DNA from: an uncultured Bacteroidales bacterium
GTDB lineage: Bacteria; Bacteroidota; Bacteroidia; Bacteroidales; P3
Length of the DNA: 64,000 nucleotides
Assembly (NCBI GenBank): GCA_900315935.1
Contig: ONBB01000008.1
Coordinates: 39,443 to 103,442, forward strand
Direction of reading: 5' to 3'
In this document: piece by piece, positions 1 through 64,000 of the stretch
How positions within the stretch are numbered: the stretch's first letter is position 1
How the letters are laid out: every line of letters starts with the position of its first letter
Translations under genes and position numbers: made by a program
Notes under the pieces: generated by a model
What the model was told of the DNA's origin: nothing
Seen by the model: the letters and a program-made list of their open reading frames with translations, nothing else
Databases searched by the model: none

Positions 1-1
1 C

Positions 2-241
2 AAGATGCTACGCTATGCCATTGTCCACAGTGTACAAATTGTCGGTGAGGCAGCCTATAAGTTGTCCAAAGAGTTTTGCGAGACGCATCCAGAGGTTATA
101 TGGAAAGATATTATCGGTCTGCGACATGTACTAGTTCACGACTACTACAATGTAAGGGCGCTGGAAGTTTGGAACATCGTCAAACAAGACTTCCCTCTTC
201 TGCGCGAGCAGATTACAAAATACCTCATAGATATGGCATGA
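2..241 (+). CDS. HepT-like RNase toxin (DUF86), 5' end outside window
   Basis: The last 80 codons of a HepT/DUF86 protein; the frame is open to the left edge, so the start lies outside the window. The diagnostic R-x4-H-x-Y motif is present as RHVLVHDYY, which in HepT toxins forms the HEPN ribonuclease active site. Full-length family members have about 110-140 residues, so roughly a third is missing. The usual partner is a MntA-type minimal nucleotidyltransferase antitoxin encoded just upstream, which would lie off the window. The gene ends in a strong bidirectional hairpin. The family call is firm; toxin activity is inferred from the family. Confidence 0.75.
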   Translation, partial: KMLRYAIVHSVQIVGEAAYKLSKEFCETHPEVIWKDIIGLRHVLVHDYYNVRALEVWNIVKQDFPLLREQITKYLIDMA

Positions 242-264
242 AAAGTGCCACAGCACATTTGTCC

Positions 265-293
265 AAAAAGCTCCGCCACCGCGGAGCTTTTTT
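265..293. terminator. Bidirectional hairpin terminator after hepT-like gene
   Basis: A 12-bp stem (arms 265-276 and 281-292, 4-nt loop) with A-run on one side and T-run on the other, so it could stop transcription from both the hepT-like gene (plus) and the acetyltransferase/transporter side (minus). Confidence 0.75.
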
Positions 294-299
294 TCTGCC

Positions 300-402
300 T
301 ATTTTTGCCAATCCATCCGCCCTCCCCTTTCTGATTTCCCGTATCACTCTGGCGGGTGTGCCGGCCGCCAAGGTGCTGGCAGGAACGTCCTTGGGAACTA
401 TT
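300..402 (-). pseudogene. C-terminal stub of a hexapeptide acetyltransferase
   Basis: On the minus strand the translation directly after the transporter stop codon reads IVPKDVPASTLAAGTPARVI followed by REIRKG. This is the typical end of the left-handed beta-helix of maltose/galactoside O-acetyltransferase-like (LacA/WbbJ) proteins. Only about 30 codons remain, there is no start codon of its own, and the frame then runs out into the hepT terminator. I read it as the leftover end of a deleted gene, joined to within one or two bases of the end of the transporter gene, in a different reading frame. Confidence 0.55.
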
Positions 403-2080
403 GCTCGGAGGCGAGACTGACATTGATGGCGAAGTCGGCCAGCTTCTCGTACTGGGCGTAGAGGCTGCTGTAGGCGTTGCCTATCTCGTAGCCATAGCTG
501 CGCTGCTTGAGGGACTCGAGGTGCTCGGCGCGCAGGCGGTCGCGGCATTCGTTGACCTTGCGCTCGGCTTCCCTGGCGGCCTCGATGCCCTCGGCGGGCA
601 CACGGTCGGTGCGGTCGTAGTCCACCAGGTTGGCATCCATCACCATGAGCGCGTTCTCCACCAGCAGGCTCATCTCCGCGAGGTTGGCATTGAGGCGGTC
701 GCTGAAGTGGACGGCGTCGGCATACTTGTTCTTGCGCGTCAGGGCTATCTGGTAGACGCTGTCGCCGATGCTTTCCAGGTTGTCGCTGATGCGCAGCATG
801 GCGCCTATACGCTCCGAGGCGGTACCGCTGACACTGCCGCCGCCGACCGCGACAAGGAAGCCGGAGAGGTCTCGGTCCATGCGGTCGGTGAGGCTCTCGT
901 AGCGCGCTATGCGCTCCACGGCGGCCTCCATCTCCTTGGCGTTGCGCACCGTCCGCAGGTCGGGCAGCAGGGCGTACATGCGCAGCACCTGCTTCGAGAA
1001 GAGCATGATCTCGCGCTTGGCGCTCTGCAGGTTGAGCTCGGCGGTGTCGACCGGGCCGCGGCTGATGTAGGAGAGGCGGTCCTCGTCGCTCTCGGCCTCC
1101 TCATCCTGCTCCGGCACCAGCCTGGTTACAATCCACGCCAGCTGCGGGATGAACCACGACTGCACGCCGACGTTCACCACGTTGAACAGCGTGTGGAACA
1201 GCGACAGCGCCATCGGGGCATCGTTGGGGAAGACCGTCTGCACCAAGGCGAGGCTGGGGCGGAAGAGGAGGAGTGCAAGCGTTACACCGATGAGGTTGAA
1301 AACCAGGTGCGCCCTGGCGGCCCGCTTGCCGACCGTGCCCGCCACCATGGCCGCGAGGTTGGCCGTCACGGTGGTGCCTATGTTCTCGCCCATGACCAGC
1401 GCCACCGCCACATCGAGGCCAATCCAGCCGTTGTGCAGCATCAGCAGCGTGATGGCCATCGTGGCCGCCGATGCCTGCAGCACGCACGTCAGCGCGGCTC
1501 CGATAAATACAAAGAGGAGCACCGACCAGAAGCCGTAGCCGCCCAGCGAGGCGAGGCCGTGCAGCAGCGAGGGATACTCGCCCAGGTCGGGCATGGCTCC
1601 CTTCAGCAGCGACATGCCCACCAGCAGCAGCGCGAGACCGATAATCGTCTGGGCCACAGACTGCATACGGTCGCGGTTGAGCAGGGAAAAGACCAGGCTC
1701 ACGGCGGCGATGACCAGCGGCAGGCTGAAATAGCCCGACCCCTCGCCAAGCCCCAGCAAGGTGATAATCCAGGCGGTCAGCGTGGTGCCGATGTTGGCGC
1801 CCATGATGACGGCGATGGCACCGCCGAGCGTCAGCAGCCCCGCGTTGACAAAACCCACCACCATCACCGTGGTGGCCGACGACGACTGGATGGCCGCCGT
1901 AACCGCCATGCCCGTCAGGATGCCGTTCAGCGGACGCCCCGTCATGCGCCCCAGCACGGCGCGCATCTTGCTGCCCGCCACCTTCTGAAGCCCCTCGCTC
2001 ATCATTTTCATAGCGAAGAGAAACACCGCCAGCGCACCGGCAAAATTAATGATAATCATCAGAATGTCTGTTACTTTCAT
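398..2080 (-). CDS. Na/Pi-cotransporter family protein with C-terminal PhoU-like domain
   Basis: Inner-membrane sodium-dependent phosphate (or other anion) symporter of the NptA/PF02690 type, 560 residues. Two homologous membrane halves are visible, each with the family motif (near the N-terminus AIQSSSATTVMVVGFVNAG, and later LQASAATMAITLLMLHNG); the C-terminal about 200 residues are charged and helical, like PhoU. The start is placed at the ATG at 2080 (MKVTDILM); an ATG at 2092 is also possible. The first ATG of the open frame (2110) lies inside the -7 promoter box and cannot be used. The stop codon abuts an acetyltransferase stub. Monocistronic as far as visible. Confidence 0.85.
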   Translation of the reverse strand: MKVTDILMIIINFAGALAVFLFAMKMMSEGLQKVAGSKMRAVLGRMTGRPLNGILTGMAVTAAIQSSSATTVMVVGFVNAGLLTLGGAIAVIMGANIGTTLTAWIITLLGLGEGSGYFSLPLVIAAVSLVFSLLNRDRMQSVAQTIIGLALLLVGMSLLKGAMPDLGEYPSLLHGLASLGGYGFWSVLLFVFIGAALTCVLQASAATMAITLLMLHNGWIGLDVAVALVMGENIGTTVTANLAAMVAGTVGKRAARAHLVFNLIGVTLALLLFRPSLALVQTVFPNDAPMALSLFHTLFNVVNVGVQSWFIPQLAWIVTRLVPEQDEEAESDEDRLSYISRGPVDTAELNLQSAKREIMLFSKQVLRMYALLPDLRTVRNAKEMEAAVERIARYESLTDRMDRDLSGFLVAVGGGSVSGTASERIGAMLRISDNLESIGDSVYQIALTRKNKYADAVHFSDRLNANLAEMSLLVENALMVMDANLVDYDRTDRVPAEGIEAAREAERKVNECRDRLRAEHLESLKQRSYGYEIGNAYSSLYAQYEKLADFAINVSLASEQ

Positions 2081-2107
2081 ATTGGCTTTCATTTTTGTTT
2101 GACACCG

Positions 2108-2133
2108 CAAAAGTACAGACCGATTGTTACAAA
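2108..2133 (-). promoter_or_regulatory. Bacteroidales-type promoter of the Na/Pi transporter
   Basis: Minus strand -7 box TACTTTTG (2108-2115) and -33 TTTG (2130-2133), normal layout for the primary sigma factor of Bacteroidota. It fixes the start codon at 2080 or 2092. Confidence 0.7.
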
Positions 2134-2325
2134 CCGGTTACGAAAAGGTTACATTTTTGTTAAGTTTGCCCATCACCCTACACGCCGCACCTGCACACTC
2201 CTCGCGAAAGCGAAAAATAATGTTCCGCAGGCGCGCAATTGCCCCAAAGCACCTCCGTACAGGCGACTACAGGAAACAAAAACAACATTCATACACAACA
2301 ACTTACAACATATTATCAAATTTAA
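2134..2325. other. Intergenic stretch without recognised gene
   Basis: Between the transporter promoter and the tRNA-His promoter I see no coding sequence with family similarity and no strong hairpin; the sequence becomes AT-rich toward the tRNA promoter. Confidence 0.5.
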
Positions 2326-2372
2326 TTTGGTCAATTCGGAAAAAGTGTGTACTTTTGCACCCGATTTTGAGA
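2326..2372 (+). promoter_or_regulatory. tRNA-His promoter with conserved downstream block
   Basis: -33 TTTG at 2326-2329 and -7 TACTTTTG at 2351-2358, 21 nt apart, followed by CACCCGATTTTGAGAG. The same extended block precedes the other tRNA units of the window. Confidence 0.8.
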
Positions 2373-2398
2373 GACAGAAATCTGATTGTTGAAGCCAA

Positions 2399-2430
2399 AT
2401 TCAATTTTCATTTTTCAACTTTCAATTCTA
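2399..2430. repeat. Degenerate TTTCAAC/TTTCAAT tandem repeat
   Basis: Short 7-8 nt units (TTTCAT, TTTTTCAACT, TTTCAATT) just before tRNA-His. Same family as the in-frame insertions in the TonB receptor and GSCFA genes. Confidence 0.6.
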
Positions 2431-2434
2431 CACG

Positions 2435-2508
2435 GTGGGCGTAGTTCAGCTGGTTAGAGCGCCAGATTGTGGATCTGGAGGTCGAGGGTTCGAGCCCCTC
2501 CTCCCACC
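2435..2508 (+). tRNA. tRNA-His (GTG)
   Basis: Cloverleaf with acceptor GTGGGCG (2435-2441), anticodon loop TTGTGGA with GTG at 2469-2471, T-arm GAGGG-TTCGAGC-CCCTC, discriminator C at 2508. One acceptor pair (position 6) is a mismatch. CCA is not encoded. Confidence 0.93.
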
Positions 2509-2520
2509 CCTCAAAAAAGT

Positions 2521-2550
2521 CCCTGCAACACAAAGCGTTGCGGGGATTTT
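2521..2550 (+). terminator. Terminator after tRNA-His
   Basis: Nine-bp stem (2521-2529 with 2537-2545, one T-G pair) followed by ATTTTC. Confidence 0.65.
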
Positions 2551-2838
2551 CACATCCCAGTCATCATTTTCAGGGCACGATTCTTCCAAAGGTCGGACGA
2601 AGAACAGACGAAGAACAGACGAAGAAATGCCGAAGAGAACCCCTGCAATCCACCTACCGTTCCCCCATCATCTGCCTACCACCCCTCCTGCATCCACATG
2701 CCGAATTTTGCAAAAAAAGCCCCCACTGTGCCCCGTTTTTCTCCTCCTCCACCATCCATTTAGCACCAAATTACGACATTACAGCGTACTGATATTCAGC
2801 ATTATGCAAAAAATATTTCAAGAAAAGCGAAAAAATAT
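2551..2838. other. Intergenic stretch between tRNA-His terminator and tRNA-Asp promoter
   Basis: About 290 nt with C/A-rich low-complexity sequence, including a 9-nt repeated GACGAAGAACA-type block near 2597-2625. The open frames across it have no plausible start, composition or family; I see no gene. Confidence 0.5.
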
Positions 2839-2886
2839 TTTGTCAGTTCGGAAAAAGTTCGTACTTTTGCACCCGCTTTCGAGAGG
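2839..2886 (+). promoter_or_regulatory. tRNA-Asp/tmRNA promoter
   Basis: -33 TTTG 2839-2842, -7 TACTTTTG 2862-2869, then CACCCGCTTTCGAGAGG, the tRNA-type downstream block. No separate promoter is seen for the tmRNA, so it probably serves both. Confidence 0.8.
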
Positions 2887-2901
2887 AAAAGCAACCAAAA
2901 C

Positions 2902-2979
2902 GGTCCGGTAGTTCAGTTTGGTTAGAATACATGCCTGTCACGCATGGGGTCGCGAGTTCGAGTCTCGTCCGGACCGCCA
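2902..2979 (+). tRNA. tRNA-Asp (GTC)
   Basis: Acceptor GGTCCGG (2902-2908) pairs fully with CCGGACC (2969-2975); anticodon GTC at 2937-2939; T-loop TTCGAGT; discriminator G; CCA encoded at 2977-2979. Confidence 0.97.
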
Positions 2980-2986
2980 AACAAAA

Positions 2987-3010
2987 AGAGCTCTCATTAA
3001 TGAGAGCTCT
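2987..3010. repeat. Perfect 24-nt palindrome between tRNA-Asp and tmRNA
   Basis: Twelve bases (2987-2998) are followed directly by their exact reverse complement (2999-3010), giving a loopless hairpin around ATTAAT. It is not followed by a T-run, so it may be a weak terminator or an RNA-processing hairpin in a tRNA-tmRNA transcript. Confidence 0.6.
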
Positions 3011-3014
3011 TGAC

Positions 3015-3040
3015 ATATCAACTTATCAACCTATCAACGG
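3015..3040. repeat. Octamer repeat ATCAACNN at tmRNA 5' flank
   Basis: Three tandem units ATCAACTT, ATCAACCT, ATCAACGG directly upstream of ssrA. The same octamer family is found, in frame, inside thyA at about 8647-8730. Confidence 0.6.
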
Positions 3041-3047
3041 TTCGACC

Positions 3048-3440
3048 GGGGCTGCTTGGTTTTGACAGCAAGGATAATGGGTTTGTAAGCATGCAGGCTG
3101 ACGCGCCAGAAGCCTTAACCACAGACGCAAAACAATAATTGGCGAAAGAAACTACGCTCTCGCTGCCTAACCGAAGAACAGTAAGTTCGGCTTCATCGCC
3201 CTGCAAGGCAGGGTGACGAGACATCTCCCAGCCGCCCTGACCGTCGGCTGCTGACCAGGAGGTGCTAATAAAGACGGGATAGTCCGCGCGACGTCTCTAC
3301 CCGCGGGCGAAACCCTAGAGACTACGGGCTGCCTTGGGTGCCGATGTCCGGAGCCGCCCCGACAACCAACCACCGGATAAGCATGTAGAAAGCACACTTG
3401 TTACTTGTTTGGACGGCGGTTCGACTCCGCCCAGCTCCAC
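3048..3440 (+). ncRNA. ssrA: tmRNA (transfer-messenger RNA)
   Basis: Acts in trans-translation to free stalled ribosomes and tag the unfinished peptide. The 5' end GGGGCTG pairs with the 3' CAGCTCC (3432-3438), closing the tRNA-like domain; the T-arm near the 3' end reads GGCGGTTCGACTCCGCC. The tag frame is at 3141-3170: GERNYALAA followed by TAA, close to the Bacteroides tag GETNYALAA with Thr replaced by Arg. The one-piece order is normal. CCA is not encoded (ACA follows). Confidence 0.95.
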
Positions 3441-3444
3441 AAAG

Positions 3445-3481
3445 AAGAAAGAAGAGACCACTCTGGTGGTCTCTTCTTCTT
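3445..3481. terminator. Bidirectional terminator between ssrA and asnS
   Basis: Thirteen-bp stem (3449-3461 with 3466-3478, 4-nt loop), A-rich on the left and T-rich on the right; serves the two convergent genes. Confidence 0.8.
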
Positions 3482-3501
3482 TCATTCCGAGCGCATACCG
3501 C

Positions 3502-4905
3502 CTAGAACTCGGCGGTCTTGGGGGTGCGGGGGAAGGGGATGACGTCGCGGATGTTGGCCATGCCGGTTACGAAGAGCATCAGGCGCTCGAAGCCCAGGCC
3601 GAATCCAGCGTGGGGGCAGGTGCCGAAGCGGCGCGTGTCGAGGTACCACTCCATGCTGGCGCGATCCATGCCCAGCTCGTCCATGCGGGCGGTCAGCTTG
3701 TCGTAGCTCTCCTCACGCACCGAGCCGCCGATGATTTCGCCAATCTGCGGGAACAGTACATCGGTGCCCTGCACGGTGCGGCCGTCGTCGTTCTGCTTCA
3801 TGTAGAACGCCTTGATGTCTTTCGGGTAGTCGACCATGATGACAGGCTTGCGGAAGTGCTCCTCGACGAGATAGCGCTCGTGCTCCGAGGCCAAGTCGGT
3901 GCCCCAGCTGACGGGGAACTCGAACTTCTTGCCCTTGGCGATGGCCTCTTCCAGTATCTTGATACCCTCGGTGTAGGGCAGACGGACGAATTCGGTCTCG
4001 ATGACCGAGCGGAGGCGTTCGATGAGGCTGTTGTCAATCATCTTGTTGAGGAACTCGAGGTCGTCCATACAGTGGTCAAGCGCCCAGCGGACGCAGTATT
4101 TGATGAACTCCTCCTCGAGGGCAGTGAGGCTGTCGAGGTCGTAGAAGGCCATCTCGGGCTCAATCATCCAGAACTCGGCCAGGTGGCGCGGCGTGTTGCT
4201 GTTCTCCGCGCGGAAGGTGGGGCCGAAGGTATAGATCTTGCCCAGCGAGGTGGCGCCCAGCTCGCCTTCGAGCTGTCCGCTGACGGTGAGGGCGGTCATC
4301 TTGCCGAAGAAGTCCTGGCTGTAGTCGACGGAGCCGTCCTCCTTGCGGGGCGGGTTGTTGAGGTCGAGGGTGGTAACCTGGAACATCTCGCCGGCGCCCT
4401 CGCAGTCGCTGGCGGTGATGAGCGGCGAGTGGAAATAGAAGAAGCCGCGCTCGTGGAAGAAGGTGTGGATGGCATAGGCCATGTGGTGGCGCATGCGCAT
4501 CACGGCTCCAAAGGTGTTGGTACGGGGACGCAGGTGGCCTATCTCACGCAGGAACTCCATCGAGTGTCCCTTCTTTTGAAGGGGGTAGGTGTCGGGGTCG
4601 GCCTCGCCGTAGACGACGATGCGTTCGGCCTGCACCTCGACGGCCTGGCCCGAGCCCTGGCTCTCGACCAACTTGCCCTCCACGCCGATGCAGGCACCGG
4701 TGGTGATGCGCTTCAGCTCATCCTCGAACCTGGCCGGGTCGGCCACCACCTGGATGTTGTGGATAATGGAGCCGTCATTGATGGCGATGAAGGCCACATT
4801 CTTGTTTCCGCGCTTGGTGCGCACCCAGCCTTTGACACAGATGTCGCTGCCGATAAGGCCACTGACATCCTCCTTTAAAAGGTATTTGATTTCGTAACGT
4901 TTCAT
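3502..4905 (-). CDS. asnS: Asparagine--tRNA ligase
   Basis: Charges tRNA-Asn with asparagine in the cytosol; class IIb synthetase, 467 residues, normal length. An N-terminal OB-fold ([20 protein letters not shown]) binds the anticodon. The catalytic core carries class II motif 2 ([21 protein letters not shown]) and motif 3 (GFGLGFERL near the C-terminus). The start is placed at [10 protein letters not shown] (4905), where family similarity begins; the open frame extends 23 codons upstream without similarity. The gene is convergent with ssrA. Thirteen bases upstream lies the end of an AT-rich restriction gene on the same strand. Confidence 0.96.
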
Positions 4906-4918
4906 ATTACAACATGTT

Positions 4919-5899
4919 TTATCCTTTAAATATTTCCGTTCTATGGTATTCCAAGTACTTATCCCGGTATTCATCTATGGGCATGTATTGAAATAATTGA
5001 TTTTCGGTAATTCCTATTCTTTTCTGATCCTGCCGAGAGAGCCAGTTGGAAATATGCACATGACGTTCCGTGGAGAATGTGATAAACCCCCGATCAAAAA
5101 GTTTGTCATACAAAGGCGAAAGGATAAATCCATTTTTGGGGTCAACTTTCTCTTTCTCATCTGACACAGCCCATGGTTTAATATGACTTGCTATAAGCAG
5201 AGACTCTTCATTTATCATTGTAATTGGACAGAACGGGCACTCATCAAGGAGTCGTTCCCTATATTTACCTTGCCCATCCCTTGCATTACGATACTCTATA
5301 ATTTTCTTCTCTTCTATGGCTGACAAGGGAGGATGAGCATCGTCCTCTTTTTTCCCATATTTCAGCACATAGTCTCTACGCCGATCCATTTCTGTATCAT
5401 CGACAAATAACCGCCAATAGAATATGTCCGACTGATTCTCCATAAGGTGCATGGTGGAGATATAACTCACACATGGTAGTGCAATCTCCCTCATCAACGA
5501 ATAGGCTTCGTCGTTTGAGTTCAAGTATCCTCGTGGCCCTTCAATCTGTTCTTGGTCATGTACCGTAAACATTACAACATTAGGCAACTCTTCAATTATT
5601 GCCATCCTGTCTGCCCACAATTGTGCCATGTTTTCTTTCCCACGATAATCCTGCGTAGGGTTCATATACTCAGACTTGATGTCCTTCATATATGCAACGA
5701 GATCCTTCTTAAGGAGAAAGCAACGCGCAGAACGGTTTTCCCCATAGAACTCTCGCATGCGATCTTTGTTGCCTATATATAGTTTGGCTTCACCCTTGGC
5801 TTTACCTATTTTGTTTCGCGACTTTACCCAACTGTCAGCTACTGCAATAGGTGTTGCAAGTGTGTCAACAAAATCAAAATCTTGTCCTTCTATTTTCAT
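4919..5899 (-). CDS. HNH restriction endonuclease of a type II R-M pair
   Basis: Predicted DNA-cutting partner of the adjacent cytosine methyltransferase, 326 residues. The C-terminal third (about 220-300) has an HNH_2-type nuclease core: CPFC (221-224), ASHIKPW (His239), an Asn-Gly step (256-257), then [13 protein letters not shown]. The N-terminal 200 residues are not recognised and may hold target recognition. It starts inside the stop codon of the methyltransferase (TAATG), so the two are translationally coupled. Codon usage is AT-rich, unlike asnS and manC on either side, which suggests acquisition by transfer. Target site unknown. Confidence 0.8.
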
Positions 5900-7200
5900 T
5901 ATATTCCGTATTGTGTTATATCCATTTGTTTGAGTAGGGCTATCAGTACATCAACCACTATCGAATTTCCTGCCTGTTGGTATGCAGACGTATCCGACAC
6001 TACAATTTTATAGCTATCTTTGAAGCCCATAAGCCGCAAACACTCTCGGGGAGTTAGTTTTCGTATGCGACCCTTAAATGTTACATAGTTATCCACACCC
6101 GCCCGATGCATTTTGTGCATTGATTGAAGTAAGGGGCGTGCGACATCAAGGTCAGTTTCTGTTCGGGTCTTAAAATTCTTCGTTCCAGAACAAAGAACAT
6201 ACTTGGCTACCTTTTCTGATAAATAATACTTCTCTTCAACTTCTTTAACGTTGAAGACGAATTCATCAAACATTTCGTCCAACGATTCATCTACTGCTAC
6301 CGGATGATACACGAAATCACCATGCCAATTGAACTGCTGGTTGCGCTTTTGGCACAATGCTATATCCCCGTTTATCTGTGTATAGAACTTCTCACGATTC
6401 TTATGGCTCGTAACAAATTTTATGCCCTTTTCTTTGAGAAAATACTTGGTATCTACATAATCTTCCAAAAAGTCATACATCCTATACTCAAGAGGAATTG
6501 GCGCGGGAAACGCAAATGTCCGTGGTTTTTTGAAGCCAATGCAGAAAATACGTTCTCGGTGTTGTGGAATACCGTAATCCTTACTATTAAGAACCCGGTA
6601 GTAAACATCATAGCCCAACTCACAGAATATGCGATGTATTATCTTCCACGTCCGCCCACTATCATGGCTTGTCAGCCCCTTAACGTTCTCAAAAATGAAC
6701 ACTTTGGGTTGAGTCTCATTTATTACCCGGGCAAACTCATAGAACAAGGTCCCCCTTGCGTCCTCAAAACCAAGCCTCTTTCCAACCATTGAAAACGCCT
6801 GACAAGGAGCTCCTCCCACAAGTAAATCCACCTGCCCCTCATATTTTCGAGCATCAAACAATCGGGCATCCGTAAACCAATCAAATGGAGATATTTCATA
6901 ATTTGCGAAATAACTTTTCTTGCATTTCTCATCAATATCCCCCGCAAAGACTATACGATGATTTAACTTGAGGCGCTGGAATGCATGCTCAATAGCTCCA
7001 ATTCCACTGAACATGGTACCCAATCGAATTGTACTGTTGGGCGAAGAAAAAGGTAAAGTCTTCCAAGACTGTCCATCGGACATGAGTGCTGGACTCACAG
7101 CAGGGACTGCATCCAGATTCACAGAACGTTGTTTGACAATCTCTCTAACATAGGATATTCTATGGCTATTCTCCTCAATATGTCTTTGTACTGTTGGCAT
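5899..7200 (-). CDS. DNA (cytosine-5-)-methyltransferase
   Basis: Transfers methyl from S-adenosylmethionine to C5 of cytosine; 433 residues. Ordered motifs: I (GTMFSGIGAIEHAF, about 61-74), IV with the catalytic Cys133 (GGAPCQAFS), VI (ENV, 171-173), VIII (QHRER, 213-217), a variable target-recognition region about 240-385, then IX (RKLTPRECLRLMGF) and X (AGNSIVVDVL). All catalytic residues are present. A roughly 55-residue N-terminal extension precedes motif I. It overlaps the HNH gene by one base and starts 25 nt after manC on the same strand, with an AAGGAG at 7217-7222. The AT-rich composition marks the pair as an insert between asnS and manC. Confidence 0.92.
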   Translation of the reverse strand: MPTVQRHIEENSHRISYVREIVKQRSVNLDAVPAVSPALMSDGQSWKTLPFSSPNSTIRLGTMFSGIGAIEHAFQRLKLNHRIVFAGDIDEKCKKSYFANYEISPFDWFTDARLFDARKYEGQVDLLVGGAPCQAFSMVGKRLGFEDARGTLFYEFARVINETQPKVFIFENVKGLTSHDSGRTWKIIHRIFCELGYDVYYRVLNSKDYGIPQHRERIFCIGFKKPRTFAFPAPIPLEYRMYDFLEDYVDTKYFLKEKGIKFVTSHKNREKFYTQINGDIALCQKRNQQFNWHGDFVYHPVAVDESLDEMFDEFVFNVKEVEEKYYLSEKVAKYVLCSGTKNFKTRTETDLDVARPLLQSMHKMHRAGVDNYVTFKGRIRKLTPRECLRLMGFKDSYKIVVSDTSAYQQAGNSIVVDVLIALLKQMDITQYGI

Positions 7201-7225
7201 TTTCTTTTTTCCGGTAGCTCCTTAA

Positions 7226-8293
7226 TTATTTTTTGTCTATCAATTGTTTGAGTTCCACGTCGCTGGCGAAGCGGAATATCATTTCCTCGCGGTGGCGGGG
7301 GCATATCATGAGGGTGCCATTGGCAGTGGCGACGATGTAGCCGTCGAGGCCGTCGATGACGGCGGTGGTGCCGTCGGGTATGTCGATGAGGCAGTTGCGG
7401 GTGTCGTAGGTGAAGGCGTCGCCCTGGATGGCGTTGCCGCGGCTGTCGCGCGAGGAAACATTGTACAGGCTCTCCCAGGTCTCCACGTCGCTCCAGCCGA
7501 AGGAGGCGGTCAGCACGTGCACGTTGGAGGCCTGCTCCATGATGCCCTGATCGATGGAGACGGTGTCGAATTGGGAATAGAGTTGTTCCAGCGCGGAGTG
7601 AGGCGTGAGGAGCGTGGAGTTGAAGAATGCCTCCCAAAGGGTGGGCAGGTGCTTTTTATACGCCTCCTGCAGCACGGGGAGCGTCCAGACGAAGATGCCG
7701 GCGTTCCAGTAGAACTCGCCGCTGGCGATGAACTGGCGCGCCATCTCGACTGGGGGCTTCTCGGTGAAAGTGGTTACGGGGTGGAGGTTCTTCACCTCGG
7801 GCAGCGAGTTCTTCTTGCCGCGCTGTATGTAGCCGTAGGTGGTGGCGGGGTTGACAGGTTGCACGCCCAGGGTGAGGATCCAGGGGTGGCGCTGCACGGT
7901 GTCGACAGCTTGGCGCAGGTCGTCCTTGAACCGCTCCTCGCGGAAGATGGCATGGTCCGAGGGCACCACGATGAGGGTGGCCTCGGGGTCGAGTCCGGCG
8001 ATGGTGGCGGCGGCATAGGCTATGCAGGGGGCGGTGCCGCGGCGCAGGGGCTCGCCGAGCACCTGATGGGGCTGCAGGTCGCCAATCTGCTCGTGTACGT
8101 GGTCGACGTACTGGTCACCGGTAACGATGACGATGTTCTCTCTGGGGCAGAGCTCGGCACAGCGGCGGAAGGTGGTCTGCAGCATGGTGCGCCCGGTGCC
8201 CATGATGTCGAGGAACTGCTTGGGATTGTCGGTCTGGCTCAACGGCCAAAAGCGGCTCCCCACCCCACCGGCCATAATCACGCACCAAATCAT
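7226..8293 (-). CDS. manC: Mannose-1-phosphate guanylyltransferase
   Basis: Makes GDP-mannose from mannose-1-phosphate and GTP for glycan precursors; 355 residues, the short form without the C-terminal isomerase domain. The nucleotide-binding signature is at the N-terminus ([14 protein letters not shown]) with PKQFLD just after; VPSDHAI and FTEKP motifs follow. The start ATG overlaps the thyA stop (ATGA), so the genes are coupled; the open frame runs 73 low-quality codons further upstream inside thyA and is ignored. Around residues 224-234 ([10 protein letters not shown]) the DNA at 7592-7624 is a CTCCTCACGC-type repeat like others in this window. Confidence 0.93.
7592..7624. repeat. In-frame CTCAC/CTCC repeat inside manC
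   Basis: Degenerate 7-9 nt units (CTCCACG, CTCCTCACG, CCTCACTCC on the minus strand) encode the loop [11 protein letters not shown] in ManC. Confidence 0.45.
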
Positions 8294-9207
8294 ACACTCA
8301 CCTCCCCTTTGATGTGTGGGTGTGGGTCGTAGCCTTCGAGGGTGAAGTCTTCGTAGCGGAAGGCGAAGATGTCGTCGACGGCGGGGTTGATGCGCATGGT
8401 GGGCAGGGGGCGCGGGTCGCGGCTGAGCTGGAGATGCACCTGGTCGAGGTGGTTGCGGTAGATGTGGGCGTCGCCAAAGGTGTGTACGAAGTCGCCCGGC
8501 TCGAGGCCGCACACCTGCGCCACCATCATGGTGAGCAGGGCGTAGGAGGCGATGTTGAAGGGCACACCGAGGAATATGTCGGCCGAGCGCTGGTAGAGCT
8601 GGCAGGACAGGCGGCCTTTAAGGGGCTTTTCGTTGGTAAGCTGGCAGGTTGACAGATTGATAGGTTGACATGTTGATGCCCCGGATTTGTCCGTAGAACC
8701 TATCAACGTATCAACATTCAACTTATCAACCGAAGCCGCAGGCTCCACATAGAACTGGAACAAACAGTGGCAGGGCGGGAGCGCCATGTCCTGGATTTCG
8801 GCCGGGTTCCAGGCCGTTACCATCAGGCGGCGCGAGTAGGGGTTCTCTTTGATCTGGCGCACCACGTCGGCTATCTGGTCGATGGTGCCGCCGCGGCCGT
8901 CGGGCCACGAGCGCCATTGCGAGCCGTAGACGGGGCCGAGGTTGCCGTCCTTGTCGGCCCACTCGTCCCAGATGCTCACACCGTTGTCCTTGAGGTACTT
9001 TATGTTGGTGTCGCCACGGAGGAACCAAAGCAGCTCGTGGATGATGGAGCGCAGGTGCAGTTTCTTGGTAGTCAGTACGGGGAATCCGTCGGCCAGCGGG
9101 AAGCGCATCTGGTAGCCGAAGACACCGACGGTGCCGGTGCCGGTGCGGTCCTCGCGGACGGTGCCGTGGTCGAGCACATGTTGCAGCAGGTCTAGATATT
9201 GTTTCAT
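8290..9207 (-). CDS. thyA: Thymidylate synthase with 45-residue insertion
   Basis: Converts dUMP to dTMP using methylene-tetrahydrofolate; 305 residues against about 264 usual. Conserved blocks: [20 protein letters not shown], the catalytic PPCHC (Cys146), [20 protein letters not shown] and the C-terminal HP-HIKGEV region. Between QFYV (154) and LSCQLYQRS (200), where the family has a 3-4 residue turn (typically ADGK), there are about 45 extra residues rich in T, N, L and C encoded by octamer repeats (8611-8745). All catalytic residues survive, so the enzyme is probably active. An AAGGGAG site precedes the ATG at 9207. Operon with manC. Confidence 0.95.
8611..8745. repeat. Octamer-repeat insertion in thyA
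   Basis: GGTTGACA, GATTGATA, GGTTGACA, TGTTGATG (8647-8678) and the reverse-complement type TATCAACG, TATCAACA, TTCAACT, TATCAAC (8697-8730) form two facing tandem blocks that could fold into a stem. The whole stays in frame with thyA. Confidence 0.75.
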
Positions 9208-9219
9208 AACGTACTCCCT

Positions 9220-9244
9220 TAACGCCGATTGTTGCAAAATGTTG
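9220..9244 (-). promoter_or_regulatory. Weak copy of CAATAAA-N13-CGTTA element before thyA
   Basis: Minus strand CAACATT, 13 nt, CGTTA, then AAGGGAG and the thyA ATG 12 nt on. The first half matches only 4 of 7; spacing is exact. Confidence 0.4.
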
Positions 9245-9285
9245 TATCGGCACTGCGATTTTATCAAAATCACAGTGGCGACCCG

Positions 9286-9864
9286 CTAGCGGCGATAGAA
9301 GTGCATCTCGGTGAGGTACTGATAGACAGGCTCGGAGAGCAGATAGCGCACATCGCGGCCAGCTTGTATCTGCCGGCGGATATAGGTGGAGGAGATGTCC
9401 ATCATGGGCACATCGACCATCGTTACCGACGGGTGCGAGGCCAGGGGGCAGTGCTCGCTGCCGGGGCGGGGATATACAAAGATGCGGTGATGGGCCAGGA
9501 TGTGCTCGTAGTTGCGCCAGCGGTGCAGGCTCTCCAGGTTGTCGGAACCCATGATGAGGCTGAACTCATGCGTGGGATGCTTCTCCTGCAGGGCGGCGAG
9601 GGTAACCACGGTGTAGCTGGGCACCGGCAGGTGCATCTCTATGTCGCAAGCCTTGAGGCGGTAGTTGTTGTCGATGGCGCGGCGCACCATGGCCAGGCGA
9701 TGATGGTCGGCCAGCAGGGTGGCGCGCTCTTTGAGCGGGTTCTGCGGCGAGACGACCAGCCACACCTCGTCCACCTCCCCGTGCTGCACCATCGTGTTGG
9801 CAATGATGAGGTGCCCGACATGTATCGGGTTGAACGAGCCGAAGAAGAGGGCCGTGCGCTTCAC
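9286..9864 (-). CDS. nadD: Nicotinate-nucleotide adenylyltransferase
   Basis: Makes deamido-NAD from nicotinate mononucleotide and ATP in NAD synthesis; 192 residues, normal length. The nucleotidyltransferase signature GSFNPIHVGHL is at residues 9-19 and the second motif ISSTYIRRQI is near the C-terminus. The start codon is GTG at 9864, overlapping an AAGG; it lies 6 nt after the stop of the secreted-protein gene upstream, so the two form an operon. Confidence 0.95.
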   Translation of the reverse strand: MKRTALFFGSFNPIHVGHLIIANTMVQHGEVDEVWLVVSPQNPLKERATLLADHHRLAMVRRAIDNNYRLKACDIEMHLPVPSYTVVTLAALQEKHPTHEFSLIMGSDNLESLHRWRNYEHILAHHRIFVYPRPGSEHCPLASHPSVTMVDVPMMDISSTYIRRQIQAGRDVRYLLSEPVYQYLTEMHFYRR

Positions 9865-9870
9865 CTTCCG

Positions 9871-10485
9871 CTAGTAGTACTTGTACGCCGTCTCAATCTT
9901 GATATGGCGCAGGCGCTGCCCCTTGAAGGTGTATATCTGGGCCACCTCGCCGGCGGCCGACACCACCTTGAGCACCGCCACCTCGGCGGTGTAGCTCTTG
10001 GGGTATTTCTTGAAAAAGACCTTGAAGACGTCGTCTTTGGTCGATCCAGGCCGCAGGCCGTTGGCCAAAATGATTTCGGAGTCACTGACGTGTCCCGCCA
10101 GCACCTCTACTTTGCGCGTCCAGATGGAGTAAAAGAGGTCAAGGTAGCTCCCGTCAAGGCGCGTCATGCGGTTGACCGACACCTCCATCGAGTCGAAGTA
10201 CTTGCGGTAGTCGCTCTCGCGGTACCAATGCAGCTGGTTGTCAGTGATGTAGTCCTCCATCGACTCCCACACGCCGAAGGGGTATATTACCTGGTTGGAC
10301 ATGGTGTAGACCGTCATGGTGTCGGTGTATACCTTGATATCCTTGATCTGGTATTCGGGACGGGCGAATGCCTGCATCCGCATGGCTTTGGCACGTGCCG
10401 AGACGTTGCCGGTAACCACGTGCTGCTGTGCAACAGCCACGGCCGAAGCGATGACGAGGGCTATGATGACGAGGGTTTTCTTCAT
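9871..10485 (-). CDS. Secreted protein of unknown function
   Basis: 204 residues beginning with a clear signal peptide (MKKTLVIIALVIASAVAVAQ). I do not recognise a family. The mature part is mixed alpha/beta, with many Tyr and Val residues and a C-terminal region (GQRLRHIKIETAYKYY) reading like a strand-rich end. It precedes nadD by 6 nt and is preceded by an exact CAATAAA-N13-CGTTA element. Confidence 0.75.
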   Translation of the reverse strand: MKKTLVIIALVIASAVAVAQQHVVTGNVSARAKAMRMQAFARPEYQIKDIKVYTDTMTVYTMSNQVIYPFGVWESMEDYITDNQLHWYRESDYRKYFDSMEVSVNRMTRLDGSYLDLFYSIWTRKVEVLAGHVSDSEIILANGLRPGSTKDDVFKVFFKKYPKSYTAEVAVLKVVSAAGEVAQIYTFKGQRLRHIKIETAYKYY

Positions 10486-10512
10486 TGAGGTGTTTTTTGT
10501 TTTTAGTACCCT

Positions 10513-10537
10513 TAACGCGGCAATACTTGCTTTATTG
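10513..10537 (-). promoter_or_regulatory. CAATAAA-N13-CGTTA element (secreted protein-nadD)
   Basis: Exact copy on the minus strand, about 28 nt before the ATG at 10485. No TAnnTTTG box is seen close to the gene. Confidence 0.6.
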
Positions 10538-10829
10538 TGCAGAGGCGATTTTTTTCATTTTTTCCCGCACAGCCGCCCCCAGATGCCTCTGCTGCGGCTC
10601 TGCCCACCGAAATTTATATCGATAAAAATCGCCATTGCAGTAATTACGTATCAACTCCAACTCCGCCCAGCAACCGTCAGCGTTTCCGCGATTTTTTCGA
10701 CATATTCGATTTTTTCCAAGTTTATTTATACAGCTGATTTACAAATACATAACTTTTCCACATGTATCGATAGTCGAACCATTCCCCTACCATCCCCCTA
10801 GAATTACCCTAGAGAACCCTAGGCAAATA
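10538..10829. other. Intergenic region between birA and the nadD operon
   Basis: AT-rich with T-runs, and a CTAG-rich stretch (CCTAGAATTACCCTAGAG with CCCTAGG, about 10797-10822). No gene seen. Confidence 0.5.
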
Positions 10830-11576
10830 TCACCCGTATATCGATAAATCGCCCCCCTCAAAGGCAACCTCCTTCATCCCGCAGCAGAGGCGGCGCCCAT
10901 CGGCGGCCGTGAGTAACAGGCGCCCATAGGGGTCGATGCCCGTGATGGTGGCCGTAAGCACCTGGCCCACATAGCGATAGCGTGCCGGATGGCCCATGAG
11001 CATCAGGTGTCGCAGGTACTCGGCATCCAGGTCGCTGTCGGCGCGCAGACTGTCGTACCTCCGCCCGATACACTCCAGCAACCGCAGCAGCAGTGGCTCC
11101 AGGGCGTGGCAGCGCCCCGTCAGCAGACTTATCGACGTGGGGTTGGGCACCCAGGAGGGGAAGTCCATCTGATTCACATTCAGCCCGATGCCGCAGACTG
11201 CCGAGGCGATGCGGTCGCCCTGCAGGCGGGTGCTCACCAGGGTGCCGCATATCTTCCTGCCGCCGACATAGATGTCATTGGGCCACTTGATGAAAGTGGA
11301 ATGTGGTAAATGGTAAGTGGAAAGCAGGTCGACCAAAGCGAGCGAGAGGGCTTGCGTAAGGCGGAACTGCCGATCGGCCGGCAGGAATGTGGGATGCAGC
11401 ACCAGGCTGAAGGTCAGGTTCTTGCCCGGCTCCGCCGCCCAGTGGTTGCCTCGCTGCCCGATGCCGGCGGTCTGCTCCAGCGCCCAAAAGCAAGTGAAGT
11501 CCCCGACCTCGCCGAGGTCGAGGGCTTCACAATACTTGTTCGTCGACTCTACAGAGTCGATTTTTACGATTTTCAA
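10830..11576 (-). CDS. birA: Biotin--[acetyl-CoA-carboxylase] ligase
   Basis: Attaches biotin to carboxylase carrier proteins; 248 residues, catalytic domain only, no N-terminal repressor helix-turn-helix. Motifs: QTAGIGQRGNHW (ATP/biotin loop), KWPNDIYV and CGIGLNVN; the small SH3-like C-terminal domain follows. The start codon is TTG at 11576 and sits inside an AT-rich TTTCAATTTT-type repeat. Residues LLSTYHLPHSTF just before the KWPND motif are encoded by a 7-nt repeat (11291-11324). Confidence 0.93.
   Translation of the reverse strand: MKIVKIDSVESTNKYCEALDLGEVGDFTCFWALEQTAGIGQRGNHWAAEPGKNLTFSLVLHPTFLPADRQFRLTQALSLALVDLLSTYHLPHSTFIKWPNDIYVGGRKICGTLVSTRLQGDRIASAVCGIGLNVNQMDFPSWVPNPTSISLLTGRCHALEPLLLRLLECIGRRYDSLRADSDLDAEYLRHLMLMGHPARYRYVGQVLTATITGIDPYGRLLLTAADGRRLCCGMKEVAFEGGDLSIYG
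11291..11324. repeat. In-frame heptamer repeat inside birA
   Basis: Minus-strand units TTTCCAC, TTACCAT, TTACCAC, ATTCCAC encode STYHLPHST, directly before the conserved KWPND motif. Confidence 0.6.
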
Positions 11577-11597
11577 TTTTAAATTTTCAGTTTAAAT
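11571..11597. repeat. TTTCAATTTTAAA repeat between frr and birA
   Basis: AT-rich degenerate repeat spanning the frr stop and the birA TTG start. Confidence 0.45.
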
Positions 11598-12155
11598 CGA
11601 CATAATCTCCTTTTCCTTGGCGGCGTAGATTTTGTCGCACTCGGCGATGTGCTTGTCGGTGATGTCCTGGAGTTCTTTCTCCACCTGCTTCACCTCGTCC
11701 TCGGGCACCGACTTGTCCTTGAGCTTCTTGACCTTGTCCATCACGTTGCGGCGCACGTTGCGGACGTTGACCTTGGCGTTCTCAATCTCGGTCTTTGCGG
11801 CCTTGCTCAGCTCGCGGCGGCGCTCCTCGGTGAGCGGCGGGATGACGATGCGCAGCATGTCGCCCTCCTGGCGCGGGGTGAAGCCCAGGTTGGCGTCCAT
11901 GATGGCCTTGTTGATGGGGGACACCATGTTCTTCTCCCACGGCTGCACCACGATGGAGCGAGCGTCGGGCGTGTTGATGTTGGCCACCTGGCTGATTTCG
12001 GTCGGGGTGCCGTAGTAGTCCACCTTCACGCCGTCCAACATACCGGGGTTGGCCTTGCCGGCGCGGATTTTGGCCAGCTCCTTCTCCAGGAAGCTGAGCG
12101 AGCTCTGCATACTGTTTTTAGCCTCGTCGAGGCATGCTTTCGATAATTCGTTCAT
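11592..12155 (-). CDS. frr: Ribosome-recycling factor
   Basis: Splits post-termination ribosomes with EF-G; 187 residues, the usual length. Hallmarks are IRAGKANPGMLDGVKVDYYGTPTEISQVA, PWEKN and the Arg-rich RNVRRNVMDKVKKLKDK hinge/helix region. Lies 12 nt after pyrH on the same strand, the common pyrH-frr order. Confidence 0.97.
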   Translation of the reverse strand: MNELSKACLDEAKNSMQSSLSFLEKELAKIRAGKANPGMLDGVKVDYYGTPTEISQVANINTPDARSIVVQPWEKNMVSPINKAIMDANLGFTPRQEGDMLRIVIPPLTEERRRELSKAAKTEIENAKVNVRNVRRNVMDKVKKLKDKSVPEDEVKQVEKELQDITDKHIAECDKIYAAKEKEIMSI

Positions 12156-12167
12156 AGTGTATAGTGT

Positions 12168-12878
12168 TTAGTTTTTTGTTACCAAAGTTCCAATTTCCTC
12201 GCCCTCGACCACGCGCAGCAGGTTGCCCTGGCGGTTCATGTCGAATACGTATATGGGCAGGTCGTTGTCCTCGGCCAACGCAAAGGCGGTGAGGTCCATA
12301 ATTTTGAGCTTCTTCTCCAGCGCTTCGCTGTAGGTGAGGCGCATGTACTTGGTGGCCGAGGGGTCCTTCTCGGGGTCGGCGGTGTAGACGCCGTCCACAC
12401 GCGTGCCCTTCAGTATCACGTCGGCCTGCATTTCGATGGCGCGCAGGGTCGAGGCGGTGTCGGTGGTGAAGAAGGGGTTGCCGGTGCCACCGCTGACGAT
12501 GACCACACGGCCCGCCTCCATGGCCTCCACGGCGCGGCGGCGGCTCATCTCCTTGCAGATGGGCTCCACCGCCAGGCCGCCCAGCAGCTCGGTGCGCATG
12601 CCCTGCTTCTCCAGCTCGGCCTGCAGCGCCATGCTGTTGATTAGCGTGGCCAGCATGCCCATGTAGTCGCCCTGCACGCGGTCCATGCCGTTGGCGGCAC
12701 CGCTCAGGCCGCGGAATATGTTGCCGCCGCCGATGACGATGCCCACCTGGCAGCCGCGGTCCACCACGGCCTTGATATCCGCGGCGTACTGGCTGAGCAT
12801 GGCCGGGCTGATGCCATAGCTTTGGTCGCCCATCAGCGACTCGCCGCTCAGTTTGAGCAATATTCTGTTGTACTTCAT
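12168..12878 (-). CDS. pyrH: UMP kinase
   Basis: Phosphorylates UMP to UDP; 236 residues, amino-acid-kinase fold. Glycine motifs KLSGESLMG and GIVIGGGNIFRG bind nucleotide; GGTGNPFFTTDTAS and LKGTRVDGVYTADP are typical. Start ATG at 12878, 22 nt after the C10 protease stop on the same strand. No clear promoter is seen in that gap, so it may depend on one upstream or on one I did not recognise. Confidence 0.97.
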   Translation of the reverse strand: MKYNRILLKLSGESLMGDQSYGISPAMLSQYAADIKAVVDRGCQVGIVIGGGNIFRGLSGAANGMDRVQGDYMGMLATLINSMALQAELEKQGMRTELLGGLAVEPICKEMSRRRAVEAMEAGRVVIVSGGTGNPFFTTDTASTLRAIEMQADVILKGTRVDGVYTADPEKDPSATKYMRLTYSEALEKKLKIMDLTAFALAEDNDLPIYVFDMNRQGNLLRVVEGEEIGTLVTKN

Positions 12879-12900
12879 ATAGTTAGTTTTATTGTTAGTT

Positions 12901-15900
12901 CTATTGCACTATCAGCTTCCGCACCGTCTCCGCATGCTCTGTGGTAACGCGCACGAAATAGGTGCCGCGCGGCAGCAGGCTGACGTCGATGATGAGGGTG
13001 GCATGCACAGCGTGAGTTGTGGCCTGGAGGCGACCCTGAAGGTCGAGAACCTCCACCTTTGCGCCGGACACAAGGCCGGTAAGGGTGGCCTCGGTGGTGG
13101 CCGGGTTGGGATGGAGCGCTATCGTACCGTTGGCCACCTCATCGATACCCACCTGTTCGGGCGTGGCGAAGGTAATAGGCTCGCTCCAGTCGCTGTAGGT
13201 GTCGCTGTCGCAGCGTGCACGCACCTTGACAGTGTAGGTGGTCTGCTCGCGGAGTTCGTTCAGCAGGAAGGGGTGGGCGCTGCTGCTGTAGCGGGTGCCA
13301 TTGCAGTCAATCTCCCACATCTGCTCGTTGCCGCCGGGGGTCCAGTCGATGGTGGCACTGGTGGGGGTGATGTCGGACACCGTTACGTTTGTCGGCACAT
13401 CGCACTGCGGCGTGGGCATCGGATGGAAGGCGGCCACCACGGTGATATCGCGGATGAGGGTGAAGGTGTAGGGGTTGGCTGCCGACAGCTGGCTGCCGGT
13501 CTCGTCCATCCAGTAGGCGAAGAGGTAGCCGGCCGCAGGCGATGCCGTTACGGTAATCTGGGTTCCCTCGGCCACACTGCCACTGTGGGTGCTGCTGACT
13601 GTGCCCATGTCGCTGCCGTCTGCAATGACCGTTACATTATAATAAGTAACGCCAGGAGCGTTGGCCTCGAAGGTGGCGGTGTAAGTGGCGTTAGCGGTTA
13701 CGGTAACGGTGCGCGGGTTGTCGGTGTTGCCGTCCTGCCACTGCACAAAGTGGTAGCCGCTGTTGGGGGTGGCATAGAGGGTTGCCGTAGCACCGTAGGT
13801 GTACTCACCGCCGCCGCTGACCGAACCCATCGTGTTGCTGCTGGACGTGGCGGTGATGGTGTAGGTGTCTGCTGCGAAGAGGGCATTGAGGGTGATATCG
13901 CCCGTGAGGGTGAAGGTGTAGGGGTTGGCCGTCGAGGTCTGGCCAGCGCCGTACTGCCACTGCACGAAGTGGTGGCCCGTGGCCGGGGTGGCGGTTACGG
14001 TAACCTGGGTGTTCTCTTCCACGCTGCCGCTGTGGGTGCTGCTGACGGTGCCCATGGCATTGTCGAGGCTGTTGACCGAGACGTTGTAGTAGGTAACAGT
14101 GGGCGCGTTGGCCTCGAAGGTGGCAGTGTAGGTGGCGTTAGCAGTTACGGTAACGGTGCGCGGGTTGTCGGTGTTGCCGTCCTGCCACTGCACGAAGTGG
14201 TGGCCTGTGGCGGCAGTGGCGGTAAGGGTGGCAGTGGCGTTATAGTCATAGCTGCCGCCGCCGCTGACCGAGCCCATCGTGTTGTCGTTGGCATTGACGG
14301 TGAGGGTGTAGCTGTTGGGCGCGAAGGTGGCCGTGTAGGTGGCGTTGCCGGTAACGGTTACCGTGCGCGGATTGTCGGTGTTGCCGTCCTGCCACTGCAC
14401 GAAGTGGTGACCTGTGGAGGCCGTGGCCGTCAGGGTGGCCGTGGCACCGTGGTCGTAGCTGCCGCCGCCGCTCACACCACCCATGGTGGCATCGGCGCTG
14501 CTGGCGGTTACGGTGTAGCTGTTGATGGCGAAGGTGGCCGTGTAGGTAGCGTTGCCGGTTACGGTTACCGTGCGCGGATTCTGCGTGTTGCCGTCGTTCC
14601 ACTGCACGAAGTGGTAGCCCGTGGCGGCCGTGGCGGTGAGCGTGGCCGTGGCACCGTGGTCGTAGCTGCCGCCGCCGCTGACGCTACCCATGGTAGCATC
14701 GGCGCTGCTGGCGGTTACGGTGTAGCTGTTGATGGCGAAGGTGGCCGTGTATGTGGCGTTGCCGGTAACGGTTACCGTGCGCGGATTCTGCGTGTTGCCG
14801 TCGTTCCACTGCACGAAGTGGTGGCCTGTGGCAGCCGTGGCGGTGAGGGTAGCCGTGGCACCGTGGTCGTAGTTGCCGCCGCCGCTGACGCTACCCATGG
14901 TGGCATCGGTGCTGCTGGCGGTTACGGTGTAGCTGTTGATGGCGAAGGTGGCCGTGTAGGTGGCGTTGTCTGTAACCGTTACGGTGCGCGGATTCTGCGT
15001 GTTGCCGTCGTTCCACTGCACGAAGTGGTAGCCCGTGGCGGCCGTGGCGGTGAGGGTGGCAGTGGCGTTATAGTCATAGCTGCCGCCGCCGTTGACGCTA
15101 CCCATCTCGGCATTTGCACTATTGACCGTGAGGGTGTAGCTGTTGGGAGCGAAGTGGGCAGTGAGGGTGATGTCGCGTGTTACATTAAAGGTATACACAC
15201 TGGTGGTGGAGACTTGGGTGTTGCCTTCTTTCCAAGCGGTGAAGTGATGGCCGGTGGCCGCAGTGGCCGTAGCAGTGAATGAGGCACTCTCGGCTATAGT
15301 GCTGGCTCCATCCGGCGACACAGAACCCATGGAAGCGCTGGCCGTGGCGAGTGTTACAGTATATGTGTTGGAGTGGACAGCAAGCTGCACATTGTCGATT
15401 GCGGCCGGAGGATTGCTGCCGACCGAATTGTCGTTATACCAAAGGAAGACCAACTTGTAGTCGCCTGCGGCAGCTACCTGGAAGGTATAGCTGGCACTTT
15501 GCCAAGAGGTCTGTTGGTTGAGTTTGCCATTGGAGAGGTCTAGCCAACCCGTGGGTGTAGTCGTCATGGCACTTTCAGAGCCAGAGAAACTTACATTGGC
15601 AAGGTTCTCGCTGGCGGGGCAGAGGAAGATGCGCAGGAAGTCAAAGTTGCTTTCACCGTCACAACGCCAATTGAATCCGAGGTCGTACTCACCGGCGGCA
15701 AGGGTTACAGAGCGGTAGGCCATACTTTGGCTAGTGGCAGCACTGTTCGTATAAACGTTGCTGGATCCTCCATCATTGGAAATATACAGTGCACGTGTGC
15801 CGCTTTGGCTGACGGCGGTGCCTATATGCCACTGGTTGACAGCGGCATTGCTGTACTCCCAGTCGCAATCGTCAGCAGTCTCGAAACCGGTGCTGTAAGG

Positions 15901-18309
15901 CAGCGTGGCGGGCAGTATTATCCTCTCAAGGCTGATGTTGTCGACCGCAGCCGCGCCGCTTCCCTGACTGTGGTCATTGCGCCACATGAAGACCAACTTG
16001 TATAAGCCTGCGTTGGCAAGGTCGAAACTGTAGCTGGTGTCCGACCAGCCGCTCCGTCGGTTCAGGTAATTGCCCGTGATGTCCGTCCAGCCGGCGGGTA
16101 CTCCCGTTCGCGCCAATCCATCTGTGGAAAAGAACGAGGCCTCGGGTGTGGAACTGGCAGGGCAGATGAATACTCGCATAAAGTCAAAGGTGCTCTCGCC
16201 ATTGCACTTCCATGCGAAGTCGAGGTTGTAATGGCCAGCGGCCAGGTTGAAGGTGCGGGTGGCAAAGCTGATGCAGGACCGATTGTTGGTGTACGCGTTG
16301 GAGGTGCCGCCGTCGTTGGAGATGAACATCTCGACCGAGCCGCCGGTAGAGCCTATGTACCACTTGTTGGGCTCGTTGTTCACAAACTCCCAACCACGGT
16401 CCTCCGTACCCTCGAAACCTGTGTAGTAGGGCACCGTGGCAGTGTCGTACACTATCGGTATCGGCGGACGGTAGAAGATGCCGCGTATCATGAAGGTATA
16501 GGGTCTGCTGGCATCGAGGCGGGGGATGAAAGAAGGGTACATAAGCAGGCCGTCGCTATTGCCCGTGCTAGGACATACGGCTGCTGGAAATGCATTGGGG
16601 TCGGCCGAGTACTCGAAGGTGAGCCAGAGGTCCTGTGTACCGTTGAGCGTCAGCGGAGTAGCGAGGGTGATGGTCTGCCAACTATCCACCTGGGAGGTTG
16701 CGAAAGAATCCGTGGCCGTGGCAGCCGGCGTCGAGGTGGTGGGATCGGAGGTGTATGCATTGAATGTATGGGCGCCTGCTTCCGCAACGTACAGCTGTAC
16801 AGCCTGCAGTTCGGTGCCGTTATACAGAAGCGAGGCCGGGAGGCGGATGCCCCAATAGCTACCAGAGCTGCTCGTGCGATATGCGGATGCCTGGCTTTGG
16901 TTGCCGCAATAGGAGAGAGTATCGCCATCGAGGCGCTCGAACTGCGCGGTGAAGTTGTAGTCGCCACCGTTGGGGGTGAATATGCGGGGACCTACATTGC
17001 AACCATTCTCCCACTGGGCAAAGCGGTAGCATTCCGTGGCCGCAGGGAGCAGGGTTACTGTGTCGCCAAAGTTGTAGGTACCGGCACCGCTTACCGAGCA
17101 GCCGCCACAGCCAGTGGTCGACACCGAGACGGTGCCGCCGACACCGAAGGTGCCACTGTGCGGTTCAACACCAATCAGGGCAGCATTGTCCATATTGTAG
17201 GTGCCCGAGGCATTGCCGCCGATGCCACCCACACCGGGGTTGAGCGAGCCGATGGCAAAGTTGCCGTCATGGCTGCCACCCCAACCCCAGTTGAAGTGGA
17301 ACTGGTTACTATTGTTGTAGCCGTCGCAAATGAAGGCATGGCCGCCGTCCGTGTTGCGACCCGAGTAAAGAACCGGGCGACTCGCGTCAAGCTCGGCACG
17401 CAGAAGGGCACGCCACTGGTCCGACGTGTAGTTCTCCAACCTAATCGAGGTCATGGAGGACTTGTACTTGAAGTATTTCATCAAGGCCGTCTGGGCGGAT
17501 GTGCTGAAACGGCCAGGGTAGTTGAGCGTGGTGGCACCGCTGCTGTTGCTGCCATAGTTCATTTGCACCGCTACTCCGATGTGGTACATCAGCGTGGCCA
17601 CAGCGGTTTTCTGGATATTGGAGGAGGAGGCAGTGAGCGAGTTGGGCATGTTGGACCAATCGTAGGTTGTCGCGCCAAAGTTGGCACTCAACGTCCCCGC
17701 ACTGGAATGGTTGTAGCTGTGCGAGCCGTGGCCTGTCGCGGGGTGGTTCCAGAACTTCATGAGCTGTGCCGTGGCGGTGGCCACGCAGCCCGTGGGGGCG
17801 CGGTTGACGCCGACAGTGGGGCACTGCAAGTTGTAAGGGTTGCCCTGGTTCCAGGTGGTAGTAATCAACGGGGTGACTGCATAGTCTATCCGCGGAAGGT
17901 CGGTGGGATTCTCCATAATCTCCCAGCCGGGGGCTGGCTCATTGTCGGAACCGAGAACCTCCTTGAGCGTGCGTATCTCACGCTCATAATCCTCGTACCA
18001 CGCCGCCACATTCTCCGGCATGTCCTTGGTTACAAAACGGCTGGTCGTCGAGTAGCCGAGGATGGGGATGGCCACATCGTCGGCCGAGACCAGAATAAAG
18101 CCCGTCTCACCGAGGGTGAAGACATAGAACTCCGTGTAGGGAGTCTGCGACGTGATGTCGGTGAGGGCGAACGGTTTTCCCTCATTGGCGTTTACGCGGT
18201 TGAGGAAAGCCGAGGCTACTTGGCGGGCCTTGTTGGCGTCCACTGGTTTGGCGTGGAGGCTGCCGCAGAGTAGCAGCGCGCAGAAAATCAGTAAGGGCGT
18301 CTTTTTCAT
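12901..18309 (-). CDS. Large secreted C10 family peptidase with InlB-type repeats and T9SS tail
   Basis: 1802 residues, exported and probably surface-bound. Order: signal peptide (1-20); Spi/pro-domain (about 20-135); streptopain-like cysteine protease with Cys175 (TGCVATATAQ) and His324 (DGGHAF) plus NWGWG; an InlB-like repeat; two similar beta-sandwich modules of about 160 residues (each starting TGFE and ending in VDN(I/V) plus a few residues); nine InlB B-type repeats of about 70 residues (DNA 13430-15370); a fibronectin III module; and a type A T9SS sorting domain ending GTYFVRVTTEHAETVRKLIVQ. Five of the repeats are nearly identical 207-nt units. Likely a host- or food-protein protease with an adhesive stalk. 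A related protease gene lies just upstream on the same strand. Confidence 0.9.
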   Translation of the reverse strand: MKKTPLLIFCALLLCGSLHAKPVDANKARQVASAFLNRVNANEGKPFALTDITSQTPYTEFYVFTLGETGFILVSADDVAIPILGYSTTSRFVTKDMPENVAAWYEDYEREIRTLKEVLGSDNEPAPGWEIMENPTDLPRIDYAVTPLITTTWNQGNPYNLQCPTVGVNRAPTGCVATATAQLMKFWNHPATGHGSHSYNHSSAGTLSANFGATTYDWSNMPNSLTASSSNIQKTAVATLMYHIGVAVQMNYGSNSSGATTLNYPGRFSTSAQTALMKYFKYKSSMTSIRLENYTSDQWRALLRAELDASRPVLYSGRNTDGGHAFICDGYNNSNQFHFNWGWGGSHDGNFAIGSLNPGVGGIGGNASGTYNMDNAALIGVEPHSGTFGVGGTVSVSTTGCGGCSVSGAGTYNFGDTVTLLPAATECYRFAQWENGCNVGPRIFTPNGGDYNFTAQFERLDGDTLSYCGNQSQASAYRTSSSGSYWGIRLPASLLYNGTELQAVQLYVAEAGAHTFNAYTSDPTTSTPAATATDSFATSQVDSWQTITLATPLTLNGTQDLWLTFEYSADPNAFPAAVCPSTGNSDGLLMYPSFIPRLDASRPYTFMIRGIFYRPPIPIVYDTATVPYYTGFEGTEDRGWEFVNNEPNKWYIGSTGGSVEMFISNDGGTSNAYTNNRSCISFATRTFNLAAGHYNLDFAWKCNGESTFDFMRVFICPASSTPEASFFSTDGLARTGVPAGWTDITGNYLNRRSGWSDTSYSFDLANAGLYKLVFMWRNDHSQGSGAAAVDNISLERIILPATLPYSTGFETADDCDWEYSNAAVNQWHIGTAVSQSGTRALYISNDGGSSNVYTNSAATSQSMAYRSVTLAAGEYDLGFNWRCDGESNFDFLRIFLCPASENLANVSFSGSESAMTTTPTGWLDLSNGKLNQQTSWQSASYTFQVAAAGDYKLVFLWYNDNSVGSNPPAAIDNVQLAVHSNTYTVTLATASASMGSVSPDGASTIAESASFTATATAATGHHFTAWKEGNTQVSTTSVYTFNVTRDITLTAHFAPNSYTLTVNSANAEMGSVNGGGSYDYNATATLTATAATGYHFVQWNDGNTQNPRTVTVTDNATYTATFAINSYTVTASSTDATMGSVSGGGNYDHGATATLTATAATGHHFVQWNDGNTQNPRTVTVTGNATYTATFAINSYTVTASSADATMGSVSGGGSYDHGATATLTATAATGYHFVQWNDGNTQNPRTVTVTGNATYTATFAINSYTVTASSADATMGGVSGGGSYDHGATATLTATASTGHHFVQWQDGNTDNPRTVTVTGNATYTATFAPNSYTLTVNANDNTMGSVSGGGSYDYNATATLTATAATGHHFVQWQDGNTDNPRTVTVTANATYTATFEANAPTVTYYNVSVNSLDNAMGTVSSTHSGSVEENTQVTVTATPATGHHFVQWQYGAGQTSTANPYTFTLTGDITLNALFAADTYTITATSSSNTMGSVSGGGEYTYGATATLYATPNSGYHFVQWQDGNTDNPRTVTVTANATYTATFEANAPGVTYYNVTVIADGSDMGTVSSTHSGSVAEGTQITVTASPAAGYLFAYWMDETGSQLSAANPYTFTLIRDITVVAAFHPMPTPQCDVPTNVTVSDITPTSATIDWTPGGNEQMWEIDCNGTRYSSSAHPFLLNELREQTTYTVKVRARCDSDTYSDWSEPITFATPEQVGIDEVANGTIALHPNPATTEATLTGLVSGAKVEVLDLQGRLQATTHAVHATLIIDVSLLPRGTYFVRVTTEHAETVRKLIVQ
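13430..15370. repeat. Nine tandem InlB-type repeats, several 207 nt and nearly identical
   Basis: Coding repeats in the C10 peptidase; core pattern MGSVSGGGxYDxxATATLTA, then GxHFVQWxDGNT and NPRTVTV. The central copies differ at only a few codons, so copy number could change by recombination or be mis-assembled. Confidence 0.9.
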
Positions 18310-18358
18310 GTTTTTTGTGTTTTTGGGATTTGTAATTTGTTTATTAAAAAACGTGTAT

Positions 18359-20884
18359 TTATTTCACAATCAATTTCTTTAGTATGGATTCCCCAGCCGA
18401 GGCAACGCGCACAAAGTAGGCTCCGCGCGGCCACTGGCTGATGTCAAGCGTCATTGTGGAGTGGGGTGCGAGAAATGCGGCTTGTACCCGGCCGCTCATA
18501 TCAATCACCTGCACCTGGCAGCCGGCCACGCCGTGGAATGTTACCGTGCTGCCGGCAGGGTTGGGCGTGATGTCTATAGTGGCGGATTCCGCCTGGTCGA
18601 TACCTACCTGCTCGGCAAAGTAGGCCGTATAGGTAACGTTGGCCATCACCGTTGCCTGACGCTCGGGGGTGGTCTTGCCGTCATGCCAACGCAGGAAGCG
18701 GTACCCCTCATTGGGCACAGCGGTCAGCGTGATGATGCTGCCGCGCGGATAGGTGCCGCCGCCCTCCACGGTGCCCATCGTCTCGTCGTTGCTCTCGGCG
18801 GTGATGGTGAAGGTGGGCAGCGGGGTTATCGTAACCTGCATCGTGTCGCTTGCCGAGCCGGTGGCGGTGGTGGCGGTGGCAACGACCTCGTAAGTACCGG
18901 GGGTGTCCCACTGCGCGGTAACGGTGATACCGCTGCCGGTGGCAGGCGTGGCGCCCTGGAGCGTCCATTCCACAGTGGCATCTTCGTTGGCCAAGGCCCG
19001 GAATGTGCCCGGCTCTCCCTCCTCGAGGGTGTTCGGTCCGCTCACTACCACCACCGTCGGTATCGGCAGGGGGGATGCCGGGGTGATGAAGATGCCGCGT
19101 ATCATGAACGAGAAAGAGATTGCCATCTCCTGCATGTTGCCTCCCCACAGGCAGCCCTCTGGACGGCCTCCGTAGTAGGTGATGGCGGCCGGATAGTCGG
19201 CATCGCTGTTCTCGAACATTATCCATACCGACTGCGTGCCGCTGATAGCCACCGTCGTGTCGAGGGTCAACGTGTGCCATGCCGCAGCATCGGACGCGGT
19301 GAAGGTGGCCGTGCTGCTGGCCCGGGGCACACAGCTGCTCACACTGGCGCCGGTATAGACCGTCACGGTGTAGGTGCCCTCCGTGGGGATGTAAATCTGC
19401 ACAGCCGTCAAATCGTGGCCGGCGGTGAGCAGCGAGGCGGGCAGGCGGATACCCCAGACGCAGGTCCCCTCGGTGCCCAGGCCATAGGAGGTGATCTGGC
19501 GTCCGTTGCCGCAGTAGGAAAGCGTGTCGCCGCTTATGGGCTCGAACATGGCCGTGAAGTTGTAGTCGCCACCGTTGCCGATGAATTCCTTGGGATTGAA
19601 GCGGTCGTGGTCGGTCCAGCCGGCAAAGCGGTAACCCGGCGAGGCCGTGGCCAGCAGGCTCACCGTGTCGCCAAAACCATAGCTGCCGGCACCGCTCACC
19701 GTGCCGCCGGTGCCGCTCACCGTGGCCGTTACCGTGCCGCCGGTGCCGAAGTTGCCATTGGGTCGTATGCCCACCAGGGCCACATTGTCCTGGTTGTAGG
19801 TGCCGTTGTTACCGCCTGTGCCGCCGGCGGAGGGGTTGAGCGAGCCGATGGTGTAGTAGCCGTCGCAGTAGCTACCCCAACCCCAGTTGATGTGGAACTG
19901 GTTGCTGCTATTGTAACCGTCGATGACAAAGGAGTGCCCTCCGTTGGGGTCGCGGCCCGAAAAAAGTATCGGGCGGCTGGAATCAAGCTCGGCCTTGAGC
20001 AGGAGCGCATACTCGGCGTCGCTGTAGTCGGCGCGGGCCAGGGTAACCATGTCGGGACGGTATTTGAAGTGCTTCATCAGCGCCGTCTGCGACGAGGGCG
20101 ATATATCACCGAAGAAGTTGTAGTTGTGAGCACCGCTGCCGCCAGTGAAGGAGAGGCCATAGTTCATCTCGACGCCCACGCCGATATGGTACATCAGCGT
20201 GGCCACAGCGTTGACCTGCGCCGTGGTGCTTCCCGAGCTGAGCACATTGGGCATCGAGCTCCAGGCGTAGGTTGTAGCCCCGAAGTCGGCACTCTGCGTG
20301 CCGTAACTGTTGTCCGTGTAGCTGTGGCTGCCGTAGCCCGTGACGGGGTGGTTCCAGTACTTCATAATCTGCGCCGTGGCGGTGGCCACGCAACCCGTAA
20401 CCGTGCGCTGGCCGTAGTCCTCGTCTTCGGGGCAGAGGCTGTTGTAGTAGGGGTTCTGGTTCCAGGTGGTAATCAGCAGGGGTGCCACATCCGACAGCAC
20501 CGGCAGCGGTGCCACGCCGCCACCCTTCGGCTGCCCGCCAGCACGCAGCTGGCGGATACCCTCCTCGTAGCCCTCGAGCCACGACCGAATGTGCTGCGGC
20601 ATGCCCTGCACCTCGAAACGGTTGGTCAGCGAATAGCCCAGTATCTGCTCGCCATGCTCCTCGCCCGACACCAGCACGAATCCACTCTCACCCAGCGTGA
20701 AGACATAAAACTCGGTGAAGGGTGTGCTGGACGTTATATCGTTCACCTCCAATTGATTGCCTGCACCGGCAGCCTTCAGGAAGGCGATGGCCCGCTGACG
20801 TGCCGTGGCACTGTCAATGGGACCTGCCAGGGCACTCACCGTGGCCAGCAATAGGAAATATAATGCTATAATACTCTTTTTCAT
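18359..20884 (-). CDS. Secreted C10 family peptidase with T9SS tail
   Basis: 841 residues. Signal peptide (1-20), Spi/pro-domain, streptopain-like catalytic domain with Cys165 (TGCVATATAQ) and His317 (NGGHSF), an InlB-like repeat, a beta-sandwich module ending in the GIFITP block, a PKD-like domain (about 595-690), a second InlB-like repeat (MGTVEGGGTYPRG) and a type A T9SS sorting domain (PNPAGS ... GAYFVRVASAGESILKKLIVK). Start chosen at MKKSIIALYF (20884); the first ATG of the frame lies in the promoter. It is a shorter paralogue of the neighbouring protease, arranged in tandem with a 49-nt gap. Confidence 0.9.
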   Translation of the reverse strand: MKKSIIALYFLLLATVSALAGPIDSATARQRAIAFLKAAGAGNQLEVNDITSSTPFTEFYVFTLGESGFVLVSGEEHGEQILGYSLTNRFEVQGMPQHIRSWLEGYEEGIRQLRAGGQPKGGGVAPLPVLSDVAPLLITTWNQNPYYNSLCPEDEDYGQRTVTGCVATATAQIMKYWNHPVTGYGSHSYTDNSYGTQSADFGATTYAWSSMPNVLSSGSTTAQVNAVATLMYHIGVGVEMNYGLSFTGGSGAHNYNFFGDISPSSQTALMKHFKYRPDMVTLARADYSDAEYALLLKAELDSSRPILFSGRDPNGGHSFVIDGYNSSNQFHINWGWGSYCDGYYTIGSLNPSAGGTGGNNGTYNQDNVALVGIRPNGNFGTGGTVTATVSGTGGTVSGAGSYGFGDTVSLLATASPGYRFAGWTDHDRFNPKEFIGNGGDYNFTAMFEPISGDTLSYCGNGRQITSYGLGTEGTCVWGIRLPASLLTAGHDLTAVQIYIPTEGTYTVTVYTGASVSSCVPRASSTATFTASDAAAWHTLTLDTTVAISGTQSVWIMFENSDADYPAAITYYGGRPEGCLWGGNMQEMAISFSFMIRGIFITPASPLPIPTVVVVSGPNTLEEGEPGTFRALANEDATVEWTLQGATPATGSGITVTAQWDTPGTYEVVATATTATGSASDTMQVTITPLPTFTITAESNDETMGTVEGGGTYPRGSIITLTAVPNEGYRFLRWHDGKTTPERQATVMANVTYTAYFAEQVGIDQAESATIDITPNPAGSTVTFHGVAGCQVQVIDMSGRVQAAFLAPHSTMTLDISQWPRGAYFVRVASAGESILKKLIVK

Positions 20885-20904
20885 GCTGTTATACATTGTT
20901 CTAA

Positions 20905-20928
20905 CTAGTATTTCTAGGTGCAAATATA
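20905..20928 (-). promoter_or_regulatory. Promoter of the second C10 peptidase
   Basis: -7 box TATATTTG on the minus strand (20921-20928), then CTAGAAATACTAG, a near-palindrome, in the leader. No clear -33 TTTG. Confidence 0.55.
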
Positions 20929-20999
20929 CAACTTTTTTATAAATAGAACATAATTTTTATAATTATTCACACTGCATTTTCCCACCTCCACTCCCCTTC

Positions 21000-21150
21000 C
21001 CTATCGCTATGTTCCAACGGCCTTCGAGATGCCTAACAGAGTAAAAAGGGGAGCAAAACCTATAGCATATCAAATACTGGCAATCAACCACTTGCACACG
21101 GCCCATTTAGGGCGTGCGACGCACTTTTTTTCAAAAAAAACGAAGGGTGT
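21000..21150 (+). repeat. Dispersed intergenic element, copy F
   Basis: Contains GGGGAGCAAAACCTATAGC (21047-21066 region), shared with copies at 25.8 and 36.4 kb, followed by a G/C hairpin and a T/A-run before comF. Confidence 0.55.
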
Positions 21151-21154
21151 TTTG

Positions 21155-21838
21155 CTACTGCATAGCCACGCTCAAGGCAGCCACACTGATACGCACTCCG
21201 GGCACTGCGGCGAGGGTGGTGCCGCAGCTGCCCAAGGTGGCGCCGGTGGTCAGCACATCGTCCACCAACAGTATGTGGCGCCCCGTCAGCTCGTCGGGAC
21301 GGCGCACCCGGAAAGCACCGCTCACGTTGCGCTCGCGGTCCGAGGCGCGTCGCTGGCTCTGTTTCTTGGTGCGGCGGTGGCGGACCAATGCGGTGGTATT
21401 CACCTCGCGGCCAAAGGTTTGCGATATGCCGCGGCACAGCAGCTCGCTCTGGTTGTAGCCACGCGCCAGGCGCCGGGTCCAATGCAGCGGCACGGGCACC
21501 AGCAGCTCCACATCGTCGAACCGGCCGCTGCCTAGCAGGGCCAGCCCCAGTTGCCGCCCCATCTCCTCGCACAGCTCGCAACCGCCGCGGAACTTCATGT
21601 TGTGCACCAACCGCTGCACCTTGTTGCCCTGCTCGAAATGCAGCATCGCCGTGGCGTGCACCAGCGGTATGCGGGTCGCCAGTCGCCGCTCCACGGGGTT
21701 GTCCTTCCGTGGCGTGTATAGCGTGTGATTCAGGTCGTTAAGGCAATTGAGGCAGACCTGCCGCTCGCCCTGCACAAGCACCTCGCCGCAACAGGCGCAA
21801 AGCGAGGGGAACACCGCCTGCAACACACTTTGTATCAT
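21155..21838 (-). CDS. ComF family phosphoribosyltransferase-like protein
   Basis: 227 residues. The N-terminus has a Cys4 zinc site (CACC ... CLNC). The C-terminal half is a type I phosphoribosyltransferase fold with the PRPP loop HILLVDDVLTTGAT. ComF homologues are needed for DNA uptake in competent bacteria, though many have only an inferred role. Lies one base after queA on the same strand, probably in the OmpA/TPR-pssA-queA-comF transcript. Confidence 0.88.
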   Translation of the reverse strand: MIQSVLQAVFPSLCACCGEVLVQGERQVCLNCLNDLNHTLYTPRKDNPVERRLATRIPLVHATAMLHFEQGNKVQRLVHNMKFRGGCELCEEMGRQLGLALLGSGRFDDVELLVPVPLHWTRRLARGYNQSELLCRGISQTFGREVNTTALVRHRRTKKQSQRRASDRERNVSGAFRVRRPDELTGRHILLVDDVLTTGATLGSCGTTLAAVPGVRISVAALSVAMQ

Positions 21839-21839
21839 A

Positions 21840-23054
21840 TTATTGCAGGAAGAAGCAGCTGTCGCCGTAGCTCAGGAAGCGGTAGCCATTGCCGAGGGCA
21901 TGGCTGTACACCTCGCGCCAACGGTCGCCTATCAGCGCCGACACCAGCAACAGCAGCGTGCTCTTAGGCTGGTGGAAGTTGGTTATCAGTCCATTGACCA
22001 CACGGTAGCGATAGCCGGGGGCTATCATCAGCTGCGTGGCGCCATCCAGCTGGTCAGCCTCCCTCTGCTCCAGCCAGCAGAGGATATTTTCATACGCCAT
22101 CTGGTATCCTATCCCCTCTGCATCAAGCGTATATGGATCCCACTGGCGGATATGCATGTGGGTGAGCGTGGGGTCGTGCTGCAGTTGCACACCGAACCAG
22201 TAGAGGCTCTCCAAGGTGCGCACCGTGGTGGTGCCGACGGCAATGAGGGGTTTCCCCTGGTGGGCGATGAGGTGGCGCAGGTTGTCGGCCGTAACGCGCA
22301 CCGGCTCCACATGCATCTCGTGCTCGCCTATGGTGTCGGTGCTCACCGGTTTGAAGGTGCCAGCCCCGACATGGAGGGTGATATATTCTGTGCCTATCCC
22401 CCTGTCTTTCAACGCATCGAGTACTTCGGGCGTGAAGTGCAGCCCGGCCGTCGGGGCGGCCACCGAGCCGTCGTGGTGGGCATAGACCGTCTGGTAGCGC
22501 TCGCTGTCGGAGGCTTCGGCCTGGCGGTTCATGTAGGGCGGCAGGGGTATGACACCGGCAGCCTCTATCACTTCGGCGAAACTCATACCGCCCGTCCAGC
22601 TGAAATCGACCACCCACGCGTTGCCTATGGCCTCACCCCTTTCAGCGGTTAGCTCAAATTCCCCACCTTCCACTTTCCACCTTCCACTTAATGGGCTGCC
22701 CTTCCACTTCTTGTTATTTCCGATGAAGCAGGTCCAGGTGCAGCGCTGGCGCTGTTCGAAGGCTTCGCTGATGGCCATGCCGTGGGGCTCCAGGCAGAAG
22801 ACCTCGATGGTGGCGCCGGTCTCCTTCTGGAAGAAGAGGCGGGCATGGATGACGCGTGTATCGTTGAATACCAGCAATGTATCGTCGGGCAGCAGGGAGG
22901 GCAGCTCACAAAAGCGATGGTCCTCCATACGGTCGCCGCGCAGGGTGAGCAGCTGCGACTGGTCGCGCCGCTCCAGCGGGTAGCGCGCTATGCGCTCCTC
23001 GGGCAGGGGGTAGTCGTAGTCCTCGATGCGGATACGCTGCAGGCTACTGAGCAT
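21840..23054 (-). CDS. queA: S-adenosylmethionine:tRNA ribosyltransferase-isomerase
   Basis: Adds the ribosyl part of SAM to preQ1 in tRNA (queuosine synthesis). 404 residues, longer than the usual 340-350. Hallmarks: YPLPEERIARYPLERRDQS, LLVFNDTRVIHARL, SVAAPTAGLHFT, LHVGAGTFKPV and TNFHQPKSTLL. Extra sequence near residues 137-165 (SGRWKVEGGEFELTAERG) is encoded partly by a CCTTCCA/CTTTCCA repeat. The start ATG at 23054 lies inside the end of pssA (11-nt overlap); upstream codons of the open frame are ignored. Confidence 0.95.
   Translation of the reverse strand: MLSSLQRIRIEDYDYPLPEERIARYPLERRDQSQLLTLRGDRMEDHRFCELPSLLPDDTLLVFNDTRVIHARLFFQKETGATIEVFCLEPHGMAISEAFEQRQRCTWTCFIGNNKKWKGSPLSGRWKVEGGEFELTAERGEAIGNAWVVDFSWTGGMSFAEVIEAAGVIPLPPYMNRQAEASDSERYQTVYAHHDGSVAAPTAGLHFTPEVLDALKDRGIGTEYITLHVGAGTFKPVSTDTIGEHEMHVEPVRVTADNLRHLIAHQGKPLIAVGTTTVRTLESLYWFGVQLQHDPTLTHMHIRQWDPYTLDAEGIGYQMAYENILCWLEQREADQLDGATQLMIAPGYRYRVVNGLITNFHQPKSTLLLLVSALIGDRWREVYSHALGNGYRFLSYGDSCFFLQ
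22661..22690. repeat. In-frame heptamer repeat inside queA
   Basis: CCTTCCA, CTTTCCA, CCTTCCA, CTT on the plus strand; encodes GRWKVEGGE on the minus strand. Confidence 0.6.
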
Positions 23055-23754
23055 GACGACGTTGCGTAATAAGGGAGAGAACGATATACCAAAGGATGAT
23101 AAGCGAGATGGCGTACCACTGGCGGCTGACAACCACCAGCGCCACGCAGCCGATAAGGAAGAGGTACGGCACGGTGTTGTGCCTCCACCCCATCTCCTTG
23201 AAGTTGAATTTCAGCGAGAACATGGGCACCTCGGAGACCATCAGGATGTTGACAGCCAGCGCCACTACAGCCATGGCGACACCCAAATAGAGGTTGGTGG
23301 CAGCGATGCCGGACAGGGCCAACCCCACCCACACAAGGGCGTTGGCAGGCACCGGCAGGCCAAGGAAGGAGTGCGACTGGCGGGTGTCGATGTTGAACTT
23401 GGCCAGGCGGTAGGCGGCGAAGAGGGGCATGAGCAGGAACGGCAGCATGCAGAGTATCACCACCCAGAGGGGATAGGCTTCCTTGAGCGGCACCTCGACA
23501 AGGCGGAACATGAGGAATGCCGGTGCCACGCCGGAGGTAACCACATCGGCCAGCGAGTCGAGCTGCTTGCCCAGCTCGGAAGGAACCTTGAGCAGGCGGG
23601 CCGCCAAGCCGTCGAAGAAGTCGAGGAATATGCCAGCGCATATCCAGATGGCGGCCATGCGCACGTCGTCCAACGCCAGGGAGGCGAAGAGCGACTCGAC
23701 CCCGCAGAAGAGGTTGCCGAGGGTAATCAGGTTGGGTATTTGGCGGCGGATCAT
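23044..23754 (-). CDS. pssA: CDP-diacylglycerol--serine O-phosphatidyltransferase
   Basis: Makes phosphatidylserine, precursor of phosphatidylethanolamine, in the inner membrane; 236 residues with about 8 membrane helices. The CDP-alcohol phosphotransferase signature D-G-x2-A-R-x8-G-x3-D-x3-D is complete (DGLAARLLKVPSELGKQLDSLAD). Starts 4 nt after the OmpA/TPR gene and overlaps queA. Confidence 0.95.
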   Translation of the reverse strand: MIRRQIPNLITLGNLFCGVESLFASLALDDVRMAAIWICAGIFLDFFDGLAARLLKVPSELGKQLDSLADVVTSGVAPAFLMFRLVEVPLKEAYPLWVVILCMLPFLLMPLFAAYRLAKFNIDTRQSHSFLGLPVPANALVWVGLALSGIAATNLYLGVAMAVVALAVNILMVSEVPMFSLKFNFKEMGWRHNTVPYLFLIGCVALVVVSRQWYAISLIILWYIVLSLITQRRHAQ

Positions 23755-23758
23755 GGCA

Positions 23759-25585
23759 CTACCAGAGTTTCACTATCAGGCGGAACTCGTCGTCGTCCCA
23801 GTACTCACGGAACTCGGTGTCGACGGCGGCCTTGCGTTTGTACTCGTACTGGTCGTCGATCGAAGCCTTGAGGTTCTTGAGGCAGTTGGTCTTGTCGCCG
23901 AGGCGGGCGAAGCAGATGGCGCGAAGGTAGTTGACGTCGGCATTCTGGTCGAGGCAGCAGTCGAGGGTGCGGATGGCCATGCCGGTCTCGTCAGCCATGA
24001 GCTGGGCAAAGGCCAGGTTGTAGGTGCAGGGGTTCTGCTTGAGGCTCTTCTGGGCCTCCTCGTAGTTGCCGCGCTTGAGGTTGAGGATGGGTATATTGGC
24101 ATCGGCGTCGGAGCTGCCCTGGCGCTTGGCCTCCTCGAAGTAGTGCTTGGCCAGCGCGTAGTCCTTCTTGGCGAGGAAGAGCAGGCCGGTGTTGTTGAGG
24201 ATGTCGGGGTTGTGGGGGTTGAGGTCGCGGGCCACGTTGAGGTAGCGCTCGGCCTCGGCGATGGAGTCGAGGTAGAAGGCCACGGCGCCGGCGTTGTTCC
24301 AGGCGGCCCACTCCTGCGAGTGGTTCTCGGTGGCCCACTTGTAGTACTTGTATTTGGTGTCGTAGTTGTAGTTGATATAGGCGGCGTACATCAGCTCGTC
24401 GAACGAGAGCTTGGCGGGGTTGAGCGAGGCTTGCTTGGCCAGCTCGGGGTCGGTCAGGCGGGCTTCGCTGTAGTAGAGGGCAATCTGCGCACGGCGCAGG
24501 TTGGGGAATATCTCGGTGTTGAGCTCCTGGTAGGTCTCGGCCATGTTGCGTATCATCTGCTCGCGTTTGAGGACGTTCTGCTGGGTCTCGACGATGTTGA
24601 TGATGGCATGCTTGTCCTGTATCTCGGAGCCTTCGACCATGACGACGAAGTGCACCCAGTCCTCGCCCGCGGCGCGGCTGGTGATGATGAGCTTCTTGAG
24701 CTGCTGGTACTTGTAGTATTCCACGTCCTGGGGCTTGACCTTGGCGCGGCGGGCCATGGTCTCGAGCACCTCGTCGAGGACGCGGTTGAGCTGTGCGGTG
24801 GCCACGTCGGCGCGGTTCTTCGACACACCCACGTTGTTCGTCTCCTCACCCTCGGGCGAGGCCCAGCCGGTGATGCTGATTTGCTTGGGCAGACCCTGCT
24901 CGAGCATGATGCGCTTGAGCTGCTGGAGCGAGCCCTGGGCGTCGAACTTGCGGTTCATGAAGAAGTTCCAGTCGAGGTTCGACGTGCCGCCCTCGAAGTA
25001 GATGTCGGCGGTCTCGACGATGCCCTGGGTCTTGTTGTAGTTGATGGGGGCGATGGAGATGTTGCCCTTGATGTCGATCCACGACGAGGTGTTGTTCACG
25101 CCGTCGGAGATGAGCACGGGCCCGAACTCCACGCCGGCGTTGTCGCGCAGCACGTCGACGGCGAAGCGGGCGTCCTCGTTGGCCTTGGGGCCTTTGTAGC
25201 CCACGGGGTTGAGCACCAGGCGGCCGGTCTCCATGCCGGGCTTGAAGTCGAAGGCGTCCGTGTAGGTGAAACGGCCACCCTTGGCGTAGTCGATGATGGT
25301 GCCGTCGCCGGTAACGCTCTCACCTTTGAGGGTGAGCGGCGTGAGGGGTATCTCGCCCCCCTCCCAGGTGAACACGGGCTGCAGGAACACGGCGCAGTTT
25401 TTGTTGAAATATTTCTCGGGCACCTGGCCGGTGAAAGTAACCACCACCTTGTCGTCCATCGTTTCGACGGGCGAGGGCACAGCCTGGTAGCGCACCTTAT
25501 TGCTCTTGGATTTCATCTTGGAGAGGCCACTGCAGCCGGTGAGGAGCACCGAGACGAGGGTCAGCACGAAAAGTGTCTTTCTCAT
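23759..25585 (-). CDS. OmpA-like lipoprotein with TPR repeats
   Basis: 608 residues. Lipoprotein signal with lipobox LTGC (Cys18). The N-terminal half is strand-rich; an OmpA-like segment (ISITGWASPEGEETNN ... NRADVA, about 255-290) would bind peptidoglycan. The C-terminal half has tetratricopeptide repeats (around HNPDILNNTGLLFLAKKDYALAKHYFEEAK). Outer-membrane lipoprotein by inference. This architecture is common in Bacteroidales, but I cannot assign a specific role. First gene of the run to comF. Confidence 0.82.
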   Translation of the reverse strand: MRKTLFVLTLVSVLLTGCSGLSKMKSKSNKVRYQAVPSPVETMDDKVVVTFTGQVPEKYFNKNCAVFLQPVFTWEGGEIPLTPLTLKGESVTGDGTIIDYAKGGRFTYTDAFDFKPGMETGRLVLNPVGYKGPKANEDARFAVDVLRDNAGVEFGPVLISDGVNNTSSWIDIKGNISIAPINYNKTQGIVETADIYFEGGTSNLDWNFFMNRKFDAQGSLQQLKRIMLEQGLPKQISITGWASPEGEETNNVGVSKNRADVATAQLNRVLDEVLETMARRAKVKPQDVEYYKYQQLKKLIITSRAAGEDWVHFVVMVEGSEIQDKHAIINIVETQQNVLKREQMIRNMAETYQELNTEIFPNLRRAQIALYYSEARLTDPELAKQASLNPAKLSFDELMYAAYINYNYDTKYKYYKWATENHSQEWAAWNNAGAVAFYLDSIAEAERYLNVARDLNPHNPDILNNTGLLFLAKKDYALAKHYFEEAKRQGSSDADANIPILNLKRGNYEEAQKSLKQNPCTYNLAFAQLMADETGMAIRTLDCCLDQNADVNYLRAICFARLGDKTNCLKNLKASIDDQYEYKRKAAVDTEFREYWDDDEFRLIVKLW

Positions 25586-25664
25586 TTTGGAGTGTGTTAT
25601 TTTATTATATGCTTGTTTGTCAATCCATTATACCACCTGCCGCCCTGGCGGCACGGGGGCTGTT

Positions 25665-25679
25665 TAACTTGCAAATATA
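25665..25679 (-). promoter_or_regulatory. Promoter of OmpA/TPR-pssA-queA-comF run
   Basis: -7 TATATTTG on minus (25672-25679), leader about 80 nt. Confidence 0.6.
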
Positions 25680-25739
25680 CAAATAATTTTCAATATAAAA
25701 ATAAAAAACTTCACGCCCCCCACTCCGCCACCCCTCCCC

Positions 25740-25882
25740 GACCCCATCGGAAGCCCTGCCCGAGGGGGTGCGAAAACTGAAAAATTTCCGAAAAAACCGC
25801 CGGGTTCCGCTGCCACACAACTGCCTGACAGCCAGCGGATTGCAGGCTATAGGTTTTGCCTCTCTTCGTACTCTCTAGAGGG
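25740..25882 (-). repeat. Dispersed intergenic element, copy E
   Basis: Minus strand ACGAAGAGAGGCAAAACCTATAGCC (25842-25870 region), closely matching copy D at 36.4 kb, followed by a GC-rich stretch and TTTTTTCGG. Confidence 0.6.
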
Positions 25883-25905
25883 ACGCGTACAATATTCTTC
25901 TGGGG

Positions 25906-26047
25906 TCGGCGTTATACTTTTATATCGGCGAAGTTTTTATTTTAGGTCGGCGAATTTCATATTTTGGTCGGCGAATTTTACGAATTATGCGAATTAATAT
26001 AACTCGCCGTAAATCAAAAATTCGCATAATTCGCATAATTCGCCGAC
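25906..26047. repeat. 29-nt inverted repeat and TCGGCGAA direct repeats before DUF6266 gene 1
   Basis: Left arm 25967-25995 and right arm 26019-26047 match at 27 of 29 positions with a 23-nt loop. The right arm is built of a 9-nt period (TTCGCATAA twice, then TTCGCCGAC). Three further TCGGCG copies lie at 25908, 25925 and 25948. Confidence 0.8.
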
Positions 26048-26069
26048 AGAAAAAAAAATAAGCAGTAAG

Positions 26070-26900
26070 ATGGCGAAGTTGGACATAGGCATACTTGGCG
26101 GCTTCAGCGGCCGCGTGGGCACCGTGGTGGGGTATCACCGGCACGGGGCCTGGTTCGTGCGTGCCTACCAGCCACATATAAACGACAGGAAATCAGCGGC
26201 GCAGCTGGAGCAGCGGTCGAGATTCAAGGCGATGATACAGTTCGCCTCGCCGGCCACGCCGGTGCTGCGCGTAGGGCTGCGGCAGGTGGCCGCCGACTGG
26301 CAGATTACCGAGGGGAATGCCTTCCTGAAAATCAACAAGGAGTGTTTTCCTAGAGAATCTAGAAATTCTAGAAATACTAGAGAATCTAGAAATTCTAGAA
26401 ATTCTAGAGCCATTGACTATCCCAGCCTGCAGTTCTCGCGGGGTTCGCTGGCAGCGCCTGCGGCGCTGCAATACACTGTGGACGAGAGCGGTGTGCTCAC
26501 CGTCCGCTGGTGCGCCGAGGGCGGAAGCCTCACCGACCGCGTACACATCTATATCTACTGCCCCGCCGCACAGACGGGCATCGTCCTGGAGGGCGAGCGC
26601 GCGCAGCGCCACCTCCGTGCCCTGCTGCCCGAAGGCTTCGCCGCCACCGACCTGCACCTCTGGGCCTTCGCCTCGAACGCCCGAGGCGAGGTCTCGCCGA
26701 CTGCCTATGCCGCCAAGGCAGAAAACCCTAGCGACACTGGAAGTGGCTGTTTGTCAGCAGTTAGTGATACACCTAGCGAAACAGCAGGTAGCGAGGCACA
26801 CGCCGCTTGTACTGCCGATAGTCCTCACCATAGGTGCGCAGGCAGTACTGCTCCTCGCCGAGGATGGTGCCGTGCATGGCCCAACAGTAGGGAACCATGA
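26070..26900 (+). CDS. DUF6266 family protein, first copy
   Basis: The N-terminal about 95 residues match DUF6266 (MAKLDIGILGGFSGRVGTVVGY; then a conserved EGNAFLKINKECF block). Function unknown. After CF the frame has a repeat-encoded segment RESRNSRNTRESRNSRN (9-nt units, DNA 26349-26409) before family-like sequence resumes at IDYPSLQFSRGSL. The last about 60 codons (after residue 225) have no family character and overlap an opposing methyltransferase stub, so the true 3' end may have been lost or shifted. The second copy lies at 63551. Confidence 0.7.
   Translation: MAKLDIGILGGFSGRVGTVVGYHRHGAWFVRAYQPHINDRKSAAQLEQRSRFKAMIQFASPATPVLRVGLRQVAADWQITEGNAFLKINKECFPRESRNSRNTRESRNSRNSRAIDYPSLQFSRGSLAAPAALQYTVDESGVLTVRWCAEGGSLTDRVHIYIYCPAAQTGIVLEGERAQRHLRALLPEGFAATDLHLWAFASNARGEVSPTAYAAKAENPSDTGSGCLSAVSDTPSETAGSEAHAACTADSPHHRCAGSTAPRRGWCRAWPNSREP
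26349..26409. repeat. In-frame 9-nt repeat TCTAGAAAT in DUF6266 gene 1
   Basis: Seven degenerate 9-nt units of TCTAGAAAT/TCTAGAGAA encode SRN/TRE triplets. Confidence 0.85.
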
Positions 26901-26961
26901 GCAACAGAAGCCAGAGCGAGGCGGTAGCGATGATGATGCCCAGCATGGCCAGGGAGAATAC
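26773..26961 (-). pseudogene. C-terminal stub of an isoprenylcysteine-methyltransferase-like protein
   Basis: 62 codons ending EEQYCLRTYGEDYRQYKRRV and PRYLLFR, the typical end of ICMT/PEMT-type membrane methyltransferases, preceded by one hydrophobic helix (IIIATASLWLLLLMVPYCW). It is in the same frame as the upstream ATC-hydrolase gene, separated by two consecutive TAA codons. The N-terminal two thirds are missing, so it is read as a deletion remnant. An internal ATG (MLGIII) could start a short product. Confidence 0.55.
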
Positions 26962-26964
26962 TTA

Positions 26965-27561
26965 TTATATCTTCTCGAAACGGAAGTCGCAGCAGCGGTC
27001 GCCGCGGCAGAGGGTGCCGGTGCGGGTGAAGCGGATGCCGGGCAGCGTGGAGTAGAGGTAGTCGTCGATGCGGCAGAAGCAGGGTCCCAGCTCGGGCACA
27101 CCGTGGCGGGCGAAGAGGGTGGCGAAGATGCACTGCGTGGTGTCGAAGGCGCAGACGCCGGGGCCCAGGTCCAGCACCTCGCTCTGCCAGCCGTGGCCGT
27201 TGCCTTTCATCATCATCTTGGGAATCAGCTTGCGCAGCAGCGGGAAGATGCCCGGCACCCTGGCCATGCGCTGGAACATGCGCAGTCGCGGCACGAGGAA
27301 CTGCTCCATCGTGGCCACAATCTCGCGTTGCGACGCCTCGGGACTCACGCCGCGGGCGAGGTCGTACTCATAGACGGCCAGCGCCGCGAAGAGGTTGCAG
27401 AGGTGGGGGTGGCTGATGGGGTGGCAGAGGTCGGCGTCCTCCACTATCAACTCGCCGATGCGACGCTCCACGGCAGCGCGCTTCTCCTGCGGACAACGCT
27501 CGAAGTAATGCCGGAAACGACTGGCTTTCATCATCTTGGCGATACAAAAAGGTTTTCTCAT
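26965..27561 (-). CDS. L-2-amino-thiazoline-4-carboxylic acid hydrolase-like protein
   Basis: 198 residues of the ATC-hydrolase (PF14196) family, which opens the thiazoline ring in a cysteine route in Pseudomonas; in most hosts the substrate is unknown. The C-terminal signature is clear: FTRTGTLCRGDRCCDFRFEKI. Start placed at MRKPFC (27561), 12 nt inside the transcript predicted from the -7 box; the earlier ATG falls in the promoter. A methyltransferase stub follows in frame. Confidence 0.75.
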   Translation of the reverse strand: MRKPFCIAKMMKASRFRHYFERCPQEKRAAVERRIGELIVEDADLCHPISHPHLCNLFAALAVYEYDLARGVSPEASQREIVATMEQFLVPRLRMFQRMARVPGIFPLLRKLIPKMMMKGNGHGWQSEVLDLGPGVCAFDTTQCIFATLFARHGVPELGPCFCRIDDYLYSTLPGIRFTRTGTLCRGDRCCDFRFEKI

Positions 27562-27573
27562 CGTAAGCAGTTT

Positions 27574-27587
27574 TGTTTGCAAAAATA
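27574..27587 (-). promoter_or_regulatory. Promoter of ATC-hydrolase gene
   Basis: -7 TATTTTTG on minus at 27580-27587; short leader. Confidence 0.55.
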
Positions 27588-27642
27588 CGACGGAAAACCC
27601 GCGCCGGCAATCGCCATTAGTGGTGATTTAGCCGATGGGGAG

Positions 27643-30414
27643 CTACATGGCGCTGTCGCAGAAGCCTTTGGCCGGGCAGTACTTGCAGGCGTTGCGCGAG
27701 GGAGTGGGAGCGAAGTCGATGGCGGGGTTCATCAGCTCGTCCACCTTGTCGCGCAGCATCTGCTCGAAGCGGCCGAGGCGGTCGAGGGTGATGAGGGTGT
27801 CGCCGTCCCAGCGCGCCAGGCGCACGTCGGAGCGTAGGTTGCGCAGGGGGTAGATGCCAGAGGTGAGCGAGAGGTTATCGGCGGGGTGCGCCTTGGTGTA
27901 GAGCAGGGCGTACCACATCAGCTGCAGCCACTTGCCGGGCATGGGGTCGGCGTAGGTGATTTCCTTGTCGTCGAGGCTGCCGGTCTTGTAGTCGATGATG
28001 CGCAGCGTGCCGTCGAGGATGTCCACACGGTCCACGGTGCCCTTGATAAACACCTGCTGCCCGCCGGGTGCCGTGGCGATGGGATAGGGCTCGATTTCCT
28101 CCTCGGTGGCCACGACCTGCAGCGCATGCCCCTCTCGCAACAGCGACAATTCGTTCTCCAACAGATGCCTGAGCTGGCTCTCGGCGACCGAATGGAGGAA
28201 ACTGTTGCGCCCTTCCGACGAGCGGCCGTGAGAGTAGAGGCTGTCGAACTCCTCCTGCAACACCTGCGGCAGCCGGTCGAGGGCCTGCCGGAGAACCTCC
28301 TCGCGCAAAGGCTGTCCCAAATGGGGTTCATAGATGTGTTCCAGAACGTTGTGCACGGCACTGCCCAATTCGGCGCTGTCGAGTTCCTCCTCGAGGGTGC
28401 GGCGCTCGTCTATTTTCAGCACCTTGGAGAAGTAGTATTTCAACGGGCACTCGATGTAACTGGCAAAACTGGTGGGCGAAAGTCCGCGGGCGGCCATGTC
28501 ATCCATGCGCCGCAGCACAGCGTCGGTCTTGACGCCAAGGGCGGGCATGGTTCCAGCGGTGAGGGATGTGTCGGCACTGACCGCGTGGTACTTGACCTTG
28601 ATATTTGGATAGAGGCGCGCCAGTTCGCCTTCCACCTGGCGCAGGAAACGGCTCGGCTCGCCCTTGCCCATGCCGTCGCTCTCCGAGCTGTAGAGCAGCC
28701 ACACCTTCTCGGCGCGCTGCAGCAGGTGGTAGAAGTTGTAGGCGTAGACCGAGTCTTTTTCATAGTAGGTGGGCAGGCCGTAATGCACCTTGAGGTGCTG
28801 GGGCACCAGCGTGTTGCCGCTGCGTCCGCCGGGGACAACGCCCTCGTTGGCCGAAAGCAGGACGACGTGGCGGAAGTCAAGGTTGCGCGTCTCGAGCATG
28901 CCCAATATCTGCAGCCCCGACATGGGTTCGCCGATGAGGGCTATCTGGTGGCGGCGGGCGATGCGGGTGTAGACCTTTTCCAGGGTATCGATATTGTCGA
29001 CGAAGGGATAGGCGGCCAGGAGTGTGTCCAGGTTGGAGAGCACCTCGTTGAGGCTGCCGAGGGCCTGACGCTCCTTGGCGGCATTCTCCAACAGGGGGCT
29101 GGCGGCAACGAGCGCGGCCAGCTCGTGCAGCAGGGTGACGCAGCAGCGGGGCGCCGGACGGTCGTCGGGCAGCAGGAAATGGAGCGTCGGCGGCAGCAGC
29201 GAGGCCAGATCGGCGCAGCGGCAACGGATGATGCTGTCGGCATGCAGAAGCCGTTCGGCCTTGCGGTGCAGGTCGGGCACACAGGCCAGGCCGGCGATGT
29301 AGCGGTCGGCCAACAGGTTGAGCACATCGGTATGGTAATAGCCGCGAGCCGTCTGCTGGCGATAGAGCGCAAAGAGTTTGAGCACCAGCGCGTGCACCAT
29401 GCTGTCGGCATAGGCATAGCCCATGGAGATATTCACCTTGCCCGCCTCCACCTCGTCGGGCAGGGCATTGAGTACGGGCATCAGCAGGCTCTCGTCGGCC
29501 AGCACTACGGCCGCGTCCTCGAAGCGCGACGACTGAGGGGCGAGCATAGAGGACAGCAGCTGGCCGGTGAATTTACATTGCAGGATATTCTCGGGACACT
29601 CGACAATATGCACCTCGCGGTCGCCCTCTGCGAAAAGCGAACGGCCATGGGGCTGCAGTTCGGGGAACTCCGCCACATGCTTGCGCAGGAAGAGGCCGGC
29701 CTCCTGGTCGGGGGCGAGGTAGTAGGGGTCGTAGTCGGTCAGCAGGTGCCCCTTGCCGAGGCGACAGTAATGGGCGATGATGCGGTGCTCGCACTCGCTC
29801 ATGGCGTTGAAGCCCACAAAATAGACCGCCTGCCACGGACAGGGCTCGGCCAAGGTCTCGATGTGCTCGGCCACATGGCGATAGGCCATGCCGCCATACG
29901 CCTTGCCCTGGGCCAGCAGGCGCTCGCGAAGCATGGTATAATACTGATAAAGAGAGCGATAGAAATCAAGATAATCCTGCTGGAAGGGGCTGAGGGCCGA
30001 GCCGTCGACCTGCCATTCGCCAAGCGCCTTTTCATCGTGGATATGAGAAAAAAGGCGGCGGGCGTCGACCATATACTGGTCAATCTCCGAGAAGTCGCCC
30101 ACCATCAGGTCGCCGAAGGAGATAAAGTCCTCGAAGGTGCGGTACTTGCGCTCCGGCCCGCCGAGCTGGACATGGATATCGTAGAGTTCGAAGAGGAGGA
30201 ACTCGCTGGGCACCACCTCGAGGTCGCCCAGGTCGGCCACCAGCTCGTCGACCGTCTTCAGCGTGGGTAGGAAGATGGGGCGCCCCATACGCTTGAACTG
30301 ATTGAGGAAGAAGCGTTTGGAGCGGTTATTGTTGAACACCACAAGCACGCGGTCGGTGTCGTGGGGATACTCGTCGGCTATGCGTTGGGCTACTTGTTGC
30401 AGGAAGGGTACCAT
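27643..30414 (-). CDS. AddB-like PD-(D/E)XK nuclease family protein
   Basis: 923 residues. The N-terminal region resembles an inactivated helicase core, and the C-terminus is a RecB-type nuclease: GTVDRVDILDGTLRIIDYKTG carries the Asp and DYK catalytic residues. Cysteines in ECPLKYYF and in the final CKYCPAKGFC fit the iron-sulfur cluster of AddB. Role by family: double-strand-break resection with an AddA helicase-nuclease, whose gene is not in the window. The start overlaps the preceding nucleotidyltransferase gene by 25 nt. Confidence 0.82.
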   Translation of the reverse strand: MVPFLQQVAQRIADEYPHDTDRVLVVFNNNRSKRFFLNQFKRMGRPIFLPTLKTVDELVADLGDLEVVPSEFLLFELYDIHVQLGGPERKYRTFEDFISFGDLMVGDFSEIDQYMVDARRLFSHIHDEKALGEWQVDGSALSPFQQDYLDFYRSLYQYYTMLRERLLAQGKAYGGMAYRHVAEHIETLAEPCPWQAVYFVGFNAMSECEHRIIAHYCRLGKGHLLTDYDPYYLAPDQEAGLFLRKHVAEFPELQPHGRSLFAEGDREVHIVECPENILQCKFTGQLLSSMLAPQSSRFEDAAVVLADESLLMPVLNALPDEVEAGKVNISMGYAYADSMVHALVLKLFALYRQQTARGYYHTDVLNLLADRYIAGLACVPDLHRKAERLLHADSIIRCRCADLASLLPPTLHFLLPDDRPAPRCCVTLLHELAALVAASPLLENAAKERQALGSLNEVLSNLDTLLAAYPFVDNIDTLEKVYTRIARRHQIALIGEPMSGLQILGMLETRNLDFRHVVLLSANEGVVPGGRSGNTLVPQHLKVHYGLPTYYEKDSVYAYNFYHLLQRAEKVWLLYSSESDGMGKGEPSRFLRQVEGELARLYPNIKVKYHAVSADTSLTAGTMPALGVKTDAVLRRMDDMAARGLSPTSFASYIECPLKYYFSKVLKIDERRTLEEELDSAELGSAVHNVLEHIYEPHLGQPLREEVLRQALDRLPQVLQEEFDSLYSHGRSSEGRNSFLHSVAESQLRHLLENELSLLREGHALQVVATEEEIEPYPIATAPGGQQVFIKGTVDRVDILDGTLRIIDYKTGSLDDKEITYADPMPGKWLQLMWYALLYTKAHPADNLSLTSGIYPLRNLRSDVRLARWDGDTLITLDRLGRFEQMLRDKVDELMNPAIDFAPTPSRNACKYCPAKGFCDSAM

Positions 30415-31097
30415 TGTTGTGCTTTTTCAAGGGTTTCGGGACGGCCCACGTCGAGCCACTGGTCGGCCGGGTGGACAAAACTGCGCACGGGGTGGGATGA
30501 CGCGAGCTCTATATACATATCTATTATGGAATATGGATGATCGGCCACGGGCAGCAGGGGCAGCAGCGCCGGACTGACAAGGGCGATACCGCTGAAAGCC
30601 AGCGCACTGGAGTTCTGATTCATTTGAGTGCTCCCGGTGCGCCCCAAGAGGCTCCCGTCCGGCCCGAAATCCAGCAGACGCTTGGTGTCGCGCCGACTGC
30701 AGCAGAGGGTGGCCAGGTTGCGTTGCGATGCGTGCTGCCCGAGGAGCGCGGAAAGGTCGATAGTGGAGAGGACATCCACATTGTGGATTAAGATATCGTC
30801 GCGTCCACTGAAGTGGGGTTCGGCATGCTTGAGGGCGCCGCCGGTGTCGAGCAGCAGGGCGCGCTCGTCGCTGATGCTGACAGGGCAGGGCCATGCATGC
30901 GAGGCGAGGTACTCCTCCACCATGTCGGCAAAATGGTGGACATTGACCACGATACGGGAGGCACCCGCCGAGGCCAGCCGTCGGATGGCCAGCGCCAGCA
31001 ACGGCTCGCCGCCCACCTCGACAAGGGCCTTCGGGCGGTCGTCGGTCAGCGGCCGCAACCGCGTGCCCAATCCAGCTGCAAGTATGAATCCTTCCAT
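30390..31097 (-). CDS. Sugar-phosphate nucleotidyltransferase (MurU/HddC-like)
   Basis: 235 residues, one Rossmann-like nucleotidyltransferase domain with AAGLGTRLRPLTDDRPKALVEV, then NVHH and HNVDVLS (metal-binding Asp). This group activates sugar-1-phosphates; MurU-type enzymes act in muramic acid recycling, but the substrate cannot be decided here. The start at MEGFILAAG (31097) is 6 nt downstream of a near-consensus CAATAAA-N13-CGTTG element. Confidence 0.85.
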   Translation of the reverse strand: MEGFILAAGLGTRLRPLTDDRPKALVEVGGEPLLALAIRRLASAGASRIVVNVHHFADMVEEYLASHAWPCPVSISDERALLLDTGGALKHAEPHFSGRDDILIHNVDVLSTIDLSALLGQHASQRNLATLCCSRRDTKRLLDFGPDGSLLGRTGSTQMNQNSSALAFSGIALVSPALLPLLPVADHPYSIIDMYIELASSHPVRSFVHPADQWLDVGRPETLEKAQQWYPSCNK

Positions 31098-31105
31098 GCC
31101 ACATA

Positions 31106-31130
31106 CAACGTCAAAACAGCCCATTTATTG
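31106..31130 (-). promoter_or_regulatory. CAATAAA-N13-CGTTG element before nucleotidyltransferase gene
   Basis: Minus strand; first half exact, last base G instead of A; very close to the start codon at 31097. Confidence 0.5.
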
Positions 31131-31194
31131 CAACGTCGCATAGATATTTTGTATTTCCGAGGAGACTCTTTTTGAGGGGATGCGGAAAAATAAA

Positions 31195-31226
31195 TTTGGC
31201 AGTTTCGGAAAAAAGTTGTACTTTTG
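31195..31226 (+). promoter_or_regulatory. Promoter of zapB-like/zapA/6S/rny unit
   Basis: -33 TTTG 31195-31198, -7 TACTTTTG 31219-31226; resembles the tRNA promoters, with CACCGC following. Confidence 0.8.
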
Positions 31227-31262
31227 CACCGCTTTTTATAGTGTAAACGACAGAAAAACGGT

Positions 31263-31556
31263 ATGTTCGATTTCGAAACATCAGTAACCAGCATAGAGCT
31301 GAAAACAAGACAGTTGGCAGACGAGGTAGCACGCCTGCGACGTCAAGTGTCGGAAGCCGACGACCGCTGCCACGCACTGGAAGAAGCACTGAAAGACAAA
31401 GAAATATTAATAAATAACCTTAAAGAAGAGAACAAATTAGTCAAACTAGGGAACAGGTTGAGCGAGAAAGGCGAAACAGCTGAACTGAAACTCAAAATCA
31501 ATCAGATGATACGCGCCATAGACAAGAGTCTGGAAACCCTGCAAAAGACAGAATAA
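31263..31556 (+). CDS. Small coiled-coil protein, ZapB-like
   Basis: 97 residues, almost entirely heptad-repeat coiled coil (ELKTRQLADEVARLRRQV ... LINNLKEENKLVKLGN). Its place two bases before zapA suggests a cell-division role like ZapB; sequence alone cannot prove this because coiled coils are generic. Confidence 0.65.
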   Translation: MFDFETSVTSIELKTRQLADEVARLRRQVSEADDRCHALEEALKDKEILINNLKEENKLVKLGNRLSEKGETAELKLKINQMIRAIDKSLETLQKTE

Positions 31557-31558
31557 CG

Positions 31559-31864
31559 ATGGAAACGGTATCGGCATCGGTCAACATATTGGGACGCACC
31601 TACAAGCTTCGCGTGGCCGCGGAGGACGAGGAAGCATTGCGCAAGGCCGCGGAAGCCATCTCGGTGCAGGCCAAGAGCTACGGCCAGATGTACGCCTACA
31701 ACGACCATCAGGACCTTCTGGCTATGGTGGCACTGACACAGATAACACAACTGACGAAGATACAAGACTCGCTGCGATTCAAGGACACCGACCTCGCGCA
31801 GCGGCTCAATACCATCGACAGCATCATGGAACAAATCCTGCATCCGACCCAAAACAGTTTGTAA
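31559..31864 (+). CDS. zapA: Cell division protein ZapA
   Basis: Stabilises the FtsZ ring; 101 residues, normal length. N-terminal SVNILGRTYKLRV is typical, followed by a long helix with RKAAEAISVQAKSY and LLAMVALTQITQL. Co-transcribed with the coiled-coil gene. Its last 10 codons overlap the 5' arm of a probable 6S RNA. Confidence 0.88.
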   Translation: METVSASVNILGRTYKLRVAAEDEEALRKAAEAISVQAKSYGQMYAYNDHQDLLAMVALTQITQLTKIQDSLRFKDTDLAQRLNTIDSIMEQILHPTQNSL

Positions 31865-31994
31865 ACTCAACACCATTTACGAACCGAGTCGGCTCAGGGG
31901 TGGGTAGGTTGTATGGCTGATACACCCGGCGCTCAAATCCTAACAGTCTCGAGTTTACCATAACTCCCGGCGGAAATAACAGGATGCAGGATTT
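31833..31994 (+). ncRNA. ssrS: Probable 6S RNA
   Basis: A perfect 13-bp stem (31833-31845 with 31982-31994) encloses two unpaired stretches and an inner 8-bp stem (31861-31868 with 31951-31958) that leads to further hairpins including GGGTG/CACCC. A closing stem, a large central bubble and a long terminal arm are the layout of 6S RNA, and the position after zapA is where ssrS sits in many bacteria. 6S RNA binds the housekeeping RNA polymerase and dampens it in stationary phase. The call rests on structure and synteny, not on a sequence match; the 5' arm lies within zapA. Confidence 0.6.
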
Positions 31995-32069
31995 ACTCTT
32001 CAAGCTCTGTGTTTCGCACACACCCTCGCACCAACCACGTCCCCACAACAACAACACATCAACACACAC

Positions 32070-33611
32070 ATGGAAATACTGTGGATTATCATTGGACTCG
32101 TCGTGGGAGCAGGCATCGCCGTCTGGCTCACCACCGGTGTGCTGCGTAACAAACTCCTCGCACGCAGCCAGCAAGTACTCAAGGACGCCGAAGAGAAAGG
32201 CGAGGTGCTCAAGAAAGAGAAAGAGCTCCAGGCCAAGGAGAAGTTCCTCCAGCTCAAAGGCGAACACGACAAACGCGTCAACGAACAGAACAACAAGCTC
32301 CGCGAGCAGGAGAACAAACTCAAGCAGCGCGAGCAGACCCTCTCGCAGAAGGTCGACGAGCTGCAGAAGAAAAGCAACGAGCTCAAAGGCGTAAGCGAGA
32401 ACCTCAACAAGCAGATCGAGGCCCTCCACGTGCGCCAGGCCGAAGTGGAGAAGGTCTACCACGAGAGCGTTACCAAGCTCGAGCACATCGCCGGCATGAC
32501 CGCCGAGGAGGCCAAGCGCCAACTCGTCGAGACCATGACCGAGGAGGCCCGCGCCGAAGCCTCGACCACCATCATGGACATCGTCGAGGAGGCCAAAATC
32601 ACCGCCGCCGAGCAGGCCAAGAAAATCGTCATCCAAAGCATCCAGCGCACCGCCACCGAGACCGCCGTGGAGAACACCGTCTCGGTCTTCAACCTCGAGA
32701 ATGAAGAGGTCAAGGGCCGCATCATCGGCCGCGAGGGTCGCAACATACGCACCCTGGAGAGCCTCACCGGCGTGGAAATCATCATCGACGACTCGCCCGA
32801 CGCCATCATCATCAGCGGCTTCGACCCCGTGCGCCGCGAGATTGCACGCCTGTCGCTCCACAAGCTGGTTACCGACGGCCGTATCCACCCCGCCCGCATC
32901 GAGGAGGTGGTGGCCAAGACCCGCCGCCAGATTGAGCAGGACATCAACGAGGTGGGCAAGCGCACCTGCATCGACCTCGGCATCCTCAACATGAACCACG
33001 AGCTGGTGCGCATGGTGGGCCGCATGAAGTACCGCTCTTCCTACGGCCAGAACCTGCTGCAGCACAGCCGCGAGGTGGCCAACCTGGCCGCCACCATGGC
33101 CTCCGAGCTGGGCCTCAACCCCAAGATGGCCAAACGCGCCGGCCTGCTGCACGACATCGGCAAGGTGCCCGAGACCGACCCCGAGATGCCGCATGCCATC
33201 TTCGGCATGAAACTGGCCGAGAAGTTCAAAGAGCATCCCGACATCTGCAACGCCATCGGCGCCCACCACGACGAGATGGAGATGACCAACCTCATCAGCC
33301 CCATCATCCAGGTGGCCGACGCCATCAGCGGCGCCCGCCCCGGCGCACGACGCGAGGTGGTGGAGGCTTACATCAACCGCCTCAAGAAACTCGAAGACAT
33401 GGCCATGGGCTACCCCGGCGTGGTGAAGACCTACGCCATCCAGGCCGGCCGCGAGCTGCGCGTCATCGTCGGTGCCGACAAGGTCAACGACGCCGATGCC
33501 ACCAAGCTCAGCTTCGACCTCTCCAAGCAAATCCAGAGCGAGATGACCTACCCCGGACAAATCAAAGTAACCGTCATCCGCGAAACACGCGCCATCAATT
33601 ACGCCAAATAA
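32070..33611 (+). CDS. rny: Ribonuclease Y
   Basis: Membrane-anchored endoribonuclease starting mRNA decay; 513 residues, normal length. N-terminal membrane helix ([20 protein letters not shown]), coiled coil to about 200, KH domain ([26 protein letters not shown]) and HD domain with GLLHDIGK and AIGAHHDE. Preceded by the probable 6S RNA in the same direction. Confidence 0.97.
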
Positions 33612-33612
33612 C

Positions 33613-33637
33613 AGGGTTTAAGGTTTAGGGTTTAAGA
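33613..33637. repeat. Heptamer repeat GGTTTAA/GGTTTAG before lgt
   Basis: Three tandem 7-nt units in the rny-lgt gap. Confidence 0.6.
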
Positions 33638-33639
33638 GT

Positions 33640-34518
33640 ATGCAACTGTTGGCCATACAATGGAATGTAGACCCGGTGATGTTCCACATCGGCTCCTTCG
33701 CCGTGCGCTACTACTCGCTGGGGTTCCTCCTTGCCTTCGCGCTGGGCTACTACATCGTATCCCGCATGTTCAAGCGCGAAGGCGTCAAAACCGACTACTT
33801 GGACAGCCTGGTGGTCTACATGTTCCTCTCCGTGCTGGTGGGTGCGCGCCTGGGCCACTGCCTCTTCTACGAGCCCGGCTACTACCTCACATCCGAGCAC
33901 TGGTTCGAGATTGTATGGCCCTTCAGCAACGGCCATTTCGTAGGCTACCAGGGCCTCGCCAGCCACGGCGCCGCCATCGCCGTGCTCGTGGCCATCTGGC
34001 TCTACTGGCGACACTACGCCATGAACGTATGGTGGCTGCTCGACCGGCTGGTCATCGTCATCGCCCTCGGTGGCGCCTTCGTCCGCCTGGGCAACCTCTT
34101 CAACAGCGAAATCTACGGCCACGCCACCTCGCTCCCCTGGGGATTCATCTTCGTCCGCGACGGCGAGACTGTCCCCAAGCACCCCACCCAGCTCTACGAA
34201 GCCCTCTCCTACCTGGTCATCTTCGCCGCATGCATCTGGCACTACCGCCGCAAAAAGGGCAACCCGCGCTCCGGCACCATCTTCGGCGCCTGGCTCATCG
34301 CCCTCTGGGGCGTCCGCCTGCTCATCGAGTTCGTCAAGAACGACCAGGTCGACTTCGAGGCCGGCATGGCGCTCAACATGGGACAGCTGCTCAGCATCCC
34401 CTTCATCCTCGCCGGCATCGCCATCCTCTGGCTCTCGCACCGCGGGACATTCCCGCAGGGGCCCTTCCCGAAGGGAGAAAAAGTAAAATTTGAAGACAAA
34501 AAAGACAAAAAGAAATGA
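33640..34518 (+). CDS. lgt: Prolipoprotein diacylglyceryl transferase
   Basis: Transfers diacylglycerol to the lipobox cysteine of lipoproteins in the inner membrane; 292 residues, seven membrane helices. Signature GGAFVRLGNLFNSEIYG contains the conserved Arg/Asn residues; HPTQLYEAL is also typical. The C-terminal tail is Lys-rich. Stop overlaps the gpmA start (ATGA). Supports the several lipoproteins seen in this window. Confidence 0.97.
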   Translation: MQLLAIQWNVDPVMFHIGSFAVRYYSLGFLLAFALGYYIVSRMFKREGVKTDYLDSLVVYMFLSVLVGARLGHCLFYEPGYYLTSEHWFEIVWPFSNGHFVGYQGLASHGAAIAVLVAIWLYWRHYAMNVWWLLDRLVIVIALGGAFVRLGNLFNSEIYGHATSLPWGFIFVRDGETVPKHPTQLYEALSYLVIFAACIWHYRRKKGNPRSGTIFGAWLIALWGVRLLIEFVKNDQVDFEAGMALNMGQLLSIPFILAGIAILWLSHRGTFPQGPFPKGEKVKFEDKKDKKK

Positions 34519-35225
34519 AGACTCTCATTCTTGTACGCCACGGCGAAAGCGCGTGGAACAAACTCAACCTCTTCACCGGCTGGACCGACGTGGACCTCAC
34601 CGAGGCCGGCATGGCCGAAGCCTTCGAGGCCGGCAAACTGCTCAAAGCCGAGGGCTACCGCCCCGAACTCTGCTTCACCTCCTACCTGAAGCGCGCCGTC
34701 AAGACGCTGAACCAGATGCTCGACGCCATGGACATGGACTGGCTTCCGGTGCAGAAATCGTGGCGCCTCAACGAGAAAAGCTACGGCGCCATCCAGGGCC
34801 TCAACAAGGCCGACACCGCCGCCAAGTACGGCGACGACCAGGTGCTCCTCTGGCGCCGCTCCTACGACGTGCAGCCCCCCGCCCTCGACCTCCACGAGGA
34901 ACGCAGCCCGCGCCTCGACCCGCGCTACAACGAAATTCCCGACAGCCTCATCCCCCTCACCGAGAGCCTCAAGGACACCATCGAGCGCCTCATGCCCTAC
35001 TACCGCGGCACCATCCTGCCCGCCTTCGAGAACCGCAACACGCTGCTCGTCGTCGCCCACGGCAACTCCCTCCGCGGCATCGTCAAGTTCAACCTGCCCA
35101 CCGCAGTGCCCTACGTCTTCACCTTCGACGACAAGATGAACCTCCTCGAGGACAAATTCCTCGGCGACCCCGACGTCATCGCCGCCAAGATGCAAAGCGT
35201 GGCCAACCAGGCAAAGAAGAAATAA
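34515..35225 (+). CDS. gpmA: 2,3-bisphosphoglycerate-dependent phosphoglycerate mutase
   Basis: Glycolytic interconversion of 3- and 2-phosphoglycerate; 236 residues. LVRHGESAWN holds the catalytic His and VVAHGNSLRGIV the second His. The usual LNERHYGALQG appears as LNEKSYGAIQG, with Ser in place of His next to the loop, a difference also seen in other family members. Translationally coupled to lgt. Confidence 0.95.
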   Translation: MKTLILVRHGESAWNKLNLFTGWTDVDLTEAGMAEAFEAGKLLKAEGYRPELCFTSYLKRAVKTLNQMLDAMDMDWLPVQKSWRLNEKSYGAIQGLNKADTAAKYGDDQVLLWRRSYDVQPPALDLHEERSPRLDPRYNEIPDSLIPLTESLKDTIERLMPYYRGTILPAFENRNTLLVVAHGNSLRGIVKFNLPTAVPYVFTFDDKMNLLEDKFLGDPDVIAAKMQSVANQAKKK

Positions 35226-35255
35226 ATAAGTTCAACCATATAAAAAAGAAACATT

Positions 35256-35672
35256 ATGAAAAGAAACATCTTTCTGACCTTCGCAGCGCTTTTTGTACTG
35301 CTCTTCTCGTCGTGCAGCAAGGACATCGACCTCCCCGGCACCAAATGGAAAGCCACTTTCGCAAAGGCCGTCAACTACGAAGGCATGGATATGCAACTCA
35401 ACCTCGCATTCGACCTCAAGTTTATCGACGCCACACAGTACTCCTTCAGCATGTCTGGCACAGTTACTGCCATGGGGGAAACCCGACAGTATCCTAGCGA
35501 AACAAACGAAGGAACCTACACCTTCGATGGCGAGAAAGGCATGCTTGATGGCGAACAGCCCTTCACCTACAACAAGAGCGACAAGACCATCACCATAGAG
35601 ACAGCTGTCGAACCCGACGAAGTTGACATCTATGGCAGCAACACAATCACCCTTGTCTTCAAAGAAGTCTAG
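35256..35672 (+). CDS. Small lipocalin-like lipoprotein
   Basis: 138 residues with lipobox FSSC (Cys20). The mature part alternates strands (WKATFAKAVNYEG ... YSFSMSGTVTAMG ... ITIETAVEPDEVDIYG) like the lipocalin-like proteins of Bacteroidales. Function unknown. Ends in a strong terminator. Confidence 0.75.
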   Translation: MKRNIFLTFAALFVLLFSSCSKDIDLPGTKWKATFAKAVNYEGMDMQLNLAFDLKFIDATQYSFSMSGTVTAMGETRQYPSETNEGTYTFDGEKGMLDGEQPFTYNKSDKTITIETAVEPDEVDIYGSNTITLVFKEV

Positions 35673-35700
35673 CAGCCAGAAACCTGCAACCACACAGGAA

Positions 35701-35732
35701 GCGGGGTGTTCTTCTGAACACCCTGCTTTTTT
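35701..35732 (+). terminator. Terminator after lipoprotein gene
   Basis: Eleven-bp stem 35701-35711/35715-35725 (one G-T), then TTTTTT. Confidence 0.85.
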
Positions 35733-35881
35733 CCTTGTAAAGGGGGAAAAAGCGCGTGGCAGGCCTCGCTCTAGCATATAATTGGCAGGAAAAACAAACC
35801 GGCACAAGAAATAAATACAAAACTCAACACATTGACACTTAACATAATATGTCAACATAAAGGAATAAAAGAAAAAAAATA

Positions 35882-35932
35882 TTTGGCCAGTCGGAAAAAT
35901 GTTCGTACTTTTGCACCGCTTTTCGAGAGAGA
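35882..35932 (+). promoter_or_regulatory. Promoter of tRNA-Ser/Pro/Arg cluster
   Basis: -33 TTTG 35882-35885, -7 TACTTTTG 35906-35913, then CACCGCTTTTCGAGAGA as in the other tRNA units. Confidence 0.8.
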
Positions 35933-35965
35933 AAGCGGTGCTTTTAGTCAACTAGAAGAACACAC

Positions 35966-36056
35966 GGAGAGGTGGGTGAGTGGCTGAAACCAACAGTTTG
36001 CTAAACTGTCGTACTCGATTAGGGTACCGGGGGTTCGAATCCCCCCTTCTCCGCCA
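35966..36056 (+). tRNA. tRNA-Ser (GCT)
   Basis: Long variable arm; acceptor GGAGAGG (35966-35972) with CTTCTCC; anticodon GCT 36000-36002; CCA encoded 36054-36056. Confidence 0.96.
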
Positions 36057-36060
36057 AGAA

Positions 36061-36084
36061 AGACGCCCTGCAAGGCGTCTTTTC
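36061..36084 (+). terminator. Hairpin between tRNA-Ser and tRNA-Pro
   Basis: Seven-bp stem (AGACGCC/GGCGTCT) and TTTT; may be a weak terminator or processing hairpin, since tRNA-Pro has no promoter box of its own. Confidence 0.55.
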
Positions 36085-36099
36085 CCATTCAAGCACCAG

Positions 36100-36174
36100 C
36101 GGGATATAGCGTAGTCCGGTTATCGCGCCTGCTTTGGGAGCAGGAGATCCCCAGTTCGAATCTGGGTGTCCCGA
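36100..36174 (+). tRNA. tRNA-Pro (TGG)
   Basis: Acceptor CGGGATA with TGTCCCG (one T-G); anticodon TGG at 36135-36137; CCA not encoded. Confidence 0.95.
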
Positions 36175-36185
36175 CAGAGACAAAT

Positions 36186-36230
36186 TTTGAATTCTGAATT
36201 TCGAAATTCGAATTTCAACGTTCAAAATCA
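36186..36230. repeat. Degenerate TTCGAAATT/TTTCAACG repeat between tRNA-Pro and tRNA-Arg
   Basis: AT-rich 7-9 nt units with TTCGAA, same family style as the TTTCAATT repeats. Confidence 0.45.
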
Positions 36231-36236
36231 AATGAT

Positions 36237-36313
36237 GGCTCTGTAGCTCAGCTGGATAGAGCAACTGCCTTCTAAGCAGTAGGTCCTGCGTTCGAGTCGC
36301 AGCAGGGTCACCA
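36237..36313 (+). tRNA. tRNA-Arg (TCT)
   Basis: Acceptor GGCTCTG with CAGGGTC; anticodon TCT at 36271-36273; CCA encoded 36311-36313. Confidence 0.95.
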
Positions 36314-36320
36314 CCAAGGA

Positions 36321-36352
36321 AGAGACGCCCACAAGGCGTCTCTTGTTTTTTC
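36321..36352 (+). terminator. Terminator of tRNA cluster
   Basis: Nine-bp stem AGAGACGCC/GGCGTCTCT then TGTTTTTT. Confidence 0.85.
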
Positions 36353-36414
36353 CCAAACTGCACCGCCACCGACTGCCGGCCCACTCCGTGGGTCGGTTTT
36401 TTGCATCCTCCTGC

Positions 36415-36530
36415 CATCCCCTTACAAAGGCCGAAGAGAGGCAAAACCTATAGCCTCGAAAACACTGTAAACCAACCTGTTGCAGACTGGCTTTTTCGTG
36501 GCCATTTTCATTTTTTCGAGCAAAAATCCA
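36415..36530 (+). repeat. Dispersed intergenic element, copy D
   Basis: GGCCGAAGAGAGG followed by CAAAACCTATAGCC, then CTGTTGCAGACTGG and a T-rich end; the first 13 nt are identical to copy B (46.86 kb), the next 14 to copy E. Confidence 0.65.
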
Positions 36531-36572
36531 AAAGTACATATCTAGCTGGTTTGCTGCGTTTTAGTATCAATA

Positions 36573-36604
36573 TTTGGCCATGTCGCGAAAAAGGTGTATC
36601 TTTG
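36573..36604 (+). promoter_or_regulatory. Promoter of S46 peptidase
   Basis: -33 TTTG 36573-36576, -7 TATCTTTG 36597-36604; rules out the ATG at 36594. Confidence 0.75.
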
Positions 36605-36626
36605 CACCTCAAAATACATAATATAT

Positions 36627-38753
36627 ATGATGAAAAAACTCCTCACCATCCTCACCGTGGCACTGACCGTGCTGCCTCTGCGTGCCGACGAAGGCATGTG
36701 GATTCCCATGCTCCTGCAGCGCAACGAGGCCGCCATGCAGCGCGCCGGCATGCGCATCACCGCGCAAGACATCTACGACATCAACCAAGCTTCGCTCAAA
36801 GACGCCATCGTCCTCTTCGGCGGCGGCTGCACGGGTGAGTTCGTCAGCAACGAGGGCCTCCTACTGACCAACCACCACTGCGGCTACAGCTACATCGTCC
36901 GCCACTCCACCGTCGAGCACGACTACCTCACCAACGGCTTCTGGGCCATGGACCGCAGCCAGGAGCTGCCCTGCCCGGGCCTCTCGGTTACCCGTCTGGT
37001 CCGCATGGAGGACGTTACCGCGCAGGTGCTCGCCGGCGTCGACGACTACACCTCCGAGCAGGACCGCGAGAGCATCGTGGACAAGAATATAAAGGAAATT
37101 ACCGAGAAGGCCGTCGCCGGCACCCATTACAAGGCCATCGTCAAGCCGTTCTACTATGGCAACCAGTACTTTATGTACATCAACGAGGTCTTCACCGATG
37201 TGCGTCTGGTGGGTGCCCCTCCCTCGAACATCGGCAAGTTCGGCGGCGACACCGACAACTGGATGTGGCCCCGACACACGGGCGACTTCTCCGTCTTCCG
37301 CGTCTATGCCGCCGACGGCAAGCCGGCCGACTTCGACAAGGGCAACACCCCCTACCGCCCGTTGAAGCATTTGGAAATCAGCCTCAAGGGTGTCGATGAG
37401 GGCGACTTCACCTTCGTCTTCGGATACCCTGGCACCACGCGCCGCTATGTAACGCACGACTATGTGGACCTGGCCGCCAACGTGGAGAACCCCGTCCGCA
37501 TCGCCCTCCGCACCATCCGCCTCGACCACTACAACGCCGCCATGCGCCAGTCGGCCGCCCAGCGCCTCAAGTACGCCAACCGCGTGGCCTCCATCGCCAA
37601 CGGCTGGAAGAAGTGGCAGGGCGAGAGCCTCGGCATCGAGCGCCTGCGCGGCGTGGAGCAGAAGATGGAGCAGGAGCGCCGCTTCCAGCGCTGGGCCGAC
37701 AGCAAGCCCCTCTACCGCGACGTGCTGCCCCAGCTGGAGGACAACTACAGCCGCCTGCGCGAGGTGGAGCTGGAGTGGACCTACTTCCAAGAGGCCGTCC
37801 TAGCCAGCGACTTCATGCAGCGCGCCATGCGCCTGTGGCGCATCGGCCGCATGACCGACCAGCAGGCCGTCGAGACCGCCGCCGAGGCATTCCTCGACGA
37901 CAGCCGCAAGTATTTCGAGGACTTCGACCAGCACTCGCCCGTCGACGAGGCCATCTTCACCGAGTGCTACCTCTACATGTGGCAGCACGGCTTCGCCGCC
38001 AACAACTACGCCCCCGACGCGGCCAGCCTGGAGAACACCCTCAAAAAGGTCTATAGCAGGTCGGTGCTCAACAATCCCAAGAAGCTTGAAAAGCTGCTCA
38101 CCGGCCCCGCCAACAAGCTGGTCGACTTCTGCCGCAACCGCAAAGACCCCGCCCTTGAACTTTTCGATGCAGCCTACATCTACTGCTACAGCGACAAGAA
38201 GCGCAAGCAATACAACGAGGCCGACGACAACATCCAGCGCCTGATGCGCCTCTATGTCCGCGGGCAGATGGAGATGTACCCCGACAGCAACTTCTTCCCC
38301 GACGCCAACCTCACCCTGCGTGTGGCCTACGGCCATGTGGAAGGCTTCAAGCCCAAGGACGCCACCTACTACACCGCCTACTCCACCATCGACGGCATCA
38401 TGGAGAAGGAGAACCCCGAAATCTACGACTACCGCGTGGAACCCAAACTCAAAGAGCTCTGGCAGAAGAAAGACTACGGCCAGTATGCCACCAAGAAGGG
38501 CGAGATGCCCGTGGCCTTCATCGCCACCAACCACACCACCGGCGGCAACAGCGGCAGCCCCGTGCTCAACGCCGACGGCCAGCTTATCGGCATCAACTTC
38601 GACCGCTGCTGGGAGGGCACGATGAGCGACCTGCTCTTCGACCCCAACTACTGCCGCAATATCTCGCTTGACATCCGCTACTGCCTCTTCATCATCGACA
38701 AGTTCGCCGGTGCCAGCCACCTGGTGCGCGAGATGACGCTGGTGGAGCGGTAG
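36627..38753 (+). CDS. S46 family dipeptidyl-peptidase, DPP11-type
   Basis: Periplasmic serine exopeptidase releasing dipeptides; 708 residues. Signal peptide (MMKKLLTILTVALTVLPLRA). Chymotrypsin-like halves around an alpha domain: catalytic His84 in TNHHCGYS, an Asp in the GGDTDNWMWPRHTGDF region, and Ser642 in GGNSGSP. Arg660 (NFDRCWEG) is 18 residues after the Ser, the same offset as Ser655/Arg673 in Porphyromonas DPP11, which prefers Asp/Glu at P1; DPP7 has Gly there. So acidic specificity is inferred. Asaccharolytic Bacteroidales use such enzymes to feed on peptides. Own promoter and terminator. Confidence 0.9.
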   Translation: MMKKLLTILTVALTVLPLRADEGMWIPMLLQRNEAAMQRAGMRITAQDIYDINQASLKDAIVLFGGGCTGEFVSNEGLLLTNHHCGYSYIVRHSTVEHDYLTNGFWAMDRSQELPCPGLSVTRLVRMEDVTAQVLAGVDDYTSEQDRESIVDKNIKEITEKAVAGTHYKAIVKPFYYGNQYFMYINEVFTDVRLVGAPPSNIGKFGGDTDNWMWPRHTGDFSVFRVYAADGKPADFDKGNTPYRPLKHLEISLKGVDEGDFTFVFGYPGTTRRYVTHDYVDLAANVENPVRIALRTIRLDHYNAAMRQSAAQRLKYANRVASIANGWKKWQGESLGIERLRGVEQKMEQERRFQRWADSKPLYRDVLPQLEDNYSRLREVELEWTYFQEAVLASDFMQRAMRLWRIGRMTDQQAVETAAEAFLDDSRKYFEDFDQHSPVDEAIFTECYLYMWQHGFAANNYAPDAASLENTLKKVYSRSVLNNPKKLEKLLTGPANKLVDFCRNRKDPALELFDAAYIYCYSDKKRKQYNEADDNIQRLMRLYVRGQMEMYPDSNFFPDANLTLRVAYGHVEGFKPKDATYYTAYSTIDGIMEKENPEIYDYRVEPKLKELWQKKDYGQYATKKGEMPVAFIATNHTTGGNSGSPVLNADGQLIGINFDRCWEGTMSDLLFDPNYCRNISLDIRYCLFIIDKFAGASHLVREMTLVER

Positions 38754-38776
38754 GAGGCTCCGCCCCGTGAAACAGT

Positions 38777-38803
38777 GAGGGCCGCCCCGTCGGGGCGGCC
38801 CTC
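38777..38803. terminator. Bidirectional terminator after S46 gene
   Basis: Twelve-bp GC stem 38777-38788/38792-38803, between convergent genes. Confidence 0.8.
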
Positions 38804-38819
38804 TCCTTTATGGCATGCT

Positions 38820-39767
38820 TTACAGCAGCTTCTTCTTGAGGTTGAGAATCATGTCCTCGGTCATGCGGTCGAGGTCGTACTGCGGATTCCAGCCCCACTC
38901 GTTGCGGGCGCAGCTGTCGTCCATCTTGTCGGGCCAGCTGTCGGCGATGGCCTGCTTGATAGGTTCGGGCTCGTAGACCATCTCGAACTGCGGATAGTGC
39001 TTCTTGATGGCGGCGTAGATAATCTCGGGGTCGAAACTCATGGCCGTAACATTGAACGAGTTGCGGTGCACCAGCTTCGTGGGGTCGGCCTCCATGATGT
39101 CAATCATGGCCTTCTGGGCGTCGGGCATGTACATCATGTCCATGAAGGTGCCCTTCTTCAGCGGGCAGACAAACTTCTCGCCCTTGACGGCGGCGTAGTA
39201 TATCTCGACGGCGTAGTCGGTGGTGCCGCCGCCGGGGAGGGTCATGTGGCTGATCAGGCCGGGGAAGCGCACCGAGCGGGTGTCCACGCCGAAGCGGGTG
39301 AAATAGTAGTCGCTCAGCAGCTCGCCGGTTACCTTGGTTACGCCGTAGATGGTGTTGGGGCGCTGGATGGTGTCCTGCGGCGTGTTCTCGCGGGGGGTCG
39401 AGGGGCCGAAGGCGCCGATGCTGCTCGGCGTGAAAACGGCGCAGCCGAACAGGCGTGCCACCTCGAGGCAGTTCACCAGCGAGCCGATGCCCACGTTCCA
39501 GCCCAGCATCGGGTTCAGCTCGGCCGTGGCCGAGAGGATGGCCGCCAGGTTGTAGATGGTGTCGATTTGATAGTTCTTCACCACGGTGGCAATCTGCATA
39601 ATCTGCGTGCTGTCGATGCGCTCCACCGGGCCGCGCTCGTAGGGGTCGCCCGTCAGCGGACGCAGGTCGCTGCACACCACATTGTTGTCGCCATAGATGT
39701 CTCTCAAATTACGGGTCAGCTCCGAGCCAATCTGGCCACCGGCACCGACAATCAGGATTCGTTTCAT
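38820..39767 (-). CDS. SDR-type L-threonine 3-dehydrogenase-like protein
   Basis: 315 residues, short-chain dehydrogenase/epimerase fold: NAD-binding GAGGQIGSEL at the N-terminus, SSIGAFGP, and catalytic YGVTK (Tyr-x3-Lys). Features FPGLISHMTLPGGGTTDYAVEI, MMYMPDAQKAMIDIMEA and IADSWPDKMDDSCAR are characteristic of the NAD-dependent L-threonine dehydrogenase branch that resembles UDP-galactose epimerase. It would oxidise threonine to 2-amino-3-ketobutyrate. The partner ligase (kbl) is not nearby. Start at MKRILIVGAGG (39767). Confidence 0.85.
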   Translation of the reverse strand: MKRILIVGAGGQIGSELTRNLRDIYGDNNVVCSDLRPLTGDPYERGPVERIDSTQIMQIATVVKNYQIDTIYNLAAILSATAELNPMLGWNVGIGSLVNCLEVARLFGCAVFTPSSIGAFGPSTPRENTPQDTIQRPNTIYGVTKVTGELLSDYYFTRFGVDTRSVRFPGLISHMTLPGGGTTDYAVEIYYAAVKGEKFVCPLKKGTFMDMMYMPDAQKAMIDIMEADPTKLVHRNSFNVTAMSFDPEIIYAAIKKHYPQFEMVYEPEPIKQAIADSWPDKMDDSCARNEWGWNPQYDLDRMTEDMILNLKKKLL

Positions 39768-39859
39768 CGTTATTTTACTTTTTATATATTGTACTATACT
39801 ATTTATAATCACCAATCACACAGCGCATTGCACACACGCTGCGACCACATCGGCACCCA

Positions 39860-39867
39860 CAAAAATA
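39860..39867 (-). promoter_or_regulatory. -7 box of the threonine dehydrogenase-like gene
   Basis: TATTTTTG on the minus strand, about 90 nt before the start codon; no clear -33. Confidence 0.45.
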
Positions 39868-39974
39868 CAAAATAAATCCGACTGCGCGAACATATTTTTT
39901 TGTCATGCCAGATTTAGAACCACAAATCGTCAGTGCACAGGGCATCGGAGAGTTCTGCCGGCACCCGCTTTTTT

Positions 39975-40095
39975 CCCTCTCGCTCTCCCCTCCCCTGCCA
40001 CCTCCCTAGAGAGGAAGAAGAGGGGAAGAAGAGGATACCCCTAAACCACTGAAAATGAGCGGGCCGAAATCTTGCGATTTCGGCCCGTTTTTCGG
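39975..40095 (+). repeat. Dispersed intergenic element, copy A
   Basis: CTAGAGAGGAAGAAGAGG continuing with GGAAGAAGAGGATAC (40005-40037), then a strong hairpin. Same core as copies B and C. Rest of the 456-nt gap: divergent promoters only. Confidence 0.7.
40061..40092. terminator. Strong hairpin with T-run in copy A
   Basis: Ten-bp stem GGGCCGAAAT/ATTTCGGCCC, loop CTTGCG, then GTTTTTC. No gene ends here on the plus strand, so it may insulate the two divergent promoters. Confidence 0.75.
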
Positions 40096-40168
40096 TTTTT
40101 TTCACAAAAAAAATCGCATAAAAAAACCACCCACCAGAGGTTATCCGATTAACCTAAACAAAATAAAA

Positions 40169-40200
40169 TTTGGTCAATCCAATAATCTTTTGTATTTTTG
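40169..40200 (+). promoter_or_regulatory. Promoter of AAA ATPase gene
   Basis: -33 TTTG 40169-40172, -7 TATTTTTG 40193-40200. Confidence 0.75.
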
Positions 40201-40223
40201 CAGCCGATTTATATAACGGAATT

Positions 40224-41420
40224 ATGGAAAGTTTGTTCAGGAAACACAAGATGCTCATCTCGCAGGTCAGCACACGGCTCGTGCGGGAAACCATGAATAC
40301 CATCGACTGGGAGAAGCCGCTGGTGGCCATTCGGGGCTCGCGCGGGGTAGGCAAGACCACCCTCATACGCCAATACATCAAGCAAAAATACGGATCCAAT
40401 CCCGGCAAAGCGCTGTATTGTGTGCTGGACAGCATGTATTTCACCAACCACACCCTGCTGGATTTGGCCGACCATTTTCATCTGATGGGCGGGAAGCACC
40501 TCTTTCTCGACGAGGTGCACCGCTATCCCACATGGAGCCGGGAAATAAAGGAAATCACAGACTTGTATCCCGACATGAAGATTACCTTTACAGGGTCGTC
40601 CTTGATTCAGATTCTCAATGCCGATGCCGACCTCTCCCGCCGTGTGTTGAGCTACTCGATGCAGGGGCTCTCGTTTCGCGAGTACCTCCAATTCTACAAG
40701 GACATCCGCTTCCCCATCGCCAGCCTCTCGGAGATACTGACCCGCCACGACGACATCTGCAACGAGGTGAACCGGCTGTGCCACCCCCAGCCCCTGTTCG
40801 AGGAATACCTCAAGGTGGGGTATTTCCCCTTTTATGATGGCAACGAGGAGCAATACTACAGCCGCATCGAAAACGTGATAGACTTTGTTGTCGAACTGGA
40901 ACTGACACAATTCTGCGGCGTGGAACCGGCCAATACCCGCAAGGTGAAAGCCCTGATACAGTACCTGGCAGACAGTGTGCCTTTCGAGCTCAACATTGCC
41001 AAGCTCTCTGCCCGGCTGGAGCTCAACAAGCATACCGTGCTCGGATATATCAACAGCCTGGGACGCGCCGAACTGCTGCACCTGCTCTATTCCGACAGTA
41101 AGACCATCACCCGGCTGCAAAAGCCTGACAAGATATACCTACACGACCCCAACCTTTTCTATGCCCTTGGATACGGAGAGAAGATTGGAACCATCAGGGA
41201 ATGCTTCCTGGTCAACCAACTCTCTGTAAACCACACCGTAGAATATGGGAAAACCCAAGGCGACTTTGTCGTCGACGGGGAGATTACAATAGAGGTCGGG
41301 GGACGGGACAAGTCATTCGACCAAGTGGCCGGCATCTCCAACTCCTATATTATGGCCGACCAGATGGCGTTCCCCATCGGCAAGAAACTGCCGCTATGGA
41401 TGGCAGGACTGGTGTATTAA
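40224..41420 (+). CDS. AAA family ATPase with DUF4143 domain
   Basis: 398 residues. Walker A IRGSRGVGKTTLIRQYI (about 35-50), Walker B-like KHLFLDEVHRYPTW, sensor ITFTGSSLIQI, then a winged-helix/nuclease-like DUF4143 part ending in FVVDGEITIEVGGRDKSFDQVAG, where E-V-G-x-x-K looks like a degenerate PD-(D/E)XK site. Such AAA_14/DUF4143 proteins are abundant in gut Bacteroidales and their role is unknown. Start at MESLFRKHKM (40224), 24 nt after the -7 box. Confidence 0.85.
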   Translation: MESLFRKHKMLISQVSTRLVRETMNTIDWEKPLVAIRGSRGVGKTTLIRQYIKQKYGSNPGKALYCVLDSMYFTNHTLLDLADHFHLMGGKHLFLDEVHRYPTWSREIKEITDLYPDMKITFTGSSLIQILNADADLSRRVLSYSMQGLSFREYLQFYKDIRFPIASLSEILTRHDDICNEVNRLCHPQPLFEEYLKVGYFPFYDGNEEQYYSRIENVIDFVVELELTQFCGVEPANTRKVKALIQYLADSVPFELNIAKLSARLELNKHTVLGYINSLGRAELLHLLYSDSKTITRLQKPDKIYLHDPNLFYALGYGEKIGTIRECFLVNQLSVNHTVEYGKTQGDFVVDGEITIEVGGRDKSFDQVAGISNSYIMADQMAFPIGKKLPLWMAGLVY

Positions 41421-41433
41421 AACGCCGACTTTC

Positions 41434-42471
41434 TCAACATCCGCCGAGGGCCGCCTGGATGGCCATCTCGTAGAGCTCGGCGGGGGCGATGCCCATGGCG
41501 CGGGCCTGCTTGGGGACGATGCTCTCGGCGCTTTGGCCGGGGATGGTGTTGACTTCGAGGAAGTAGAGCTCGCGGCGCTCCTCGTCATAGATGTAGTCGA
41601 AGCGCACGATGCCGCTGCAGCCCAGCAGGTCGTAGAGGCGATAGGAGACTTCTTGGATATGGTGCGCGACCTCGGGCGCGACCTCGGCGGGCGTAACCTC
41701 GTTGCTGAAGCCGTCGTACTTGGCCGCGTAGTCGAAGAATTCATGTCCGCCGGTGGGGATGATTTCGGTGACGGGGAAGACTAGCTTGTGCTTGAAGTCG
41801 GGGTGCCAGTTCTCGTACTTCGACCCTTTGGCGAACTGGAAGACGCCGCAGTCGAACTCGCGGCCCGCGATGAACTCCTCGACCAGCACCTGGCGGTCTT
41901 CGGCAAAAGCCTCGCGGATGGCGGGCAGGAGCTGCTCGCGGCTCTTCACCTTGGTGGTGGCGACGCTGCTTCCGCCGGCGGCGGGTTTGACGAAGACGGG
42001 GTAGCCCAGGCCCTGCACCAGCTCGTCGAGCTTGGCCTCGGTGGGCGGCTCCTTGTAGAGCAGGACGGAGCGGGCCACCTTGACCAGCCCTGTCGCCGCC
42101 ACCACGGGGTTGCAGTACCCCTTGTGGAAGGTCAGTGCCGAGGTGTAGAAGCCGCAGGTGGTGTACTTGATGCCGAGCATGTCGAGGTAGCCCTGCAGCA
42201 CGCCGTTCTCGCCCGGGTTGCCGTGGATGATGATGAAGGCCAGGTCGAAGCGCACCTTCTGCCCGTCGACCGTGATGCTGAAATCGTTGCGGTCCACCGG
42301 CACCTTCTCTTCGCCGCGGGTGAGGCCGTACCACTCCTCGCGCGTGATTACTATTTTATATACGTTGTATTTCGCGTGGTCGAGCTGCCCGTACACCTGG
42401 TTGCCGCTGGCAATCGAGATGTCGAACTCGCCGCTGTATCCGCCCATCACCAGGGCTATGTTCTTCTTCAT
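41434..42471 (-). CDS. ddl: D-alanine--D-alanine ligase
   Basis: Makes D-Ala-D-Ala for peptidoglycan; 345 residues, normal length. N-terminal substrate motif LVMGGYSGEFDIS, HGNPGENG, the ATP-grasp core (FVKPAAGGSSVATTKV) and the C-terminal EVNTIPGQS metal/substrate motif. Start at MKKNIALVMGG (42471). An exact CAATAAA-N13-CGTTA element lies 19 nt upstream and overlaps the stop of the GSCFA gene. Confidence 0.96.
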   Translation of the reverse strand: MKKNIALVMGGYSGEFDISIASGNQVYGQLDHAKYNVYKIVITREEWYGLTRGEEKVPVDRNDFSITVDGQKVRFDLAFIIIHGNPGENGVLQGYLDMLGIKYTTCGFYTSALTFHKGYCNPVVAATGLVKVARSVLLYKEPPTEAKLDELVQGLGYPVFVKPAAGGSSVATTKVKSREQLLPAIREAFAEDRQVLVEEFIAGREFDCGVFQFAKGSKYENWHPDFKHKLVFPVTEIIPTGGHEFFDYAAKYDGFSNEVTPAEVAPEVAHHIQEVSYRLYDLLGCSGIVRFDYIYDEERRELYFLEVNTIPGQSAESIVPKQARAMGIAPAELYEMAIQAALGGC

Positions 42472-42490
42472 ATTGGATGTTTTTGCGTCA

Positions 42491-42515
42491 TAACGCGGCA
42501 CAGTCCGTTTTATTG
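42491..42515 (-). promoter_or_regulatory. CAATAAA-N13-CGTTA element before ddl
   Basis: Exact copy on minus; its CAATAA is also the last Gln codon and stop of the GSCFA gene. Confidence 0.6.
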
Positions 42516-43421
42516 TGCCAGCACGTCGACCCGCAGCGGGATGTGCCGTCGGCGTTTCGCCTGCTTGGCGTTGTTGTGGACCTGCTGGATGGTGGCGGGC
42601 GTCATGGTGGCGCGCTGGAAGCGGTCGTAGACGATGTCTTCAGCCAGGGCGCTGGGGTGCGACAGGTCGGGGCCGTAGAAGCGGTAGTCGCGCAACTCGT
42701 CGAGCACTATCTCGTAGGCGGGGAAGTAGGAAATTGAAAATTGAGAATTGAAAATTGAAACCAATTCCTCCACGGCCAGCAGCAGCGTGGCCTTGCTCAC
42801 CTGGTTGCCGTGGGCGCCGTCGGCCATGTGGCGTATGGGGCTGACGGTGAGGATGGTTATGAGTTCGGAGTTATAAGCTATGAGTTTTTGCAGCAGGGGC
42901 TTCCATCTGCCCACCGTCTCCTCCACCGATATGCGGCGGCGGGTGAAATGCCGGGGCGGCAGCTTGTGGCAGTTCGCCACCACCATCCCATTCCCCTCTC
43001 CTGCGGGATTGGATGCGAGGCTGAACACATACGCCGTGCCGAAGGTCAGCATCAGCACCCTGGCCTCCCGCAACGCACTGTGCGCCTGGCGGATGCGGCT
43101 GTTGCAGGCGGCGAGGCACTCCTCCACGGTGGGGCGCGAGAAAGAGCCGTGGTGGTGCCACGAGTGGAAGAGGCCGTCGTGCCGCACCAGGTCGTCGGAC
43201 GTGATTTCGCGGCAGTCGACGATGCGCTCCAGAGCCTCGGCCACCGACAGCGGGTTGTAGAGCGTGCCGAAGGGGTTGCGCTCCACGCGGAACCCGCCCT
43301 CCTCGAGCCGCGTCCCGATGGCATCGGCAAAACACGACCCAAGCGTAACAACGCCATCCTCCAGCCCAAGGCTGAACCCCATCGGCGCAACCTCGACAGA
43401 AGTAAACAGTCTAGCAGTCAT
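42510..43421 (-). CDS. GSCFA domain-containing protein
   Basis: 303 residues of the GSCFA family (PF08885), named for the motif seen here as TLGSCFADAIG; also FGTLYNP, LTFGTAYVF and TVSPIRH, consistent with an SGNH-like hydrolase fold. Biological role unknown; possibly polysaccharide deacylation. Two segments, LIAYNSELITI and LVSIFNSQFSISY, are encoded by AACTCATAACTC-type and TTTCAATTTTC-type repeats. Preceded by an exact CAATAAA-N13-CGTTA element and followed by ddl. Confidence 0.88.
   Translation of the reverse strand: MTARLFTSVEVAPMGFSLGLEDGVVTLGSCFADAIGTRLEEGGFRVERNPFGTLYNPLSVAEALERIVDCREITSDDLVRHDGLFHSWHHHGSFSRPTVEECLAACNSRIRQAHSALREARVLMLTFGTAYVFSLASNPAGEGNGMVVANCHKLPPRHFTRRRISVEETVGRWKPLLQKLIAYNSELITILTVSPIRHMADGAHGNQVSKATLLLAVEELVSIFNSQFSISYFPAYEIVLDELRDYRFYGPDLSHPSALAEDIVYDRFQRATMTPATIQQVHNNAKQAKRRRHIPLRVDVLAQ
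42729..42762. repeat. In-frame TTTCAATTCTC repeat in GSCFA gene
   Basis: On minus: TTTCAAT, TTTCAAT, TCTCAAT, TTTCAAT-type units encode VSIFNSQFSIS. Confidence 0.75.
42855..42886. repeat. In-frame AACTCATAACTC repeat in GSCFA gene
   Basis: Minus-strand ACTCATA, GCTTATA, ACTCCGA, ACTCATA units encode LIAYNSELIT. Confidence 0.6.
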
Positions 43422-43442
43422 ATCTCATATCATTTTCCCTTA

Positions 43443-43467
43443 TAACGCCTGCCTCTATTATTTATTG
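43443..43467 (-). promoter_or_regulatory. CAATAAA-N13-CGTTA element before GSCFA gene
   Basis: Exact copy on minus, about 21 nt before the ATG at 43421. Confidence 0.6.
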
Positions 43468-43507
43468 CGTTCCATATCACACTCACTTCCAACGTCCTAA
43501 ATATCCG

Positions 43508-43544
43508 CTGGCCAAATCTGGAATTGAATTCCAGATTTGGCCAG
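43508..43544. terminator. Perfect 18-bp palindromic hairpin
   Basis: Arms 43508-43525 and 43527-43544 around a single base; lies downstream of the minus-strand lipoprotein gene. Very stable; probably a terminator without a T-run. Confidence 0.6.
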
Positions 43545-43602
43545 CGCTTATGAAGTCAAACACAATACAACTACTCGGATAGCGTATTAAAAAGTATCTT
43601 GA

Positions 43603-44079
43603 CTAGTTATAATGGGACCATGTTTCCCGTTCTTTGTCGTTCCAAAAATCTATTTTTATTGGATAACAATCGGTCCGGTTGCGGGTATACACGTCCAAAC
43701 TCAAGGTATGGTCGCTCTTCCAATCGCAGCCTCCGATATCCAACAATGTTTCTTCAAACGGAATCTTCAGTGTGGAGATAAGCCTGTTGTCGAAATAGAC
43801 AAGCACTTCGTCCCACGCGTTTCCCTCATAGTCCCATGCCTGCACCTTGCATTTCACACTCATGCCCTCATAGTCCCAGTCGCCTTCCTTCCCGTTCTGA
43901 TTCAGCATGGCATCGATGCGGCAATAGAGGCTAGGGAGCTGCAATGTGTCATGATACATCACCCCTTCTATAGGGCCAATAACATATTGCCTATAAACTG
44001 GCAACTCGCGATCCTTGCTGCAGGATCCCATCAGCATGGCGAGCACCGCCACCGCTGCTAACATTTTTGCTTTCTTCAT
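43603..44079 (-). CDS. Small lipoprotein of unknown function
   Basis: 158 residues with lipobox MGSC (Cys20). The mature part is strand-rich and carries acidic and aromatic residues (WDYEGMSVKCKVQAWDYEG). I do not recognise a family. Start chosen at MKKAKMLAAVAVL; upstream codons in the frame have no signal. It lies 26 nt after the BspA-like gene on the same strand, so the two may be co-transcribed. Confidence 0.7.
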   Translation of the reverse strand: MKKAKMLAAVAVLAMLMGSCSKDRELPVYRQYVIGPIEGVMYHDTLQLPSLYCRIDAMLNQNGKEGDWDYEGMSVKCKVQAWDYEGNAWDEVLVYFDNRLISTLKIPFEETLLDIGGCDWKSDHTLSLDVYTRNRTDCYPIKIDFWNDKERETWSHYN

Positions 44080-44105
44080 ATTAACGTTTATTTTAGGATT
44101 TATAT

Positions 44106-46400
44106 TTACATCACGACGACCTTCCTCGCACTCGATTCTCCGATGCGAACAAGATAGAGGCCTTTCTTTACGCGGCGGGCACCGTCGCCCCGCCACCGGT
44201 GCACCATTCTGCCCATCACATCATACACGCTCACCACCTCCTGCACGGCGCCTTCTACTACGATTTTCCCTTCACTGACATAAACCTCGTATGCCTCATC
44301 CAGCGCATCTTCAATGCCCTCCGTCTCGCAGTACAGATTGAGTCTGCTCCATGGCTCGGTATTGCGATACGCGTCGAGAGCCGTGCAAGGAACCTTCATG
44401 ACAATTTCCGACCGGAGAGAACCCATAGGTACAAACGTTGGAGGTGTTTCGGCGAATGATATTATAGTATCCAACGTACTTGTATTTTCTATTGTACCCC
44501 CCGGGATACTGGCAACACGATCCCCAATAACGAACAATTTAAAAGAAGGACAGCCAGAAAGCAAATCAACTCCTCCCTGAAGCCAAATGCCTCCGCTATA
44601 ATAGCAACTATCTGCATTAAGTGTTACCGTCTGCAGTCTATTGCAATTATTAAGGGCACTATGCCCTATCCACTTCACCGATCGTGGAATGGTGACACTG
44701 GTCAGACTGCTGTAGGCCAGGGCCCATTCGCCAATCGTGTCTACAGAGGCCGGAATATCCACCGCACCCAAATTGCCTTCGAAGCCGGTCAGCACGGTCT
44801 TGCTATTGTCGGTATATATAAGTCCGTTCTCCACATACCCATTTAGGGTCTTTGCCCCCCAAGGTGCCCCCTCCAGCGTGCTGGAGTACACCACGTTGTT
44901 TGCTCGATAGAACGCGTCGCCGCCAATAGCGGTGACTGTATTCGGCACTATTATTGTGCCACTGTACCCGAAAGCGTAACGGCTTATCTGGCTCACCGAT
45001 GCCGGAATGGTGGTGCGCAACTCCGCCTGTCCCCAAAATGCAGATGGCCCGATCTTCGCCACATTGCCAGGGATGGTGGTGTTTTTGCACCCCGCCAGCA
45101 GCGTGTTGGTTGCGGTCTCGATGATTGCATTGCAGTTGCCTCGGCTGTCGTATTTTGTATTCCCGGGCTCGACAACGATAGATGTAAGATTATTGCAACC
45201 TCTAAATGGATTTGTTCCCAAATCATAATCATGCGGGATGCTGGTCACCGAGGCAGGTAAGATAACCGATGTCAATCCGCTGCAGTCACGAAAAGCACTT
45301 CCTTCAATTGTGGTCAATGTGCCAGGCAATGTGATAGAAGTCAGCCCGCTGCAGCCATAGAAAGCATAACTGCCAATGCTGGCAAGCCCATTGGACAGGG
45401 TGACCGAAGTCAGCCCGCTGCACCTAAAGAAAGCATGACGGCCAATGCTGGTAAGCCCATTGGGCAGGGTGACCGAGGCCAACCCGCTGCAGCCAGAGAA
45501 AGCAGATTCACCAATGCTGGTAATGGTACCGGGTATAACTGTGTTCACACATCCCTTTATGAGCGTGTTGGTGGCAGTCTCAATCAGGGCATTGCAATCG
45601 TTGCGGCTGTCATACACCGTATTACCCTGCGCCACCGCAATGGAGGTGATGTTATCACAACCACTGAAAGCAGAACCTCCAATGCTGGTCACCGAACTGG
45701 GGATGACCACGGAGGCCAGGTTGCGGCAATCGGAAAATGCAAGCTCACCAATGGTGGCAACAGAATTGGGAATGTCAATGGTCGTGAGCGCACGACATGA
45801 CGAGAATGCCCAGCGATCAATGAGAGTTACGGAGGCTGGAATAGTTACAGAGGTCAAATTGTAACATTCGGAAAATGCACTGCGGCTGATAGTGGTAACT
45901 CCATTCCCGATAATAGCGGAAATGAGATTTCTGCATACGTAGAACACCCTTTCTCCAAGGCTGTCCACGGAATTGGGTATCACCACAGAGGTCAACGAAT
46001 GGCACCAAGAGAAAGCCTCGTCCCTGATTTTTGTCACCGAACCGGGTATCGACACGGTGTTCATCCCACAGCTGTAGAAAGCCTCTTCGCCGATGATTCT
46101 CACCGTGTTCGGGATCACCACTGAAGTGATATAACCGCAATAGGAAAATGCACCACTTCCAATGGCACTGACGGTGTATGTCGTACCGTTGTGACTCACC
46201 GACTGCGGTATGCTCAAATCACCCTGCATGTCACTAGAATTGTACGAACCATAGGGTTTGACCACGTGTGCCTCTCCATCCACAATCTTGTAGTACAGCG
46301 TCTGTCCGCTTGGCGCCACGGCGGAAAAATCGTGCGTCTGCGCAAGGGCGACATTCGCCAGCAATAGCACCGCCACCCACAGAAGCAGTTTTCGTCTCAT
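44106..46400 (-). CDS. BspA-like leucine-rich repeat surface protein with T9SS tail
   Basis: 764 residues. Signal peptide (MRRKLLLWVAVLLLANVALAQ), then more than a dozen LRR_5 repeats of about 23 residues of the type SVTIPxSVTxIGxxAFxxC, interrupted twice by a TKYDSRGNCNAIIETATNTL-like module. C-terminal region ends GLYLVRIGESSARKVVVM, a type A T9SS sorting signal. BspA-like proteins mediate binding to host proteins or other bacteria in oral and gut Bacteroidales; that role is inferred. Start at MRRK (46400) because the 51 codons upstream show no signal-peptide character. Confidence 0.9.
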   Translation of the reverse strand: MRRKLLLWVAVLLLANVALAQTHDFSAVAPSGQTLYYKIVDGEAHVVKPYGSYNSSDMQGDLSIPQSVSHNGTTYTVSAIGSGAFSYCGYITSVVIPNTVRIIGEEAFYSCGMNTVSIPGSVTKIRDEAFSWCHSLTSVVIPNSVDSLGERVFYVCRNLISAIIGNGVTTISRSAFSECYNLTSVTIPASVTLIDRWAFSSCRALTTIDIPNSVATIGELAFSDCRNLASVVIPSSVTSIGGSAFSGCDNITSIAVAQGNTVYDSRNDCNALIETATNTLIKGCVNTVIPGTITSIGESAFSGCSGLASVTLPNGLTSIGRHAFFRCSGLTSVTLSNGLASIGSYAFYGCSGLTSITLPGTLTTIEGSAFRDCSGLTSVILPASVTSIPHDYDLGTNPFRGCNNLTSIVVEPGNTKYDSRGNCNAIIETATNTLLAGCKNTTIPGNVAKIGPSAFWGQAELRTTIPASVSQISRYAFGYSGTIIVPNTVTAIGGDAFYRANNVVYSSTLEGAPWGAKTLNGYVENGLIYTDNSKTVLTGFEGNLGAVDIPASVDTIGEWALAYSSLTSVTIPRSVKWIGHSALNNCNRLQTVTLNADSCYYSGGIWLQGGVDLLSGCPSFKLFVIGDRVASIPGGTIENTSTLDTIISFAETPPTFVPMGSLRSEIVMKVPCTALDAYRNTEPWSRLNLYCETEGIEDALDEAYEVYVSEGKIVVEGAVQEVVSVYDVMGRMVHRWRGDGARRVKKGLYLVRIGESSARKVVVM

Positions 46401-46850
46401 TGTTCTTTGTGCACGGTTATATACCATCGGCCCCTCGGTTTTTGGTCGTGCCCTGGTTCCCGGTGAGGCGAGGTTAGTGGTGGTATAAAAAAAGAAGCGC
46501 GGGAACCAAGTTTCTTGCCACTTATCCCGCTTGTAAGGCTCTGGTACGCCCATCTACCGAGGATAAGCAGTGCCCGATGCCCACGCTGGATATATACATA
46601 TACAATAACAATGTATATATTCCACCTATGGACGTCGCAACATGCTTTTACCGTGCGGTAGATTAGCGAATTTACCAGATTCTACAAGCCGCAGATAAAC
46701 GCTGTCAACAACGTCTTCTTTCTTTTTGAACTCTCTGTCGCCCACCCCCTTGCCCTCGCGGACACCGGGCGGAACGACGCTGCAAAAATACAAACATTTT
46801 CCCATCCAGCAAAATATATTTTTTCACGCCCATATTTCACCCTCCTCTGA
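46401..46850. other. Intergenic region upstream of BspA-like and TonB receptor genes
   Basis: Contains an AT palindrome (GATATATACAT ... ATGTATATATTC, 46589-46621) and TATA-type sequences but no gene. I looked for a cobalamin riboswitch before the BtuB-like receptor and found no B12 box. Confidence 0.5.
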
Positions 46851-46990
46851 CCCTCCCCAGGCGAGGCCGAAGAGAGGAAGAAGAGGGGAAGAAGAGGATA
46901 CCTCTAAATCGCGTTTAATCAGGCTGTTGCAGACGGGCAATTTTTGCCCGATTTTCGACTTTTTCTCAAAAAAAATCACACTTTTTCACG
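46850..46990 (+). repeat. Dispersed intergenic element, copy B
   Basis: GGCCGAAGAGAGG, then AAGAAGAGGGGAAGAAGAGG plus ATACC (46866-46902), then CTGTTGCAGACGGG, a hairpin CGGGCAA/TTGCCCG (46934-46950) and a T-rich end. Confidence 0.75.
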
Positions 46991-46996
46991 CGGCCG

Positions 46997-47021
46997 CAAT
47001 AAAGACTGCCAAACGGCGTTA
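46997..47021 (+). promoter_or_regulatory. CAATAAA-N13-CGTTA element before TonB receptor
   Basis: Exact copy, 28 nt before the ATG at 47050; a GTTAC/GTAAC mini-hairpin follows. Confidence 0.6.
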
Positions 47022-47049
47022 CTATGGGCGTAACTTTAAATCAATCAAC

Positions 47050-49041
47050 ATGTACCAACCCAAACAACACACTGGCGCGCTGCGCTTCCGCCGGTTCTGC
47101 CGTGCGGGGTGGGCGGCCTTCAGCTCGATGCACCGCGAGGTTACCATCGGGCGGCTGGCTGTCCGCGTGGCCGACAACAGCCTCTGCAAGGTGGCCGTCT
47201 GCTGCCTGCTGACCGCTGTCGGCTCTCCCCTGATGGCACAGACCGACGACGACCGCGAGGTGCGCACGCTGCCCGAGGTGGAGGTGCTGCTTGCCTCCGA
47301 CTCGCTGGGCTCGGCCTCCGAGCCTGCTGCGGTACTCACCGCAGACGAACTCCAACAACACAACATCCGTACCCTTGCCGACCTCGTGGCCCTGCTGCCC
47401 GGGGTGGATCTCCGTGTGCGCGGCGTAGGCGATGCGCAGGGCGACCTCTCGCTGCGCGGCGGCACGTTCGACCAGACGTTGCTGCTGCTCAACGGCATCA
47501 ACCTCACCGACCCCCAGACGGGGCACCACACGATGGACATCCCACTGGACATCAGCATGGTGCAGCGCGTCGAGCTGCTCACGCCGGCCCTGTGCCTAGC
47601 GCGCGGCGTGGTGGCCTTCTGCGGCGCGGTGAACATCGTGGTCTGCGACGACTACCGCGACCGCCTGCTGGCCGACCTCTCCATCGGTATACACGGCACC
47701 GCCAAGGCATCGCTCCTGGCCACCAAGGCGCTGGGCGACTGGGCGTTGACCACTGCCGCCATCTATAGCCGAAGCGACGGCTACATGCCCAACACCGACT
47801 ACCGCCACGGCAGCCTCCTGCTGCAGGCGCGGCGCCAGGGGTGGCACCTCCAGCTCAGCGGCCAGCTCAAGGGCTTCGGCAGCCAGGCTTTCTATTCCAC
47901 CGCCTACCCCGACCAGTACGAGGCCACGCGCACCCTCGTCGCCTCGGTCTCCAACCATTTCCAGCTTTCCGCTTTCCGCTTTCAACTCTCCTCCTACTTC
48001 CGCCTCCACGGCGACCGCTTCGAGCTCTTCCGCGAGGGCTATGTGGACAGCGTACCCTCCTGGTATTCAGGGCACAACCACCACCTGTCCAGCCTCGGCG
48101 GCCTGCGCCTGCGCGCCACGCGTCCCCTGCCCGTGGGCGAGCTCATCGCCGGTGCCGAGGTGCGCCGCGAGGGCATCCGCAGCAACGTGCTGGGGCTGCC
48201 CGACAGCACCCTGAAGCCACCCTATACTCGCGCCGACAGCCGCCTGAATGCCAGCCTTTTCGGTGGCTATGCCCTGCGCCGCGGCCGCTTCAGTGCCCAA
48301 GCCGTCGCCCTCGGCCTCCACAACAGCCGCTACGGCTTCGACTACGGCCTCGCCGCCAACGCCGACTATCAACTTCCCACTTTCAACCTTCAACTTTCAG
48401 CCTCCCGCACCTTCCGCCAGCCCACCTTCACCGACCTCTACTACCAGGGGCCCAGCCAGCAGGCCAATCCCGACCTCGGCCCCGAGGCCAGCACCAACCT
48501 CGAGCTGGCCCTGCGAGGTAAAGTTTCAATTTTCAATTTACAATTTACAATTTACCACCGTGCCGGCGTGGACATCATCGGCTGGGTGCGCCCCACGGAG
48601 GAGGACCTCTGGCTCTCGATGAACCACACCGCCGTCGACGCCACCGGCCTCGATGCGGCAGCCCGTTTCCAATTTTCAATTTTCAATTTTCAATTCAACT
48701 ACTCCTTCTGCCACATCGCCGCCGACAGCCGCGGTCTCCTCTCCAGCTCGGCTCTCGACCACCTGCGCCACCGCCTTGCCGCCCGTATGGACTTTGCCAT
48801 TTCCTCGTTCCACTTCAAGTTGGGCGCCGCCTACCGCTACCGCGAGGGGCAGTATGTGGCTGACGGGCAGCGGCATGACTACGGTGGCGTGCTGCTGGTG
48901 GATGCCGGCCTGGAGCGTGCCTTCGGGTCGGCCACCCTCTACCTGCAGGCGTACAACCTACTGAATGCCAGCTACCGCGACTATGGCGGCGTGCCCCAAC
49001 CCGGCATCACCGCCACCGCAGGTCTGCGATTGGGTTTGTGA
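47050..49041 (+). CDS. BtuB-like TonB-dependent outer membrane receptor
   Basis: 663 residues. Starts with an extended signal region (RFRRFCRAGWAAFSSMHREVTIGRL) before the hydrophobic signal (VAVCCLLTAVGSPLMAQ), a pattern seen in Bacteroides BtuB-type receptors. Plug domain: LPEVEVLLASDS, LADLVALLPGVDLRVRG, LSLRGGTFDQTLLLLNGINLTDPQTGHH; then a 22-strand barrel ending YNLLNASYRDYGGVPQPGITATAGLRLGL. Imports a large ligand (vitamin B12 or a siderophore) with TonB-ExbBD energy; ligand unknown. Four barrel strands are encoded by TTTCAATTT-type repeats. The open frame extends 108 codons upstream through repeat copy B and is ignored. Confidence 0.9.
   Translation: MYQPKQHTGALRFRRFCRAGWAAFSSMHREVTIGRLAVRVADNSLCKVAVCCLLTAVGSPLMAQTDDDREVRTLPEVEVLLASDSLGSASEPAAVLTADELQQHNIRTLADLVALLPGVDLRVRGVGDAQGDLSLRGGTFDQTLLLLNGINLTDPQTGHHTMDIPLDISMVQRVELLTPALCLARGVVAFCGAVNIVVCDDYRDRLLADLSIGIHGTAKASLLATKALGDWALTTAAIYSRSDGYMPNTDYRHGSLLLQARRQGWHLQLSGQLKGFGSQAFYSTAYPDQYEATRTLVASVSNHFQLSAFRFQLSSYFRLHGDRFELFREGYVDSVPSWYSGHNHHLSSLGGLRLRATRPLPVGELIAGAEVRREGIRSNVLGLPDSTLKPPYTRADSRLNASLFGGYALRRGRFSAQAVALGLHNSRYGFDYGLAANADYQLPTFNLQLSASRTFRQPTFTDLYYQGPSQQANPDLGPEASTNLELALRGKVSIFNLQFTIYHRAGVDIIGWVRPTEEDLWLSMNHTAVDATGLDAAARFQFSIFNFQFNYSFCHIAADSRGLLSSSALDHLRHRLAARMDFAISSFHFKLGAAYRYREGQYVADGQRHDYGGVLLVDAGLERAFGSATLYLQAYNLLNASYRDYGGVPQPGITATAGLRLGL
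47951..47990. repeat. In-frame TTTCCAGCTTTCCGC repeat in TonB receptor (1)
   Basis: Units TTTCCAG, CTTTCCG, CTTTCCG, CTTTCAA encode HFQLSAFRFQLSSYF, an alternating strand pattern. Confidence 0.7.
48369..48400. repeat. In-frame CTTTCAACCTTCAA repeat in TonB receptor (2)
   Basis: Units encode LPTFNLQLSA. Confidence 0.65.
48523..48557. repeat. In-frame TTTCAATTTACAA repeat in TonB receptor (3)
   Basis: TTTCAA, TTTTCAA, TTTACAA, TTTACAA, TTTACC encode VSIFNLQFTIYH. Confidence 0.8.
48665..48699. repeat. In-frame CAATTTT repeat in TonB receptor (4)
   Basis: CAATTTT three times and CAATTCAAC encode FQFSIFNFQFNYS. Confidence 0.8.
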
Positions 49042-49064
49042 TTTTCAACTTTTTTGTATCTTTG
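49035..49064 (+). promoter_or_regulatory. Promoter of SUMF-like gene, overlapping the receptor stop
   Basis: -33 TTTG 49035-49038 (within the last receptor codons), -7 TATCTTTG 49057-49064. Confidence 0.65.
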
Positions 49065-49086
49065 CACATATAAACACCCTATATCT

Positions 49087-49887
49087 ATGACATTCAAAGG
49101 ACTGATACTCTTGCTTGTAACCGCCGCCATCGTGGCAGGGTTGGCATCGTTTACCATGCGTGGCGAGGAAGACGGCACCCTCTCGGTGGTCATCCCCGGC
49201 ACCGACTTCAAGGTCGACCTCGTGCTGGTGCGCGCCGGCACCTTCACCATGGGTGCCACGCCCGAGCAGAGCGACAAGACCAACTACGCCAAGCCCGTGC
49301 ACCAGGTAACCCTCACGCAGGACTACTACATGGCCACCACCGAGGTAACGCAGGGCCTATACCGCGCCGTGATAGGCGAGAACCCCAGCCGCTATGCCTA
49401 TGGCGACGACTACCCTGTGGACGGCGTTTCCTACCTCGACGCGCTGCGTTTCTGCGAACGTCTCACCGAGCTGACCGGCCGCCGCTTCAGCCTCCCCACC
49501 GAGGCACAGTGGGAGTACGCCGCCCGTGGCGGACACAAGGCCCCGAAGCAGCAGACGCCCTACGTGGGGAGCGCCAACATCGGCTCCGTGTGCTGGTACG
49601 ACCACAACGCCGGCGCCAAGCCCCACCCCGTGGCACAGAAGCAGCCCAACGCACTGGGAATCTACGACATGAGTGGCAACGTGTGGGAGTGGTGCCTCGA
49701 CTGGTACGACGACTACACCTCCGCCCCGCAGACCGACCCCACGGGTGCCCCTGGCGGCGCCATGCGCGTCAGCCGCGGTGGCTCGTGGTGCAACGGCTCC
49801 CGCTTCGCCCGCACCTCCAACCGCGACAGCTCGTTCCCCAACAGCAGCAACGACTGCCTGGGTTTCCGCGTGGTCATGCTCGACTGA
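49087..49887 (+). CDS. Formylglycine-generating-enzyme-like (SUMF1) domain protein
   Basis: 266 residues. N-terminal membrane anchor or signal (GLILLLVTAAIVAGLASFT), then a complete SUMF1/FGE-sulfatase domain: VRAGTFTMGAT, TTEVTQGLYRAVIGENPS, SLPTEAQWEYAARGG, GIYDMSGNVWEWCLDWY, SRGGSWCNGSRFARTSNR and LGFRVV. The true aerobic FGE has a redox Cys pair in the last region; only one Cys (GGSWC) is seen here, so oxidation of sulfatase Cys is unlikely. Many such proteins in Bacteroidota have other roles. Monocistronic. Confidence 0.85.
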   Translation: MTFKGLILLLVTAAIVAGLASFTMRGEEDGTLSVVIPGTDFKVDLVLVRAGTFTMGATPEQSDKTNYAKPVHQVTLTQDYYMATTEVTQGLYRAVIGENPSRYAYGDDYPVDGVSYLDALRFCERLTELTGRRFSLPTEAQWEYAARGGHKAPKQQTPYVGSANIGSVCWYDHNAGAKPHPVAQKQPNALGIYDMSGNVWEWCLDWYDDYTSAPQTDPTGAPGGAMRVSRGGSWCNGSRFARTSNRDSSFPNSSNDCLGFRVVMLD

Positions 49888-49925
49888 ACAATTAAGGAAA
49901 TTTCTGAGTAATACCAAACAAAAAA

Positions 49926-49952
49926 TCCCTGCAACTCGTTGAGTTGCAGGGA
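49926..49952. terminator. Terminator between SUMF-like gene and tRNA-Val
   Basis: Perfect 12-bp stem TCCCTGCAACTC/GAGTTGCAGGGA with 3-nt loop, followed on the minus strand by TTTTTTG. Confidence 0.85.
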
Positions 49953-49955
49953 TTG

Positions 49956-50030
49956 TGATCTGTACAAGATTTGAACTTGTGACCTCTTGCCTGTCAAGCA
50001 AGCGCTCTAAACCAACTGAGCTAACAGATC
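49956..50030 (-). tRNA. tRNA-Val (GAC)
   Basis: Minus strand: acceptor GATCTGT pairs with ACAGATC; anticodon arm CTTGC-TTGACAG-GCAAG with GAC; T-loop TTCAAAT; discriminator A; CCA not encoded. Confidence 0.94.
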
Positions 50031-50036
50031 ATTTTT

Positions 50037-50084
50037 CTCTCGAAATCGGGTGCAAAAGTACGAACATTTTGCAAACTGACCAAA
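50037..50084 (-). promoter_or_regulatory. tRNA-Val promoter
   Basis: Minus strand -33 TTTG (50081-50084), -7 TACTTTTG (50053-50060), then CACCCGATTTCGAGAG, as at the other tRNA units. Confidence 0.8.
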
Positions 50085-50103
50085 TTTTTTTTGAAAAAAA
50101 TTG

Positions 50104-50111
50104 TAATTTTG
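50104..50111 (+). promoter_or_regulatory. -7 box of DUF2147 gene
   Basis: TAATTTTG, divergent from the tRNA-Val promoter; no well-placed -33. Confidence 0.5.
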
Positions 50112-50133
50112 CATTTTCAAAAACACTCAAACA

Positions 50134-50598
50134 ATGATAAGAAGAATTATTACAACACTGATTATCACCCTATTTACCACATCAGCAGCGGTATCACAAA
50201 ATGCGCTCAACAATGCGGCCGACAATATCGTCGGAACCTACTCCGGGCAGCTGGGAAGCGACAATTTCAAGGCCAAAATCACAAAAATGGCCGACGGCAG
50301 CTACCGTGGGCAGATCATTTGGATGGAAAACGACCGTGACGCGCAGGGTAACAAACGGTTAGATACCAAGAACCCTGACAAAAAGCTGCGCAGCGTAGCC
50401 TGCGACCGCATCGTGCTTTTCAGCGGCCTGCGCTACGATGCGAAGGCGCGCGAATGGAGCGGCACCAAAATCTACGACCCCACGCGCGGCATGCGGGCCA
50501 AACTCGTGGTCTCGTGGACCAAGGACGGACAGCTGCAACTGAAATGCAGCGTGATGGGCATCAGCAAGAATCTATACTGGCAACGAATTGAAAAATAA
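50134..50598 (+). CDS. DUF2147 family secreted protein
   Basis: 154 residues with signal peptide (MIRRIITTLIITLFTTSAAVSQ). The mature part shows the DUF2147 pattern: IVGTYSG, KAKITKMADGSYRGQIIWMEND, KRLDTKNPDKKLRS, LRYDAKAREWSGTKIYDPTRG. Lipocalin-like fold by family; role unknown. First of a run with the nitroreductase, comEC and M14 genes, 9 nt before the next. Confidence 0.85.
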   Translation: MIRRIITTLIITLFTTSAAVSQNALNNAADNIVGTYSGQLGSDNFKAKITKMADGSYRGQIIWMENDRDAQGNKRLDTKNPDKKLRSVACDRIVLFSGLRYDAKAREWSGTKIYDPTRGMRAKLVVSWTKDGQLQLKCSVMGISKNLYWQRIEK

Positions 50599-50607
50599 CA
50601 TTTACAC

Positions 50608-51255
50608 ATGGCAGACAACTATCTCGAGAAACGCTACGAAGAGACCCTCGGAAGTGCGAAACCCAAGGTGAAGCGCATCGGGCACACGGTGGACGAACTG
50701 CTGCGCAAAAACCGCAGCACGCGAGGATACCACAAGCCCTACGTGGTGAAAGACAGCGAGTTGCGCCGCATCATCGAGGTGTGCACCAAAATACCCTCGG
50801 CCTGCAACCAGCAGGTGCTTCGGTTTCTGCCTGTAACCAAGGAGAGCGGAGCCGACAAAGTGCTGGAACTCACCAAGATGGGAGCTGCATTGCCCGAATT
50901 GCACCTCCCCTTCCCCGGCACCGAACCCGAGGCTTTCATCATCTGCTGCAGCACGGTGAAAGAGACCCCCCTGGTGGACATGGACCTCGGCATCGCGGCA
51001 CAGAGCATGCTGCTCAAGGCGGTGGAGATGGGGCTCAACGGTCTGATAATCGGCGCCTTCAACCGCGAGAAACTGAAAGAAGCCTTCGCCCTCCCCCACC
51101 CTCCCGTGCTGGTGCTGGCCATCGGCAAGGGAGCCGAGACCATCGAACTGACTCCCATCGGCGAGGCGGAAAGCCATGCCTACTACCGCCGCGACGGCGT
51201 GCACTATGTTCCCAAGGTACGGCTGGACGACCTGATAATCAAGCGCGATGCGTAG
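50608..51255 (+). CDS. Nitroreductase family protein
   Basis: 215 residues, FMN-dependent nitroreductase fold: RKNRSTRGYHKPYVVKDSELRRIIEV, ACNQQVLRF, a long middle and LGIAAQSMLLKAVEMGLNGLIIGAFNREKL with the C-terminal Arg-rich end. Reduces nitro/quinone-type substrates with NAD(P)H; true substrate unknown. Its end overlaps the comEC start by 8 nt. Confidence 0.85.
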   Translation: MADNYLEKRYEETLGSAKPKVKRIGHTVDELLRKNRSTRGYHKPYVVKDSELRRIIEVCTKIPSACNQQVLRFLPVTKESGADKVLELTKMGAALPELHLPFPGTEPEAFIICCSTVKETPLVDMDLGIAAQSMLLKAVEMGLNGLIIGAFNREKLKEAFALPHPPVLVLAIGKGAETIELTPIGEAESHAYYRRDGVHYVPKVRLDDLIIKRDA

Positions 51256-52576
51256 AATGCCGCTTGTGCCGGTGGCCCTGGCGCTGCTGGCGGGCATTGT
51301 AGCGTCCATCCTCACCCCGAAGGTGGACACCGACGTGTGGGTGGCGGCCATGGTGGCCAGCACCTTTTTGGGTGGCATCCTGCTGATTGCCAATTTCAAA
51401 CAAAAGGATACCGTGCTGACGGGGCTCTTCCTGGCGGTAATGTTCGTGGTGGGTGGGGTGCGGCAGCACGTGAGCGACCCCGTGCGCGACGAGCTGAATT
51501 GGCGGCACCACTGCCGGGCACCCAGCTACCTGGCCATGAGACTCAAAGAGACCCCTGTGCCACGCGAAAAGAGCTACCGCGTGGCGGTCCGCGTGGAACA
51601 GGTCGACGGCCAAGACGTGCGCGGAACGATGCGCCTATACCTGCGCAAAGACCTAGACGCCAGCCAACTAAAGTACGGCGACCGCCTGCTGGTGCACGGC
51701 TACGCCGACACGGCGCGCGGCACGATGTACACCACGGGCGACCATTATATTATAGTATCGCGCGACAGCACTTCGCGCCGCGCCCGCATCGAAGCGTTGA
51801 GGATGAAGTTGTTGCGCCGCATGCAGGCCGGCCCCTTGCCCGCACGGCAGGCCGGCGTGGCGGAGGCACTCACATTGGGATGGAAGGCCGACATAGACCC
51901 CGAGACCCGCGATGCCTACCGCGACGCCGGCATCGCCCACCTGCTGGCCGTGAGCGGGTTGCACGTGGGACTACTGGCCGCCATGGTGGGTGCGCTGATG
52001 TTCTGGACCGGCAAGGAACGGCGAGGGCGGACGATACGCGGCAGCGTGCAACTGGTGGCGGTGTGGGGCTTTGCGCTCATCACCGGGCTGGCACCCTCGA
52101 CGGTGAGGGCGGCGCTGATGTTCAGCCTGTTCATTGTGAGCAACATACTGGGTCGCCGCACCGAGACCTTCAACCTGCTGGCCGCCAGCGCCATCATTAC
52201 CCTGATGGGAAACCCGATGCTGGTAACCGACACCGGCTGGCAGCTGTCCTACGCCGCCGTAACGGGCATACTGCTGGCGCGACCTGCCATCATAAATCGA
52301 CGTTCCAGGCTAATAAAGTCAGCCGATGTATGCATCTCTGCAACGATAGCCACTGCCCCAATTACCATTGCAACATTCCATCAGTTTCATCCATACTTTT
52401 TGATAGCAAACGTTGTTGTCATTCCTTTTTCTTTCATTATTCTAGCACTGTCGCTGCTCTATATGGCCGTGCCGGCGGCATGGACGGCGTGGCCGCTGGA
52501 GTGGACCCTGCGGGCGGTGGAGGCGCTGACCTCATGGGTGGCCAGCCTGCCTGGGGCTGTAATCGAAATACAATAA
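51248..52576 (+). CDS. ComEC/Rec2 family competence-type membrane protein, short form
   Basis: 442 residues with about nine membrane helices. N-terminal OB-like segment (residues 95-170) and the Competence domain with HLLAVSGLHVGLLAA and GLAPSTVRAALMF. The C-terminal metallo-beta-lactamase domain of full ComEC (700-800 residues) is absent, which is common in Bacteroidota. Role inferred: passage of single-stranded DNA across the inner membrane. DNA 52295-52450 is distinctly AT-rich with different codon use. Its Gln-stop codons are part of the CAATAAA element of the next gene. Confidence 0.85.
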   Translation: MRRMPLVPVALALLAGIVASILTPKVDTDVWVAAMVASTFLGGILLIANFKQKDTVLTGLFLAVMFVVGGVRQHVSDPVRDELNWRHHCRAPSYLAMRLKETPVPREKSYRVAVRVEQVDGQDVRGTMRLYLRKDLDASQLKYGDRLLVHGYADTARGTMYTTGDHYIIVSRDSTSRRARIEALRMKLLRRMQAGPLPARQAGVAEALTLGWKADIDPETRDAYRDAGIAHLLAVSGLHVGLLAAMVGALMFWTGKERRGRTIRGSVQLVAVWGFALITGLAPSTVRAALMFSLFIVSNILGRRTETFNLLAASAIITLMGNPMLVTDTGWQLSYAAVTGILLARPAIINRRSRLIKSADVCISATIATAPITIATFHQFHPYFLIANVVVIPFSFIILALSLLYMAVPAAWTAWPLEWTLRAVEALTSWVASLPGAVIEIQ

Positions 52577-52595
52577 ACGCAACATTTTGCCGTTA
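52571..52595 (+). promoter_or_regulatory. CAATAAA-N13-CGTTA element before M14 peptidase
   Basis: Exact copy, 11 nt before the ATG at 52607; CAATAA doubles as the end of comEC. Confidence 0.6.
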
Positions 52596-52606
52596 TAGAA
52601 CTTGAT

Positions 52607-53866
52607 ATGAAACAGCACCTGCTACTCCTCGCCCTGCTGGCCACCACCCTGGCGGCCAGCGCCCAGCTCAAACCGCGCCCCGATGCCTTCCCGCCCGTAG
52701 CGGAGACCTTGGCCACCAAAGCCATCACGATGGCCTCCTCCGTCGACGAGATGGCCTCGTGGGACCGCTATCCCTCCTACGAGACCTACGTGGCGATGAT
52801 GCAGCGCTGGGCGGAGCAGTACCCCGAAATATGCTCGCTCGACACCATCGGCACCTCGGTGCAGGGGCGCCTCATCCTGGCAGTGCAAATCGAAGGCCAG
52901 CGGCTGGCCGACGTCTATAAACCCCAATTCTTCTACAGCTCGACCATCCACGGCGACGAGGTAACGGGCTACGTGATGATGCTGCGCCTGATTGACACAC
53001 TGCTCGCCAGCTACGGCAACAGCCCGAGGCTCACCGCGTTAGTGGACGAGGTGGGCATCTACATCAACCCCCTGGCCAACCCCGACGGCACCTACCGCCG
53101 CGGCAACCACACCGTGCGGGGCGCCATCCGATACAACGCAGACACTGTGGACCTCAACCGCACCTTCCCCGACCCTTTCAGCGGCGTAGCCGCCAAAGCC
53201 GTGCCGCAGGAAAACCAGGCGATGATAGACTACGTCAGCGCCCACCGCTTCCGCCTGAGCGCCAACCTGCACGGCGGCGCCGAGGTGATGAACTACCCCT
53301 GGGACAGCTTCACCAGCACCATGCGGCCGCACCCCGAAGCCGAGTGGTGGCAGGAGGTGTGCAAACGCTTCGTGGACACCTGCCGCCTGCAGAGCCGCAG
53401 CTACCTGCGCGACGTAACCGAGTCGGGCTACACCGCCGGCGGCGACTGGTACGTCATCGGAGGCGGACGGCAGGACTATATGAACCACTACCACAACTGT
53501 CTGGAACTCACCATGGAAATCTCCACTGCCAAGACGGTTCCCAGCGAACAACTGCCCACCTACTGGCACTACCTCAACGCCGCGCTAATCAACTATATCG
53601 GGGAAATATACACGCTGCCCGGCACCGAAGGCATCGCCGACCGAAGCGCATCCCTCATACAAGTGTACCCCAACCCAACGATAAACAGCGTGGTTGTCCG
53701 CGGGTTGCAACAAGGGGAACGCTTGGAACTGCTCGACATAACTGGGCGAAGCCTCGCCACACTCACGGCAGGCGGAACGCCAATGCTGGTGGATCTCGGC
53801 AACCTGCCGCGGGGAATTTATCTACTACGTACTGGCAACCAGTGTGCAAAGGTGGTTAAACACTAG
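52607..53866 (+). CDS. Secreted M14 zinc carboxypeptidase with T9SS tail
   Basis: 419 residues. Signal peptide (MKQHLLLLALLATTLAASA), M14 domain with zinc ligands in STIHGDE (His, Glu) and LHGG (His), DLNRTFPDP, and a catalytic Glu in CLELTMEIS. The last about 75 residues (VYPNPTINSVVVRG ... GIYLLRTGNQCAKVVKH) are a type A T9SS sorting domain. Removes C-terminal residues from peptides outside the cell, complementing the C10 and S46 peptidases of the region. Confidence 0.92.
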   Translation: MKQHLLLLALLATTLAASAQLKPRPDAFPPVAETLATKAITMASSVDEMASWDRYPSYETYVAMMQRWAEQYPEICSLDTIGTSVQGRLILAVQIEGQRLADVYKPQFFYSSTIHGDEVTGYVMMLRLIDTLLASYGNSPRLTALVDEVGIYINPLANPDGTYRRGNHTVRGAIRYNADTVDLNRTFPDPFSGVAAKAVPQENQAMIDYVSAHRFRLSANLHGGAEVMNYPWDSFTSTMRPHPEAEWWQEVCKRFVDTCRLQSRSYLRDVTESGYTAGGDWYVIGGGRQDYMNHYHNCLELTMEISTAKTVPSEQLPTYWHYLNAALINYIGEIYTLPGTEGIADRSASLIQVYPNPTINSVVVRGLQQGERLELLDITGRSLATLTAGGTPMLVDLGNLPRGIYLLRTGNQCAKVVKH

Positions 53867-53931
53867 ACAAACCCTAGGCCAATCCCAGCTAGAAAGTTAT
53901 ATTTACAATTCGAAACATATTGTCATAGCCC

Positions 53932-55617
53932 ATGAAACAAATCAGGATAAAAGAGAGCGCTGCTGCGAGAGCTGCGCAGATATGGAAAGGATTGAGAAGC
54001 CACCTTGTGGAGTTGCTTGTGCTGCTGCATGCCACCGCAGCGGCGGTAGTGAAGGGTTATGGCGGATGGCAACTGCCGGCCGCCTACGCTTCCTTTGCCG
54101 TTACGGCGGCTTTCTGCCTGTCGTTCTATCGCGGCAAGCGGTGGGCGAGGGTGGCCTATTGGGCTGTGCTGCCTCTCTATGCGCTGACTGCCCTGCTGCC
54201 GGCAGGGTTGCACTCAACAACAGAATACTGGATACTGACAGCACTGCTGCCAGCTGCGTACCTGCTGACGCGCGGACAATGCAACTTCAACGCTCGCTTC
54301 TTCAGCATGGTGCGCTCGTCGGTGGTGGCCTTTGGTATCGGTATTGTGGCATTCATCTTGCTGAGTATCATAAATTCATCCATCGTTGTACTATTCAATC
54401 TGGGATGGGAAATAATGTTCGGTTATTTGGCCTCGTTCTGCTTCGTTCTACTCACGCCGATGTTGTTTATCGGAATGGAAAGCAGTAGCGAGAAGCCCAA
54501 TGCAAGCCGACTCGAGGAGGTGCTGGTGAACTGGGTGCTTACCCTTGCCCTACTAATATACAACGTGGTGCTGTATGTTTACTTAGCTGTGATAGTGATA
54601 CACCGGGACCTGCCCGAAGGGTCGGTGGCCACGATGGTGTCGATGTTTATCGGCGTGGCCGTGGCGGTGCGCTGGCTGCGGCCGGTGCTGCAGAAACAGC
54701 CGCTGGGGTGGTACTTCCGCTGGTTCGGCCTGATAGCGATGCCGCTGGTGGTGCTGTTCTGGGTGGCGACGGGCTACCGCATAGGCCAGTACGGCTTCAC
54801 CATCGACCGCTGCATACTGGTGGCCACCGGCGTGCTGATGACTGCATTCACCGTATTGTCGCTGTTCAAGACCACACGTGGAGGCTACTGGTTCCTGGCC
54901 GGCTACACCGTCGTAGGACTGCTACTGGCCGTGGGCGGTCCGCTGTCGGCACGCCAGGTGTCGCTGCGCTCGCAGACCAAGGTGGTGCGCCAGTATGCCG
55001 AAAAACTGAATATCTTGTCCGATGACGGGATATTGGCGTTACCGGCGCGCGATGATGCCGATTCTACCTACCGCCGAGAGCATCGTGCCGTCTATCAAGC
55101 AATGAAATATATCGAGAGCGGCCTCGCCGACTCCAATGCTGTGCGGCAGAAATTCGGCGTTACCCGTGCGGAATATCTCGACCATCTGTCGAGAAAAACG
55201 GCCGACTATGCCGTTTCGTGGCGTGTGGACCGATATGATAACTATCCAGAGGAACTTGAGGTTGAACCTGTTGCTAAGCAGATATGGGTTAAGCCCAATA
55301 AAACTATCGAGATTGCAGATATCGGTGGTTACAGCCGGTTGTATTCCTATATAAGTGTTAGCGACGGGAAAATCAGGCTCGACGACACTATCATAGAAGC
55401 CGATTCGGTTCTCGCCGTGCAGCTGGCCAAGATAGGCTATACTCTCGAAAGCAACCTCGACTGCCAGACGGTGGAGAGCCACGAGGAAGAGCTCTGCACC
55501 TACCGTTCGCCAGACGGGCGGATACTGATGGTGTTTGAATTCTTCCACATAGAGTGCGACTACGCCAACAACCACATGGGTAACGGCAAGGTTTTGTGTG
55601 CATTGGTAAAAGACTAA
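53932..55617 (+). CDS. DUF4153-type multi-pass membrane protein
   Basis: 561 residues: about ten membrane helices (30-350), then a soluble C-terminal domain of about 200 residues (DDADSTYRREHRAVY ... GKVLCALVKD). The pattern matches the DUF4153 proteins of Bacteroidota, whose function is unknown. No convincing promoter box is seen in the 65-nt gap after the M14 gene. Confidence 0.75.
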   Translation: MKQIRIKESAAARAAQIWKGLRSHLVELLVLLHATAAAVVKGYGGWQLPAAYASFAVTAAFCLSFYRGKRWARVAYWAVLPLYALTALLPAGLHSTTEYWILTALLPAAYLLTRGQCNFNARFFSMVRSSVVAFGIGIVAFILLSIINSSIVVLFNLGWEIMFGYLASFCFVLLTPMLFIGMESSSEKPNASRLEEVLVNWVLTLALLIYNVVLYVYLAVIVIHRDLPEGSVATMVSMFIGVAVAVRWLRPVLQKQPLGWYFRWFGLIAMPLVVLFWVATGYRIGQYGFTIDRCILVATGVLMTAFTVLSLFKTTRGGYWFLAGYTVVGLLLAVGGPLSARQVSLRSQTKVVRQYAEKLNILSDDGILALPARDDADSTYRREHRAVYQAMKYIESGLADSNAVRQKFGVTRAEYLDHLSRKTADYAVSWRVDRYDNYPEELEVEPVAKQIWVKPNKTIEIADIGGYSRLYSYISVSDGKIRLDDTIIEADSVLAVQLAKIGYTLESNLDCQTVESHEEELCTYRSPDGRILMVFEFFHIECDYANNHMGNGKVLCALVKD

Positions 55618-55652
55618 CACATTAACACATTCACGCATTCACACATTCAATA
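55618..55652. repeat. Octamer repeat CACATTCA between DUF4153 gene and bcp
   Basis: CACATTAA, CACATTCA, CGCATTCA, CACATTCA fill the whole intergenic gap. Confidence 0.7.
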
Positions 55653-55653
55653 T

Positions 55654-56097
55654 ATGTTACAGATAGGAACTAAAGCCCCGCACTTCGAGGGCACAATAGA
55701 GACCGGCGAGCGAGTGAGCCTCGCCGACTACAAGGGAAAGAAACTGGTGCTCTATTTCTATCCCAAGGACAGCACGCCCGGCTGCACCGCCGAGGCTTGC
55801 GACCTGCGGGATAACTACGAACGCTTCCTGGCTCTCGGATACGAGGTGCTGGGCGTGAGCAAGGACAGTGCCGCCAGCCACCAGCGTTTCATCGAGAAAT
55901 ACCAACTGCCGTTCCACCTCATCGCCGACACCGACATGACCATCCTCAAAGCCTACGAGGCGTGGGGCGAGAAGAAGAACTACGGCAAAGTGAGCATGGG
56001 CACCCTCCGCACCACCTACGTCATCGACGAGCAGGGCACCATCATCGACGCCATCGGTAAAGTCGACACCAAGAACCACACCGCGCAAATTCTTTAG
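55654..56097 (+). CDS. bcp: Thioredoxin-dependent thiol peroxidase (Bcp/PrxQ)
   Basis: Reduces peroxides using thioredoxin; 147 residues. Peroxidatic Cys44 in STPGCTAEACD with resolving Cys49 (C-x4-C type); GVSKDS, PFHLIADTD and RTTYVID are typical. Four nt before the TonB gene, so an operon. Confidence 0.95.
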   Translation: MLQIGTKAPHFEGTIETGERVSLADYKGKKLVLYFYPKDSTPGCTAEACDLRDNYERFLALGYEVLGVSKDSAASHQRFIEKYQLPFHLIADTDMTILKAYEAWGEKKNYGKVSMGTLRTTYVIDEQGTIIDAIGKVDTKNHTAQIL

Positions 56098-56100
56098 CCT

Positions 56101-56868
56101 ATGCAATGGGGAAAACACAAATGCAACCAATTGAAGGCCGTGCGCAAACGCATAGCCGACGAGAACGGCATACCGCTGAAACAAAAAGAATGCACCTACG
56201 ATGGGCCGTGCCGCGGCACCTGCCCCTACTGCGAGGCCGAGATGCGTTACCTGGAACGGATGCTGACCCACCGTCTGCGGCTGGGAAAAGTGGCCACCGT
56301 GGCGGGACTCAGCCTGGGACTGGCAGCCTGCAACGGACCAGCCCCCACGGAGACACCTCTCCTGACCTCCGACAGCAGCCTGACCTCCGACACCCTGCCG
56401 ATGGTTGATACCACATCGTCTGCCGAAGATACTGTTTACGCAGGTATCGTTACCCATGAACCGCCACCACCACCTATACCACCACCAACGGGAGGGATAG
56501 ATGAGGTAATCGTGACTGGCCAAATGGAGGAAGGGGAAATTGAGGAGGATATAACAGTCTTTACGGTCGTGGATGAAGACCCCTCATTCCCAGGAGGCAT
56601 GGACTCACTCTACGCTTGGCTGGCAAACAATATACAATACCCCAAGACTGCCCGGGAATACCGTATCGTGGGCAAAGTATACGTAACTTTCGTCGTGGAG
56701 CCCGACGGAAGCATCACCAATCCCAAAATACTGCGCGACATTGGCGGCGGTTGCGGAAAAGAGGTATTGCGCCTAGTGAGGATGATGCCCAAATGGAATC
56801 CCGGCAAACAGCGCGGAGAAACCGTCCGCGTTCAATTCAACCTGCCCGTCAAATTCCAACTCGAATGA
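56101..56868 (+). CDS. TonB-domain protein with Cys-rich cytosolic N-terminus
   Basis: 255 residues. N-terminal 58 residues are charged and contain C-x5-C-x3-C-x2-C (ECTYDGPCRGTCPYCEAE, Cys31-44) plus Cys8; next a single hydrophobic segment (GKVATVAGLSLGLAAC), a Pro-rich periplasmic linker (EPPPPPIPPPTGG) and a TonB C-terminal domain (FPGGMDSLYAWLANNIQYP ... GKVYVTFVVEPDGSI ... VRVQFNLPVKF). The Cys cluster could bind metal. Energy transfer to outer-membrane receptors is inferred. Stop overlaps the next start (ATGA). Confidence 0.8.
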   Translation: MQWGKHKCNQLKAVRKRIADENGIPLKQKECTYDGPCRGTCPYCEAEMRYLERMLTHRLRLGKVATVAGLSLGLAACNGPAPTETPLLTSDSSLTSDTLPMVDTTSSAEDTVYAGIVTHEPPPPPIPPPTGGIDEVIVTGQMEEGEIEEDITVFTVVDEDPSFPGGMDSLYAWLANNIQYPKTAREYRIVGKVYVTFVVEPDGSITNPKILRDIGGGCGKEVLRLVRMMPKWNPGKQRGETVRVQFNLPVKFQLE

Positions 56869-57260
56869 AAAACACAATTCTATTCTTCATACTGATGGCC
56901 ATCTCGCTCGCCACCAGTGCCCAGACTTACGTCGGCACCATGACGGTGGACGGCTACACGCGCGAGAATGTCAAGGTAACCCTCAAGAAGTCTGAAAAAG
57001 AGGGCATTGTACTGACGATGTACAAGGTGAAGTTCGCGCGGATGATGCCGGTGAAGATTGATTTCGACATCCCGCAGATGAAGCTGGAGGGCAGCCGCCT
57101 GACAGCCGACGGCGCGGTGCCCGTGTCGAAAGGCAAGCGCTACGAGAAGTACACCATCCGCCGCCTCAACGGCACCGCCGACGACAAGGCCATCGCCTTC
57201 ACCTGCATGATGGGTGACAAACCCTTTGCATTCAAAGGCAAGCGAACGAACGGAAAATAG
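56865..57260 (+). CDS. Calycin-like domain protein
   Basis: 131 residues with signal peptide (MKNTILFFILMAISLATSAQ). The mature part is a short beta-barrel-like sequence (YVGTMTVDGYTRENVKVTLKK ... VLTMYKVKFARMMPVKIDFDIPQMKLEG) resembling the calycin-like family of Bacteroidales; function unknown. Coupled to the TonB gene; its 3' end overlaps the convergent dus gene by 29 nt. Confidence 0.7.
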   Translation: MKNTILFFILMAISLATSAQTYVGTMTVDGYTRENVKVTLKKSEKEGIVLTMYKVKFARMMPVKIDFDIPQMKLEGSRLTADGAVPVSKGKRYEKYTIRRLNGTADDKAIAFTCMMGDKPFAFKGKRTNGK

Positions 57261-58137
57261 CGGCCACCGCCTCGTCATAACGGCGCAGGGTTCCAGCCTT
57301 CATGACGGCCTTCTTCTGCCTGTGAGGGACATCCAGATACTCCCAGAAGGCGTGAAGACGGGAGAGAATCTGGCTGTCGCCGCAGAGGGTATCGACGGCA
57401 TGCCGGTAAACCTTTGCATGCATCTCTACCAGCACCTCGCGCGGCTCTTTGTCGACAAGCGTCCACGGCCGCGCCAGCAGCCCACGCCCCAGCATAACAC
57501 CCTTGACGTTCTCCGATTCCCATTCATCGACTTTCACCTCCAATACATCTCCATTGTATACCATCCCGTGCCTGCACCCCTCGCGGAACCGCCGGAACGC
57601 CTCGCGGTCGGGCTCGCCTTTGTACTGCTGCCGCCCCAAGCGCGGATGCAGCGTAACATGCACCAGCGGCATGGCGTTGACCAAGGGCAGCAACGCCAGC
57701 CCCTCCTCCTCGCACTCCTGACCGAGGCGCATCTTGACCGAGAACGCCACCTCGGGGCGGCGAAGCATCTCCCCTAGTATCTCTTCCACCCTGTCGGGAT
57801 GTTGCAGCAGGCCGCTGCCACGACCCGCCTTCACCTGCATGGGGAACGGGCAGCCCATGTTGAGGTCTATCCTACCCCACCCCTGCTCCTGCAGTGCATC
57901 GCACAGGCGGGCAAACTCGTCGCCGTCCCTGGCAATCACCTGCGGCACCGTCGGCACCCCGGCATTGCGTTCCGGGTCGGTATCGCGCAAGTCCTTCCGC
58001 CGCACCTCACCCTTCTCCATCCGCACAAAGGGCGTATAGTACTCGTCCACCCCGCCGACACACTCCCGGTGTGCCCGCCGGTAGACGCAGTCGGTGTAGC
58101 CATGCAGGGGTGCGGATGCGATATACAGTTCTTTCAT
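57232..58137 (-). CDS. tRNA-dihydrouridine synthase
   Basis: Reduces uridine in the D-loop of tRNA with FMN; 301 residues. APLHGYTDCVYRRAHREC (FMN site), DLNMGCPFPMQVKAGRGSGLL with the catalytic Cys, SVKMRLG, HPR, NGDV and GVMLGRGLLARPW. Which Dus class cannot be decided. Promoter -7 box at 58155-58162. Confidence 0.92.
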   Translation of the reverse strand: MKELYIASAPLHGYTDCVYRRAHRECVGGVDEYYTPFVRMEKGEVRRKDLRDTDPERNAGVPTVPQVIARDGDEFARLCDALQEQGWGRIDLNMGCPFPMQVKAGRGSGLLQHPDRVEEILGEMLRRPEVAFSVKMRLGQECEEEGLALLPLVNAMPLVHVTLHPRLGRQQYKGEPDREAFRRFREGCRHGMVYNGDVLEVKVDEWESENVKGVMLGRGLLARPWTLVDKEPREVLVEMHAKVYRHAVDTLCGDSQILSRLHAFWEYLDVPHRQKKAVMKAGTLRRYDEAVAAIFRSFACL

Positions 58138-58154
58138 TTTACAACACTTTTTTG

Positions 58155-58162
58155 CAAAAGTA
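58155..58162 (-). promoter_or_regulatory. -7 box of dus gene
   Basis: TACTTTTG on the minus strand, 18 nt before the start codon. Confidence 0.55.
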
Positions 58163-58189
58163 CAACTTTTCCGCGAACTGGCGGCATTT

Positions 58190-58310
58190 CATTTCACCCC
58201 ACCCCTCCAGGGCATGCCGAACAGAGGAAGAAGAGGGGAAGAAGAGGATGGTTACAAAAGACTGAAAAACAGCCTGTTCTGCCGGAGCAAAAACAGGCTG
58301 TTTTTTGTTT
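58190..58310 (+). repeat. Dispersed intergenic element, copy C
   Basis: GCCGAACAGAGGAAGAAGAG, then GGGAAGAAGAGGAT (58217-58250), then a hairpin. Confidence 0.7.
58268..58308. terminator. Hairpin terminator downstream of dnaE
   Basis: Eleven-bp stem AACAGCCTGTT/AACAGGCTGTT (58268-58278, 58292-58302), T-runs on both strands. Confidence 0.75.
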
Positions 58311-58339
58311 TTTTTACAGAAAATCGACGGCTTTTCGAG

Positions 58340-61300
58340 CTACTGTTTCGGCACCGGCTGCAGGTCGAACACACCGGGCAGACGGCCGAGTTCGGGCATG
58401 ATGTCGCGGACACTGACCCGGAGGTCGGGCGACCGCATGGTCAGCTGCAGGTTGCGCTCCGTGTCGACCACCAGGGCCTGCAGCGGGACATTCCCCTTGT
58501 GGCGTTTGGCCATGGCATGCAACTGGGTGCAGAATGCCTCGTCCACATCGTTCAGCCTCACCTTGAAGCCCAACGTGGCTGTGTATTTGTCCATCACGCC
58601 TCCAAGGTTCATCATACTACTGATTTTGAGACGTGTGTAGCTTTTCTCGGCACCAGTCTTCTTGTCGGTGTAGCGGCTGGTGCGCACGAGGGCACGACAG
58701 TAGATGAAGGTATTGTCTATGAAGAAGTTGCGGAAGTCGGTATACTCCTGCTTGTATAGTTTGAGCTCGTAGCTTCCCGAGTAGTCGTCCAGCACCATGC
58801 TGCCGAACGCATCGCCCATCTTGCTGACCATCTCCTTGACACCCGACACCATGCCGCCAAAGCGCACCTCGCGGCCGTCGAGGGCCTCGAGGTTGTTCAG
58901 CGCGTCGACACCGATATTGGTAAAGGACTGCATCTCATATCGGTAGTCGTCCAGCGGGTGGCCGCTGAGGTAGGTCGACACTACCTCCTTCTCGTAGCGG
59001 CAGCGCTCGATGTTGGTCCAGGGCTGCACGTCGGGGATGGTCGGGTGCTCCTCCTCGGCTAGGTCGGCGCTCATGCTGAAGATGGACATCTGGTTGGAGG
59101 CGGCACCGTCCTGGCGGCGGATGGCCCAGCGCACCAGCTGGTCGAGGTAGGTCGGCGTGGTCTCGAGGTCGTTCTCCTTGTAGAAGTACTGCGCGCGGTG
59201 CATCTCGCCCACACCGTCGAAGGCACCGGCCTTGACCAGCACCTCCATGTTCTTCTTGTTGATAGAGTGCATGTCGATGCGCTTGAGGAAGTCGAAGATG
59301 TCCTTGAAGGGGCCGTTCTTCTCGCGCTCGGCGATAATGACGCTGCTGGCCGCCTCGCCCATGCCGCTGATGGCCTGCAGTCCGAAGCGTATCTTGCCGT
59401 CCTCGTCGACAGCGAAGTCCATCTGCGAGTGGTTCACCGAGGGGGCCGCCACCTCGACGCCCTGGCGCCGGCAGTCGTCCATCAGCTCGCGCACACGTCC
59501 TATGTCGGTCTGTGCCGAGGTCATGACGGCGGCCATGTACTCGGCAGGGTAGTTCGCCTTGAGGTAGGCCGTCTGGTAGGCCACCCACGAGTAGCAGGCG
59601 GCGTGGCTCTTGTTGAAGGCGTAGGAGGCGAATTTCTTCCAGTCCTCCCATATCTTCTTCAGTTTCTCGCGCGGGTGTCCGTTCTTCTCGCCGCCTTCGT
59701 AGAAGAGCACCTCCAGCTCGTTCATCTTGTCTATCTGCTTCTTGCCCATGGCCTTGCGCAGGGTGTCGCTCTGGCCTCGGGTGAAGTCCGCCAGCAGGCG
59801 GGAGAGGAGCATGACCTGCTCCTGGTAGACGGTGATGCCGTAGGTGTCCTTGAGGTACTTCTCCATCACCGGTATGTCGTACTCCACCGGCTTGCGTCCC
59901 TGCTTGCGGTCGATGAAGTCGGGGATGTAGTCCATGGGGCCTGGGCGGTAGAGGGCGTTCATGGCGATGAGGTCGTCGATGACATGGGGCTGCAGCTCGC
60001 GCAGGTACTTCTGCATGCCGGCCGACTCGAACTGGAACACACCCACCGTGTTGCCCTCGCAGAAGAGCTTGTAAGTCAGCTCGTCGTCGAGCGGCAGGTG
60101 GTCCATATCCACCTCGATGCCGCGCCCCTTCTTGAGCATGGCCACGCAGTTCTTGATGATGGTGAGGTTCTTCAGGCCGAGAAAGTCCATCTTGATAAGT
60201 CCCACCGTCTCGACCACGTGGCCGTCGTACTGCGTTACCAGCTGGTTGTCTATCACGCATATCGGGGCGATGTTGGTCAAGTCCTGCGAACCGATGATGA
60301 CACCGCAGGCGTGGATGCCCACCTGGCGGTTGGTATCTTCCAGCTCGGAGGCGTAGGTGAGCATCTGCTTCATCTTCACATCCTCCCCTTCCATAATGGC
60401 CTTCAGCTCGGGCACATACTTGTAGCAGTTCCGAAGGTTCACCTTGGGCGCCTTGCCGCTCTCGTCTTTCACGTTGTCGGGGAAGCCGCGGTCGGGGATG
60501 TAGCCCTTGAGCTTGTTGACCTCGCCCAGGGGTACCTTCTCCACGCGACCCACGTCGGCGATGGAGCTCTTGGTGGCCATGGTGCCGTAGGTGATGATAT
60601 GGGCCACGCGCTCCTTGCCATATTTCTCGGTTACCCAGTCGAGCACCAGCTCGCGTCCGGCGTCATCGAAATCGACATCGATATCGGGCAGCGAGATGCG
60701 GTCGGGGTTGAGGAAGCGTTCGAAGAGGAGGTCGTAGCGCAGGGGGTCGAGGTCGGTAATCCAAAGGCAGTAGGCCACCACGGAGCCTGCCGCCGAACCG
60801 CGGCCGGGGCCCACGCTGACGCCCAGCTCTTCGCGCGCGGCGCGTATGTAGTCGGAGACGATGAGGAAGTAGCCTGGGAAGCCCATGGTCTTGATGGTGT
60901 GGAGCTCGAAGCGGATGCGTTCCTGCTGTTCGGGCGTGAGTTCGTCGCCATAGCGCTTGTGTGCACCCTCCCACACGAGGTGCTCCAGGTAGTCGGCCTC
61001 GAACTTGATGCGGTAGAGTTTGTCGTATCCACCCAGGCGCTTGACCTTCTTCTCGGCGGCCTCGCGCTCCAAGACCACCTCGCCCTTCTCGTTGCGGGTG
61101 AACTCGTTGAAGAGGTCCTCCTCGGAGAAGCGTGCGCGCCACTGCTCCTCGGTGCCGAAACTGTCGGGGATGGGGAACATGGGCATGAGGGGGTCGGAGT
61201 CGATGCTGTAGGTCTCCACCTTGTCGGCAATCTCCATGGTGTTGGCCAGCGCCTCGGGCAGGTCGGCGAACAGGGCGGCCATCTCGTCGGGACTCTTGAG

Positions 61301-62125
61301 CCACTCCTGCTTGGTGTAGTGCATGCGGTTGGGGTCGTCGTAGTCCTTCTGGGTGGCCAGGCAGATGAGGTGGTCGTGGGCCTCGCCGTGTTCCTCCTCG
61401 ACGAAGTGGGAGTCGTTGGTGGCAATGAGCTTGATGCCGTGCTTGCGCGCCAGGGCGATGAGCTGGGGCTCCACCTTCTGCTGCTGGCGGTAGGTGTCGG
61501 TGTTGGCGTTGGGCTTGTCGGTGGGGTGGCGCATGAGCTCGATGTAGTAGTCGTCGCCGAAGCGCTCCTTGAACCAAAGCACCGCCCTTTCGGCCCCCTC
61601 GAGGTCGCCTTTGAGGAGCAGCTGCGGCACCTCGCCGCCGAGGCATGCCGAGGAGACAATGAGGCCCTCGCGGTACTGCTCCAGCACGTTGTGGTCGATA
61701 CGCGGACGGTCGTAGAAGCCGTCGGTGTAGGCGATGGAGGAGAGCTTGCAGAGGTTGTGGTAGCCGCGGAGGTTTTTGGCCAGGAGGATGAGGTGGTAGC
61801 CCGAGCGGTCGACGATGCGGTCGCGCCCGTTCTCGGGGTTCACCTCGCGCAGGTTCTTGTCCTTGTCGTAAAGGGTGCGGCGGGCGCAGTAGGCTTCGAT
61901 GCCGACGATGGGCTTGAAGAGCGGCTCGCCCTCCTTCGAGGCTTTGGAGTTCACCTTGGCGGCGGTGTCAAGGAAGTCCTTGATACCGAACATGTTGCCA
62001 TGGTCGGTAAGGGCCAGGCTGTGCATGCCGCAGCGGCGGGCTTTGGCGATGAGGTCGGGGACTTTCGACATGCCGTCGAGCATCGAGTAGTGCGAGTGCA
62101 CGTGGAGGTGGGTGAACTGTACCAT
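58340..62125 (-). CDS. dnaE: DNA polymerase III alpha subunit
   Basis: Main replicative polymerase; 1261 residues, normal length. N-terminal PHP domain (HLHVHSHYSMLDG ... ALTDHGNMFG), C-family polymerase core with SLPDIDVDFDD (catalytic Asp) and GPGRGSAAGS, tau-binding and helix-hairpin-helix region, and C-terminal OB-fold (VRFGGMVSGVKEM). Start at MVQFTHLHVHSHYS (62125); the open frame reaches 55 codons further but without similarity and across the promoter. Confidence 0.97.
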   Translation of the reverse strand: MVQFTHLHVHSHYSMLDGMSKVPDLIAKARRCGMHSLALTDHGNMFGIKDFLDTAAKVNSKASKEGEPLFKPIVGIEAYCARRTLYDKDKNLREVNPENGRDRIVDRSGYHLILLAKNLRGYHNLCKLSSIAYTDGFYDRPRIDHNVLEQYREGLIVSSACLGGEVPQLLLKGDLEGAERAVLWFKERFGDDYYIELMRHPTDKPNANTDTYRQQQKVEPQLIALARKHGIKLIATNDSHFVEEEHGEAHDHLICLATQKDYDDPNRMHYTKQEWLKSPDEMAALFADLPEALANTMEIADKVETYSIDSDPLMPMFPIPDSFGTEEQWRARFSEEDLFNEFTRNEKGEVVLEREAAEKKVKRLGGYDKLYRIKFEADYLEHLVWEGAHKRYGDELTPEQQERIRFELHTIKTMGFPGYFLIVSDYIRAAREELGVSVGPGRGSAAGSVVAYCLWITDLDPLRYDLLFERFLNPDRISLPDIDVDFDDAGRELVLDWVTEKYGKERVAHIITYGTMATKSSIADVGRVEKVPLGEVNKLKGYIPDRGFPDNVKDESGKAPKVNLRNCYKYVPELKAIMEGEDVKMKQMLTYASELEDTNRQVGIHACGVIIGSQDLTNIAPICVIDNQLVTQYDGHVVETVGLIKMDFLGLKNLTIIKNCVAMLKKGRGIEVDMDHLPLDDELTYKLFCEGNTVGVFQFESAGMQKYLRELQPHVIDDLIAMNALYRPGPMDYIPDFIDRKQGRKPVEYDIPVMEKYLKDTYGITVYQEQVMLLSRLLADFTRGQSDTLRKAMGKKQIDKMNELEVLFYEGGEKNGHPREKLKKIWEDWKKFASYAFNKSHAACYSWVAYQTAYLKANYPAEYMAAVMTSAQTDIGRVRELMDDCRRQGVEVAAPSVNHSQMDFAVDEDGKIRFGLQAISGMGEAASSVIIAEREKNGPFKDIFDFLKRIDMHSINKKNMEVLVKAGAFDGVGEMHRAQYFYKENDLETTPTYLDQLVRWAIRRQDGAASNQMSIFSMSADLAEEEHPTIPDVQPWTNIERCRYEKEVVSTYLSGHPLDDYRYEMQSFTNIGVDALNNLEALDGREVRFGGMVSGVKEMVSKMGDAFGSMVLDDYSGSYELKLYKQEYTDFRNFFIDNTFIYCRALVRTSRYTDKKTGAEKSYTRLKISSMMNLGGVMDKYTATLGFKVRLNDVDEAFCTQLHAMAKRHKGNVPLQALVVDTERNLQLTMRSPDLRVSVRDIMPELGRLPGVFDLQPVPKQ

Positions 62126-62191
62126 GGCGGATGGGCGTTGTGTGTTGATATTAAACGAAAAGCGGCGACCGACACCGCGGCGTCGGAAGTG

Positions 62192-62199
62192 CAAAGATA
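62192..62199 (-). promoter_or_regulatory. -7 box of dnaE
   Basis: TATCTTTG on minus, about 70 nt before the start codon. Confidence 0.6.
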
Positions 62200-62242
62200 C
62201 GCTTTTTTTTGCCACCGCGGCCGATTGTTGAAAACTATTTTT

Positions 62243-62276
62243 TTTGCCACCGAATGAAATATTTTGCGTACCTTTG
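62243..62276 (+). promoter_or_regulatory. Promoter of secreted coiled-coil gene
   Basis: -33 TTTG 62243-62246, -7 TACCTTTG 62269-62276. Confidence 0.65.
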
Positions 62277-62328
62277 CAACTAAATAGCATAACGAATATA
62301 GTATTAATCCATTTAAAAACAAACTATT

Positions 62329-63063
62329 ATGGTAAAGAAACTGTTATCCTTTGCAGCCGCCATGCTGCTGGTGGGCGCCCTCGTGGCCCAGAATGTGCAG
62401 GTAACGCCGGTACAGATTGGCGAGATGACCGCCAACGGCTACACCGTAACCCTCGACAAAGACCTGAAACTCACCGAGAAGGCCATGGAGAAGCGCATCA
62501 AGGAGGCCAAGCTCAAGACCTCGAAGGCCAAGCCCTACACCGCCTGCCTCAACCAGGTGTTCGCCGACCTGGCCGCCGAGCCGGTGGACTTCTACTTCAA
62601 ACTCGAAGAGAAAGGCAAGAAGAAAGACCGCAGCACCGAGCTGACCGTCTGCGTCATCCCCAAGGACCTCACCAGCAACCAGGAGGTACTGCAGGCCAAT
62701 GTGCGCAAGTTCCTCGAGGGCTTCGGCCAGTATGTGGCCAAGTTCGAGGCCGGCATCAATATGGAAGAGATGCAGAAGGAACTCGAGAAGGCCCAGAAGG
62801 CCCTCAAGGGCGCCGAGGGCGACTTCGCCGACCTGGAGAAGAGCATCAAGAAGGACCAGGATCGCATCGCCTCGAAGAAGAAGGACATCGAGGGCTACAA
62901 GTCCAAAATAGCCGATGCCGAGAAGGACATCAAGGACCTGGAGTCGAACATAAAGAATACCGAAAGCCAGAAAGCCCCCGCGCAGAAGAAGATAGAAGAG
63001 GCGAAGGAGAAGGTGAAGAAAGCCGAGGCCGAGGTGGAGAAATACCGCCGCCTGAGCGAGTAA
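62329..63063 (+). CDS. Secreted protein with C-terminal coiled coil
   Basis: 244 residues: signal peptide (MVKKLLSFAAAMLLVGALVAQ), a globular region to about 135, then a long Lys/Glu-rich coiled coil (QKELEKAQKALKGAEGDF ... KAEAEVEKYRRLSE). The globular part has no family I recognise. Ends in a very strong terminator. Confidence 0.75.
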   Translation: MVKKLLSFAAAMLLVGALVAQNVQVTPVQIGEMTANGYTVTLDKDLKLTEKAMEKRIKEAKLKTSKAKPYTACLNQVFADLAAEPVDFYFKLEEKGKKKDRSTELTVCVIPKDLTSNQEVLQANVRKFLEGFGQYVAKFEAGINMEEMQKELEKAQKALKGAEGDFADLEKSIKKDQDRIASKKKDIEGYKSKIADAEKDIKDLESNIKNTESQKAPAQKKIEEAKEKVKKAEAEVEKYRRLSE

Positions 63064-63089
63064 ACGCTGCCCGAAAACAGCCCGATTCA

Positions 63090-63120
63090 GGGCGCCGCGC
63101 ACCGCGCGGCGCCCTTTTTT
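63090..63120 (+). terminator. Terminator of coiled-coil gene
   Basis: Eleven-bp GC stem 63090-63100/63104-63114 then TTTTTT. Confidence 0.9.
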
Positions 63121-63139
63121 GCACCAAGACAAACAGCTG

Positions 63140-63195
63140 ACAACCAGCTACTTGAAAGCATCCTATTCTTCCCCTCTTCTTCTTCGGTAGGTGAA
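63140..63195 (-). repeat. Dispersed intergenic element, copy G (partial)
   Basis: Minus strand CGAAGAAGAAGAGGGGAAGA followed by ATAGGAT, similar to copies A-C. Confidence 0.5.
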
Positions 63196-63201
63196 CGGGC
63201 A

Positions 63202-63226
63202 CAATAAAGCGTGGAATCCGGCGTTA
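63202..63226 (+). promoter_or_regulatory. CAATAAA-N13-CGTTA element upstream of the microORF/DUF6266 array
   Basis: Exact copy about 105 nt before the first 32-codon ORF. Confidence 0.55.
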
Positions 63227-63261
63227 GGTGGAATAGCAGGACAACATTGATATTTATTTAA

Positions 63262-63311
63262 ACGACAACGCCGACAACAACGACAACTTTGGCTGCGCAA
63301 CACGCGCAGCC
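63262..63311 (+). repeat. 9-nt CGACAAC repeats and GC hairpin in leader
   Basis: CGACAACGC, CGACAACAA, CGACAACTT (63263-63289) are complementary to the GTTGTC repeats of the downstream units; then an 8-bp hairpin GGCTGCGC/GCGCAGCC (63291-63311). Confidence 0.75.
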
Positions 63312-63330
63312 CTGGCAGACAGAGAGATAT

Positions 63331-63429
63331 ATGGAAATAGGCACTGTCAGAAGACCGCAACGGAGAGGGCAAGCGCATGTTGCGCTTGCCAGAGTTGTCT
63401 GCGTTGTCAATGTTGTCGTAAAATATTAA
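63331..63429 (+). CDS. 32-residue tandem microORF, copy 1
   Basis: ATG to TAA, 32 codons: begins MEIGTVRRPQRRGQAHVALA and ends RVVCVVNVVVKY. Basic, Arg-rich first half and a Val-rich second half encoded by GTT-GTC 9-nt repeats. The only changes to copy 2 are E/K, V/D, one silent change and Y/H, so the frame is kept. Start context AGATATATGG. Whether it is translated cannot be told from sequence; the hairpin within it may instead be an RNA signal. Confidence 0.4.
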   Translation: MEIGTVRRPQRRGQAHVALARVVCVVNVVVKY

Positions 63430-63440
63430 AACACAAAGAT

Positions 63441-63539
63441 ATGAAAATAGGCACTGACAGAAGACCGCAACGGAGAGGGCAAGCGCATGTTGCGCTTGCC
63501 AGAGTTGTCTGTGTTGTCAATGTTGTCGTAAAACATTAA
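63441..63539 (+). CDS. 32-residue tandem microORF, copy 2
   Basis: Second copy: MKIGTDRRPQRRGQAHVALA and ends RVVCVVNVVVKH, stop TAA 11 nt before the DUF6266 ATG. Context AAAGATATG matches AGAGATATG of DUF6266. The Arg-rich start could contact nucleic acid, but that is speculation. No family recognised. Confidence 0.4.
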   Translation: MKIGTDRRPQRRGQAHVALARVVCVVNVVVKH

Positions 63540-63550
63540 AACATAGAGAT

Positions 63551-64000
63551 ATGGCAAAGTTAGAGCAAGGCATCCTCGGGCCGTTCCGGGGCAAGGTGGG
63601 TACGGTGGTGGGGTACCTGTGGCGCGGCCGCCACGTGGTACGCGGCTACCGCAGGGAGATTAACTATCCGAATACAGAGAACCAACAGGCTGAAAGAGAC
63701 TGGTTTGTGTCGATGGTGCGTTTTGCGGCCACGGCGCGGCAGGCGTTGCTGTTGGGCTTGCGCGAGCGCGCCGCCCGCGACCAGATGACCGAGGGCAACG
63801 CCTTCGTCAAGATGAACAAACACTGCTTCGGCCGTACACACGCCCCCGTCGCCGCCTGTGGCGGCGCCACCCCCTCTAGCTTAGAGGGGGAGTTGAAAAA
63901 ACTGCAACCGAACTCCTCCCCTAAGTTAGGGGAGGTGCCCGAAGGGCGGAGGAGTGTGTTGCAGGACGGAGGAGAGTATGGCTCCAAGGCCACACGCCCC
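63551..64000 (+). CDS. DUF6266 family protein, second copy, 3' end outside window
   Basis: 150 codons to the window edge. Residues 1-97 match DUF6266 (MAKLEQGILGPFRGKVGTVVGY, EGNAFVKMNKHCFG). Beginning directly after CFG, where the first copy also has an insertion, comes repeat-encoded sequence (SSLEGELKKLQPNSSPKLGE, VPEGRRS) from palindromic DNA at 63866-63958. Function unknown. Lies behind two tandem microORFs and a hairpin-rich leader. Confidence 0.75.
   Translation, partial: MAKLEQGILGPFRGKVGTVVGYLWRGRHVVRGYRREINYPNTENQQAERDWFVSMVRFAATARQALLLGLRERAARDQMTEGNAFVKMNKHCFGRTHAPVAACGGATPSSLEGELKKLQPNSSPKLGEVPEGRRSVLQDGGEYGSKATRP
63866..63958 (+). repeat. In-frame palindromic element in DUF6266 gene 2
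   Basis: Palindromes CCCCTCTA-GCT-TAGAGGGG and CTCCCCTAA-GT-TAGGGGAG, then GTGCCCGAAGGGCGGAGGAG. The last part recurs in many Bacteroidota genomes as far as I recall; here it codes KLGEVPEGRRS, like the palindromic elements that insert in frame in Rickettsia genes. Confidence 0.7.

Follow-up and report, generated by a model that had tools for sequence, protein, structure and literature searches.

Genes in one genus of uncultured rumen bacteria carry a two-part signal, CAATAAA-N13-CGTTA, which seems to serve beside the standard promoter as a second, very strict start signal for dozens of ordinary genes as well as a few tRNA genes. Judged from the sequence, it is probably a promoter read by an alternative, ECF-type sigma factor. 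The sequences show the motif, how strict it is, its confinement to the genus, its position ahead of genes and two tRNA genes, the scarcity of TAnnTTTG near it and the pyrimidine ahead of the ATG; its role as a promoter, the transcription starts and the factor reading it are inferred from these. An earlier note, made from the letters of this DNA, had likened its layout to such a promoter, and the likeness is supported by the enrichment upstream of genes, the copies found in the genome and its relatives, the small number of genes with both boxes, an ECF-like geometry and two tRNA genes preceded by the motif.

Occurrence and strictness of the motif

The window, i.e. the whole stretch of 64,000 nucleotides that was analysed, contains six exact copies, recovered at the places and on the strands reported earlier, and two weaker ones with the same 13-nt spacer (Table 1). 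Chance had been expected to yield far less than one exact copy, and indeed none was present in any of 100 dinucleotide shuffles; with up to two mismatches allowed, the window holds 11 matches against 1.98 expected. Seven of the eight copies stand near a start codon, as had been noticed, and the frames closed by the Gln and stop codons of CAATAA at two of them are long. An orthologue of the nucleotidyltransferase-like gene in a genus genome (L187, matched by eye) has an exact copy 19 nt from its ATG. The 204-aa product has no Pfam family, and the DUF6266-like name was given for a similar N terminus to a 150-aa fragment that is likewise without one.

Table 1. Copies of CAATAAA-N13-CGTTA in the window and upstream of two tRNA genes, with the distance from the motif to the ATG or gene.
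Copy	Position	Strand	Downstream gene	Distance (nt)	Remark
Exact	10513..10537	minus	secreted-protein-like reading frame, 204 aa, 9871-10485	27	
Exact	42491..42515	minus	ddl (D-Ala-D-Ala ligase), 41434-42471	19	CAA-TAA closes upstream GSCFA frame
Exact	43443..43467	minus	GSCFA gene, 42510-43421	21	
Exact	46997..47021	plus	TonB-receptor plug protein, 47050-49041	28	
Exact	52571..52595	plus	M14 zinc carboxypeptidase, 52607-53866	11	CAA-TAA closes upstream frame
Exact	63202..63226	plus	DUF6266-like gene, starting 63551	324	repeat-rich leader
One mismatch (CGTTG)	31106..31130	minus	nucleotidyltransferase-like gene, start 31097	8	
Three mismatches (CAACATT-N13-CGTTA)	9220..9244	minus	gene named thyA in the earlier note, start 9207	12	
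Exact	G016		tRNA-Arg(CCG)	14	without TAnnTTTG
One mismatch	G000		tRNA-Gly(CCC)	15	without TAnnTTTG

The genome of the window (G000, 2.29 Mb, 96.6% complete) contains 42 exact copies, enriched upstream of genes, against none for the reversed control, and every one of 36 other genomes of the genus has between 5 and 75. The motif was at control level in 24 genomes from other Bacteroidales families and in 295 further Bacteroidota genomes. Allowing one mismatch and subtracting the control, about 90 sites were counted in G000 and 127 in G016. The motif consists of two short asymmetric elements at a fixed spacing: in 449 kb, a spacer of 13 nt gave 17 exact copies and spacers of 11, 12, 14 and 15 nt gave 0, 0, 1 and 0, i.e. 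17 of 18 copies use 13. When the regions upstream of 334 genes were searched without bias for paired elements, two promoter-like signals emerged, the known TAnnTTTG box and CAATAAA-N13-CGTTA, the latter being found again when the search was repeated in G016; in the outgroup G060 this search gave no second pair motif. AACAAA-N13-TGTTA was considered as the form used by relatives and rejected, since the counts in G041 (16 vs 7) and G060 (14 vs 4) were not followed by a general excess over the control; it is not enriched in the genus either.

The set of target genes is large, mixed and largely housekeeping, and includes ddl, topA, folP, porV and a PorX-like gene (porX). Pfam families were searched in 40 of the 42 target proteins, leaving out L024 and L065, which have DUF6266-like N termini. 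Signal-peptide-like proteins were not enriched among the targets (11/35 vs 78/337, p = 0.30).

Position relative to start codons, the standard box and tRNA genes

ECF promoters are typically made of an AAC-type -35 element and a CGT-type -10 element. CAATAAA would be the -35 element and CGTTA the -10 element, the AAT of the former starting 19 nt before the CGT of the latter. The CGT and the 19-nt distance fit an ECF promoter; the consensus has AAT as its -35 core, with AAC confined to variants such as the copy at 9220. Transcription would start about 7-11 nt downstream of CGTTA, and for roughly 4 in 10 sites the 5' end of the mRNA would be the ATG itself or lie a few nucleotides from it. CGTTA was found 7-11 nt before the ATG at 18 of the 42 G000 sites and 12-18 nt before it at none, a gap which outside G000 is a mere trough (4 of 29 near-start sites at 12-15 nt). 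If transcription starts at the ATG, a pyrimidine is expected just before it; in the 7-11 nt class, relatives included, 24 of 25 sites have C or T there, against 171 of 285 ATG genes of G000. The motif is often so near the gene that the message would probably begin with the first codon.

The Bacteroidota primary-sigma promoter (TTTG or TAnnTTTG) stands ahead of genes and tRNA genes just where the motif does, but the two have no sequence in common and rarely occur together. TAnnTTTG was absent within 120 nt from all 16 motif upstream regions of a 449-kb sample of G000 including the window (p = 0.05) and from all 13 such regions in G016 (p = 0.025). The absence of a standard box, reported earlier for the motif genes of the window, held in the sample but is not absolute genome-wide, where the TAnnTTTG string was found within 150 nt at 3 of 36 motif-proximal genes vs 70 of 334 genes (p = 0.08). 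The motif promoter would replace the primary-sigma box, mostly at ordinary genes and at some tRNA genes. Alternatively, CAATAAA-N13-CGTTA could be an operator, bound by a transcription factor beside a primary-sigma promoter that is unseen or degenerate. One motif gene (site in L075), which has a good GTATCTTTGC box directly downstream of the motif, would suit this explanation; we nevertheless consider it quite improbable, because the halves do not repeat each other in either direct or inverted orientation, the standard box is missing in most cases, the motif alone precedes two tRNA genes, and both the geometry relative to the ATG and the pyrimidine-purine step suit a promoter.

TAnnTTTG was found before 34 of 41 tRNA genes, and two others without it have the motif directly upstream (Table 1); the set included loci fetched for carrying the motif, so that 2/41 is a biased rate. 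The presence of the motif before two tRNA genes lacking TAnnTTTG favours a promoter of transcription and disfavours an element of translation. An element acting at the RNA level, whether in starting translation or in processing the mRNA, within short leaders or at operon junctions, would agree with the frequent closeness of the motif to the ATG and with the CAA-TAA that closes a preceding frame of at least 100 open codons at 8 of the 42 G000 sites, yet it appears very remote in view of the tRNA genes and of the back-to-back, divergent copies seen in G016.

Candidate sigma factors

The best candidate for reading the motif is an orphan ECF factor encoded at G000:C6:39600-40193, to which we would give slightly less than even confidence. 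It was found in 31 of 37 genus genomes, no anti-sigma gene lies beside it, and a TAnnTTTG box precedes its gene. In the L035 protein comparison, which covered 30 of the 31 genus genomes and 10 of the 20 outgroup genomes having L035, the -35-reading helix (TALGRMRY) was constant (30/30), and the region-2.3 loop (DENKF) had N in 30/30 genus copies and G in 11/11 outgroup-type copies. Against this factor count its absence from 6 of 37 assemblies, including the 93%-complete G024 with its 56 sites, the lack of a motif copy before its own gene, and a -35-reading helix identical to that of outgroups devoid of the motif, so that the novelty could be explained by the -10 side only. A bolder reading, less likely than not, is that in this genus an orphan ECF factor, itself made from a primary-sigma promoter, became a second housekeeping sigma factor, and that a fixed change in its -10-reading loop created a new, strict promoter which took over dozens of core genes and even tRNA genes from the primary sigma factor, about 4 in 10 of these genes being transcribed as leaderless mRNAs.

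An ECF factor reading a promoter often autoregulates, and a look for a cognate ECF gene and its autoregulation had been proposed earlier. The CGTTA form was not found before the gene of the C6 factor; it was likewise absent from the starts of the sigma genes compared, namely the 14 in G000 and those retrieved for G016 and G004 (L101, which is below the family cut-off and no sigma frame, and L095, for which the wrong frame was probably picked, were set aside). One ECF gene, that of the G016:C5:150443-151003 type, does share the -35 and the spacing but has another -10. This factor has counterparts with 53-66% identity in 34 of 37 genus genomes, including those without the other candidates, while identity in outgroups does not exceed 42%. 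Of 30 orthologues retrieved, 27 have CAA[TG]AAN-N13-RTAC ahead of the factor's own gene, 19 of them with exact CAATAAA. As the reader of the CGTTA sites it is nevertheless an unlikely choice: its own -10 is RTAC, and no copy of it turned up in either G000 (96.6% complete, with 42 CGTTA sites) or G012 (92%, 38 sites), where an assembly gap is possible. CAA[TG]AAA-N13-RTAC occurred 0 times in 783 kb sampled from G000 and G012, 0 times in 261 kb of named MAG contigs and 3 times, always before genes, in 400 kb of G016, all small numbers. The C5-type factor seems to share the -35 with the motif and to use another -10, as if reading a separate set.

A slightly better, but still rather doubtful, alternative reader is the SigW-like ECF factor at G000:C29:49477-50079 (L038), found in 34 of 37 genus genomes, including every one of the 22 with a completeness of 90% or more, with B. 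subtilis SigW as both its top NCBIfam and its top PDB match. The -10 element of B. subtilis SigW is CGTA. The -35-reading helix of the L038 factor differs between members of the genus (KIRLSRAK, KVRLMRAK, KVQLFRAR, KIQLRRAR and others), unlike the motif, which is constant; the helix in G003, a genome with 32 sites, is outgroup-like (KAQLFRTR), and no motif copy with at most one mismatch was found at the locus in G000, G016 and G004. A separate inspection covered 8 of 30 L038 loci. A further ECF factor, G000:C17 (L041), was rejected, as a search at E 1e-12 gave no match for it in motif-rich genomes, G023 (39 sites, 98% complete) among them.

Comparison with known promoter classes

Bacteroidota have many ECF factors, and to our knowledge few of their promoters are known; here, for an uncultured lineage, a probable ECF-type promoter and its gene set can be read from the sequence alone. 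This class is found throughout one genus and was undetected in the relatives searched, which could make the origin of a new sigma-promoter pair traceable. In promoters of the B. subtilis SigW/SigX kind, 19 nt separate the AAC of the -35 from the CGT with which the -10 starts. The motif shares this AA[C/T]-CGT distance and a -10 beginning with CGT; it differs by its AAT, by a large and largely housekeeping gene set and by a favoured candidate factor without adjoining anti-sigma gene.

The P. gingivalis SigP motif, as printed (C(T)AAA(G/C/T)A(T)A(C)T(A/G)A; PMC4800418), is very permissive and specifies no -10; it admits CAATAAA. porV is a target both in the SigP/PorX-PorY regulon described there and here, where porX also carries the motif.

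The earlier statement that no such site is known in Bacteroidales has to be narrowed: no account of CAATAAA-N13-CGTTA itself was found in the open-licence literature on the motif or on Bacteroidota ECF promoters, but a second class of promoters, PM2, exists in B. thetaiotaomicron; it comprises 75 coding genes, with elements at -10 and -30, and no reader of it is known (PMC7366714). PM2, compared here by its description, is the closest known system: it too forms a second class next to TAnnTTTG, its two elements lie some 20 nt from each other, and it serves dozens of genes. It is described as near-palindromic, with TGTT at about -10 (PMC12596196), and oxidative stress response is reported to be enriched among its genes, whereas the halves CAATAAA and CGTTA are non-complementary, the -10 is CGTTA and the gene set is mixed. 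In B. thetaiotaomicron itself (PMC7366714), only about 3.7% of 5' leaders are shorter than 10 nt, which contrasts with the leaderless starts predicted here.

A strict two-part motif confined to one genus

The motif CAATAAA-N13-CGTTA, with putative -35 and -10 elements, defines a real, strict and genus-specific class of probable promoters. The six exact copies in the window described in the earlier note were all recovered at their positions and strands (see table), and none appeared in 100 shuffles; of its two weaker copies, that at 31106 stands as a one-mismatch site and that at 9220 has three mismatches. The assembly containing the window (G000; 2.29 Mb, 31 contigs, 96.6% complete) holds 42 exact copies and none of the reversed control pattern, and the 36 other searched same-genus genomes hold 5-75 each (controls 0-2). 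No excess was found in 24 genomes from other families of the order (30 copies summed, control 32), and in the phylum sample none of 295 further genomes exceeded 5 copies, with controls likewise up to 5. With up to one mismatch, counts against controls were 98 vs 8 in G000 and, in same-genus genomes, 141 vs 14 (G016), 64 vs 6 (G029), 54 vs 13 (G014) and 40 vs 17 (G031). Three of the five exact copies of G013, also of the genus, share a spacer and may sit in a repeated element. Close relatives of one G000 sigma factor lie on uncultured Bacteroidales/Bacteroidetes contigs, many from rumen MAG sets.

In a 449-kb G000 sample, 10 of 17 exact and 5/5 one-mismatch copies had a called start at a distance of -5 to 60 nt, and the 24 two-mismatch copies were at control level. 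Spacers of 11, 12, 14 and 15 gave 0, 0, 1 and 0 exact copies there; on contig C7, another exact copy with spacer 14 precedes a gene that was judged by eye to be lemA-like and that is oriented divergently to a sigma gene. Among 30 distinct sites, a purine directly preceded CAATAAA in all and T directly followed CGTTA in 17; the flanks show a T-rich stretch 11-14 nt upstream.

A count of 4-mer pairs upstream of 334 called G000 genes was headed by pieces of TAnnTTTG, the standard primary-sigma box, and of CAAT-N16-CGTTA. CAAT-N16-CGTT occurred in 16 of these regions (antisense control 2), TAnnTTTG in 68 (control 29), and both together in none; the corresponding figures for 320 regions of G016 were 13 (5), 83 (43) and none. 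The same search in 384 kb of the outgroup G060 yielded no second pair of the CAAT/CGTTA kind.

Table. Coordinates of the features discussed
Feature	Location	Strand
Exact motif copy	window 10513	minus
Exact motif copy	window 42491	minus
Exact motif copy	window 43443	minus
Exact motif copy	window 46997	plus
Exact motif copy	window 52571	plus
Exact motif copy	window 63202	plus
Weaker copy	window 31106
Weaker copy	window 9220
Long leader	window 63227-63550
L035, orphan ECF factor	G000:C6:39600-40193
L038, SigW-like ECF factor	G000:C29:49477-50079
L041, ECF factor	G000:C17
Second, outgroup-like L035 copy	G031:C237:5303-5863
Second ECF factor	G016:C5:150443-151003

Position relative to genes, and the genes downstream

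Before tRNA genes, no translational or operon-junction signal would be expected. The fetched DNA of the genus includes 41 distinct tRNA genes: 34 have TAnnTTTG within 80 nt, and two of the other seven have the motif, 14 and 15 nt upstream, a rate biased by loci fetched because they bear the motif. G016 also carries two exact copies back to back. The promoter class is most likely of ECF type, with a putative reader only.

The distance from CGTTA to ATG at the 42 G000 sites was 7-11 nt in 18 (including one before a short frame missed by the script's length cut), 12-18 nt in none, 19-45 nt in 18 and further in 6. Among 39 further genus sites, 29 had a start within 60 nt (3 nt, 1; 7-8 nt, 7; 12-15 nt, 4; 19-44 nt, 17); the four at 12-15 nt make the gap a trough and not a rule. 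If the -10 is centred 10 nt before the transcription start, as described for PM2, a second promoter class of B. thetaiotaomicron, the start would lie some 7 nt past CGTTA, which in the closest class is the A of ATG. C or T preceded ATG at 24/25 sites of the 7-11 nt class vs 25/35 of the 19-60 nt class (p = 0.02) and 171/285 ATG genes of G000, the pattern that a pyrimidine-purine start predicts. These figures support leaderless mRNAs in the 7-11 nt class, short of showing them.

Pfam scanning covered 40 of the 42 downstream G000 proteins, about a dozen of which matched no family. The others include a penicillin-binding protein, D-Ala-D-Ala ligase, S66 carboxypeptidase, M3, M14 and M64 peptidases, topoisomerase I, a FolP-like pterin-binding enzyme, 3-dehydroquinate synthase, asparaginase, sugar-nucleotide enzymes, a Na/H exchanger, a universal stress protein, a PorX-like response regulator with PglZ domain, PorV, NIF3, ThiF, GSCFA, DUF3467 and DUF6266. 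NIF3, dehydroquinate synthase, S66, an epimerase and the nucleotidyltransferase recur as targets in other genus members (N termini, by eye); signal-like N termini were not significantly enriched among target proteins. The long leader that separates the motif from a DUF6266-like gene has near-identical repeat units of about 110 nt with hairpins (GGCAAGCGCATGTTGCGCTTGCC) and GTTGTC/GACAAC stretches that might pair; L024/L076 on G000:C18 start similarly. It is perhaps an attenuator or non-coding RNA.

Candidate sigma factors

Sigma-70 region 2 matched 14 genes in G000, 9 in G016 and 15 in G004, and one-to-one counterparts across the three were the primary sigma factor, L035, L038 and L041. L041 was rejected as reader, being absent from motif-rich complete genomes. 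In ECF factors the -35 is read by a helix that varies in L038 (34/37 genus genomes) and is constant in L035 (31/37), and the -10 by the region-2.3 loop, where L035 has N in 30/30 genus copies vs G in 11/11 outgroup-type copies, these including the second copy in G031. L035 is our favoured candidate, though we rate it slightly below an even chance. Its gene has a TAnnTTTG box upstream; directly downstream lies no anti-sigma gene but an RNA-methyltransferase-like gene (named by eye). The leaders of L035 and its fetched counterparts (L261-L298) carry a TATC[AG]-type string about 20-50 nt before the start, in genus and outgroups alike. The extra G031 copy is perhaps contamination.

A second ECF factor (see table) was found in 34/37 genus genomes and not in G000, G011 or G012. 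In 27/30 fetched orthologues its own gene is preceded by CAA[TG]AAN-N13-RTAC (exact CAATAAA in 19). The conserved TGCAATAAA-N13-RTAC-TAATAAC block, seen in 27/30 (L331-L360), is probably its own promoter. CAA[TG]AAA-N13-RTAC occurred 3 times in 400 kb of G016, and not at all in 783 kb sampled from G000 and G012 or in 261 kb of named MAG contigs. The CGTTA motif persists in both G000 and G012. Two ECF factors may thus, on these small numbers, share a -35 and differ in the -10. Upstream of the ECF genes at L033 (G000:C13) and L041, TGTAAT stands about 20 nt ahead of CGTTA or CGTAT; from their sequence, these pairs could be other ECF-like promoters.

Relation to described promoters

Among the sources consulted, the closest described class is PM2 (PMC7366714; PMC12596196). 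AACA-N15-TGTT, a pair proposed before the outgroup genome G041 was examined, has its halves as far apart as those of the genus motif and occurred in 10/297 G041 upstream regions (two sharing one palindromic site) vs 0-4 at other spacings; TAnnTTTG was absent from 9/10. The pair is not general among outgroups. G041 belongs to another family of the order, and these roughly ten genes may have a promoter of the PM2 kind. The SigP motif of P. gingivalis, as printed, is compatible with CAATAAA, and porV is a target common to SigP and the genus motif (PMC4800418), a likeness that we take as a lead only.
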